Source: a virus
Length of the DNA: 31,853 nucleotides
Direction: 5' to 3' (one strand)
IMG/VR virus record: IMGVR_UViG_3300030389_002013
Span: 1 to 31,853 of that record
Shown: positions 1 through 31,853 of the stretch, piece after piece
How positions within the stretch are numbered: position 1 is the stretch's first letter
How the letters are laid out: each line of letters opens with the position of its first letter
Made by a program: the position numbers and the translations under genes
The notes under the pieces: model-generated
The model's input: only the letters and a program-made list of their open reading frames with translations
Told to the model about the DNA's origin: nothing
Databases searched by the model: none

Positions 1-96
1 CAAGATACGCTAGGTATTAGAGTATTTAATCAAACATCAGGAAATCAAACTATTGTAGGAGTTATTAGTATAAAGATTGTTTCTACATATAATTAA
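1..96 (+). CDS. Tail fibre, C-terminal end only (partial, first copy)
   Basis: This is the last 31 codons of a fibre gene that enters from outside the window. Its first 22 codons are base-for-base the same as those at 31635-31700 in the full fibre gene; after that the two copies diverge and this one ends in VSTYN rather than TSTY. It is therefore either the same gene seen across the circular junction in a variant genome, or a second fibre tip. It sits directly before the lysis region, just as the complete fibre gene does at the other end. Confidence 0.8.
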   Translation, partial: QDTLGIRVFNQTSGNQTIVGVISIKIVSTYN

Positions 97-105
97 TTAT
101 ATTTG
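77..105 (+). promoter_or_regulatory. Bacteroidota sigma-A type promoter before the lysis genes
   Basis: TTG at 77-79, an 18-nt spacer, then a perfect TAnnTTTG box (TATATTTG) at 98-105. This matches the known -33/-7 promoter of Bacteroidota. The start codon is 27 nt after the -7 box. In the right-hand copy of this junction the -7 box persists at 31734-31741, but no TTG is found at the right distance. Confidence 0.6.
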
Positions 106-132
106 TTAATATTAATTTTAAATTTTTAAAAA

Positions 133-384
133 ATGAGTAAAATAAAAGAAGAAGAATTAAAACAAATACAAGAACAAGAACAAAAGAAAAATGCTATACT
201 TATTGAGCTAGGTGGTTTAGTAGTAAAAGCATTTTCATTTTCAAATCTATTTGCAGGTGTTCAAAAAGAACAAGAAGATCTTAAAGTAGAAATGGAAAAA
301 GAGTATGGCAAAATCAATATAGATATTAAAGATGGTAGCTATACAGAAATAAAAGAAGATGAAGAAAAAGGAGAAAGTAAATAA
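133..384 (+). CDS. Small coiled-coil phage protein of unknown function
   Basis: An 83-residue, highly charged protein. Residues 3-20 are a Glu/Gln/Lys-rich helix and residues 42-60 a second one, separated by a more hydrophobic stretch around 22-40; the C-terminus is acidic. The pattern MSKIKEEELK...KEYGKINID is one I recall from many marine phages, where it stays unnamed. It starts after a sigma-A-like promoter, and its 3' end overlaps the endolysin gene by 26 nt. The second copy of its start is cut off at the right end of the window. It is not a holin (no clear membrane segment); a structural or accessory role is possible but unproven. Confidence 0.75.
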   Translation: MSKIKEEELKQIQEQEQKKNAILIELGGLVVKAFSFSNLFAGVQKEQEDLKVEMEKEYGKINIDIKDGSYTEIKEDEEKGESK

Positions 385-856
385 TAGTATTAGTAAGCAT
401 ATAAGTTTCAAAGAGGCTACATACTCACAAACTGCTAGTAAACATAAAATAAAAAATGTACCTACAGAGGCTCATTTAAAAAATATGAAACTATTAGCAG
501 AGAAGTGTTTTGAACCTTTGAGAGAATGGTGTGGCCATCCTATCAAGGTAAATAGTATGTATAGATCTCAAGAACTTTGTGAGGCTATACCTAACTCTAG
601 TAAAACATCTCAACACACAAAAGGTCAAGCTATAGATATGACTTCAATGGGAAGTAAATCAAATAGAGAATTATTCTACTGGATAAAGGATAATCTTGAC
701 TTTGACCAATGTATATGGGAGTTCGGTGGATCTCCTGATAGTGAAGAAGGATCTCCAAGATGGATTCACTTATCTTATGTAAGTAAGAAAGCTAATAGAA
801 ATAATGTTCTAGTAGCAAAGTATAAAGGCTCTCAGGCTACTTACTATAGAATGTGA
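359..856 (+). CDS. Endolysin, peptidase M15 family (D-Ala-D-Ala/L-Ala-D-Glu type)
   Basis: A 165-residue zinc peptidase that should cut the peptide stems of peptidoglycan at the end of infection. The M15 signature is visible: SQH at 84-86, G89, A91 and D93 (SxHxxGxAxD), then the second part around W135-H137 (WIHLSY). His86, Asp93 and His137 are the expected zinc ligands and Glu121 the likely catalytic acid. An MYRS segment at 67-70 also fits the family. There is no signal peptide or membrane anchor, so it needs the holin two genes downstream for release. It starts inside the 3' end of the preceding gene. Length is normal for single-domain phage M15_3-type enzymes. Confidence 0.88.
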   Translation: MKKKEKVNNSISKHISFKEATYSQTASKHKIKNVPTEAHLKNMKLLAEKCFEPLREWCGHPIKVNSMYRSQELCEAIPNSSKTSQHTKGQAIDMTSMGSKSNRELFYWIKDNLDFDQCIWEFGGSPDSEEGSPRWIHLSYVSKKANRNNVLVAKYKGSQATYYRM

Positions 857-1002
857 AATACGAAATAGCAATAATTGATAGATCTTATGATGCTTATTGT
901 TTTTTATTTGGAGTATCAGTTCATCCTAAAGATGCAAATGATGATTTTTTAGAAATAAATGTACACTTTCTATTTTTAGTATTACATATAAAGATATATT
1001 AG
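853..1002 (+). CDS. Tiny protein with a hydrophobic tail, GTG start
   Basis: A 49-codon reading frame beginning with GTG that overlaps the endolysin stop codon and ends immediately before the ATG of the next small gene. The second half (residues 32-49) is rich in Phe, Leu, Ile and His and could be membrane-associated. No ATG is available in frame. Tight packing on both sides supports a real gene, and similar His/Phe-rich tiny proteins occur in flavophages as far as I recall. Function unknown; a role in lysis is only suggested by position. Confidence 0.5.
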   Translation: MKYEIAIIDRSYDAYCFLFGVSVHPKDANDDFLEINVHFLFLVLHIKIY

Positions 1003-1137
1003 ATGCCAATACCAAAACCAAAATCAGGAGAAAAAAGATCAGATTTTATGATAAGATGTGTACCTGAATTATCTAAATATCATAACAAAGAACAGGCTAT
1101 TGCAATGTGTTATAAATCTTATGAAGATAAAAAATGA
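1003..1137 (+). CDS. Small conserved phage protein (MPIPKPKSGE family)
   Basis: A 44-residue protein starting MPIPKPKSGEKRSDFM, followed by a C-x16-C arrangement (Cys19, Cys36) and ending in a basic tail. This opening and the 'RC...K..AIA.C' layout are familiar from very many phages, usually unannotated and near head or lysis genes. The function is unknown to me. It begins one base after the preceding stop and overlaps the holin start by 4 nt (ATGA), so translation is probably coupled. Confidence 0.72.
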   Translation: MPIPKPKSGEKRSDFMIRCVPELSKYHNKEQAIAMCYKSYEDKK

Positions 1138-1532
1138 AACAAATATTAGCTAAAATATTCGGAGCAGCAGGTGGAGGCATAGCTGAGAAAATTAGTAATA
1201 TAGTTGCTAAACATACTTTTAGTAAAGAGGATCAAGCTAGATTTGAAAAAGAAATGACTGAAGTATTTATATCAGCAGAATCAGAGATGCAGAAAAATGT
1301 TACTGCAAGATGGGAGGCAGATGCTAATAGTGATAGTTGGTTAAGTAAAAATGTAAGGCCTATGGTATTGATATTTCTTGTAGTTTCTAGTGTACTTATG
1401 GTTTTTATAGATGCAGGATGGATTGAATTTGAGATAAGCCAAAGCAATCAAGCTCTACTTACTACATCTCTTACTGTAACTCTAGGTGCATACTTTGGAG
1501 GAAGATCATTTGAGAAGATCAGAAAAAGATAA
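1134..1532 (+). CDS. Holin, three-transmembrane (Holin_3TMS-like) family
   Basis: A 132-residue membrane protein. It has a Gly-rich amphipathic N-terminus (residues 8-16), a charged helix at 30-58, the family hallmark RWEADANSDSWLSKNVRP at 59-76, and two clear membrane segments at about 76-94 and 105-123, followed by a basic tail. This matches the 'holin of 3TMs' family that forms inner-membrane lesions and releases the endolysin. Its place two small genes after the M15 endolysin makes a lysis cassette. The start overlaps the upstream stop (ATGA), and the stop overlaps the next gene (TAATG). Confidence 0.85.
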   Translation: MKQILAKIFGAAGGGIAEKISNIVAKHTFSKEDQARFEKEMTEVFISAESEMQKNVTARWEADANSDSWLSKNVRPMVLIFLVVSSVLMVFIDAGWIEFEISQSNQALLTTSLTVTLGAYFGGRSFEKIRKR

Positions 1533-1657
1533 TGCCTAGAAAGATTATATCTACATACAGAAAGAGAAAAAGAAAATCACATCCTCATAGTAAAAATGCA
1601 AGTAGATTAAAAACATCTAAACAATATAAAAAACCTTATAGAGGTCAAGGAAGATAA
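1532..1657 (+). CDS. Very basic 41-residue phage protein
   Basis: Starts at the ATG overlapping the holin stop. Nearly half of its residues are Lys, Arg or His, beginning MPRKIISTYRKRKRK and ending YRGQGR. This ending is one I recall in small basic proteins of marine phages. It may bind DNA or RNA or membrane lipids, but no domain is recognisable. The gene continues the string of start/stop overlaps in the lysis region. Confidence 0.62.
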   Translation: MPRKIISTYRKRKRKSHPHSKNASRLKTSKQYKKPYRGQGR

Positions 1658-1658
1658 T

Positions 1659-1781
1659 ATGGAAACATTAAAACACTTATTAGGATTTTGTGGAGAATCA
1701 CATCCTAACTTATTTACTTTTATATTAATATTTGTTTGTGTATTAACAATTATTAGATATAAAAAACTTTATTTAAAATAA
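1659..1781 (+). CDS. Small single-pass membrane protein
   Basis: Forty residues: METLKHLLGFCGESHPNLFT, one strongly hydrophobic segment at about 20-32, and a positively charged end. The charge pattern suggests the N-terminus outside and the C-terminus in the cytoplasm. The GFCGESHPN motif is familiar from flavophages. As the last gene of the lysis region it could be a lysis accessory (spanin or antiholin-like), but it lacks a lipobox or clear spanin features, so the function stays open. Confidence 0.62.
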   Translation: METLKHLLGFCGESHPNLFTFILIFVCVLTIIRYKKLYLK

Positions 1782-1786
1782 TTATA

Positions 1787-1794
1787 TATATTTG
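1787..1794 (+). promoter_or_regulatory. Candidate -7 box (TATATTTG) after the lysis genes
   Basis: A perfect TAnnTTTG box just after the last lysis gene. No TTG lies at the expected 18-19 nt upstream, so it is a weak promoter call. If used, transcription would begin near 1800 and pass through the small hairpins at 1818-1847. Confidence 0.35.
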
Positions 1795-1799
1795 TCAAC

Positions 1800-1847
1800 C
1801 TAGTCGCAAATCTAGTCAAGTTGCTAAACTTCAGGTAATCACTCCTG
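1800..1847 (+). other. Structured non-coding stretch with short direct repeat and two hairpins
   Basis: CTAGTC occurs at 1800-1805 and again at 1812-1817. Directly after it are two small possible hairpins, AAGTT-GCTA-AACTT at 1818-1831 and CAGG-N8-CCTG at 1832-1847. The whole 200-nt gap 1782-1981 has no convincing reading frame. This could be a small RNA, part of an origin, or a packaging signal; nothing seen decides between them. Confidence 0.4.
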
Positions 1848-1869
1848 TTGGATCTTGTAAATAATATTG

Positions 1870-1942
1870 TTTCTTTTTTTTAGGGGGGATTTTTCTTTTC
1901 TTTTTTCTTTTTGTCCTTTTTCTTTTTTCTTTTCTTTGTTTT
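1870..1942. repeat. 73-nt pyrimidine tract interrupted by one G6 run
   Basis: From 1870 to 1942 the + strand is almost entirely T and C (T-runs with single Cs, CTTTT-type units), except for an A-G6-A block at 1882-1889 and a few single G's. It is the most biased stretch of the window and lies exactly between the lysis and replication modules. Tracts like this can act as unwinding or triplex-forming elements at origins; that role is inference. Confidence 0.65.
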
Positions 1943-1968
1943 CAAAATATAAGTTAATAAATCGTTAT
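1943..1968 (+). promoter_or_regulatory. Putative phage-sigma promoter P1 (CAAAA-N14-TCGTTAT)
   Basis: CAAAA at 1943-1947 and TCGTTAT at 1962-1968, with 19 nt from box start to box start. The start codon of the 1982 gene is 13 nt after the motif. It is one of six intergenic copies of the same bipartite motif; see the sigma factor at 4973 and the other sites at 8485, 10790, 19555, 21344 and 23566. Confidence 0.6.
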
Positions 1969-1981
1969 ATTTATAAACATT

Positions 1982-2218
1982 ATGAGTTTTAATACAGATA
2001 CAATAGATAAAATAGTAGGATATAAAACTATTAAGAGTAGAGATAAAATAGATAGATTACTAGAGATTGAATCTAATTATATAGCTAATAATATAGGATC
2101 TAATATAACTAAAACTGAAAAAAACAATATTAGAAAAAATAGTAGATATATATATAAAGCTATATCAAAAATCAATCAAGAAATAGGTAATAAATTCTTA
2201 CAAGCTCAGGATAAGTAA
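1982..2218 (+). CDS. Small protein of unknown function upstream of NinG
   Basis: A 78-residue, helical, charged protein with no membrane segment or cysteine. The middle has the pattern KIDRLLEIESNYIANNIGS followed by a basic Lys/Arg/Asn region. I do not recognise a named family. It overlaps the NinG-like gene by one base (TAATG), so the two are almost certainly co-translated and may share a role in DNA metabolism. A CAAAA/TCGTTAT motif lies immediately upstream. Confidence 0.7.
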   Translation: MSFNTDTIDKIVGYKTIKSRDKIDRLLEIESNYIANNIGSNITKTEKNNIRKNSRYIYKAISKINQEIGNKFLQAQDK

Positions 2219-2619
2219 TGCCTAAAAAACCTAGTAGAAAATATCTAGTAAAAAAATTAGATACCTTATTCTCTTTATATATTAGGTTAAAATCAGCAGA
2301 TAAATATGGTAATGTTAAATGTTATACTTGTAACACTAAAAGACATTATAAGGATTATATGCAATGTGGCCATTTTATATCAAGAAGGCATTATATAACT
2401 AGGTGGAAAGAAACAAATGCAAAACCTCAATGCTACTCTTGTAATGTAGGTAATCAAGGTATGCAATATCAATTTGCTCTAAATCTTAACAAAGAATATG
2501 GCTACGATATAGCCCAAGAATTGTTACAGGAAAGTAAACAATCTGTAAAGTTATCAAATGATGATCTAGTTTCGTTAATAAATAGATATAAAGAATTTAT
2601 TGACTTAATGGATAAATAA
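2218..2619 (+). CDS. NinG-like recombination protein (lambda NinG/Rap family)
   Basis: A 133-residue protein with the NinG zinc-binding layout: CYTC at 35-38, then QCGHFISRRHYITRWKE at 49-65, NAKPQCYSCN with Cys72 and Cys75, then a helical C-terminus. In lambda, NinG (Rap) is linked to recombination and Holliday-type junction cleavage. The family shares the HNH-like Cys/His core, and the conserved CGH plus N-x2-PQC residues are all present. Length is close to the core of the family (lambda NinG is longer at the N-terminus). A terminator follows 45 nt downstream, closing a two-gene operon. Confidence 0.82.
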   Translation: MPKKPSRKYLVKKLDTLFSLYIRLKSADKYGNVKCYTCNTKRHYKDYMQCGHFISRRHYITRWKETNAKPQCYSCNVGNQGMQYQFALNLNKEYGYDIAQELLQESKQSVKLSNDDLVSLINRYKEFIDLMDK

Positions 2620-2663
2620 TTAATTTTGATTAGTTCTGTTCATTTTGTCTTTGGTTTAAAAGA

Positions 2664-2692
2664 GGGTTAATTAATTTTAATCCTTTTTTTTT
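2664..2692 (+). terminator. Rho-independent terminator after the NinG gene
   Basis: GGGTTAA at 2664-2670 pairs with TTAATCC at 2677-2683 (one G-T pair) across a 6-nt loop, followed by nine T's. It separates the NinG pair from the early operon promoter just downstream. Confidence 0.78.
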
Positions 2693-2703
2693 GCCCTTGC
2701 CTA

Positions 2704-2733
2704 TTGTTTTTCACAAAAAATTTAATATCTTTA
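2704..2733 (+). promoter_or_regulatory. Sigma-A type promoter of the early operon
   Basis: TTG at 2704-2706, exactly 19 nt, then TATCTTTA at 2726-2733 (one mismatch to TAnnTTTG). The start codon of the first early gene is 27 nt downstream. It lies right after a terminator and ahead of the replication and sigma-factor genes, as expected for a host-recognised early promoter. Confidence 0.6.
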
Positions 2734-2760
2734 TGTAAATTATAATTAAACTTTAGATAT

Positions 2761-3066
2761 ATGAACAATCCATTTTTAAATCCTGAAGATATAATATCAG
2801 GTACAGAATCAGGTTATATTATTGAAAAACCTTATCCTGTTCTAAATTTATATGATAGGTTAAAGCCTCAATATAAAATAGCTCTTGATAAGCAAGTAGA
2901 AAACTGGACATCAGCATCTGCTATTAAAGACAAACTTAAAAACACATTAAGTTATATGGATCTCACTATTCTAGATATAAAGGTTTTATATTCTATGATA
3001 GATGTATGGACTACAGATGTAACTGTAGATGATCTTATATATGGTAATAATATTTTTGAAAAATGA
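2761..3066 (+). CDS. Early protein of unknown function
   Basis: A 101-residue acidic protein that opens the early operon. No motif is recognisable to me: there is no signal peptide, membrane segment or cysteine cluster. The predicted content is mostly helix, with tryptophans at 50 and 83. First genes of phage early operons are often host-takeover factors, but there is no direct evidence for that here. It overlaps the next gene by 4 nt (ATGA). Confidence 0.68.
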   Translation: MNNPFLNPEDIISGTESGYIIEKPYPVLNLYDRLKPQYKIALDKQVENWTSASAIKDKLKNTLSYMDLTILDIKVLYSMIDVWTTDVTVDDLIYGNNIFEK

Positions 3067-3251
3067 AACATAAAGATTGGCCATACATAAAAGGAGAGAA
3101 ACAAATCATAGCTTTAACTAAGGCTTATGAATACAATAAAAGAGAAGCAGATAAATATAAATCCCTCTGTAAACAGAAGGATGAGAAAATAGAAGAATTA
3201 ACAATTAAACTTGAAAAACTAAGATATGAATCAGAAATTAGAAACTATTAA
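3063..3251 (+). CDS. Short coiled-coil protein
   Basis: Sixty-two residues. From about residue 18 to the end it is a continuous heptad-like helix rich in Lys and Glu (KREADKYKSLCKQKDEKIEE...). The N-terminus has KDWPYIKGEKQI. It overlaps both the upstream gene (4 nt) and the annealing-protein gene (26 nt). It may be an oligomerising partner of a recombination protein, which is inference from position only. Confidence 0.62.
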   Translation: MKHKDWPYIKGEKQIIALTKAYEYNKREADKYKSLCKQKDEKIEELTIKLEKLRYESEIRNY

Positions 3252-3741
3252 AATAAGAGGTAAAGAGTATGTAATGGTTAATGCACGAATTACATACTTT
3301 AGATCTCATTATCCAAACTATTCTTTAACATCTAAAATTTTAGAACATAAAGAATGGCAAAATAAAAATGATGAAACAGAGTATTCTATACTAATAAAAG
3401 CATCTGTACTTGATGAAAATAATAGAGTAGTTGCAACTGGCTTAGCTCAGGAATATAGTAATAGTACATTTATAAATGAAAAAAGTTATATAGAGAACTG
3501 TGAAACTTCAGCTTGGGGTAGAGCTTTAGGTAATTTAGGTATAGGTTTAAATACTTCAGTAGCATCAGCAGAAGAAGTACAAAATGCTATAGCTAATCAA
3601 AAAGAGGTTCTTAAATTTGATAGTGATAAATATAGAAAGATAGCTGAGAAGTTAAAACAAAATGAAATCACTATAAATAAAGTAGAAGAACATTTTAAGT
3701 TAGATAAATTCACTAAATTAGAGTTACAAAAAATAAATTAA
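3226..3741 (+). CDS. Putative single-strand annealing protein (Rad52/ERF-like)
   Basis: A 171-residue protein with a beta-rich first part (residues 12-80) and the motif NCETSAWGRALGNLGIG at 91-107. A 'E..TSA.GRAL..LG.G' signature is characteristic of Rad52/ERF/DUF1071-type annealing proteins. The C-terminus (about 125-171) is a charged helical tail. Such proteins pair complementary single strands during phage recombination and replication. An SSB gene follows only 4 nt downstream, a pairing common in phages. The family assignment is by motif recall, so the exact subfamily is uncertain. An internal ATG at 3274 is a possible later start. Confidence 0.6.
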   Translation: MNQKLETIKIRGKEYVMVNARITYFRSHYPNYSLTSKILEHKEWQNKNDETEYSILIKASVLDENNRVVATGLAQEYSNSTFINEKSYIENCETSAWGRALGNLGIGLNTSVASAEEVQNAIANQKEVLKFDSDKYRKIAEKLKQNEITINKVEEHFKLDKFTKLELQKIN

Positions 3742-3745
3742 AATT

Positions 3746-4081
3746 ATGAGTAAAAGAATTATTTATGGTAACATATCTCTTAATGTAGAGAAGTTACCCA
3801 AACAGTATTTTGTAAAAACAAAAACTGGTACATTTTTAAATATGGATCTAAGAATAAATTTAGATGATCCTAAAATATTTGATAATGGTGGTAGAAACTT
3901 TGGATCTTTTTCAAAACCTCAAACTGCTGATGAGAGAAAAAATAAAACTCCTAAAGAGTGGTTTAATGGTATCTATCTAGATGTAACTAATATAGCTACA
4001 GTACAGGGAGATAAATTTGAGATTGATAAATCTTGGGCATTTTCAAAAAGTAAAGATACTGAAGAGGCCTTGCCATTCTAA
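3746..4081 (+). CDS. Single-stranded DNA-binding protein (phage SSB)
   Basis: A 111-residue protein ending in EEALPF, the acidic-plus-aromatic tip that SSBs use to recruit partner proteins. The body is short and beta-rich with several aromatic residues (F22, F29, F46, F52, W70, F71, Y75), consistent with an OB fold, and has the motif KTPKEWFNGIYLDVT at 66-80. It follows the annealing protein and precedes a RepA-like ATPase, which fits a replication/recombination set. It is shorter than cellular SSB. A strong terminator follows, so this gene likely ends the first early transcript. Confidence 0.68.
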   Translation: MSKRIIYGNISLNVEKLPKQYFVKTKTGTFLNMDLRINLDDPKIFDNGGRNFGSFSKPQTADERKNKTPKEWFNGIYLDVTNIATVQGDKFEIDKSWAFSKSKDTEEALPF

Positions 4082-4108
4082 GAAAAAGTATAGTTTTTTC
4101 ATTAGTAG

Positions 4109-4144
4109 GAGGGTAAAGATGTATATCTTGCCCTCTTTTTTTTT
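4109..4144 (+). terminator. Strong rho-independent terminator after SSB
   Basis: GAGGGTAAAGAT at 4109-4120 pairs with ATCTTGCCCTC at 4125-4135 around a 4-nt loop (one bulged A, one G-T pair), followed by nine T's. Sequence in this stem could be read as an N-terminal extension of the next gene, which argues against any start before 4155 for that gene. Confidence 0.85.
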
Positions 4145-4154
4145 ATATTTATTT

Positions 4155-4967
4155 ATGCAAACGAACCAAAAGAAAATGCAGCAATTAGAGAAGAGCTGCT
4201 TTATAAGTACATCAGAAGAGTTATCATATCCTCCAGTAGCACTTTCATTAGGAGAAAAATTAATTAAATCTAGTAAAGGAGATCAGCTCTTACCTATTCC
4301 TATATGTACCTACTCAAATATAACAATGGTACAAGCTCCTCCAAAAAGTAAGAAAACATTTTTTATATCCTTACTTGCATCAGTATATCTTAGTGGTAAA
4401 AATAGATTTGGATCTAAGATAAGAGGGCATAGAAATGGAAGATGTTTAATACATTTTGATACAGAGCAAGGTGCTTGGCATACTCAGAGAGTAGCAAAAA
4501 GAATAGTAGATATGAGTGATAAATCTCTAGGATGTTATTATATTTATAGCCTCAGATCTGAGTTTCCAAAAACAAGAATAGAATTTATAGAGTATTGTCT
4601 AAAGACAAAAGATAATATAGGATTAGTTATAATAGATGGTATAGCTGATCTTTGTATGGATGTCAATTCGTTAGAGGAGGCAAACTATACAGTACAGAAA
4701 CTTATGGAATGGAGTGCAAAGTATTGCTGCCATATCATAACAGTTATTCATAGTAACTATGGATCTGAAAAAGCAACTGGCCATCTAGGATCTGCCTTAA
4801 TGAAAAAGGTAGAAACAGAAATACAACTTGAACAGAATACAGTAAACAAAGAATGGATTACAGTTAAATGTAAGAGAAGTAGAAACTACTCTTTTGAAAC
4901 ATTTAGCTTTACAGTAAATGAACTTGGGCTACCTTATGTAAATGATCTATATGATCCTTTAGCATAG
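4155..4967 (+). CDS. RepA/DnaB-like AAA ATPase (AAA_25 type)
   Basis: Counting from the ATG at 4155 the protein has 270 residues. A RecA-like core is visible: a Walker A-like loop APPKSKKTF at 61-69 (non-canonical, with Ser-Lys in place of the usual Gly-Lys), FDTEQ at 101-105, Walker B LVIIDGIADL at 157-166, and the VIHSNYGSEKATGHLG segment at 197-212 typical of RepA/AAA_25 ATPases. It probably acts as a replicative helicase or helicase loader. I chose 4155 because an upstream in-frame start would run through the SSB gene and a terminator hairpin; 4176 is another possible ATG. No DNA polymerase gene is seen, so it must work with host enzymes. Confidence 0.75.
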   Translation: MQTNQKKMQQLEKSCFISTSEELSYPPVALSLGEKLIKSSKGDQLLPIPICTYSNITMVQAPPKSKKTFFISLLASVYLSGKNRFGSKIRGHRNGRCLIHFDTEQGAWHTQRVAKRIVDMSDKSLGCYYIYSLRSEFPKTRIEFIEYCLKTKDNIGLVIIDGIADLCMDVNSLEEANYTVQKLMEWSAKYCCHIITVIHSNYGSEKATGHLGSALMKKVETEIQLEQNTVNKEWITVKCKRSRNYSFETFSFTVNELGLPYVNDLYDPLA

Positions 4968-4972
4968 AGCTT

Positions 4973-5452
4973 ATGAGTAAAAAATATATGGAATTGTTAT
5001 TCCAAAAAAATAATGACTGGATTGAGATCTGTAAATCCTTTGGTTTAGATGAAGAAACTGCTAAGGATCTTACTCAGGAGATGTATATAAAAATCCAACT
5101 AAAAATAGAGAATGACAAATTAGATATATCTTATAATGATGAGATAAACTATTACTATATATTTAAAACTCTTAGAAGTATGTTTATAGATCTGTATAGG
5201 AAAAAAAAGAAAGTAACAATAGTAAGAAACCTAACTGAATATAAGAAATCTGATACTTATGTTAATTATGATGATAAGTATAAACAGATACAGGATCAGC
5301 TAGATAAAATGTATTGGTATAATAAAAAGGTATTTGAGATAGTAAACTCAGGTACATCAATAGCAGAATTATCTAGGAAATCAGGAATACCTTATTACTC
5401 TCTTTACAATACATATAAAAAAGTGGTAGATAAATTAAAACAAATAATATGA
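4973..5452 (+). CDS. ECF-like RNA polymerase sigma factor
   Basis: A 159-residue protein with the layout of a minimal sigma-70 family (ECF) factor. A region 2-like part spans about 7-80: acidic helix with DEETAKDLTQEMYIKIQ (compare the DL.QE.F.K. signature), then an aromatic/basic helix YYYIFKTLRSMFIDLYRKKKK that fits regions 2.3/2.4. After a linker, a region 4-like helix-turn-helix covers 105-157, with SIAELSRKSGIPYYSLYNTY as the recognition unit. There is no region 1 or 3. It would redirect host RNA polymerase to phage promoters. The likely target is the CAAA/TCGTTAT motif found before virion operons; this link is inference. The downstream gene overlaps by 4 nt. Confidence 0.75.
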   Translation: MSKKYMELLFQKNNDWIEICKSFGLDEETAKDLTQEMYIKIQLKIENDKLDISYNDEINYYYIFKTLRSMFIDLYRKKKKVTIVRNLTEYKKSDTYVNYDDKYKQIQDQLDKMYWYNKKVFEIVNSGTSIAELSRKSGIPYYSLYNTYKKVVDKLKQII

Positions 5453-5607
5453 AACTTGGAGATCTTACTGAAAAAATAATAAGTGTAATCACATTTGGGC
5501 AGGGTAAAAGAATAGCATCTTGGATAGCAAACAAACTAGGGTTTTCTAGTTGTGGGTGTGAGGAAAGAAAACAAAGCCTGAATAAAATTAAAATAAAAAG
5601 ATGGTAG
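5449..5607 (+). CDS. Small conserved phage protein with a CGC motif
   Basis: Fifty-two residues: MKLGDLTEKIISVITFG, a helix around 20-32, then CGCEERKQSLNK at 35-46. The 'CGC-acidic-x-R-K/Q' ending is familiar from small phage proteins in many marine genomes. It may bind a metal through Cys35 and Cys37. It overlaps the sigma factor (ATGA) and the next gene (7 nt), so it is in the same operon. Function unknown. Confidence 0.65.
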   Translation: MKLGDLTEKIISVITFGQGKRIASWIANKLGFSSCGCEERKQSLNKIKIKRW

Positions 5608-5813
5608 TTAAATTTAATAAAGATGATAGAAAAAAATGGGAAAAATTTAGAATGGGTAAAAAATCATTCTTATCAAGAGATGAATTTCAAATGGTATCAG
5701 AGCTGCACTCATCCTACTACAACCATAGCTTTTACTTACCTTGCACCTGTAATCCAAAACAAATCCAACAATGGATAAAAGACTTGAATAAGATTTGGGA
5801 TAATGGAGATTAG
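5601..5813 (+). CDS. Small conserved phage protein (PCTCNPK motif)
   Basis: Seventy residues: a basic N-terminus (KFNKDDRKKWEKFRMGKKS), then VSELHSSYYNHSF, PCTCNPKQIQQWIKDLN and a short tail. The 'LH..YY.H.F..PCTC.PK.I..WI..LN' pattern is one I recall from marine phages. Cys48 and Cys50 with His residues could bind zinc. It overlaps both neighbours by about ten bases. Function unknown. Confidence 0.68.
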   Translation: MVVKFNKDDRKKWEKFRMGKKSFLSRDEFQMVSELHSSYYNHSFYLPCTCNPKQIQQWIKDLNKIWDNGD

Positions 5814-6219
5814 TGAGGTACATAAATGGGAAAGGGCAGTAACTATGCTGCTTAATGTTTTGGGATGGGATCTTGAATGGGTAGGTAAAGAGGATAAGAG
5901 TTGGGATGCTGAAGGATATAGTATGTATAACAGAAAGGTAGTTATAGAGATGAAGTTTAGAGATAAATACTATGAAGAAAAACTACTTGAGAAATATAAG
6001 TATGATAAACTTATGGAGCTACCTGATGACATTATTAAGATATATTTTGTAAATGATCCTAAAGCTAATTATATGTTTTGGTTAGATAAGATAGATATGC
6101 CTGAACCTACTGAATTATATTGCCCTTCTACTACTATTTGGAATAGTAAAAAGATAAAAAAGCAAGTATATCTCCTGAAAGAAAATATGGCCTCTAGAAT
6201 AAACTTGAATACTAATTAA
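5803..6219 (+). CDS. Putative PD-(D/E)XK nuclease
   Basis: A 138-residue protein with the core of a PD-(D/E)XK enzyme: a conserved acidic residue at Asp35 (SWDAEGY), a beta strand, and the E-x-K pair at Glu49 and Lys51 (VVIEMKFRDKY). An N-terminal helix includes KWERAVTMLLNVLGW. The size and surroundings (recombination and replication genes) suggest a resolvase or a VRR-NUC-like nuclease, but the exact family cannot be read from the sequence alone. It overlaps the previous gene by 11 nt and ends the operon segment that starts with the ATPase. Confidence 0.6.
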   Translation: MEISEVHKWERAVTMLLNVLGWDLEWVGKEDKSWDAEGYSMYNRKVVIEMKFRDKYYEEKLLEKYKYDKLMELPDDIIKIYFVNDPKANYMFWLDKIDMPEPTELYCPSTTIWNSKKIKKQVYLLKENMASRINLNTN

Positions 6220-6231
6220 ATTATTTGTTAA

Positions 6232-6239
6232 TAATTTTG
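6232..6239 (+). promoter_or_regulatory. Candidate -7 box (TAATTTTG)
   Basis: Matches TAnnTTTG in the short gap before the 6260 gene. The nearest TTG (6205-6207) is 24 nt upstream instead of 18-19, so promoter function is doubtful. Confidence 0.3.
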
Positions 6240-6259
6240 TATCTTGTAAAGAAAAAATT

Positions 6260-6373
6260 ATGGCAATAAGTAATGAAACATTTGAATACTTTAGAAAAAA
6301 AGAAAAGAAAAGAATCAGAAAGGAAAAGATAAAGCTGATAGAAAAGCAGATAAAACTTTTAAAAAAGCAATGA
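6260..6373 (+). CDS. Tiny lysine-rich helical protein
   Basis: Thirty-seven residues: MAISNETFEYFRKKEKKRI followed by an uninterrupted Lys/Ile/Leu/Glu helix ending in KKQ. It fills the gap before the next gene and overlaps its ATG (ATGA). The amphipathic, basic character suggests nucleic acid or protein binding, but no family is recognised. Confidence 0.55.
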   Translation: MAISNETFEYFRKKEKKRIRKEKIKLIEKQIKLLKKQ

Positions 6374-6591
6374 ATTATTTACAATATCTAAATGAGAACT
6401 ATTTTAGAGAAAAAGGATATATAAAAATGCAAAGCAAAATAGACAAAGTTAAAGTAGATAAGCCTAGACAATATAGAAGTAGGCAGGGTAGATCTGATAA
6501 AAAATATACAGAAACTATGAAACTTACCTGCTTTAGTATTATAGGATTATTACTAACATTATTATATATCATATATGACAATATTATTTGA
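6370..6591 (+). CDS. Small protein with a C-terminal membrane anchor
   Basis: Seventy-three residues. The first 48 are basic and polar (including KPRQYRSRQGRSDKKY); residues 50-72 form a hydrophobic segment (MKLTCFSIIGLLLTLLYIIY). The topology would put the basic head in the cytoplasm. A later ATG at 6427 is also possible. It overlaps the exonuclease gene by 17 nt. It could tether DNA or replication proteins to the membrane, which is only a guess from charge and topology. Confidence 0.58.
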   Translation: MNYLQYLNENYFREKGYIKMQSKIDKVKVDKPRQYRSRQGRSDKKYTETMKLTCFSIIGLLLTLLYIIYDNII

Positions 6592-7285
6592 TGCAGATTC
6601 ACTTATATTTGCTAGTTGTTATAGAACTAGAATAGATGGAGAAAAACCTGATGATATATATTATAGAGATATTAAAGATGCTCAAGATAAATATTCAGAG
6701 CAATTTATGAAGATTATAAATGATATAGATGAGATTTTTGATGTAAAAAATGTAATAACATTCTCAGGATCTTCAGGTAATTTTAGAAAGATGATTACTC
6801 CTACATATAAGGCAAATAGAAAAAAACAAGAGAAACCTCCTCTACTTTATGAGCTGCATCAGTTTGTAAAAGACACTTATAATAGTGTACATACTAAAGG
6901 ACTAGAAACAGATGATCTTGTAGCTCAACAATGGAATAAAATAAAGAATGATTCAGGTAGAGATCAGGTACTAATAGTTTCAATAGATAAAGACTATAAA
7001 CAATTCCCTGCACTTATATATAATTATGTAAGGAAAGAAGTATATGATATAACAGAAGATCAGGCCTTGTATAATTTCTATGAGCAATGTATTGTAGGAG
7101 ATTCTGCTGATAATGTAAACTACTTCAAGGGTAAGGGTAAGGCCTTTGCAAAGAAATATTATGAAGGATGTAAAAGTCAATATCAATATACCAAAAGATT
7201 ATATGAATTATTCAAACAAGAATACAAGAGCAAAGCCAAAGAAAAATTTTCAGAATGTTATCATTTATTAAAATTAAGAATATGA
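6575..7285 (+). CDS. 5'-3' exonuclease / flap endonuclease (FEN, PIN-like)
   Basis: A 236-residue enzyme with the acidic clusters of T5/T7-type 5' nucleases in order: DADSL (Asp6, Asp8), FRKMITPTYKANRKK at 70-84 (the helical arch with basic residues), ETDD at 111-114, SIDKDYKQFP at 136-145, and GDSADNVNYFKGKGKAFAKK at 175-194 (the metal-binding Asp plus the DNA-binding helix-hairpin-helix). It removes RNA primers and flaps or resects DNA ends for recombination. With no phage polymerase present it would complement host replication. The length matches stand-alone phage enzymes with a short C-terminal part. It overlaps the next gene by 4 nt. Confidence 0.88.
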   Translation: MTILFDADSLIFASCYRTRIDGEKPDDIYYRDIKDAQDKYSEQFMKIINDIDEIFDVKNVITFSGSSGNFRKMITPTYKANRKKQEKPPLLYELHQFVKDTYNSVHTKGLETDDLVAQQWNKIKNDSGRDQVLIVSIDKDYKQFPALIYNYVRKEVYDITEDQALYNFYEQCIVGDSADNVNYFKGKGKAFAKKYYEGCKSQYQYTKRLYELFKQEYKSKAKEKFSECYHLLKLRI

Positions 7286-7740
7286 AGGCAATAGATATAG
7301 CTAATAAAATCTCTGAATTATCAGGATTAGATCTCTTTGAGAAATCAAGGAAACAGAATATAATAGAACATAGAGGATTACTATGTTACATACTTAGAGA
7401 TAAACTAAAAATGAGATGGCAAAAGATGGAGAAGTTTTACAGATCTCAAGGATGGCCTGTAAATCACGCAACCTTAATAAACAGTTATAGGAAGTGGTAT
7501 ATATATAAGACAAATCAAGATGTTATAAACATTCTTAACCAGTTTCAGTTTGAAGAGGAGGATCAGGATCAGATAGATAAAGTAGAGATGTTAGAAACTA
7601 AATGCACTAATCTCAAAAAGAAATTAGAAGATCCTTTAGTAAAACTTGTAACAGATATTCCTGAAAACAAAAAAGAACAAGTAAAAGAGAAGATAGATAT
7701 GATGAAAAAGGAATGGGAGTGGAAAGAAAAAGTATTATGA
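7282..7740 (+). CDS. DnaA domain IV-like DNA-binding protein
   Basis: A 152-residue protein starting at the ATG that overlaps the exonuclease stop (an upstream in-frame ATG at 7255 would lie inside that gene). Residues 22-72 resemble the helix-turn-helix domain of DnaA: SRKQNIIEHRGLLCYILRD and then NHATLINSYRKW, the counterpart of the DnaA DHTTV signature. The rest is a charged coiled-coil tail (about 95-152). It lacks the ATPase domain, so it would bind DnaA-box-like sites, perhaps as an initiator or a regulator. This type of protein is common in Bacteroidota phages. Confidence 0.68.
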   Translation: MKAIDIANKISELSGLDLFEKSRKQNIIEHRGLLCYILRDKLKMRWQKMEKFYRSQGWPVNHATLINSYRKWYIYKTNQDVINILNQFQFEEEDQDQIDKVEMLETKCTNLKKKLEDPLVKLVTDIPENKKEQVKEKIDMMKKEWEWKEKVL

Positions 7741-8165
7741 ACACTCAACAAATAAAATTATTTCAGAGCAAAAAAACTGATGATTGGCAAACTCCTCAAT
7801 GGTTGTATGATGAGTTGAATGATGAATTTGATTTTGATTTTGATCCTTGTCCACTAAATTCTACTTTTGATGGTTTGTTATGTGATTGGGGAAAAAGAAA
7901 TTTTATAAATCCTCCTTATAGTAATGTAAAAGGATTTTTGAAAAAAGCTCACAAAGAATTAGAAAATGGTAATGCTGATATTTGTGTATTTTTAACTTTT
8001 GCTAATACAGATACAAAATGGTTTCACGATTACTGCTATAAACAAGCAGAAATAAGATTTATAAAAGGTAGGCTTAAATTTTTAGATGCAACTGGTAAAG
8101 TAAAAAATAGTGCAATGAGGCCAAGTATAGTTTTAATTTTTAGGAATGGAGAAAAACAAATATAA
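7737..8165 (+). CDS. Phage N6-adenine DNA methyltransferase (Dam-type)
   Basis: A 142-residue enzyme read from the ATG overlapping the previous stop. It has the order typical of the phage Dam family (PF05869-like): DDWQTPQWLYDEL at 15-27, DPCP at 36-39 and the catalytic NPPY at 58-61, followed by KGFLKKAHKEL and a C-terminal RPSIVLIFR strand. It should transfer a methyl group to adenine in a short target. GATC, the usual Dam target, is frequent in most of this genome, but whether GATC is this enzyme's target is not shown. Likely purpose: protection from host restriction. Confidence 0.85.
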   Translation: MNTQQIKLFQSKKTDDWQTPQWLYDELNDEFDFDFDPCPLNSTFDGLLCDWGKRNFINPPYSNVKGFLKKAHKELENGNADICVFLTFANTDTKWFHDYCYKQAEIRFIKGRLKFLDATGKVKNSAMRPSIVLIFRNGEKQI

Positions 8166-8496
8166 AAGAAAACAGATACCCATATATACAGGATTGATAA
8201 AATACTTTCCAAAAGCACTTGCTGAAGTTGCTAGAGTATCTTATACAGGTAATCAGCAGCATCATCCTGATAAACCATTGCATTGGGATAGGGCAAAGAG
8301 TACAGATGAGCTAGATGCTCTTACTAGGCATTTGTTTGAGGCAGGAGAAATAGATACTGATGGTATGAGGCACTCTGCTAAAGTAGCTTGGAGAGCATTG
8401 GCCAATCTAGAAAAAGAACTTGAAAACTCAAGGGATGATAAGTGGTATAAAGAACAGTATAACAGAAATAGAGATCCTGAAGATCAAATCAAGTAA
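8146..8496 (+). CDS. dATP/dGTP pyrophosphohydrolase-like protein (DUF5664)
   Basis: A 116-residue protein with the pattern YFPKALAEVARVSYTGN, HWDRAKSTDELDALTRHL, GEIDTDGMRHSAKVAWRAL. The spaced acidic and His residues (E62-D64, H73, H87) match the MazG-like fold family DUF5664 that hydrolyses dATP/dGTP. In some phages related enzymes (MazZ) serve base-Z genomes, but no PurZ-type synthetase is seen here, so nucleotide pool control is the safer reading. It overlaps the methylase gene by 20 nt. The first half of a putative phage-sigma promoter lies in its last codons. Confidence 0.7.
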   Translation: MEKNKYKRKQIPIYTGLIKYFPKALAEVARVSYTGNQQHHPDKPLHWDRAKSTDELDALTRHLFEAGEIDTDGMRHSAKVAWRALANLEKELENSRDDKWYKEQYNRNRDPEDQIK

Positions 8497-8509
8497 TTTT
8501 TTTCGTTAT
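8485..8509 (+). promoter_or_regulatory. Putative phage-sigma promoter P2 before terminase
   Basis: CAAAT at 8485-8489 and TCGTTAT at 8503-8509, 18 nt from box start to box start. The terminase start codon is 29 nt after the motif, the longest leader among the six intergenic sites. Confidence 0.58.
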
Positions 8510-8538
8510 ATTTTTGATTAATCAAAGTTTTTCAAAAT

Positions 8539-8778
8539 ATGAAAGTAGAAAATAGAGGAGGTAAAAGAAAGGGAGCAGGTAGAAAACCTAAATCTGAAGA
8601 GTTAAATCTTATTGAGAAATTAACTCCATTAGAGCCATTGGCCTTTGAAGCATTAGAGGCAGGATTAAAAAAAGGAGATTTCAAATATGTTCAACTCTAT
8701 TATAATTATTATGCAGGTAGGCCTAAAGAAACTAAAGATATTCACATAAACGAAGATCTGCCTATATTCATAGATTAA
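8539..8778 (+). CDS. Terminase small subunit (TerS)
   Basis: A 79-residue protein with a basic start (NRGGKRKGAGRKPKSEE), the hallmark N-terminus of many phage small terminases, then LTPLEPLAFEALEAGLKKGD, an amphipathic helix region, and YYNYYAGRPKE before an acidic end. It should bind the packaging site and load the large subunit. It is shorter than typical TerS proteins (100-200 residues). It overlaps the large terminase by one base (TAATG), as TerS genes commonly do. No separate DNA-binding helix-turn-helix is obvious. Confidence 0.72.
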   Translation: MKVENRGGKRKGAGRKPKSEELNLIEKLTPLEPLAFEALEAGLKKGDFKYVQLYYNYYAGRPKETKDIHINEDLPIFID

Positions 8779-9947
8779 TGCAAATTCAAAAAACCTTAGC
8801 ACTCCAAAAACTAAGAAAGCTACAGAATAGAATAAAGATAATCAGAGGAGGATCTTCAGCAGGTAAGACAATAGCTATATTACTAATCCTTATAGACTAT
8901 GCAATAAGAAACAAAGGATCTGAGATAAGTGTGGTATCAGAGAGTGTACCTCATCTTCGTAGAGGAGCTTTAAAAGACTTTCTAAACATCCTGAAGGCCT
9001 TGAATAGGTATGATGAGAGAAAGTACAATAGAAGTACCTTAAAATACGAATTTCATAATGGTAGTTATTTAGAGTTCTTTAGTACAGATCAGCCTGATAA
9101 ACTTAGAGGAGCTAGAAGGTCGGATTTATTTTTAAATGAGTGCAATAATGTAACCTTTGATTCCTATCAGCAATTAGCAATAAGAACCTCCAATAATATA
9201 TGGCTTGATTATAATCCTACTAATTTATTTTGGGTAGATAAAGAACTGATAGGCCAAGATGATACAGACTTCCTTACACTTACTTATAAGGACAATGATA
9301 GCCTCCCTGAATCAATAGTAAGAGAAATAGAGAAAGCTAAAGACAAAGCTAAGACATCTACATACTGGGCAAACTGGTGGAAGGTATATGGACTTGGAGA
9401 GATAGGTAGCTTAGAAGGAGCTTGTATTCCTGACTGGAAATCAATAGATAAAATACCTGATGATGCTAGGTTACTTTGTGGAGGCCTTGATTTTGGCTAT
9501 AGTGTAGATCCCTCAGTTATCATAAACCTCTATAAGTGGAATGATGCTTATATCTTTGATGAGATCCTATATCGTAAAGGAATGTTAAATAGAGATATAA
9601 GTTATTTCATAAGACAAAATAATATAAGCTATAATATATATGCAGATTCTGCTGAACCTAAATCTATACAAGAACTTAGAAACTATGGCCATAAAGTATT
9701 CCCTGTAACTAAGGGTAGAGATTCTGTAGTCTATGGTATAAACCTAATAAACCAAAATGAGATATATATCACTTCAAGATCTAAGAATCTAATAAGGGAG
9801 CTGCAAGGATATGTATGGGATAAAGACAAAGAAGGGAATAATCTACAGAAACCTACAGGCCTTCATCCTGACTGTATTGATGCTTGTAGATATGCTTTAA
9901 TGATGGAATTACAAAATCCAAACAGAGGTAGATACATAATTAGATAA
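8778..9947 (+). CDS. Terminase large subunit (TerL)
   Basis: A 389-residue packaging motor. ATPase part: Walker A GGSSAGKT at 24-31 and Walker B with its catalytic glutamate at LFLNE 117-121. Nuclease part (RNase H fold): GGLDFGYSVDP with Asp238, YADSAEPK with Asp290, and HPDCIDACRYALM with Asp365/Asp368. This matches the PBSX-like Terminase_3 family. It cuts concatemeric DNA and pumps it into the prohead. Length is usual for the family. The portal gene it must dock to is about 14 kb away, an unusual separation. Confidence 0.95.
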   Translation: MQIQKTLALQKLRKLQNRIKIIRGGSSAGKTIAILLILIDYAIRNKGSEISVVSESVPHLRRGALKDFLNILKALNRYDERKYNRSTLKYEFHNGSYLEFFSTDQPDKLRGARRSDLFLNECNNVTFDSYQQLAIRTSNNIWLDYNPTNLFWVDKELIGQDDTDFLTLTYKDNDSLPESIVREIEKAKDKAKTSTYWANWWKVYGLGEIGSLEGACIPDWKSIDKIPDDARLLCGGLDFGYSVDPSVIINLYKWNDAYIFDEILYRKGMLNRDISYFIRQNNISYNIYADSAEPKSIQELRNYGHKVFPVTKGRDSVVYGINLINQNEIYITSRSKNLIRELQGYVWDKDKEGNNLQKPTGLHPDCIDACRYALMMELQNPNRGRYIIR

Positions 9948-9963
9948 AAAAGTTATTAAATAT

Positions 9964-9994
9964 TTTGTGGATAAGTTATAAATACTTATATTTG
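9964..9994 (+). promoter_or_regulatory. Sigma-A type promoter
   Basis: TTTG at 9964-9967, a 19-nt spacer and a perfect TATATTTG at 9987-9994. This is the best match to the Bacteroidota consensus in the window. The next start codon is 25 nt after the -7 box. Confidence 0.7.
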
Positions 9995-10019
9995 AATAAT
10001 ATTAATTAAAACTAAAATT

Positions 10020-10187
10020 ATGAAAAAATGTATTTTATGTAACGAAGAGTTTACAGGGTGGGGGCATAATCCTGCTCCTCTTGCAGAACCTCATTTTAAA
10101 TGTTGCTCAGTATGTAACGATATTAGAGTTATCCCTTACAGGATATATCAATTATCTCAATCTAAAAAAGTGAATAATGTCAATTAA
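10020..10187 (+). CDS. Small zinc-ribbon-like protein
   Basis: Fifty-five residues with Cys4-x2-Cys7 and Cys28-Cys29-x2-Cys32, spaced like a four-cysteine zinc site, plus GWGHNPAPLAE between them and CNDIRVIPYRI after. This small family ('C..C...G.G.N..P......CC..CN...V.P.R') is widespread in marine phages and bacteria, always unnamed as far as I recall. It has its own sigma-A-like promoter and overlaps the next gene by 11 nt. A regulatory or nucleic acid-binding role is plausible but unproven. Confidence 0.72.
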   Translation: MKKCILCNEEFTGWGHNPAPLAEPHFKCCSVCNDIRVIPYRIYQLSQSKKVNNVN

Positions 10188-10362
10188 AGCAACTGTAAAC
10201 TTGATAGAAGTAAATGATAGAATAAAACCTATCACTAGGGAGTTTGATAATGAAAGGCATATATATCATTTCAAAAATCACGCAATAAATTATTGGCCTA
10301 ATATTAAAGGCCTTGATAGTGTTGTAGATGATAAAGGTAATGATATAACAAAGGATATATAA
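10177..10362 (+). CDS. Small protein of unknown function
   Basis: Sixty-one residues, mixed charge, with HIYHFKNHAINYWPNIKGLDS in the middle (28-48). There are no cysteines, signal or membrane segments. It overlaps the zinc-ribbon gene by 11 nt and is likely translated with it. No named family is recognised. Confidence 0.62.
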   Translation: MSIKATVNLIEVNDRIKPITREFDNERHIYHFKNHAINYWPNIKGLDSVVDDKGNDITKDI

Positions 10363-10381
10363 TTATTTATTATATTTAAGT

Positions 10382-10687
10382 ATGATCTTAGACAAAATAA
10401 CAAACTTAAAAGATATGTACTATTATTCAAATCAAGAATTATGTAGAGGTCTTATAAGTAAGTGGAGAAAAATGAAACCTGATAACAAGGAGCTTAAACT
10501 TCTTGATGATAACCTTTTAGAAATCACTCTTTATGTGGTAGGGTTACATAGAGATAATGAGTTTCATAAAATAGCAATGAGTGATTATAGAGAAAGACTA
10601 AACAAAAAAGATTTAGAATTACAGGAGCTGAAAGAGAAATATGATAAGTTGGAAAAAGATTATAAAAAAGACTTTGAAACCACTTAG
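10382..10687 (+). CDS. Coiled-coil protein of unknown function
   Basis: A 101-residue protein. The first half is a compact helical region with LCRGLISKWRKMKPDNK, the second (about 62-100) a regular Lys/Glu/Leu coiled coil. The start is 19 nt after the previous stop, with an imperfect -7-like box (TATATTTA) in between. It ends the small-gene block between terminase and the tail module; a strong hairpin terminator follows. Confidence 0.65.
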   Translation: MILDKITNLKDMYYYSNQELCRGLISKWRKMKPDNKELKLLDDNLLEITLYVVGLHRDNEFHKIAMSDYRERLNKKDLELQELKEKYDKLEKDYKKDFETT

Positions 10688-10728
10688 ATTTTTCATAGAG
10701 TAGTTTTGTTAATTTGGTTAGTTTGGAT

Positions 10729-10786
10729 AGTAGGCAGAGGTACAATTTGCAAGTGGTTTGTGTATCTCTAGCCTACTTTTTTTTTT
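10729..10786 (+). terminator. Long-stem terminator before the tail operon
   Basis: AGTAGGC at 10729-10735 pairs with GCCTACT at 10771-10777. AGAGGTACA at 10736-10744 then pairs with TGTATCTCT at 10761-10769, with one bulged A and a 16-nt loop, and about ten T's follow. The stem of 16 pairs is unusually long. A TAGTTTTG box at 10701-10708 lies just upstream, so a short RNA of roughly 70 nt could be made here. Confidence 0.8.
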
Positions 10787-10789
10787 AAA

Positions 10790-10814
10790 TAAAATGTTAA
10801 ATTAAATTCGTTAT
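10790..10814 (+). promoter_or_regulatory. Putative phage-sigma promoter P3 before the tail module
   Basis: TAAAAT at 10790-10795 (variant of CAAAAT) and TCGTTAT at 10808-10814, 18 nt box to box. The start codon follows after only 6 nt, so the mRNA would be nearly leaderless. It lies immediately after the terminator T-run. Confidence 0.55.
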
Positions 10815-10820
10815 AATAAT

Positions 10821-11471
10821 ATGAAAATCAAGGTAAACATTCCTCAGAGCTTAGATGATGTTACTCTCAGGGATTATAAACACTTCTTGAAGATACAAGA
10901 AAACAATGAAGATGGAAGATTTGTAAAGGCCAAGATGCTTGAGATCTTCTGTAAGATAGGATTGAAAGAAGTATATAGAATGAAGTATAAGGATTCAGAG
11001 GAGGTGCTATCTATACTAGAGAAAACCTTTAATGATAAACCTTCTTTGGTTAGAAAATTTAAACTGGGTAAAACTCAATATGGATTCCATCCTCAACTAG
11101 ATGATCTTACTTTTGGAGAGTATATAGATCTAGATACATATATTGGAGATTGGGATAATATTGAAAAAGCAATGAATGTACTGTACAGGCCTATAATTAC
11201 AAGTATAGGAGAGAAGTATGCTATAGATGAATACAATACAGAGAATGATAAGTATTTACTTGATATGCCTATGAGTGCAGTAACTTCATCCATTTTTTTT
11301 TTGATGAAACTAGGAGCAGATTTATCAAATCATATCCTGAAATCTTTGGAGAAGGACAACGAGGAGATCTATCAGCAGTTTCTAACTTTGGAAAAAAATG
11401 GGGATGGTATCAGTCAATTTGGGCTTTATGTGGATCAGACATTACAAAAATTGAACATATCACTAAACTAA
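10821..11471 (+). CDS. Tail assembly chaperone, short form
   Basis: A 216-residue protein, the zero-frame product of what looks like a G/GT-type tail chaperone locus. It contains LTFGEYIDLDTYIGDW (around 96-111), EKAMNVLYRPI, FFLMKLGADLSNHIL and the end segment NGDGISQFG. These patterns are familiar from Bacteroidota phage proteins located before tail genes. A second open frame overlaps its 3' end in the -1 frame, and the tape measure lies downstream, both as expected for the chaperone that coats the tape measure during tail assembly. The family call rests on recall and on the frameshift layout. It starts 6 nt after putative promoter P3. Confidence 0.68.
   Translation: MKIKVNIPQSLDDVTLRDYKHFLKIQENNEDGRFVKAKMLEIFCKIGLKEVYRMKYKDSEEVLSILEKTFNDKPSLVRKFKLGKTQYGFHPQLDDLTFGEYIDLDTYIGDWDNIEKAMNVLYRPIITSIGEKYAIDEYNTENDKYLLDMPMSAVTSSIFFLMKLGADLSNHILKSLEKDNEEIYQQFLTLEKNGDGISQFGLYVDQTLQKLNISLN
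11393..11399 (+). promoter_or_regulatory. Candidate -1 frameshift slippery site A AAA AAT
   Basis: In the zero frame the sequence reads as the heptamer A-AAA-AAT, the X-XXY-YYZ pattern of -1 sites, inside a run of seven A's at 11392-11398. An alternative site is the ten-T run at 11293-11302 (T-TTT-TTG). Both lie where the zero and -1 frames are open together. Confidence 0.5.
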
Positions 11472-11557
11472 ATGCTCATAAATGTTTTACTTGGTTAGCT
11501 TATATGAAAGACAAAAATGAGATGGAAGCTCAAGAACTTAAAAAGAAACTTAAATGA
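11393..11557 (+). CDS. Tail assembly chaperone, -1 frame extension (long form)
   Basis: Overlapping the end of the 10821 gene in the -1 frame is an open frame with no start codon of its own that runs to a TGA at 11555-11557. It reads FGKKWGWYQSIWALCG, then TKIEHITKLNAHKCFTWLAYM, and ends in a Lys/Glu helix. The 'KWGWY..I..L..GD...I..IT.L....C...L.Y.K' pattern is what I recall for the C-terminal extension of flavophage tail chaperones. Slippage at the A-run would give a product of about 245 residues instead of 216. The next gene starts on the same ATGA. The frame would be missed by start-codon-based gene calling. Confidence 0.66.
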   Translation, partial: KKWGWYQSIWALCGSDITKIEHITKLNAHKCFTWLAYMKDKNEMEAQELKKKLK

Positions 11558-12024
11558 GTAATCAAGGTATAAGAGGTTTTTATCAGATCACAAATACTCT
11601 CAAGGATAAACTCCTTGAAGATATAAATATAAATACTGTAACTACAGGAGATATATCTGATATTAATCTTAGAAAGCAGGATATGTTTCCTATGGCTCAC
11701 ATCATAGTAAATAGTGTGGTAGTAGGAGAGCAAACTCTAAGTTTTAATTTAAGTGTACTTTCTATGGATATGGTAAACCAGTCCAAAGACTTACCTGTAG
11801 ATATTTTTACAGGGAATAATAATTTACAAGATATTCTAAACACTCATTTAGGAGTGCTGAATAAATTGATACAATTATTAAGAAGAGGATCACTACATAC
11901 AGACCAGTATCAGCTTGTTGGAGATCCTACCTTAGAACCTTTCTATGATAGGTTTGAAAATCAGTTAGCAGGATTTACTGCAACTATGGATATAATAATT
12001 TATAACGATATAACAATATGCTAA
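11554..12024 (+). CDS. Tail terminator/completion-like protein
   Basis: A 156-residue protein with QGIRGFYQITNTLKDKLLED at 4-23, NTVTTGDISDINLRKQDMFPMAHIIVN in the middle and a beta-rich remainder ending YNDITIC. In position (after the chaperone, before tail structural genes) and style ('MFP.AHIIVN') it resembles tail completion proteins of Bacteroidota phages. The functional name is inferred from position and recall, so it is tentative. The start overlaps the chaperone extension stop (ATGA). Confidence 0.58.
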   Translation: MSNQGIRGFYQITNTLKDKLLEDININTVTTGDISDINLRKQDMFPMAHIIVNSVVVGEQTLSFNLSVLSMDMVNQSKDLPVDIFTGNNNLQDILNTHLGVLNKLIQLLRRGSLHTDQYQLVGDPTLEPFYDRFENQLAGFTATMDIIIYNDITIC

Positions 12025-12025
12025 G

Positions 12026-12337
12026 ATGGAACTCTCAGAAAACTCAAAACTAACACTAGACCTCAAAACTATAGGAGTAATAATATTCTTTACAATATCA
12101 CTTGCTGCTACATACTTTACCTTATCCTCTTCTGTAGCACAAAACTCTTCTGATGTAGAAGATCTTAAAATAAATTCAGTAAATCCCATAGAGTTCCAAT
12201 ATAAAGATGAGCTTGTAAGATCTACAGTACAAAGATTAGAAGAGAAACAAGATGTATTATCAGAGGATATAAATGAAATAAAAGAAAATCTTAAAAAGAT
12301 AGATGAGAGGTTATATCAAATAAGTAAGGGAAGATGA
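12026..12337 (+). CDS. Membrane-anchored coiled-coil protein
   Basis: A 103-residue protein with one transmembrane segment at about 14-35 and a long coiled coil at 65-100 (RLEEKQDVLSEDINEIKENL). The N-terminal charge and the lack of a cleavage site suggest an inner-membrane anchor with the coil in the periplasm. It overlaps the next gene, which encodes a secreted protein, by 4 nt. A spanin-like or envelope role is conceivable; it is odd to find it among tail genes. Confidence 0.62.
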   Translation: MELSENSKLTLDLKTIGVIIFFTISLAATYFTLSSSVAQNSSDVEDLKINSVNPIEFQYKDELVRSTVQRLEEKQDVLSEDINEIKENLKKIDERLYQISKGR

Positions 12338-12669
12338 AAGCATTATTACTCATATTATTACTAACAGGATCTATATATGGCCAAGACTTTAAGAATGATA
12401 TAAGTGTTGTACAATTCTCAGCAGGTTTTGTAAAAGATTCTGAGGTAAAATTAACTCCATTCAAAACTTATAATATATACTATTTTAAAATGGAGGAGAA
12501 GGCAGTTTTATTTAAGGAAGAAAACATTAAGTATATCCCTACAGTAATATTATATCATAATGGCAAAGAAGTTACTAGAGTTGAAAGTGGTATTGATTTA
12601 AAACTTCCTGAAAACTGCATAGAGATTATAAAGAAACATATAGATAAAATAATAGAAGATAAATTTTAA
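12334..12669 (+). CDS. Secreted thioredoxin-fold-like protein
   Basis: A 111-residue protein with a signal peptide (MKALLLILLLTGSIYGQ; cleavage likely near residue 16). The mature part runs VVQFSAGFV, YFKMEEKAVLFKEENIKYIPTVILYHNGKEV, and a final helix. The strand-'IPTV'-strand order, with the cis-Pro before TVILYHNG, fits a thioredoxin fold, but the active-site CxxC is absent, so it is not a disulfide exchanger. It is probably periplasmic. It sits in a set with the anchored coil protein and the outer-membrane-like protein that follows. Confidence 0.66.
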   Translation: MKALLLILLLTGSIYGQDFKNDISVVQFSAGFVKDSEVKLTPFKTYNIYYFKMEEKAVLFKEENIKYIPTVILYHNGKEVTRVESGIDLKLPENCIEIIKKHIDKIIEDKF

Positions 12670-12671
12670 AG

Positions 12672-13853
12672 ATGAAAAAACTAATAACAATATTACTAAT
12701 ATTACTGACTACAAATGTAAGTGGCCAAGTATTTAAAAAGATATATGATGAGGTATTTAAGTATTCTACAATTTATGTGGCTGCTGATGTAAGAGAGGCC
12801 TATGAAACAAGATACCCTGATTATTTCATAAGAACAGATCCTGATGATTTATATGCTATACCTCAAGTTGTAGATGAAACAGTATATCATCCTTTTGATT
12901 ACAGATTAGGTTTTGGTATCAGAAGATTAGCAAGATATGATTACGAAGTAAAACAAAATTACATTGATGGATCTGAAAATATGATAGGTATCTCAGCTCC
13001 AACTGGAGCAGTAAAAGGATTTGAATATCTGATACACTTTGAGAAAGAAAGAGAAAGATCTGAGGAGTTTGAAAACTCAAGGTACTTTATTAGGCATACT
13101 GGTAAATATCATATAGTAAAATTAGAACAAAGGAAGCAGGGTAATGTAGATTTTGAATACCAATCAGCAGAGGTAAGATTTAGATTACCAATAGGTAAGA
13201 AGTTTAGTATATCAGCAGGAGCTATTGCTAGATCTCATCAAAAGGCCTATGGATATAATCCTATAGAAATATGGCTAAATGAAATAACAATAGATGATCT
13301 AGGTAATGAGATTCCAAAAAACTACTGGTACACTTTAGGATATGAATATGGATATAGTGATCACTTTACTGCATATACAGATATTACTACAGGAGATATA
13401 TTTTATGATTGGATATGGAGAAATCCTGAAGGAGATATTGTAGCTTATGGAGATAGAGATTTTAGAGATAGAGTATATGGTGGATTGATGAATAGATTTA
13501 ACCAAGAGAGATGGGCAGAGCTTGATCCTTTTATGGAGGTAGCACCTATTGTAGGTTTTGATTTCTATCATTACAGATCTAAGTTTTGGTTACATACTTA
13601 CTTTAACTGGATATTGCCTTACCATAATTATATAAAAGGCAATGAAGATTTTTCATACTTGCATAGAAACAGTTGGGGTAAAGGTGGCCATAACAATCTA
13701 CTTGATGGAGAGCAATGGAATGATTATCAAGGTGGTTTGATATTTGGCCTTAAACTTGGAAAGAATTTAGGATTATTCTTTGAAGGAGAATATGTAAAGT
13801 TTTGGGATAGTGAAATATTAAATAGTAGTATAGGTATTAACTATAGATTATGA
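12672..13853 (+). CDS. Outer-membrane beta-barrel-like protein encoded by the phage
   Basis: A 393-residue protein with a clear signal peptide (MKKLITILLILLTTNVSGQ) and a mature part full of alternating aromatic/polar strands (for example RYFIRHTGKYHIVKLEQR, FSISAGAIARSHQKAYGYNP, DFYHYRSKFWLHTYFNWILPYH). It ends with short barrel-like strands (GLIFGLKLGKNLGLFFEGEY, SSIGINYRL). The final residue is Leu rather than the usual Phe/Tyr/Trp. It should be exported to the outer membrane of the infected cell or carried on the virion. Candidate roles: superinfection exclusion, host surface change, or a virion protein. It is co-transcribed with tail genes, overlapping the next by 4 nt. Confidence 0.66.
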   Translation: MKKLITILLILLTTNVSGQVFKKIYDEVFKYSTIYVAADVREAYETRYPDYFIRTDPDDLYAIPQVVDETVYHPFDYRLGFGIRRLARYDYEVKQNYIDGSENMIGISAPTGAVKGFEYLIHFEKERERSEEFENSRYFIRHTGKYHIVKLEQRKQGNVDFEYQSAEVRFRLPIGKKFSISAGAIARSHQKAYGYNPIEIWLNEITIDDLGNEIPKNYWYTLGYEYGYSDHFTAYTDITTGDIFYDWIWRNPEGDIVAYGDRDFRDRVYGGLMNRFNQERWAELDPFMEVAPIVGFDFYHYRSKFWLHTYFNWILPYHNYIKGNEDFSYLHRNSWGKGGHNNLLDGEQWNDYQGGLIFGLKLGKNLGLFFEGEYVKFWDSEILNSSIGINYRL

Positions 13854-14380
13854 GGTTAAAAGAGTTAGAGAAGGCAGTAAAGAAATATGCCAAATATGTA
13901 GTACAACAATCTAGAACCAATCTTAGCAAGAAAGGTAAAAGATTAACAGGTAAGCTATATGATTCTTTAGAACCTGAATATGAATATGATAATAATAATA
14001 ATTTCTTTGTTAGGTTCAAGATGGCAGATTATGGAGCTTTTCAAGATCAAGGTGTCAAAGGTACTCAATCAAGTTATTCTGAAAGTTCAAACAGTCCATT
14101 TAAGTTTGGTACAGGTACAGGTAAAAGAGGAGGCCTTACAAAAGGTATAGAAAATTGGATAAAACTAAAAAAATTTCAATTTAGAGATAGTAGAGGAAGA
14201 TTTATGAGTTATAAGTCTATGCAATATATTATTGTAAATAGTATATGGAGGAAAGGGCTTAGAGCTACTTTGTTTTTCTCTAATCCATTTGAGAAAGGTA
14301 TTCAAAGATTTGGAGATGACTTCTTAAATGCTTACCTACTTGATGTAGAAAGAAATGTAATACTAGGTGTTAAAAAATAA
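13850..14380 (+). CDS. Head-tail/tail completion protein (HK97 gp10-like)
   Basis: A 176-residue basic protein. The N-terminal helix (RLKELEKAVKKYAKYVVQQSR) is followed by GKLYDSLEPEYEY and the motif MADYGAFQDQGVKG at 58-71, then a Gly/Ser/Thr-rich loop and a helical C-terminus. 'YG.F.D.GVKG' is typical of gp10-like neck proteins in Bacteroidota phages. It probably joins or completes the head-tail connection. The overlap with the barrel gene (ATGA) shows tight coupling with the upstream envelope genes. Confidence 0.62.
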   Translation: MRLKELEKAVKKYAKYVVQQSRTNLSKKGKRLTGKLYDSLEPEYEYDNNNNFFVRFKMADYGAFQDQGVKGTQSSYSESSNSPFKFGTGTGKRGGLTKGIENWIKLKKFQFRDSRGRFMSYKSMQYIIVNSIWRKGLRATLFFSNPFEKGIQRFGDDFLNAYLLDVERNVILGVKK

Positions 14381-14383
14381 GAT

Positions 14384-15370
14384 ATGGCTACAATACTTTT
14401 AAGATCTCCAAGATATGAATCATTAACAACTCCAAGTGGAGCAGTATCAGCTAAACTACAATTAAGTATTGATGGTGTGGTTAGATATACTATTATAAAG
14501 TCTTGTACAGCAGGTAGCCCAGTATTGTTTGAAATATCTGAACTATCTAGAGATTATCTTACTCCTACTATTACTCTAGATCCTGCTAGTTATCCTCAAA
14601 ATGAAATAGGAATATCAAGAGTTATTAGTTTCCATAGTGCAGCAAATGCAGGAGGAAGTGTGGTAAGTGGAGGTAATACAGTAGCCCATAGAGGATTAGA
14701 TGGATATGGTATTTTCTCTGAAGGTGCTAATCCAACTGCATCAGCAAACTCTTTTGCTTTTTCTCCTGATCATCAAAACAGTAACAATTATAAATTATAT
14801 GTACCTGTAGGTAAAGGTGGTGCTTTCCAGTTTTTTGATAGCAATGGAGAAATACAAACTCAAGAATTTGAAGCAGGAGATGATTCAGATACTTTAGGAT
14901 TTGGAGGTACAGTAACCATAAATAGAATAGACTGTACAAAATATGGATCAGGAAGAAAGATAGTATTTATAAATAAGTTTGGTGCATTACAAGAGATATG
15001 GTTCTTTTTAAAAGCAGTACAATCTACAAATGTAAAATCAGATAACTATCAAAGAAATATTATTAGTACATCAGGATCTTATTCTACATTATCACACTCT
15101 GTAAAAACATTTGATAAACAAGGTAAACAAACTCATAGTTTATCATCAGGCTTTTATCCTGAGTTTACTAATACTTGGTTTGAGCAATTATTATTATCTG
15201 AGTATGTATGGATGATAAGGCCTAAATATACAAATCCTTCTACAGATGAGGTAGTACCTGTTACTGTAAAAACAAGTAGCCTCACTCAAAAGACATCCTT
15301 AAATGACAAACTAATACAATATACCATACAATTTGAAGAGGCCTCTGATTATATTAATAATGTTAGATAA
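14384..15370 (+). CDS. Conserved virion protein, likely tail-tip/baseplate
   Basis: A 328-residue beta-rich protein with Ser/Thr/Gly-rich loops. A conserved core IDCTKYGSGRKIVFINKFGALQEIWFF lies around 182-208. The C-terminal quarter (WFEQLLLSEYVWMIRP) ends with an oligomer-like strand region. I recall this family as unnamed structural proteins in flavophages, next to the protein encoded downstream. Its position between neck and tape-measure genes suggests the distal tail. It overlaps the next gene by one base (TAATG). Confidence 0.6.
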   Translation: MATILLRSPRYESLTTPSGAVSAKLQLSIDGVVRYTIIKSCTAGSPVLFEISELSRDYLTPTITLDPASYPQNEIGISRVISFHSAANAGGSVVSGGNTVAHRGLDGYGIFSEGANPTASANSFAFSPDHQNSNNYKLYVPVGKGGAFQFFDSNGEIQTQEFEAGDDSDTLGFGGTVTINRIDCTKYGSGRKIVFINKFGALQEIWFFLKAVQSTNVKSDNYQRNIISTSGSYSTLSHSVKTFDKQGKQTHSLSSGFYPEFTNTWFEQLLLSEYVWMIRPKYTNPSTDEVVPVTVKTSSLTQKTSLNDKLIQYTIQFEEASDYINNVR

Positions 15371-17415
15371 TGCAGAAGTTACAATTATTCATAAGTAATA
15401 CTAGGGTAGATTTATTTAAAGATGAGAGTGTATCTATAAATCAAACAATACAAAATGTAAGAGATATAGCTAAGATCTTCACAGAGTTTACACAAACATT
15501 TACAATACCTGCATCTAAAACAAATAATAAATTATTCAAGCATTATCATAATTACGATATAGTAAATACTTTTGATGCTAGGAGGAAAGAGGCAGCAGAA
15601 ATACAATTAAACAATGTACCTTTCAAAAAAGGATTTATAAGGCTAGAGGGAGTACAATTAAAAAAAAATAAACCATATTCTTATAAAATTACATTCTTTG
15701 GGGAAACAGTAAACCTAAAAGACTTACTTGGAGATGATGAATTATCAGCTTTAGATCTAAGTTCTTTTGATATTGATTATAGTTTTGGTAATATCAAAAA
15801 CAAAATGCAAACAAGTACAGGTGGTTTTATTACTCCTCTTATTACTCATACTAGACAATTATATTTTGATAGTGGTGGTAATGTAGGAAATGGTAATCTT
15901 CATTATGCTAGTAGCTCTAGTTCTAATGGTGTGTTTTGGAGTGATCTAAAATATGCTATAAGGTTACACGAAATAGTACAGGCCATACAAACAAAATATA
16001 GTATTACATTTAGTAATGATTTTTTTGATAGCTCAAATGCAACTTGGTATAATCTTTATTTATGGTTACATAGAAAAAAAGGAGATGTAGAACCTGCTCA
16101 ACAAGTATCAATGCAGTTTAAAACTGTAACTGGATTTTCTTTAAATAGTTCTCCTCCTGCTACTACAAGTGTATCAGGTAATGGAGTAAATGTATCATCT
16201 ACATATACTACTTATCCAAATACTATTTTAGGGTTTACTTTTACATTTATACCACAATCTACTGATGTATATACTATAAGAATTTTTAGGAATGGTTCAC
16301 AAATATTTCAAGCAGAAGATGTAACTGGCACTCAATTAGTTTCTGAAAGTGATTTTACCCTAGCATCAGGTACATATACAGTTGCTATTGGTTCTACAAG
16401 TACAGTAACATTTAATGCAGGTAATGTAAGATTTGCAGTAAATGGTAACTTAGGGGGTACTGATGATGGTAGTGTTACTGCTTGGAATGATGAGTGGAGA
16501 TCTTCAAGTCAAACAGTTACTGGTACTACATTTGAATTTAGAATAAACGAACAAATACCTAAAATGAAAGTTATAGACTTTCTTACAGGCCTTTTTAGAA
16601 TGTTTAACTTGACTGCTTTTATAAATGATGCAGGTACTATAGTTGTACAAAAATTAGATGATTTCTATGCTGCATCTTCCATAACTCATAATATAGATGA
16701 ATATGTAGATATTAAAAGTAGTAGTGTAGATGTGGCTTTACCATTCAAAGAGATAGATTTTGCTTATAAAGGATTAGGTACATTTTTATCAAAACAATTT
16801 GAGCAATTAGAAAATAAAGGATGGGGTACTATAGAATATTCAGCAGATTCAACTTTTGATGCTCCATCTGATACTTATAAAGTAGAAATACCTTTTGAAC
16901 ATTTACAATATCAAAGATTAGTAAATGCAACTGGAGGTGCAAATACATCCATACAATTTGGATGGTTTGTGGATGATAACAAAGAATCCTTCTATGGATT
17001 ACCACTTATATTTTATGCAATAAAACAATCTTCAAGTACAACTGCAATCAGTCTTAAAAATACAGAAACAAGTAATCAATCTATTTCAAGTTATTGGATT
17101 CCAAGTAATTCAAGAGCAATATCAAGTTCTACCTCTACTGATAATATACATTTTGATTTAGAAGTTAATGAATATACAGGAGGATCTACTTTTACAGGTA
17201 CACTTTTTGAAAATTGTTATAAGACTTATATACAAGATGTATTCAATGCAGGAAGAAGATTAACAAAAGTAAAAGCCAAGCTACCACTAAAAATTATATT
17301 TGATTTAAAATTGAATGATAAAATTTCGTTACATAATAGAAACTATAGAATAAATAGTATCAAAACAAATTTAACAACAGGAGATAGTAGTTTAGAATTA
17401 TTGAATATAGTATGA
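15370..17415 (+). CDS. Large minor tail protein
   Basis: A 681-residue protein. The conserved start (RVDLFKDESVSINQTIQNV, FTEFTQTFTIPASKTNNKLF, FKKGFIRLEGVQLKKNKPY, ITFFGETVNLKDLLG) is familiar from Bacteroidota phage tail proteins. The middle (about 250-390) is Ser/Thr-rich and resembles an immunoglobulin-like insertion (TYTVAIGSTSTVTFNAGNV). The end (KAKLPLKIIFDLKLNDKISL) is beta-rich. It is probably a hub or tail-tip component that binds the host; the exact role is unproven. The next small gene overlaps its stop (ATGA). Confidence 0.66.
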   Translation: MQKLQLFISNTRVDLFKDESVSINQTIQNVRDIAKIFTEFTQTFTIPASKTNNKLFKHYHNYDIVNTFDARRKEAAEIQLNNVPFKKGFIRLEGVQLKKNKPYSYKITFFGETVNLKDLLGDDELSALDLSSFDIDYSFGNIKNKMQTSTGGFITPLITHTRQLYFDSGGNVGNGNLHYASSSSSNGVFWSDLKYAIRLHEIVQAIQTKYSITFSNDFFDSSNATWYNLYLWLHRKKGDVEPAQQVSMQFKTVTGFSLNSSPPATTSVSGNGVNVSSTYTTYPNTILGFTFTFIPQSTDVYTIRIFRNGSQIFQAEDVTGTQLVSESDFTLASGTYTVAIGSTSTVTFNAGNVRFAVNGNLGGTDDGSVTAWNDEWRSSSQTVTGTTFEFRINEQIPKMKVIDFLTGLFRMFNLTAFINDAGTIVVQKLDDFYAASSITHNIDEYVDIKSSSVDVALPFKEIDFAYKGLGTFLSKQFEQLENKGWGTIEYSADSTFDAPSDTYKVEIPFEHLQYQRLVNATGGANTSIQFGWFVDDNKESFYGLPLIFYAIKQSSSTTAISLKNTETSNQSISSYWIPSNSRAISSSTSTDNIHFDLEVNEYTGGSTFTGTLFENCYKTYIQDVFNAGRRLTKVKAKLPLKIIFDLKLNDKISLHNRNYRINSIKTNLTTGDSSLELLNIV

Positions 17416-17552
17416 TAAAAAACATAATAGATTTATTACAGGTTTGTGAAGGAGAAACTGAAAACATAAGAATAGCTCAGGGTAAATATGCTTTACCTAT
17501 GACTTTTAAAAAAGCATATAAACAACTTAAAAATGAATTAAGATGGCAGTAA
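17412..17552 (+). CDS. Small protein before the tape measure
   Basis: Forty-six residues: MIKNIIDLLQVCEGETENIR, then IAQGKYALPMTFKKAYKQL and NELRWQ. It overlaps the tail protein by 4 nt and the tape measure by 10 nt, which makes a real gene likely despite its size. It looks like a short helical protein; function unknown. Confidence 0.58.
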   Translation: MIKNIIDLLQVCEGETENIRIAQGKYALPMTFKKAYKQLKNELRWQ

Positions 17553-19552
17553 CTGCAAGAGAATATGAATTAAAGCTAAGTGTAGCTGATGCAGAAAAAA
17601 AAGTTGCTGAACTTAATGAGCAATTAGAAATCCAAGAACAGGTAATAAAAGATCTTGAGAAGGCCTCTTTTAAATATAACAAAAGATTAGAAGATACTGT
17701 TAAGATTCAAGATAGAGGTGCTTTAAAAAAAAGAATAAAACAAATAAAGGCAGAGATAGCTGATGAGAAGAAAGGTTTACAAGATCTTACAAAACAAAGA
17801 AAGAAAGCAAATGATCAGTTAAAAGATTCTCAAAAAAGTGCAAGAGATTATTCAGGGGTAGTAGGATTATTAGATCAGCAAACAGGTGGTTTAATTAGTA
17901 GAACTCAAGGATTTACTGGAGCTTTAGGTGCAGCTACAAAAGGCTCTAAATTACTTAGAATAGCTTTATTAGCAGTACCTTTAATTGCAATAGCTACTGC
18001 AATAGCAGGTGTAGCAAAAGCATTTACTTCATCAGAAGAAGGCCAAAATAAATTCAGAAGATTTTTTACTCAGATTCAAGCAGTTATAGGCAATGTATCT
18101 GATATACTAGCAGATTTTGGTAATGTAGTTCTTAATGTTTTTACTGGTAATTTTAAAGAAGCAGGTAAAGCCTTAGAAGAAGTTAGGCAGGGTATAGCAA
18201 ACTTTGGAGAAGAAACTAGAAAGGAGATAAAAATTGCAGGAGAACTAGCTGATAAAAGAGCAGAGGCAGATAAACTAGAAAGACAATTACTTATAGATAG
18301 AGCAGAAGCTACTAGAAAATTTAATGAATTAAGAGAGAAAGCAGCAGATAAAGAAAATGTATCTATTGAAGATAGAATAGAAGCATTAAAAGAAGCAGGT
18401 AGAATAGAGGCAGAAATAACTGATGCTGAAATAAAAGCTGCTGAGTTAAGGCTAGAAGCTAAGGTAGCAGAAAATGCTCTAGCTGATTCTACAAAAGAGG
18501 ATCTAGATGAAGAAGCAGCATTAAGAGCAAAACTTATAGAACTTGAAGCCTCAAGATTAAAGAAACAAAAAACACTTACTGCTGAGATTACTACTAACCT
18601 TAGAGAGGCAAAAGCAGAAAGGAAAGCAGAAGAGGCTGCTGAGAAAGCAGAACAAAAACAAAAAGATGCAGAAGAGTTAGCAGCAGCAAAGGCCTTAGCA
18701 GAATTAAAAAAACAAATAAGAGATGCTACTGCAATTTCTGAACAAGAAAGAAGAGATCTAGAATTAGTCAAAATAGATGAGCAGTTTCAAAAACTTATTA
18801 CTCAAGCTCAAGAACAAAACTTAGTAACTGATGAATTAGAGGCAGCAAGAAGAGAAGCAGTCAAAGCAAAACAAGATGAGTTTGATGCTGAGGATGAAGC
18901 AAGAAGAAAGGCCAATGCAGATAAGATAAAAGCAGAAAAAGAAAAAGAACTTGCAGAAGAAGAAAAAATAGAAGCACAAAAAAGAGCTACTAGAGAAAAA
19001 ACATTTGACAATGCAGTCTTGTTAGCAGGTGCTGAAAGTAAAGTAGGTAAAGCATTATTAGTAGCAAAACAAATATTATTAGCTAGGCAGTTAATATTAG
19101 ATGCTAAAGAACAAATATCTAATGCTAAAAAGGCAGTAACTAATGCTACTGTTAATGCAGCAGAATCAGGAGTTGAATTAGGTAAAGGTGCAGCTAAATC
19201 AGCAAGTGCAGCACCCCCTCCATTTAACATTCCTTTTATTTTAAGTTTTGCTGCAACTGCTTTTGGTATTGTAAGTGCAATAAAATCAGCAGTAGGTGCT
19301 ACTAAGAGTGCAGCAGCATCAGCAGGTGCAAGTGCAGGTGGTGCTATAAATGTAGAAGCTCCTAGTGTAGAAGCAGCAGCACCAACAATAGAATCTACTC
19401 CTCCTGATGTTACAGGAGTTGGTGGATCAGGTGTTAGTCAAATAGCTGAGGCTTTAGGCAATCAGCAACCAGTACAGGCCTTTGTAGTGAGTAATGATGT
19501 AACTACTGCTCAGGGCTTAGATAGGAATATAATAGATGGTGCATCATTATAA
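17543..19552 (+). CDS. Tape measure protein
   Basis: A 669-residue, largely helical protein with long coiled coils (about 14-100 and 205-500), a strongly hydrophobic segment at 138-160 (LLRIALLAVPLIAIATAIAG) and an Ala/Gly/Pro-rich C-terminus with a second hydrophobic region. This is the normal layout of a siphovirus tape measure, which fixes tail length and is ejected with the DNA. At about 0.15 nm per residue it would set a tail of roughly 100 nm. The Ala-rich coil also produces long spurious antisense frames. It follows the tail chaperone by 6 kb, not directly as in lambda-like phages. Confidence 0.85.
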   Translation: MAVTAREYELKLSVADAEKKVAELNEQLEIQEQVIKDLEKASFKYNKRLEDTVKIQDRGALKKRIKQIKAEIADEKKGLQDLTKQRKKANDQLKDSQKSARDYSGVVGLLDQQTGGLISRTQGFTGALGAATKGSKLLRIALLAVPLIAIATAIAGVAKAFTSSEEGQNKFRRFFTQIQAVIGNVSDILADFGNVVLNVFTGNFKEAGKALEEVRQGIANFGEETRKEIKIAGELADKRAEADKLERQLLIDRAEATRKFNELREKAADKENVSIEDRIEALKEAGRIEAEITDAEIKAAELRLEAKVAENALADSTKEDLDEEAALRAKLIELEASRLKKQKTLTAEITTNLREAKAERKAEEAAEKAEQKQKDAEELAAAKALAELKKQIRDATAISEQERRDLELVKIDEQFQKLITQAQEQNLVTDELEAARREAVKAKQDEFDAEDEARRKANADKIKAEKEKELAEEEKIEAQKRATREKTFDNAVLLAGAESKVGKALLVAKQILLARQLILDAKEQISNAKKAVTNATVNAAESGVELGKGAAKSASAAPPPFNIPFILSFAATAFGIVSAIKSAVGATKSAAASAGASAGGAINVEAPSVEAAAPTIESTPPDVTGVGGSGVSQIAEALGNQQPVQAFVVSNDVTTAQGLDRNIIDGASL

Positions 19553-19554
19553 TA

Positions 19555-19579
19555 CAAAATATAATTTTAAACTCGTTAT
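19555..19579 (+). promoter_or_regulatory. Putative phage-sigma promoter P4 before the head module
   Basis: CAAAAT at 19555-19560 and TCGTTAT at 19573-19579, exactly 18 nt box to box. The start codon follows after 6 nt. The motif fills the only gap between tape measure and protease genes. Confidence 0.6.
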
Positions 19580-19585
19580 TTAATT

Positions 19586-21193
19586 ATGAAGATAGTAGAA
19601 TTAGTCTTAGATGAAGATCAAGAAGTAACAGGAGTTGAGGCAATCTCAATAGTAGAAAATCCTGCAATAGAAGAAGATTTTATAGCTCTTAAAGATCAAG
19701 AGATTAGATTAGCTGAAATAGACAAAGAGAAAAAAATATTGATGGGTGCTTTATTAGTACCTAACAAACCAATATACAGAAAAAATAAAGATGGAGAATA
19801 TTATATATATTTTTCAAAAGAAACAATAGAAAAAGCCTCTCAGCTATATTTAAAAAAAGGACATCAAAGTAATTCTACCTTAGAACATAATCACGAAATC
19901 AATGGCCTTACTTTAGTAGAAAGTTGGATAGTAGAAGATGAGAAACTAGACAAATCAAGAAAGTATGGATTTGATGTACCTGTAGGTACTTGGATGGGAT
20001 CTGTAAAAGTAGATAATGATGATGTATGGAATGAATATGTAAAAACTGGTAAAGTAAAAGGTTTCAGTATTGAAGGATATTTTGCAGATAAAATGGATGT
20101 ACCAAAAAGCAATAAAGATGAACTTGCAAAAATAGAAGAAGAAGAAGCAGAGTATATGCTTAATATTATAAAAGGCATAATTAAAGATGATGCAAGATTT
20201 AAAAATGGTAAGAATTTAGTTTTAGAAAGTTTTTCAGATTATCCTGATGCAGTAAAGAATAATGCAAAGAGAGGAATAGATCTTAATAAAAAAGTAAATA
20301 ATAAATGTGCTACAGATGTCGGTAAAATAAGAGCATCTCAATTAGCTCAAGGTAAGCCTATAAGTGAACAAACAATAAAGAGGATGTATTCATTTTTGTC
20401 AAGAGCAGAAGAATACTATAATGCAGATGATAAGGAGGCCTGTGGCACTATATCTTATTTACTATGGGGAGGCCTAGCTGCTAAGAGATGGAGTGAGGCA
20501 AAACTTAAAAAACTAGGTAAACTAGAATTATATAGCCAAGTGGTAAATGATGAGTTTGCTATTATTGATGATAGACTAGCTTATTCTACAGAAGAGAAAG
20601 CCAAAGAGATGGCTAGAAATATTGGATGTGAAGGAATACACGAACACGAACTAGAAGATAAAACTTGGTATATGCCTTGCGAGTTTCATATTAAGGATGA
20701 TATGAGTAAGCATAAAAAATGTCCTATGGGATATAAAAAAAAGGATGGTAAGTGTGTAAGAGAAAGAGATAATTATGCAGAAGTAGGAGAAAGAGGAGGT
20801 ATTAGAAAAAGTCCTAAAGCTCCTAAATCAGATACTCCTAATCCAAATCCAAAAGGCAAAGGAACTGCAAAAGGAGATGCCTCAACAAGTAGAGGAGCAA
20901 AAGTATCAAAAGCTGATGAAGCTACTTTACAAAAAAAGGCAGATGACTTTAATAAAAGATATAAAGATAAATTAGGATATGGTGTTACAGTAGGCCAACT
21001 TAAATCAGTATTTCAAAGAGGTTTAGGTGCTTTCAATGTTTCACATTCTCCTAAAATTAAATCAGCATCAGCTTGGGCATTTGCAAGAGTTAATGCTTAT
21101 ATGTATTTGGTAAAAAATGGTAGGCCTCAGAATCCTAAATATAAATCGGATAATGATTTACTACCTAAAAAACATCCTAAAAGTGGTAAATAA
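19586..21193 (+). CDS. Prohead protease (XkdF-like) in a multidomain protein
   Basis: A 535-residue protein. Residues 1-172 match the XkdF-like protease family: KKILMGALLVPNKPIYR, STLEHNHEINGLTLVESW with His101, GTWMGSV, and KGFSIEGYF with Ser161; His101 and Ser161 are the likely catalytic pair. Further parts follow: a conserved region at about 205-310 (KNAKRGIDL, SFLSRAEEYY), a CEGIHEHE/WYMPCEFH module at about 335-370, a Cys-containing KKCPMGYKKKDGKCV loop, and a basic C-terminal domain (about 405-535) with SASAWAFARVNAYMYLV. The protease probably matures the capsid; the extra modules may be co-packaged or cleaved off. Much longer than a plain XkdF protease. Confidence 0.75.
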   Translation: MKIVELVLDEDQEVTGVEAISIVENPAIEEDFIALKDQEIRLAEIDKEKKILMGALLVPNKPIYRKNKDGEYYIYFSKETIEKASQLYLKKGHQSNSTLEHNHEINGLTLVESWIVEDEKLDKSRKYGFDVPVGTWMGSVKVDNDDVWNEYVKTGKVKGFSIEGYFADKMDVPKSNKDELAKIEEEEAEYMLNIIKGIIKDDARFKNGKNLVLESFSDYPDAVKNNAKRGIDLNKKVNNKCATDVGKIRASQLAQGKPISEQTIKRMYSFLSRAEEYYNADDKEACGTISYLLWGGLAAKRWSEAKLKKLGKLELYSQVVNDEFAIIDDRLAYSTEEKAKEMARNIGCEGIHEHELEDKTWYMPCEFHIKDDMSKHKKCPMGYKKKDGKCVRERDNYAEVGERGGIRKSPKAPKSDTPNPNPKGKGTAKGDASTSRGAKVSKADEATLQKKADDFNKRYKDKLGYGVTVGQLKSVFQRGLGAFNVSHSPKIKSASAWAFARVNAYMYLVKNGRPQNPKYKSDNDLLPKKHPKSGK

Positions 21194-21338
21194 AAAAAAT
21201 TATTTTCCAAGTAGAACAAGCCCTCTTGGAAGCAGAAGAGCTTGTTATTGTAAGGATAGAAATACCTATTCTATTGAGTGTTGTGATGGATCACTATTTG
21301 CTCAAGGTATAGGTGTAATTAATAGGGTAGCATCCTGA
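21183..21338 (+). CDS. Small cysteine-rich phage protein, GTG start
   Basis: Fifty-one codons from the GTG at 21183. The conserved-looking part is PSRTSPLGSRRACYCKDRN, YSIECCDGSLFAQGIGVI, with four cysteines as CYC and CC. An ATG at 21150 would lie further inside the protease gene, where the extra residues look like frame shadow. 'RACYC...CCDG.L..QGIG' is a pattern I recall from marine flavophages. It is likely a small zinc-binding or virion-linked protein in the head operon. Confidence 0.6.
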   Translation: MVNKKNYFPSRTSPLGSRRACYCKDRNTYSIECCDGSLFAQGIGVINRVAS

Positions 21339-21343
21339 AAATG

Positions 21344-21368
21344 CAAAATTAAATTTAATAATCGTTAA
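21344..21368 (+). promoter_or_regulatory. Putative phage-sigma promoter P5 before scaffold/capsid
   Basis: CAAAATT at 21344-21350 and TCGTTAA at 21362-21368 (last base A instead of T), 18 nt box to box. The start codon is 10 nt downstream. Confidence 0.58.
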
Positions 21369-21378
21369 TATAGTAATT

Positions 21379-21984
21379 ATGAAAAGTAGTGATATGCTTA
21401 ATAAAATTAAAACTATCCTAGACATTCAAGTAGATCTTGAAGATAGGAAACTAGAGAATGGTACAGTAATAACTGCTGAAACATTTTCTAATGGAAAAGA
21501 AGTATTCATCAAAACAGATGATGAAAAAGTAAAAATGCCTATTGGAGAATATGAATTAGAATCAGGAGAGGTTCTAGTTGTAAAAGAAGAAGGCCTTATT
21601 GAAGAGTTAAAAGAAGCCAAAGAAGAAGGGCTTGAAGAACACGAAGAAAAAGAAGATAAGGAAGAAATGAAATATGTTACAAGAGAAGAGTTCAGGAAAG
21701 AAATGGATGAACTTAAAAAACATATTGAAGATATGATGGATCACAAAGAAGAAGAGAAGAAAGAAGAAGAAGAGGAAAAAGTTGATGCAGAAGAAAAACT
21801 ATCTAAGGATGAGGAAGTCAAAGCAGAAGAGATAATTAATGAAGAGTTATCAAAACCTGCTACTGAGCCAATCAAGCATAGCCCTGAAACAGGAAGTGCT
21901 AAAAGAGCAAGTGGTTTCCAATTCTCAGAAAGCAGAGCAAAAACTGTAAAAGATAGAATTTTAGAAAAATTAAATAACCTATAA
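21379..21984 (+). CDS. Capsid scaffold-like protein
   Basis: A 201-residue, very acidic protein. The N-terminal part (24-72) has GTVITAETFSNGKEVFIKTDDEKVKMPIGEYELESGEVLVV, a small beta domain; then a long Glu/Lys-rich coiled coil (about 75-160) and a basic end (AKRASGFQFSESRAKTVKDRILEKL). Position immediately before the major capsid gene, acidity and coil content all fit an assembly scaffold removed by the protease. I recall this domain pair in front of flavophage capsid genes. Confidence 0.7.
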   Translation: MKSSDMLNKIKTILDIQVDLEDRKLENGTVITAETFSNGKEVFIKTDDEKVKMPIGEYELESGEVLVVKEEGLIEELKEAKEEGLEEHEEKEDKEEMKYVTREEFRKEMDELKKHIEDMMDHKEEEKKEEEEEKVDAEEKLSKDEEVKAEEIINEELSKPATEPIKHSPETGSAKRASGFQFSESRAKTVKDRILEKLNNL

Positions 21985-21996
21985 ATATAAATAAAA

Positions 21997-22911
21997 ATGG
22001 CTTTAAGTATAACAAGTAATTATGCAGGTCAATGGGCAGGTAAATATATAGCTGCTGCATTGTTATCAGGCGATACAATCGCAAAAGGTGGTATAGAAGT
22101 ATTGCCTAATATTAAATATAAAGAAAACATCAGCAAGATGGCAGTATCAGGTATTATTGCTAATGCTAGTTGTGATTTCACATCAGCAGGTAATATAGCT
22201 CTTACTGAAAGAGTTTTACAACCTGAAGAGTTCCAAGTAAACAATGAGTTTTGTTTAACTCCATTTGTAAGTTCTTGGGAAGCAGCAGAGCTAGGATTTT
22301 CAGCTTATGAAAAAATGCCTAAGAAATTTAGTGATTTTCTAATTGCAGAAGTAGCTGCTCAAGTAGCACAAAAAACTGAGCAATCTATTTGGAATGGTGC
22401 TAATGGTAATGCAGGAGAGTTTGATGGTTTTGTAACATTATTCAAAGCAGATTCAGATGTTTCTGATATTTCAGGTACTACTGTAACTTCTGCTAATGTA
22501 ATTGCAGAAATTGGTAAAGTAGTAGATGCTTGTCCTTCTGCTTTATATGGTAAAGAAGATTTATACTTGTATGTATCTAAAAATGTAGCAAAGGCATATA
22601 TCAGAGCTTTAGCTGCTCAAGGTGGTGGATATGAGAATAGAGTTAATATGTGGTATTCAATGGATCAGCCACTAACTTTTGATGGTATCAGTATTTTCCT
22701 AGCACAGGGATTAAATGATAATCAAATGGTACTAGCTCAAAAATCTAACCTATACTTTGGTACAGGACTATTATCAGATCATAACTTAGTAAAAACTCTA
22801 GATATGGCTGATTTAGATGGATCACAAAATGTAAGAGTAATTATGAGATTTACTTCAGGAATCCAGTATGGATTTGGTAGTGAAGTAGTTTTATACGATC
22901 CTACAGTATAA
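21997..22911 (+). CDS. Major capsid protein
   Basis: A 304-residue protein of the size and style of HK97-fold capsids. It has a short N-arm, CDFTSAGNIALTERVLQPEEF, an acidic helix EAAELGFSAYEKMPKKFSDF (spine-helix candidate), SIWNGANGNAGEFDGFVTL, and a beta-rich end with LYFGTGLLSDHNLVKTLDM. It lies between the scaffold and a terminator, preceded by an A-rich leader without Shine-Dalgarno, as usual for highly expressed Bacteroidota genes. Expected to be the most abundant virion protein. Confidence 0.85.
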   Translation: MALSITSNYAGQWAGKYIAAALLSGDTIAKGGIEVLPNIKYKENISKMAVSGIIANASCDFTSAGNIALTERVLQPEEFQVNNEFCLTPFVSSWEAAELGFSAYEKMPKKFSDFLIAEVAAQVAQKTEQSIWNGANGNAGEFDGFVTLFKADSDVSDISGTTVTSANVIAEIGKVVDACPSALYGKEDLYLYVSKNVAKAYIRALAAQGGGYENRVNMWYSMDQPLTFDGISIFLAQGLNDNQMVLAQKSNLYFGTGLLSDHNLVKTLDMADLDGSQNVRVIMRFTSGIQYGFGSEVVLYDPTV

Positions 22912-22922
22912 TAAATTTTAAC

Positions 22923-22957
22923 AAAGGGTAGGTATTAACCTGCCTATCCTTTTTGTT
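22923..22957 (+). terminator. Terminator after the major capsid gene
   Basis: AAAGGGTAGG at 22923-22932 pairs with CCTATCCTTT at 22943-22952 (one G-T pair) across a 10-nt loop, followed by T-rich sequence. It probably limits read-through so that capsid mRNA is made in excess. Confidence 0.75.
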
Positions 22958-22981
22958 TAACATTTTTAAAAAAATAATAAT

Positions 22982-23503
22982 ATGGCTTGTACATTAACAA
23001 CAGGAAGAAAATTACCTTGTAAAACAGGATTTGGTGGAGTAAAAAAAGTTTACTTTGCTGACTTTGGTACACTAGGTACTGTAACTGTAGATGCAGATGG
23101 TACTATATCTGCTTTTTCAGGAAGCCCTGCTTTTTTTGAGTTTGATGTAAAAGGTAACTCTTCTTTAGAATCTACAGTAAATAGTTCTAGAGAAAATGGT
23201 ACTACATTCTTTGCACAAACCATAAATCTTACATTGCCATTCTTAGATAATGCTACTCAGCAAGAGCTACAACTAATTATAGTTTCAAGGCCTCACGTTG
23301 TAGTAGAAGATTACTTAGGAAATCAATTCCTTTGTGGTTTAGAGAATGGATGTGAAGTAACAGGAGGTACAGTAGTAACTGGAGCAGCAGCAGGAGATCT
23401 ATATGGATTTACACTAACTCTTGAAGGTCAAGAGGAAAAAGCACCTGCTTTTGTAGATGCAGGAGTTATAACTGCTAATGCAACTCAGATTACTCCTAAC
23501 TAA
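22982..23503 (+). CDS. Probable major tail tube protein
   Basis: A 173-residue beta-rich protein: GFGGVKKVYFADFGTLGTV near the start, FFAQTINLTLPFLDNATQQELQ in the middle, SRPHVVVEDYLGNQFLCGLENG and GFTLTLEGQEEKAPAF. The 'GFGGVK.VYFADFG' opening and the ' LTLEGQE' strand are familiar from abundant flavophage structural proteins located after the capsid gene. Size and fold style suit a tail tube subunit, but a capsid decoration protein is the main alternative. It has a terminator on both sides. Confidence 0.6.
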   Translation: MACTLTTGRKLPCKTGFGGVKKVYFADFGTLGTVTVDADGTISAFSGSPAFFEFDVKGNSSLESTVNSSRENGTTFFAQTINLTLPFLDNATQQELQLIIVSRPHVVVEDYLGNQFLCGLENGCEVTGGTVVTGAAAGDLYGFTLTLEGQEEKAPAFVDAGVITANATQITPN

Positions 23504-23532
23504 TAATATATCTAATTTTAGTTTAATTTAAG

Positions 23533-23560
23533 AAAGCACTCTTATCAGGGTGCTTTTTTA
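23533..23560 (+). terminator. Terminator before the portal operon
   Basis: AAAGCACTC at 23533-23541 pairs with GGGTGCTTT at 23548-23556 (one T-G pair) over a 6-nt loop, followed by a T-run. The next putative phage promoter starts only 6 nt later. Confidence 0.78.
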
Positions 23561-23565
23561 TTTTA

Positions 23566-23590
23566 CAAATTAAATTAATTAATTCGTTAT
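23566..23590 (+). promoter_or_regulatory. Putative phage-sigma promoter P6 before the portal operon
   Basis: CAAAT at 23566-23570 and TCGTTAT at 23584-23590, 18 nt box to box. The start codon follows after 7 nt. The terminator just upstream means a new start is needed here, which supports promoter function. Confidence 0.62.
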
Positions 23591-23597
23591 ATAAGCA

Positions 23598-24041
23598 ATG
23601 ATAGTAATAAACACATCTGCAAGTCAATCATTTAAAGTTATTCCAAGAGAATATTTAACTGCATTTAACATAGAAGTTAGAGATAACTTACTAAACACAA
23701 AATTTACTTTCTTTGAAGATACAGTTAGTACAAGTGGAGATTATATGCAGTTTACAAATAGTTATGTAGATGGTAGTGGTAATACAATATTTAAAGAAGC
23801 AAGATATTATGATTTTGATCTATTTGCAGATTTTAATTTTTGGAATATGAATTTAAGTTTGTGGGAAATGTATGATGAGATTTGGCAAACAGATAGCAAC
23901 CAAAAAGAGAGAATTTATAAAGATAGGTTATTTGTAACAGATCAAGATATTGACCAACTAAATGACAATGACCATTATAATATTAACAAGGATGTATATA
24001 TCACAAATGATTCTTACAATAATGAGTATATTGTAATATGA
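23598..24041 (+). CDS. Conserved structural protein of unknown role
   Basis: A 147-residue acidic protein, beta-rich in the first half, with FDLFADFNFWNMNLSLWEMYDEIW around 74-97 and IYKDRLFVTDQDIDQLNDNDHYNINKD after it. The aromatic/acidic core and the 'IYKDR.FVT.Q.ID' segment are familiar from flavophages. It heads the portal operon and overlaps the portal gene by 4 nt. Probably a virion or connector component. Confidence 0.6.
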   Translation: MIVINTSASQSFKVIPREYLTAFNIEVRDNLLNTKFTFFEDTVSTSGDYMQFTNSYVDGSGNTIFKEARYYDFDLFADFNFWNMNLSLWEMYDEIWQTDSNQKERIYKDRLFVTDQDIDQLNDNDHYNINKDVYITNDSYNNEYIVI

Positions 24042-25918
24042 AAAAAAGATTAAGAAATAAATTAGGACAATTTACAAAGCACTCTAAATCAGAGGTAAGT
24101 TTTGTAAACTTAAATAGTTATACTGCTCCTGAGATTAAGGAAGTAGTGAATAAAGATTTTGTAGAGTATGGAGAGGATAATAATTATTTTCAATATCTCA
24201 TAGATAGATATAATGGATCTCCAACAAACTCTGCTGCTATCAATGGCATATCTCAACAAATATATGGTAAAGGTTTAGATGCTACAGATGCAAACAAAAA
24301 ACCTGAAGAGTATGCAAAGATGATTACTCTTTTAAAACCAAATACTGTTAGAAAATTATGTTATGATCTAAAACTGATGGGGCAATGTGCAGTACAAGTA
24401 ATATACTCAAAAGATAGAAAAAGTATAGCACAACTAGAACACTTACCCATAGAAACACTAAGAGCTGAAAAAGCAAACAAAGAAGGAGAAGTAGATGCCT
24501 ATTACTATTTTAAAGACTGGGAAAACATAAAACAATCAGATGAGCCTAGAAGAATACCTGCATTTGGTAAAAGTAATGAGGCAATAGAAATAATGTACAT
24601 TCAACCATATTCAGCAGGATTTTATTATTATTCTCCTGTAGATTATCAAGGTGGTATTCAATACTGTTTACTAGAAGAAGAAATATCTAACTATCACATC
24701 AATAATATACAACAAGGCCTCAGCCCTTCAATGTTAATTAATTTTAATAATGGTATTCCAAATGAAGAAGAGAGAAGATTACTTGAACATAAGATTGCAC
24801 AAAAATTTAGTGGATCTAGTAATGCAGGTAAATTTATATTAGCCTTTAATGATAACAGGGATGCTCAAGCAGAGATAACTCCAGTACAATTATCAGATGC
24901 TCATCAACAGTATCAATTCCTTAGTGAAGAGAGTACAAAGAAGATTATGTTAGCTCATAGAGTGGTTTCTCCAATGCTTTTAGGTATCAAAGATAGTACA
25001 GGTTTAGGTAATAATGCAGATGAGATTAAAACTGCTAGTTTGCTTTTTGATAATACTATTATAAGGCCTTTCCAAGAATTACTTATAGAACACTTTGATA
25101 AGTTACTTGCATTTAATAACATAACCTTAAATCTTTATTTTGTTACACTTCAACCTCTAGAGTTTACAGAAATAGATACAGATGTACAAGATGATGAAAC
25201 AATAGAGGAAGAAACTGGTATCAAACAAGAAAATCTAAGTAAGCAGCCTGATCTCTCAGATGAACAGGCAGAAGATATACTAGGATCACTTAGAGAGAGT
25301 GGTACAGTAATGGATGAAGAGTATGAGTTTGTAGATGAGCTAGATGAGGAAAGTGATATAAGTAATGAAGATTGGGCTAACTATCTTATCAAAGAAAAAA
25401 AGAGTACACTATCTAAGATAAGAGAGTATGTAGGATTAGAAAGCTCAAGTAATAAAAATGTAGGTAGTTTAAGAAATGGAAGTGCATTTAGTTACTTAGA
25501 TTCTAAAAATGGCTTATATAAAATTCGTTATAAATATGCTATAGGATCTAGAGCTGCAATGAAAAAGGGAAATAAATCTAGGCCTTTCTGTGAAGAGATG
25601 ATGAATCTATCAAGAGAAGGTATAGTATGGAGAATAGAAGATATAGATAAAGCTAGTTTTAGAGAAAGAGTAAATGTAGAGTTTAGGCATAAAGGTAAGC
25701 CTTATGATATATTTAAGTTTAAAGGTGGGATATATTGTAGGCATAAATGGGTAAGAGTTTTGTATAGATTAAAGCAAGGATCTGAAGAATCAGAGAATTT
25801 AGCAGAATATAAGAAAACAAGAACCATACCTAAGAGTTATATAAAAAATCCTAGAGGTACAAAAGAAAGTGAAAAAGCACCTTTTAATATGAAAGATAAG
25901 GGAGCATATCCTAAGTAA
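24038..25918 (+). CDS. Portal protein fused to a minor head protein domain
   Basis: A 626-residue protein. The first ~380 residues are portal-like: FVEYGEDNNYFQYLIDRYNGSPTNSAAINGISQQIYGKG, SNYHINNIQQGLSPSMLINFNNG, EEERRLLEHKIAQKF, and IMLAHRVVSPMLLGI with GLGNNADEIKTAS. A highly acidic linker (about 385-455) leads into a second domain (about 480-590): YKIRYKYAIGSRAAMKKGNKSRPFCEEMM, WRIEDIDKAS, HKGKPYDIFKFKGGIYCRHKWVRVLY. That second part resembles the minor head/MuF-type modules in flavophages. The portal ring takes DNA in; the fused part may be delivered with the DNA. Confidence 0.78.
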   Translation: MKKRLRNKLGQFTKHSKSEVSFVNLNSYTAPEIKEVVNKDFVEYGEDNNYFQYLIDRYNGSPTNSAAINGISQQIYGKGLDATDANKKPEEYAKMITLLKPNTVRKLCYDLKLMGQCAVQVIYSKDRKSIAQLEHLPIETLRAEKANKEGEVDAYYYFKDWENIKQSDEPRRIPAFGKSNEAIEIMYIQPYSAGFYYYSPVDYQGGIQYCLLEEEISNYHINNIQQGLSPSMLINFNNGIPNEEERRLLEHKIAQKFSGSSNAGKFILAFNDNRDAQAEITPVQLSDAHQQYQFLSEESTKKIMLAHRVVSPMLLGIKDSTGLGNNADEIKTASLLFDNTIIRPFQELLIEHFDKLLAFNNITLNLYFVTLQPLEFTEIDTDVQDDETIEEETGIKQENLSKQPDLSDEQAEDILGSLRESGTVMDEEYEFVDELDEESDISNEDWANYLIKEKKSTLSKIREYVGLESSSNKNVGSLRNGSAFSYLDSKNGLYKIRYKYAIGSRAAMKKGNKSRPFCEEMMNLSREGIVWRIEDIDKASFRERVNVEFRHKGKPYDIFKFKGGIYCRHKWVRVLYRLKQGSEESENLAEYKKTRTIPKSYIKNPRGTKESEKAPFNMKDKGAYPK

Positions 25919-25922
25919 GATT

Positions 25923-26435
25923 ATGGCAGTAGCATTATTTATAAAACCTGAAGATGTATTAAGAAATTCAATAATGGATGGTAATATTGATTTGGATAAA
26001 TATATCCAATTCATAAAGCTATCTCAGCAGATAGACATACAAAACATTACAGGTACTTCGTTATATGATAAGATAAGTACATTGATTACTTCAGGAGATA
26101 TAAATCTAAGTGATAATGCTAAGTATAAAACATTATTAAATGACTATATAGCTCCTATGTTAATTTGGTATTCGCAAGTAAATATAATTCCATTTATTGC
26201 ATATCAAATAAGGAATGGAGGTATTTTCAAGCACTCATCAGAAACTGCTGAAACAGTTTCAAAAACAGAGGTAGATTATTTAGTAGAGAAAGCTAGAACA
26301 AATGCAGAGTGGTATAAAAGAAGGTTTCAAAGTTATATGGATTTTAATCAAAGTAACTTTCCTGAATTTACAAACAATAGCAATGATCAGATTTCTCCCT
26401 CAAATGAAGAAACTTTTAATGGATGGGTATTATGA
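25923..26435 (+). CDS. Head-tail connector (gp6-like)
   Basis: A 170-residue helical protein: ALFIKPEDVLRNSIMDGNIDLDKYIQFIKLSQQIDIQNITGTSLYDKI near the start, NDYIAPMLIWYSQVNIIPFIAYQIRNGGIFKHSSE in the middle, and AEWYKRRFQSYMDFNQSNFPEF near the end. This layout (helices plus 'IQ..TGT.LYDK', 'NGGI', 'FPEF') is the familiar connector family of Bacteroidota phages. It attaches to the portal ring. Its coding sequence holds a perfect copy of the putative phage-sigma promoter motif (26040-26064). Confidence 0.72.
   Translation: MAVALFIKPEDVLRNSIMDGNIDLDKYIQFIKLSQQIDIQNITGTSLYDKISTLITSGDINLSDNAKYKTLLNDYIAPMLIWYSQVNIIPFIAYQIRNGGIFKHSSETAETVSKTEVDYLVEKARTNAEWYKRRFQSYMDFNQSNFPEFTNNSNDQISPSNEETFNGWVL
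26040..26064 (+). promoter_or_regulatory. Putative phage-sigma promoter P7, inside the connector gene
   Basis: CAAAA at 26040-26044 and TCGTTAT at 26058-26064, exactly 18 nt box to box, although the codons here encode protein (TSLYD). TCG and CG-containing codons are rare in this part of the genome. It would serve the small gene at 26432 and the fibre gene at 26517, which otherwise have no promoter of their own. Confidence 0.4.
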
Positions 26436-26539
26436 AATATAAACCAAAAAAAAATAATATAGAGAAGTTAAAAACTTTTTTGAATGAGAAAAAGAATAAA
26501 AATATAAAAAATACAAATGGCAAGTTTATTAAACACTAA
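26432..26539 (+). CDS. Tiny lysine/asparagine-rich protein
   Basis: Thirty-five codons starting at the ATGA overlap with the connector and running 23 nt into the fibre gene. The peptide is MKYKPKKNNIEKLKTF followed by a Lys/Asn repeat. The overlaps on both sides favour a translated frame that may couple translation of connector and fibre; a protein function is uncertain. Confidence 0.45.
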   Translation: MKYKPKKNNIEKLKTFLNEKKNKNIKNTNGKFIKH

Positions 26540-29500
26540 AATCAGTAATACTTATGTAGGCCTTATCAAAACTCTTGATAATGCAGTAATCAGCTCTTCT
26601 CTTAAAGAGTTATCTGATGGATCAGGTAATGCTACAGGTATTCATATAAACAATGCAGGAGATCTAAAAGTAACTAACATATTAGAGTTTGGTAGCTTAA
26701 AAGATACAGGGGAAAACATTACTATATCTAAATTTGTGGATGCAGCAGATGGTATAGGATCAAACAATAATGATACTACCATACCTACTTCAGCAGCAGT
26801 TGCAACTTATGTAGCAGCACAAATTACTTTAGAAGATTTAGATTTTAGTGGAGATAGTGGTACAGGATCAGTAGATTTAGATAGCCAAGTATTTGCAGTA
26901 GTAGGTACTGCTAACGAAATAGAAACATCAGCAAGTAACCAACAATTACAAATAGGCCTTCCTGACAATGTAACAATAGGTGGAAATTTACAAGTTAATG
27001 GACTTTTAAAAGGTAATAATAATATAATTATAAAAGATACAAATGCTTCAGGTAATAGAACTATGGCTGCTTTTTATGGTGGAGATAAGGTAGAGTTGTA
27101 TTTTAATGATAGTAAGAAATTTGAAACAACAAGTGGTGGAGCAACTATTACAGGTGGAATTACTGCAACTGGTGGCTCTGTATTTACAAGTGCTACATTT
27201 AGTGGTAACGTAGTTTTAGATGATAATTCAGGGGCATCTCCACAAATACAATTTATAAATGGTAATAATGATACAGGAGAAATACTCTTAAATTCAAGTG
27301 GTAAATTAGAAATATCAACAGGTGGTACAGATAGATTAATTATAAGTAGTGGAGATACAGAATTTACAGGAGATATAAGTTTGCCTGATGAAGTAAAGTT
27401 AAGAGTAGGTTCTAGTAATGACTTAGAAATATATCACGATTCAAATAATTCTTACATACAAGATACAGGTACAGGTGGATTAAGAATTACCTCAGATGTT
27501 TTACGAGTTTTAGATACTACTAATGCAGAGGTAATGATAAAAGCAGAAGCAAATGCAGGAGTAGAACTTTATTACGATAACTCAAAGAAGTTTGAAACTA
27601 CCAATACTGGAGTAACAGTTACAGGTGTAGTTGTTTCTGATGGTTTATCAATGGGAGATAATGAGCAAATAAGATTAGGAGATGGAGAGGATTTAAGATT
27701 ATTCCATAATGGCACAGATTCTTCTATTAATAATTATAACGGAGATTTATATATAACTAATCAAGCTGATAACAAAGATATTATTTTTAGAACTGATGAT
27801 AGTACTGGAGGATTTACTGAATATTTTAGAATTGATGGTGGTTTTGGTTCGCCACAAACAATATTTCCAGATAATTCTCAATTAAATTTTGGTAATGGTC
27901 TTGACTTAAGAATTATTCACGAAGGTAGTTTAAACAAAATAAGCAGCCATAATCACGATTTTAGAATTATACAAAATCTAGCAGATGGTGATATGTCATT
28001 TTATGCTGATGATGGAAGTGGAGGAGGTACTGCTACATATTTCAGATTAGATGGTGGTGAAGTTGAAACTCAATTCTTAAAATCAACACTACATTATGAT
28101 AATGTAAAGGCACAATTTGGAGATAGTAGAGATTTAGAAATATATCACGATGGCTCAAACTCTTATATAACAGATTCAGGTACAGGTAATTTAAGAATTG
28201 GTGGTACAGAAGTAGATATTTTAAACCCAGATTCAAATGAGTTTAAAGCACGATTTAAAACAGATGGCTCTGTCGAACTTTACCACAATAACTCAAAAAA
28301 GTTTGAAACAAGTAGTACAGGTGCGACTATTACAGGTAATCTTGTTATGGGTAGTGGTCAAGTAAAATTTGCTGATAATGGTATATTAATGCTTGGCGAT
28401 TCTAATGACCTTCAAATTTATCACGATGGATCTAACTCTTTTATAAGCGATCAAGGTACAGGTACACTAAAAATATTAAGTAATGGACTTGAAATTAAAA
28501 ATGCAGGAGATAGTGGATTTATGGCTTTTTTCGGTTCAACAGGTGCAAGTGAGCTATATTTTAATACTGCTAAAAAGTTTGAAACATCAGCAGGAGGTGT
28601 AATTGTAACAGGAACAATAGATGCTTCAGGCACTATAGTTTCTACTGGAGGTAATATTAGAGTTGGAAGTGATACAGGTAAATTTATGGCTGGTGCTTCT
28701 AATGACTTGCAAATATATCACGATGGTACTAAATCTGTAATAGAAGATACTGGTACAGGAGATTTACATATTATTGGAGATAATGATATAGTATTTAAAG
28801 ATGGTAGTGGAAATATATTAGCAAATATGAATGCTATAAATTCTGTTGAATTAAATTTTGCAGGTTCAAATAAATTTGCAACTACAAATACAGGAGTTAG
28901 TGTTACAGGTAATATTGTTGGAAATGGTAATTTAACACTTGATAATACAGGAGATGGTGCAACAAGTACAATAACTTTAGGTGGAAATGATTTAGGCAAT
29001 AAATCTAATAGTATTTTATTTGCAGAAAATAGAACTTCAGGTGCTATGACTTATGGATTCACTTTGACAAATGAAGGTTCTACAAGTAACAATTTTATTA
29101 TAAAAAGCCACAATAATAGTGCACCTGGTATATCTGCTTTGACAATAGCAAGAGCTGATGGTGCTATTTCAACTGGTGGAAATTTAACAGTAGCAGGAGA
29201 TTTAACAGTCAATGGTACAACTACAACTGTAAATACATCTACACTAGCAGTTGAAGATCCTTTGATCTCAATGGCAAAAGACAATTCAGCTAATTCAGTA
29301 GATATAGGATTCTATGGTAGATATAATGATGGTACTAATAGATATTTAGGTTTGTTTGCAGATGCTAGTAATTCTAATAAGTTTAAATTATTTAAAGGTC
29401 TTACTGCTGAGCCAACAACAACAGTAGATACAACAAATGCAGGATATGCAGATGCAGATTTACAAATAGGTGCATTAACATCAGGAAATATTACAAGTTC

Positions 29501-31727
29501 GGGAGAGTTAATTGTAGGTAGTGGAGAGTATATATCTTGGGGTTCATCAGGAAGTGCTGCAATAGAAGGAAGTACAGTATCTAATAGATTAAGATTTTAC
29601 ACAAATAGTACACTTGCCTTAACTTTAGACTCTTCTCAAGATGCTGTATTTGCAGGAAGTATAACTGCTACAAATATTTCATTGTCGGGTAATTCTAGTA
29701 CAATAGCTTTAACAAATGTAACTGATGGTAATGCTTTCTTAACTATAAATCATAGTGGTAATGAAAATTGGTTATTTAGTTGTGAATCAGGTTCTGGTAC
29801 TGCAGATTTTATTTCAATAAATGCTTCTGGTAAATCAGAAAAAGTTAAGTTTGGAGAGAATGGAGATATTATAGCTGATGGTTTGATACAAGCAACAGGA
29901 CTTATTGAAACTTCAAGTGTTATACAAACTTCAGATGGTAGTGTTGGAGCACCATCACATACTTTTAGTAGTGATTTAAATACTGGTATGTTTAGAAGTG
30001 GTGCTGATACAATAGGTTTTGCAACAGGTGGTTCTTTAGCATTGAGTATAGCAGATAATGATGCAACTTTTGCAGGAGATATAATTGCAAATGGTACTAA
30101 TGGAATAAAAATTAATACTACTGCTGACTTACAAACCTCAGCAGAGAGATTATCAGTAAATGGGTTAAGTGTAATTAAAAATAATTCTACAACTGCGGCC
30201 ACTTTATATATACAAAATCACGATACTACTGCTGACACTATACAACCATATATCTTTTTATCAGATAGTGGAGGCAATAGAGGAGGTCTAGGGGTAGAAA
30301 CAAGTACAGCAGATGTTACTCTTAGTGGACAAGGAGGTATAAATTTATCAACAGGAGCTAGTGGAGTTGCAGGAACAAAAAGAGTTATAATAGATAATAC
30401 AGGTAATACTACTTTTACAGGGAATGTAACTTTATCTTCAGCAAGTAGTCCTACTTTAGCAATTACAGATACAACTAATACTGTAACATTAAAGGCATAT
30501 TCACAAGATGCTAATTCACATATTGGTACTGTTACTAACCATCCTTTAATAATTGATACTAATAATACAGCAGCCATAACAATTAGTACTGGTCAACTAG
30601 TAACCTTTTCTGGTAATGTAAATTTAGCAGATGATAAAAAATTAAGATTAGGCGATAGTGAAGATTTTCAAATCTATCACGATGGCTCACATAGTTTTAT
30701 TGATAATACCAAAGGTTACACATATTTAAGAAATACAGGTGCTGATTCTCAAGGGATTATAATTAGGAATGATGATGCAGGAGATATTCATTTAGATAAT
30801 GATTTCGCAGGAAATATAATATTTAGTACAAGTGCTACTAATAGAATGGTACTTGATAGTTCAGGAGAACTTAAAATAAATAAAAGCATACATTTAGGAA
30901 ATGACAGTGGAGTTTTAACTCCTTCACAATATTCAATGTTAATTGAAGCTCCTAGTGGTACGAGTACAAATTTAAATATGTACACTTTTGGTTCGAGTGT
31001 TTTTAATATTGCATCAGATGGTACTACGGCTACTGTTGGTTGGGGAAGTACTCAAGAAAGAGAAGTAAACCTTGTAAACACAGGAACAGGCAATATAAAA
31101 GTTGGTATAAATAACGGGGCTCCTACTTCTGTTTTATCAGTAAAAACTTTACAAGATTCTAGTTTTGATGAGGGTATAGGAGTTATAAGAAGCAACTCAT
31201 CACAAACAGGTTATATTAATATGGTTGGTGGTGCTATGAATATAAATGCACCTGCTGACATACCTATTAAATTTAGAGACAACGGTACTACAAATGTAGA
31301 AATAAAAGCAAATGGTGTTTTATGTCAAAAAGGGAAAGCAAAAACTGCTTCAATCATAGAAGATGCTAAACAATTTACAGCAACGAATAGTAATGGTTCA
31401 AGTGGAACAAATACAGATGTTGAGTTTACATTAAGTGATTATGGGGTTGGAAACGCAGGTTATTATGATATTATTGTTTCAGCTAGTGGGTATGGAAGTG
31501 CAGGTGCAGCAGGTTTTAACTTTAGATACCAGATAGGTGGTTATTCAGGGCATACTGCAAATAGTACATTCCATAGAAATACAGTAATAACAGATGCTAC
31601 AACAAATTGTGGTGTCGCAATTAGAAATCCAGACCAAGATACGCTAGGTATTAGAGTATTTAATCAAACATCAGGAAATCAAACTATTGTAGGAGTTATT
31701 AAGATAGAAATAACATCAACGTATTAA
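26517..31727 (+). CDS. Giant repetitive tail fibre / receptor-binding protein
   Basis: A 1736-residue beta-rich protein, the largest of the phage. The N-terminus (MASLLNTKISNTYVGLIKTL, ...TTIPTSAAVATYVA, TIGGNLQVNGLL) is of the type that anchors marine phage fibres to the tail. The body repeats two short modules: ELYxNxSKKFETTxxGxxVTG (five clear copies from about 27090 to 28910) and DLxIYHDGSNSxIxDxGTGxLxI (about seven). The C-terminus (FNFRYQIGGYSGH... to ITSTY) is the likely receptor-binding tip. The distal half differs in oligonucleotide use from the rest of the genome. No reverse transcriptase or variable repeat pair is present. Confidence 0.85.
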   Translation: MASLLNTKISNTYVGLIKTLDNAVISSSLKELSDGSGNATGIHINNAGDLKVTNILEFGSLKDTGENITISKFVDAADGIGSNNNDTTIPTSAAVATYVAAQITLEDLDFSGDSGTGSVDLDSQVFAVVGTANEIETSASNQQLQIGLPDNVTIGGNLQVNGLLKGNNNIIIKDTNASGNRTMAAFYGGDKVELYFNDSKKFETTSGGATITGGITATGGSVFTSATFSGNVVLDDNSGASPQIQFINGNNDTGEILLNSSGKLEISTGGTDRLIISSGDTEFTGDISLPDEVKLRVGSSNDLEIYHDSNNSYIQDTGTGGLRITSDVLRVLDTTNAEVMIKAEANAGVELYYDNSKKFETTNTGVTVTGVVVSDGLSMGDNEQIRLGDGEDLRLFHNGTDSSINNYNGDLYITNQADNKDIIFRTDDSTGGFTEYFRIDGGFGSPQTIFPDNSQLNFGNGLDLRIIHEGSLNKISSHNHDFRIIQNLADGDMSFYADDGSGGGTATYFRLDGGEVETQFLKSTLHYDNVKAQFGDSRDLEIYHDGSNSYITDSGTGNLRIGGTEVDILNPDSNEFKARFKTDGSVELYHNNSKKFETSSTGATITGNLVMGSGQVKFADNGILMLGDSNDLQIYHDGSNSFISDQGTGTLKILSNGLEIKNAGDSGFMAFFGSTGASELYFNTAKKFETSAGGVIVTGTIDASGTIVSTGGNIRVGSDTGKFMAGASNDLQIYHDGTKSVIEDTGTGDLHIIGDNDIVFKDGSGNILANMNAINSVELNFAGSNKFATTNTGVSVTGNIVGNGNLTLDNTGDGATSTITLGGNDLGNKSNSILFAENRTSGAMTYGFTLTNEGSTSNNFIIKSHNNSAPGISALTIARADGAISTGGNLTVAGDLTVNGTTTTVNTSTLAVEDPLISMAKDNSANSVDIGFYGRYNDGTNRYLGLFADASNSNKFKLFKGLTAEPTTTVDTTNAGYADADLQIGALTSGNITSSGELIVGSGEYISWGSSGSAAIEGSTVSNRLRFYTNSTLALTLDSSQDAVFAGSITATNISLSGNSSTIALTNVTDGNAFLTINHSGNENWLFSCESGSGTADFISINASGKSEKVKFGENGDIIADGLIQATGLIETSSVIQTSDGSVGAPSHTFSSDLNTGMFRSGADTIGFATGGSLALSIADNDATFAGDIIANGTNGIKINTTADLQTSAERLSVNGLSVIKNNSTTAATLYIQNHDTTADTIQPYIFLSDSGGNRGGLGVETSTADVTLSGQGGINLSTGASGVAGTKRVIIDNTGNTTFTGNVTLSSASSPTLAITDTTNTVTLKAYSQDANSHIGTVTNHPLIIDTNNTAAITISTGQLVTFSGNVNLADDKKLRLGDSEDFQIYHDGSHSFIDNTKGYTYLRNTGADSQGIIIRNDDAGDIHLDNDFAGNIIFSTSATNRMVLDSSGELKINKSIHLGNDSGVLTPSQYSMLIEAPSGTSTNLNMYTFGSSVFNIASDGTTATVGWGSTQEREVNLVNTGTGNIKVGINNGAPTSVLSVKTLQDSSFDEGIGVIRSNSSQTGYINMVGGAMNINAPADIPIKFRDNGTTNVEIKANGVLCQKGKAKTASIIEDAKQFTATNSNGSSGTNTDVEFTLSDYGVGNAGYYDIIVSASGYGSAGAAGFNFRYQIGGYSGHTANSTFHRNTVITDATTNCGVAIRNPDQDTLGIRVFNQTSGNQTIVGVIKIEITSTY
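27418..30690 (+). repeat. Imperfect DNA repeats in the fibre gene (IYHDG units)
   Basis: Near-identical runs encoding DLEIYHD/DLQIYHD occur near 27420, 28130, 28405, 28700 and 30660, sharing a TATCACGAT core and often followed by GG and a Ser/Asn-rich stretch. Weaker copies are near 27700 and 27900. Spacing is irregular (about 270-750 nt, then a long gap), so they are protein-module repeats, not a tandem array. They offer sites for recombination between fibre genes. Confidence 0.7.
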
Positions 31728-31733
31728 TTTTAT

Positions 31734-31741
31734 TATATTTG
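31734..31741 (+). promoter_or_regulatory. -7 box (TATATTTG) in the right junction copy
   Basis: A perfect TAnnTTTG box at the same place as that at 98-105. No TTG is visible 18-19 nt upstream, so this version of the promoter looks weaker than the left one. Confidence 0.4.
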
Positions 31742-31767
31742 AGTATTATTAATTAAATTTTTTAAAA

Positions 31768-31853
31768 ATGAGTAAAATAAAAGAAGAAGAATTAAAACAA
31801 ATACAAGAACAAGAACAAAAGAAAAATGCTATACTTATTGAGCTAGGTGGTTT
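31768..31853 (+). CDS. Small coiled-coil protein, start only (second copy of the 133 gene)
   Basis: The first 28 codons plus two bases are identical to bases 133-218. The gene is cut by the window end. It shows that the lysis region follows the fibre gene directly, as at the left end. Confidence 0.85.
   Translation, partial: MSKIKEEELKQIQEQEQKKNAILIELGG

Follow-up and report, generated by a model that had tools for sequence, protein, structure and literature searches.

The window analysed here is a whole IMG/VR record (IMGVR_UViG_3300030389_002013; 31,853 nucleotides), the genome of this marine phage being about 31 kb. Along it lie a NinG pair, a gene block with a small sigma-like ORF, a terminase operon, a tail operon, a head protease gene, scaffold-like and capsid-like genes, a portal operon and a tail-fibre gene. 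An earlier note on this DNA had pointed to a two-box motif in front of several of these units. The features considered are as follows.

1943–1967, plus strand: putative late promoter P1, CAAA-N15-TCGTTA, before the NinG pair (1982–2619)
4973–5452, plus strand: ECF-like sigma factor of 159 amino acids, the proposed recognition factor (Pfam, structural model and fold search)
8485–8508, plus strand: putative late promoter P2, CAAA-N14-TCGTTA, before the terminase genes (8539–9947)
8514–8525, plus strand: palindrome TTGATTAATCAA, between P2 and the terminase ATG
10790–10813, plus strand: putative late promoter P3, TAAA-N14-TCGTTA, before the tail operon (10821–19552)
19555–19578, plus strand: putative late promoter P4, before the head protease gene (19586–21193)
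21344–21367, plus strand: putative late promoter P5, before the scaffold-like (21379–21984) and capsid-like (21997–22911) genes
23536–23553, plus strand: terminator-like hairpin, GCACTC-TTATCA-GGGTGC followed by a T-run, directly 5' of P6
23566–23589, plus strand: putative late promoter P6, before the portal operon (23598–26435)
26040–26063, plus strand: candidate internal late promoter, a seventh full match, within the ORF 25923–26435

When the positions were re-read in the window, all six sites before genes were found where the earlier note had placed them, with the spacings it had given. The CAAA(A/T) boxes begin at 1943, 8485, 19555, 21344 and 23566 and a TAAAA box at 10790, while the TCGTTA elements begin at 1962, 8503, 10808, 19573, 21362 and 23584. 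Across the window, CAAA-N13-15-TCGTTA occurs seven times, always on the plus strand, against 0.08 copies expected from dinucleotide shuffles, and TCGTTA alone occurs 15 times against 2.1 expected. The motif stands at 6 of the 15 operon-like starts, where 200 shuffles gave a mean of 0.05 and a maximum of 1; the comparison with shuffled sequence that had been proposed thus gave six sites against 0.05–0.08 by chance. CG is indeed rare in this genome (observed/expected 0.12) and, leaving out the contig-end repeat, six of the eight intergenic CGs are the C-G of the motif. An artefact of CG rarity was ruled out, as the motif is kept in relatives with an observed/expected ratio above 1: five records in which CG is not depleted (L089–L092 and L095; 1.1–1.2) still carry it. 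Because the motif persists in such genomes, CG rarity is dispensable to the argument.

Other parts of the original description required adjustment. TCGTTA(T) is present at the six sites, but its leading T varies in the wider set of sites, so TCGTTA was rejected as the core in favour of CGTTATA. TAAAA is confined to position 10790 within the six sites, but in relatives it is the usual −35 box of the tail and terminase promoters. The sites had also been described as lying directly before start codons of virion operons. The distance from the C of CGTTA to the ATG is 12 (P3), 12 (P4), 13, 16, 19 and 35 nt, the last at the terminase site (P2), which does not fit that description; and terminase, tail, protease, scaffold/capsid and portal genes do follow the sites, but NinG is not a virion gene. 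Another match, at 2555, has a shorter spacing, lies within coding sequence and is probably due to chance.

Two neighbouring elements recur in relatives. In relatives, 22 of 33 terminase starts have the palindrome TTGATTAATCAA, which occurs once in the window and is possibly an operator or leader element. The hairpin at 23536–23553 was read from the sequence and is absent from the terminator-scan list; similar hairpins also lie ahead of the same gene in relatives. As for the internal site, its matrix score ranks among those of the six sites, and CGTTATATGA is kept there in three relatives by way of a different, rare codon. It is located upstream of the tail-fibre gene (26517–31727).

Because the motif had been picked from this window, it was tested on relatives, as the earlier note had suggested. 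These were fetched with two proteins, the sigma-like ORF and the capsid-like protein, their genes were matched to the window genes by blastp, and upstream sequences that nearly duplicated the window or one another were removed; start codons were those of a simple ORF caller. For the same six genes, 65 of 100 non-redundant starts carried the motif; for all other genes, the figure was 2 of 560. Per gene, the counts were 5/19 for the NinG partner, 13/20 for the small terminase gene, 17/18 for the tail gene, 8/12 for the protease, 10/18 for the scaffold and 12/13 for the portal adaptor. The NinG site is either recent or lost in most relatives. In unbiased 6-mer counts upstream of the relatives' genes, CGTTAT was at or near the top, reverse-strand motif counts were near zero, and in the control Flavobacterium phage FpV9 the motif was found at none of 58 starts.

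Fifty-eight non-redundant sites gave the refined motif TA[C/T]AAA[A/T]T-N13-CGTTATA, in which the letters CGTTA are fixed by construction, as the sites were chosen on them. The C follows the first base of the CAAA/TAAA box by 19 nt in 47 of these sites and by 20 nt in 8. The C usually lies 12–13 nt ahead of the ATG: the distance is 12 nt at the tail gene (12/12) and the protease (8/8), 12–14 nt at the portal adaptor, 12–18 nt at the scaffold and 33–41 nt at the terminase. Scanning the window with the matrix returned the six sites and the internal one (26059) as the top seven.

Host promoter elements were distributed differently. TAnnTTTG was found within 70 nt of 17 of 53 early or other starts versus only 4 of 100 late starts, in keeping with the claim that the motif lacks the host element; as a class, the late starts do not match the Bacteroidota host promoter, which has TAnnTTTG at −7. 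Its overall frequency in the window was barely above chance. Host promoters of the form TTG-N19-TAnnTTTG were rejected at the late sites after these scans, and scans of the window for the sigma-70 consensus gave no excess over shuffles. This pattern is consistent with early genes being transcribed from host promoters and late genes by means of a phage sigma factor.

The earlier note named no recognition factor. In the gene block ahead of the terminase operon, ORF 4973–5452 matches Pfam Sigma70_r2 over residues 18–80 with an E-value of 0.0046 and 17.2 bits, below the gathering cut-off of 24; within the 48-member family alignment, 15 members match at E ≤ 0.01, the best at 1e-4. The ORF has 224 relatives in IMG/VR. 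Its AlphaFold model (pLDDT 82) comprises two helical domains, with helices between residues 2–76 and 99–156 and a low-confidence linker at 85–96, so that the short length and the presence of only domains 2 and 4 with a linker, as in ECF (group 4) sigma factors, appear in the model. A Foldseek search of the PDB placed ECF sigmas on top, either in transcription complexes or with anti-sigma factors (best E 5.6e-4, probability 1.0); because TM-scores are only about 0.4 and the rmsd is high, it is the local fold and the probability value that carry this match. Searching viral models returned annotated phage ECF sigmas and the P12024S protein among the matches. Sequence searches found no solved structure for the ORF, two short peptide patterns gave no confirmed sigma homolog in the GTDB genome collection, and the scan of window ORFs, which covered all the large ones, showed no single-subunit phage RNA polymerase. 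From sequence and model, the ORF likely encodes a diverged sigma-region-2 protein and is the putative factor reading the motif.

A direct tblastn search of INPHARED with the window sigma gave no match; a more diverged family member led to the Nonlabens phages P12024L and P12024S (Inhavirus). Their gp35/gp33 is annotated as "containing Sigma-70 region 2" and adjoins VRR-NUC and terminase genes. The family profile matches this homolog at E 4.5e-8, the P12024L protein scores 25.2 bits against Sigma70_r2, above the cut-off, and its identity to the window clade is 16–25%. Each of the two genomes carries six forward copies of CAAA-N-CGTTA, all 11–12 nt ahead of an ATG and including copies at the head of the portal and terminase blocks; at a further start, that of gp01, CAAC replaces CAAA. 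The same pattern was present in uncultured P12024 relatives. MH319752, a chance-level match in the same search, was dropped after a count of words. On the basis of these phage relatives, our guess is that the host belongs to the Flavobacteriia.

Where the sigma has diverged, the promoter architecture is kept and the −10 element is changed. Among 44 phages, all 30 with Asp at the position corresponding to window residue 73 have a CGTTA −10, and all 14 with Asn or Arg there have others, the class of P12024-type records having been assigned from their other late starts since their low-scoring "tail gene" matches are probably false. Arg76 follows the same split in all phages but one. The −10 is TATTATA in the L148/L216 clade, AGTTATA or AGTTTA in a freshwater clade, and GTTTATATA/TTGATATA in L242–L245, while L247 retains CGTTATA; for the freshwater, B and B2 clades, the element was identified visually in a small number of genomes. 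The promoter geometry is present, with the CG −10 or one specific to the lineage, in sigma-positive records that have a true tail gene. When the residue columns were left out of the tree, sigma residue and −10 class each needed about three changes, and a formal paired test had one independent lineage pair on well-supported branches and was not significant; for this reason, we describe the co-variation as a striking match. Altered sigmas thus appear, over few independent events, to go with matching altered signals in related phages.

Judged by its sequence context, the motif is almost certainly the start signal of late transcription. We consider it very probable that this signal is a late promoter read by the host core RNA polymerase together with the ECF-like sigma of the phage (ORF 4973–5452). 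This reading draws on the observed sites, their conservation and fixed geometry, the sigma-like gene and the matched differences between sigma and −10, and the enrichment at the same genes in relatives favours the original proposal of a non-host, ECF-type late promoter before virion operons. The sigma gene, in the block before the terminase operon, would presumably be transcribed earlier, and its product would bind the promoter through domain 2, predicted to read the −10 CGTTATA, and domain 4, predicted to read the −35 TA[C/T]AAA[A/T]T at the fixed spacing of 19–20 nt. The terminase, tail, protease, scaffold/capsid and portal operons would thereby be switched on, and NinG too in this lineage; here we infer binding, start point and translation mode, and we take the timing from gene function. 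By comparison with known promoters of the sigma-70 family, transcription from such a −10 would start at about the A of the ATG. Because the C of the −10 lies 12–13 nt ahead of the ATG at many sites, the predicted start point there coincides with the start codon or is one or two nucleotides from it at most, giving leaderless or near-leaderless late mRNAs.

The factor reading the promoter might instead be a host ECF or other alternative sigma, the phage protein doing something else. ECF sigma factors are numerous in Bacteroidota, and ECF promoters often have a −10 that contains CG, while the sigma activity of the phage protein is assigned from sequence and model. However, the −10 varies together with the sigma of the phage itself, both sigma and motif are common to phages as distant as P12024, and sigma-positive records with a true tail gene have the promoter geometry, all of which makes a host factor improbable.

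Proximity to the start codon raises the question of whether the motif works at the mRNA level, in translation initiation or as a leader element. At most sites a few bases separate its end from the ATG, and Bacteroidota seldom use Shine-Dalgarno signals. Yet the terminase site, 33–41 nt upstream, has the same two boxes and spacing, the CAAA box at its fixed 19–20 nt has no obvious role in translation, the motif is absent from genes inside operons, and terminator-like hairpins lie directly upstream of several sites; we regard this explanation as very unlikely. Hardly more credit, and in our judgement slightly less, is due to the idea that a phage repressor or activator binds the motif and acts alongside the main host sigma. 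Repeated operators before operons are common in phages and the terminase site has its conserved palindrome, but the motif is asymmetric, runs nearly always along transcription at a fixed distance from the ATG, and seldom has host promoter elements nearby.

Beyond this genome, the late-promoter reading can be extended, with a little better than even confidence, to a widespread family of small phages, marine and freshwater, that probably infect Bacteroidota and in which the phage's own ECF sigma would run late transcription, its −10 specificity would have been rewritten several times (CG, AG, TT/TG, TA) through changes around Asp73/Arg76 in region 2.4, the promoters of each genome would change together, and late mRNAs would be leaderless. 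If true, this would equip a large group of uncultured phages with a simple switch from early to late expression, for which the isolated pair of P12024L and Nonlabens offers a testable system. The matched differences would offer a natural experiment on joint changes in the specificity of a sigma and of several promoters, promoters starting at the ATG would tie late expression to leaderless translation, and the motif would be a simple marker for late operons in unannotated phage contigs.

The literature searched, which lacked most subscription journals, yielded no account of this promoter, of late transcription driven by a sigma factor in phages of Bacteroidota, or of late promoters in P12024S/L. 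These two resemble the window phage in having a distant sigma homolog and the same motif and ATG distance at late genes, and differ in a spacing about one base shorter and in CGTTAATA in place of CGTTATA. Phage ECF sigmas with cognate late promoters are already known from phiEco32 and predicted in 7-11. The Kuravirus phiEco32, like the window phage, has an ECF-type sigma of its own, which binds E. coli polymerase, and phage-specific promoters, of middle and late classes, before its genes (PMC7881722; PMC4331800). Its host is E. coli, whereas the window phage, of about 31 kb, presumably infects Bacteroidota; and its promoter consensus, tAATGTAtA (PMC4331800), is not matched by the window motif, which has a clear −35/−10 pair with CGTTATA and the ATG at the predicted start point. 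For the phiEco32-related phage 7-11, promoters were likewise predicted from sequence (Guzina and Djordjevic 2015; PMC4331800), as repeats before structural genes in a genome with its own sigma gene. Its late class has a TATA element after the core, as in the window motif, but the core TGATGT-TATA is without the CAAA box; what is new here relative to 7-11 is that sigma and promoter co-vary across clades. In T4, gp55 is a small diverged sigma that redirects host polymerase to late genes (PMC2988020), much as proposed for the window sigma. Whereas gp55 is the counterpart of sigma domain 2 and acts together with gp33 and the gp45 clamp, the window sigma appears to hold both DNA-reading domains in one protein, and its proposed promoter has a −35 box.

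Candidate regulatory elements in the window were as follows:

26040-26063, internal late-promoter match, within the ORF 25923-26435
8514-8525, palindrome TTGATTAATCAA, between the predicted terminase late promoter and the ATG
9965-9994, host-type promoter match, exact to TTG-N19-TATATTTG, ahead of the short gene cluster 10020-10687

Relatives retain the CGTTATATGA of the internal match but encode it with another, seldom-used codon, GCG, which makes up about 2% of the codons for Ala, and this retention suggests that the match is a candidate promoter that would drive the tail-fibre gene. The palindrome is kept at the terminase start in 22 of the 33 relatives, and is perhaps an operator or a leader hairpin. 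The cluster behind the host-type promoter match sits between the terminase and tail operons.

The observed/expected CG ratio was 0.12 in the window (1-31853), an approximately eight-fold depletion of this dinucleotide. Among the related records L001-L160 the ratio spans 0.08 to >1.2; thus, CG depletion varies inside one phage family.

The window ends, 1-219 and 31635-31853, share a repeat (67 bases exact, then diverged, then similar) spanning the tail-fibre 3' end and the start of the next gene, as if the contig were a closed circle in which this stretch occurs in two variants.

In the P12024-type phages, relatives of the isolated Nonlabens phages P12024L/S, an opposite-strand TATATTTG host-type element overlaps the CAAATATA of the predicted late promoter, as located in two related records:

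L166 2980-3031, opposite-strand CAAATATA/TATATTTG overlap
L166 5365-5412, opposite-strand CAAATATA/TATATTTG overlap
L209 13443-13490, opposite-strand CAAATATA/TATATTTG overlap

Follow-up and report, generated by a model that had tools for sequence, protein, structure and literature searches.

This locus raises the question of whether a small open reading frame (ORF) in the early region of a marine virus encodes the factor that turns on its packaging and virion genes. The window analysed here is the whole virus record of 31,853 bases, which has a G+C content of 30.5%, carries nearly all of its genes on the plus strand and comes from a marine virus whose host group is the flavobacteria. The first-pass annotation had proposed that the ORF encodes a minimal sigma factor, made from an early operon, that recognizes a TCGTTAT motif upstream of virion genes. 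The following layout is based on ORFs and on matches to protein families:

2761-8496, plus strand: early operon that includes the putative sigma factor gene
4119-4964, same direction as the sigma gene: AAA_25 protein gene, upstream of it
4973-5452, plus strand: putative ECF-like sigma factor gene, 159 amino acids, ATG start (ORF, weak Pfam Sigma70_r2 match and AlphaFold2 model)
5449-5607 and 5601-5813: small ORFs downstream of the sigma gene
6575-7285, same direction as the sigma gene: exonuclease gene, downstream of it
8778-9947, plus strand: TerL
19586-21193, plus strand: head protease
21997-22911: virion structural or capsid protein
24038-25918: portal
26517-31727: tail fibre

Besides the AAA_25 ATPase, the sigma gene and the exonuclease, the early operon encodes relatives of an annealing protein and of a dATP/dGTP hydrolase. 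The placement of the sigma gene in an early operon holds, given that the co-directional operon starting at 2761 contains ORF 4973-5452. Holin and endolysin genes are also identifiable in the window, and two holin-like ORFs lie far apart (1134-1532 and 12026-12337; phrog_3427 strong, phrog_1296 weak).

The Pfam family Sigma70_r2 matches residues 18-80 of the window protein with an E-value of 0.0046 and a score of 17.2, under the gathering score of 24, and reaches an E-value of 0.01 or lower in 14 of 36 relatives (best 1.4e-4). No region 4 profile match was found in Pfam for the window protein or its relatives, and a PDB sequence search with the protein or with a profile returned no useful match. 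The alignment of the relatives contains a region 2.1/2.2-like stretch (AEDLVQEMYIKI) and a helix-turn-helix (SRKSGIPYYSLYNTYKKV). The AlphaFold2 model has two domains and is mostly helical (mean pLDDT 80.7), with an overall pTM of 0.46 and an unsure orientation of the domains. The top Foldseek matches of this model in the PDB are ECF sigma factors (Mycobacterium tuberculosis SigL complexes, RpoE, AlgU and SigH; best E-value 6e-4), and a VIA comparison with ECF sigma factors gave Z-scores of 8-10. Region 2 of the model superposes on the N-terminal fragment of SigR (1h3l) with an rmsd of 2.3 A over 71 residues, and its region 4 fits the -35 DNA-bound region 4 of E. coli SigE (2h27) with an rmsd of 1.8 A over 63 residues. 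Fold matches among viral proteins (BFVD) are largely phage proteins named Sigma70-ECF, including the sigma-like protein of Nonlabens phage P12024S; the fold also weakly matches the GAP52 ECF sigma factor (E-value 0.15). The two predicted domains are encoded as follows:

5000-5212, plus strand: predicted sigma region 2 (approximately residues 10-80), in which residues 60-77 form the helix that would read the -10 element (1h3l match and alignment with M. tuberculosis SigH)
5261-5449, plus strand: predicted sigma region 4, residues 97-159, with the -35 binding helix-turn-helix (2h27 match)

In the model, the protein consists of regions 2 and 4 alone with a linker between them, in less than about 200 amino acids, as in ECF (group 4) sigma factors. 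A sigma factor with only these two regions is what had been proposed, with structure prediction suggested as a check; the best PDB matches of the model are indeed ECF sigma factors, and its fold resembles SigE and SigR. The model thus points to ORF 4973-5452 as an ECF-type (group 4) phage sigma factor predicted to bind core polymerase, an assignment that we hold with high confidence as part of the whole explanation, promoters and switch included. Pattern-matched relatives of the protein are encoded by at least 545 stretches in IMG/VR, and none was found, prophage or bacterial, in the bacterial genome contigs searched, which fits virulent phages.

TCGTTAT occurs eight times in the window where 0.73 copies are expected, a number reached in none of 100 shuffles. 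Five copies lie on the plus strand just upstream of genes (1962, 8503, 10808, 19573 and 23584). The others are at 12002 (minus strand, within a gene) and at 25525 and 26058 (within plus-strand ORFs), and these last two copies count against the promoter reading. The match becomes far stronger when a -35 part is added (AAAAT, whose AAA occupies -18 to -16 counted from the C): AAA-N15-CGTTAT has seven matches in the window against 0.11 expected, five of them before genes, one within ORF 25923-26435 and one on the minus strand. The genes that follow the five sites are terminase, a conserved 216-amino-acid ORF, protease/capsid, portal and NinG. TCGTTAT would be the visible part of a predicted bipartite ECF-like promoter, AAAAT-N13-(A/T)CGTTATA. 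The earlier observation of TCGTTAT copies before virion genes therefore stands in its count and placement, with its extent revised: the leading T lies outside the invariant core, the trailing A is nearly invariant (97-100%), and the -35 part AAAAT had been missed. The exact 7-mer was rejected as the signal, its first position being A in many relatives. The five candidate late promoters are:

1945-1969, plus strand: predicted late promoter of ORF 1982 and the NinG-like nuclease, AAA-N15-CGTTATA, predicted +1 at 1975
8486-8510, plus strand: predicted late promoter of the terminase operon (ORF 8539, TerL 8778), predicted +1 at 8516, 23-nt leader
10791-10815, plus strand: predicted late promoter of the conserved 216-amino-acid ORF 10821, predicted +1 at the A of the ATG
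19556-19580, plus strand: predicted late promoter of the head protease/capsid operon (ORF 19586), -10 element CGTTATT, predicted +1 at the A of the ATG
23567-23591, plus strand: predicted late promoter of ORF 23598 and the portal gene, predicted +1 one base 5' of the ATG

The spacing of the first of these is kept in several relatives, and sites orthologous to the second are present in relatives. The match within ORF 25923-26435 (26041-26064) is a full AAA-N15-CGTTAT located shortly 5' of the tail fibre gene, and may be an internal promoter or a chance occurrence. The terminase leader (8516-8539) contains an AT-rich palindrome, TTGATTAATCAA, and the orthologous leaders of relatives have the similar GATTGAATAATCAA and GATTAATTAATTAAT; this palindrome is possibly an operator or a packaging site. 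An over-represented 10-mer, ATCACGATGG, was rejected as a regulatory motif, as it repeats within the coding sequence of the tail fibre gene, where repeats resembling TATCACGATGG (27433-30680) are probably a coding repeat as well.

We oriented the contigs of 25 relatives by the sigma gene, giving 26 contigs with the window. The core CGTTATA is enriched in plus-strand intergenic DNA in nearly all 25 relatives, and an alignment of 119 sites shows a second block, CAAAAT, with its AAA at -18 to -16. Across the 26 contigs, CGTTAT is by far the commonest intergenic hexamer among its 120 permuted forms (121 occurrences against a median of 13), and these permutations, together with the shuffles, rule out chance or composition as the source of the motif. 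AAA is found at exactly -18 to -16 in 103 of the 109 intergenic sites that have a gene start at most 120 nt downstream. Grouped by the gap between CGTTAT and the ATG, this spacing is kept in 68 of 68 sites with a gap of 4-7 nt, 17 of 19 with 8-17 nt and 18 of 22 with 27-120 nt; its persistence in the long-leader sites indicates that the -35 element is fixed relative to the -10 element and not to the ATG. The spacing peak is absent on the opposite strand and only faint in coding DNA. Stringent -35/-10 promoters with rigid spacing, as expected for ECF sigma factors, are therefore found here, and they are assigned to the sigma protein through covariation. Operons differ in how far the ATG lies from the C of CGTTAT: 12 nt for the 216-amino-acid ORF in all 21 relatives holding the site, 12-14 nt for the protease/capsid operon in nearly all relatives, 13 nt for the portal operon in most, 35 nt or more for the terminase operon, and 19 nt for the NinG operon in the nearer relatives of the window.

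The link between protein and motif was addressed first through co-occurrence. Fifteen contigs were chosen by their portal protein; the sigma gene is present in each of the five that reach at least 28 kb, and the six contigs without it are all fragments of 15-26 kb. The 26-kb contig without the gene lacks the early region altogether, since it begins only some 150 bases ahead of its first late promoter. Relatives that keep the motif and lack the gene, which had been named as grounds for abandoning the link, are not seen among these five long contigs. The most divergent sigma lineages have no CGTTATA and carry a different -10 element at the same position:

CGATATA: lineage of the G032 type
TTATATA: lineage of the G035 type
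CTATTTA: lineage whose sigma factor is 31% identical to that of G035
CGTTAAT: lineage of the P12024S type

One relative with a TTATATA-class sigma factor, G036 (IMGVR_UViG_3300017727_000149, L291/L292), has a second, divergent sigma-like ORF in a 185-amino-acid frame (oriented 7626-8183), and some relatives may run a two-sigma cascade. G032 contains a roughly 3.8-kb repeat (oriented 4029-7362 and 7818-11151) that takes in part of the capsid and the portal region; ORF lengths are equal in both copies, and the repeat is either a real duplication or an assembly artefact.

Trees were compared on the same 79 contigs with four motif classes (CGTTATA, CGATATA, TTATATA and CTATTTA; the P12024S type was left out), assigned with priority given to a CGTTAT match and with a strict offset, under which no contig was mixed. 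The motif class needs to change three times on the sigma tree, which is the minimum, four times on the tree of the downstream 216-amino-acid gene and six times on the TerL tree. TerL of G032, a CGATATA genome, is 79% identical to that of the window, whereas TerL of CGTTATA genomes can be as little as 27% identical to it; the motif thus follows the sigma gene. Covariation of regions 2 and 4 with the motif, which had been suggested as a further check, is found in five sigma lineages. Between classes 1 to 3, identity is 61-75% in the region 4.2 helix, with the -35 element AAAAT kept, and 35-52% in region 2.3/2.4, with a differing -10 element.

Class 1 is separated from classes 2 and 3 only by alignment columns 40, 44 and 69. 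Column 69 changes from S or T (once each W and N) to G and aligns with SigH N88; column 73 changes from D to N in class 3 only and aligns with SigH N92. The residue numbers of the M. tuberculosis SigH sequence in this alignment agree with those published (PMC6411747), where N88 contacts base -10 and N92 contacts base -11. In the phage motifs, the base aligned to SigH -10 goes from T to A and the base at -11 goes from G to T. Since a single ancestral change may underlie both class 2 and class 3, this match of residues and bases rests on one or two events, and it is suggestive only that switching residues 69 and 73 may set the switching -10 bases. This covariation of residues and bases does not extend to the CTATTTA (fourth) class, which has N at column 69 despite an A at the third base, in a poorly aligned part.

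From this evidence the phage sigma factor very probably redirects the host polymerase to the matching promoters at packaging and virion genes. The best surviving alternative is that a host ECF sigma factor reads the promoters and the phage sigma-like protein has some other role. Flavobacteria do have several ECF factors, but the motif class agrees fully with the phage sigma tree and poorly with that of TerL, the sigma gene is present in every portal-selected contig of at least 28 kb, and the switching residues align with base-contacting ones; we regard this alternative as improbable. The protein could also resemble a sigma factor yet act as a DNA-binding regulator or co-activator dependent on the host sigma-A, with the motif as its operator. 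The weak Pfam scores and the purely predicted core binding leave room for such a role, which is nevertheless very improbable given the presence of both sigma domains, the ECF-promoter geometry of the motif and the pyrimidine-purine step at the predicted +1. Shine-Dalgarno sequences are absent from Bacteroidetes, and the motif lies 6-7 nt before the ATG at most sites, as a ribosome-binding element would; even so, there is scarcely any chance that it is a translation or mRNA-stability element 5' of start codons and not a promoter, an option excluded by the AAA being fixed relative to CGTTAT and not to the ATG in long-leader sites (18 of 22 sites whose ATG follows at 27-120 nt) and opposed by the variation of the motif sequence with the sigma factor.

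The flavobacterial sigma-A box is TAnnTTTG (PMC9723704), and sites of the form TTG-N17-20-TAnnTTTG are found at the early operon in the window and in relatives. In the window the candidates are:

2600-2628, plus strand: host-type (Bacteroidetes sigma-A) promoter candidate of the early operon, TTG-N18-TAatTTTG
2704-2733, plus strand: second host-type promoter candidate, TTG-N19-TATCTTTA, with one mismatch in the -7 box

The host-type promoter reported earlier at 2704-2733 is plausible, although 2600-2628 is the better sigma-A match; further matches to the sigma-A form are at 77-105 and 9965-9994. In the proposed mechanism, the sigma factor would be produced from the early operon under these sigma-A-type promoters, bind the host core RNA polymerase and send it to AAAAT-N13-(A/T)CGTTATA promoters before the packaging and virion operons, with region 4 reading the -35 element AAAAT and region 2 melting and reading the -10 element. 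The outcome would be a self-contained early-to-late switch. We consider it highly likely that a phage ECF sigma factor from the early operon directs the host core polymerase to bipartite late promoters; fold, motif, spacing, conservation and covariation were computed, and we infer from them core binding, promoter use, timing, start site and the link between sigma factor and motif.

In SigH promoters, the -10 element has G at -11, T at -10 and T at -9 relative to +1 (PMC6411747), and this numbering applied to CGTTATA puts +1 at 12 nt after the C. Among 106 promoters with a -35 element, the ATG is at exactly 12 nt in 44 and at 13 nt in 22. Of the distinct sites with the ATG elsewhere, 17 of 18 have a purine at the predicted +1 and 15 of 18 have T at -1, a pattern typical of start sites. 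Transcription would therefore begin on the A of the ATG or on the preceding base at most capsid, portal and 216-amino-acid-ORF operons, and the prediction for many late mRNAs is a leader that is absent or almost absent; a start 1-3 nt further upstream would instead give very short leaders. Leaderless mRNAs make up only 5.5% in Flavobacterium psychrophilum (PMC9723704), which makes leaderless late mRNAs a definite and unusual prediction. More broadly, we lean towards the view that marine flavobacterial phages of a large and for the most part uncultured group express late genes through a phage ECF sigma factor that starts transcription at the start codon. Late mRNAs, those for capsid and portal included, would then be systematically leaderless, in hosts where this holds for only about 5% of mRNAs, and no fewer than five lineages would have evolved their own pairing of sigma factor and -10 element at shared gene positions, with the geometry kept.

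These results suggest a concrete switch to late gene expression in a group of ocean viruses that is widespread and known almost solely from metagenomes, and the motif provides a means of predicting their late operons. The five natural sigma/-10 pairs at orthologous sites form a data set on change of -10 specificity with constant -35 recognition. If starts do fall on the ATG, these phages would be a viral model of leaderless translation in Bacteroidetes.

The nearest cultured relative of the sigma protein is gp33 of Nonlabens phage P12024S (25% identical). In the Inhavirus phages, P12024S gp33 and P12024L gp35 are homologous 159-amino-acid proteins encoded upstream of TerL, and the P12024S portal protein is 38% identical to that of the window. 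P12024S has its own motif with the same 12-nt distance; its -10 element, CGTTAAT, and its -35 element, AAAACAAA, are unlike those of the window. The gp33 annotation, a hypothetical protein with Sigma-70 region 2, is the sole such annotation that we met for the flavobacterial group.

T4 gp55 is a phage late sigma-family protein without region 4 that acts with gp33 and gp45 on late promoters without a -35 element. The window protein is likewise a phage-encoded sigma-family protein for late genes, by prediction, but it has a predicted region 4 and its candidate promoters have a -35 element. Among bacterial factors, the closest likeness is to M. tuberculosis SigH and E. coli SigE (PMC6411747), which have regions 2 and 4 only and rigid spacing, and the G-11 T-10 T-9 of the SigH -10 element matches CGTTATA. 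The window sigma factor differs in being phage-borne, in its -35 element (AAAAT instead of GGAACA), and in residues 69 (S/T instead of N88) and 73 (D instead of N92). The gene of a cognate anti-sigma factor often, though not always, lies close to that of an ECF sigma factor.

The first-pass annotation did not recall a self-contained switch being described for such phages. In principle it is not novel: for phiEco32 gp36 and 7-11 gp47, experiments have shown a role as phage late sigma factors working with the host core polymerase at phage-specific late promoters (PMC8948821), and the general strategy is thus already known. A tblastn search of the window protein against 50,697 phage records gave no match to either protein. 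The 7-11 late promoters are bipartite (GTAAtg-16-aCTA), with starts 6-9 nt from the element, and those of phiEco32 have one element only; leaderless late mRNA is not mentioned in that paper (PMC8948821). The systems share a phage sigma factor, late promoters before virion genes and host-type early promoters, recognized in the window by sequence only, and they differ in promoter sequence, host phylum and phage type. For this flavobacterial phage group, no description of such a switch or promoters was found in the literature covered, with most subscription journals outside the search. What is new here is the covariation of sigma factor and promoter over five lineages, together with the predicted leaderless late mRNAs.
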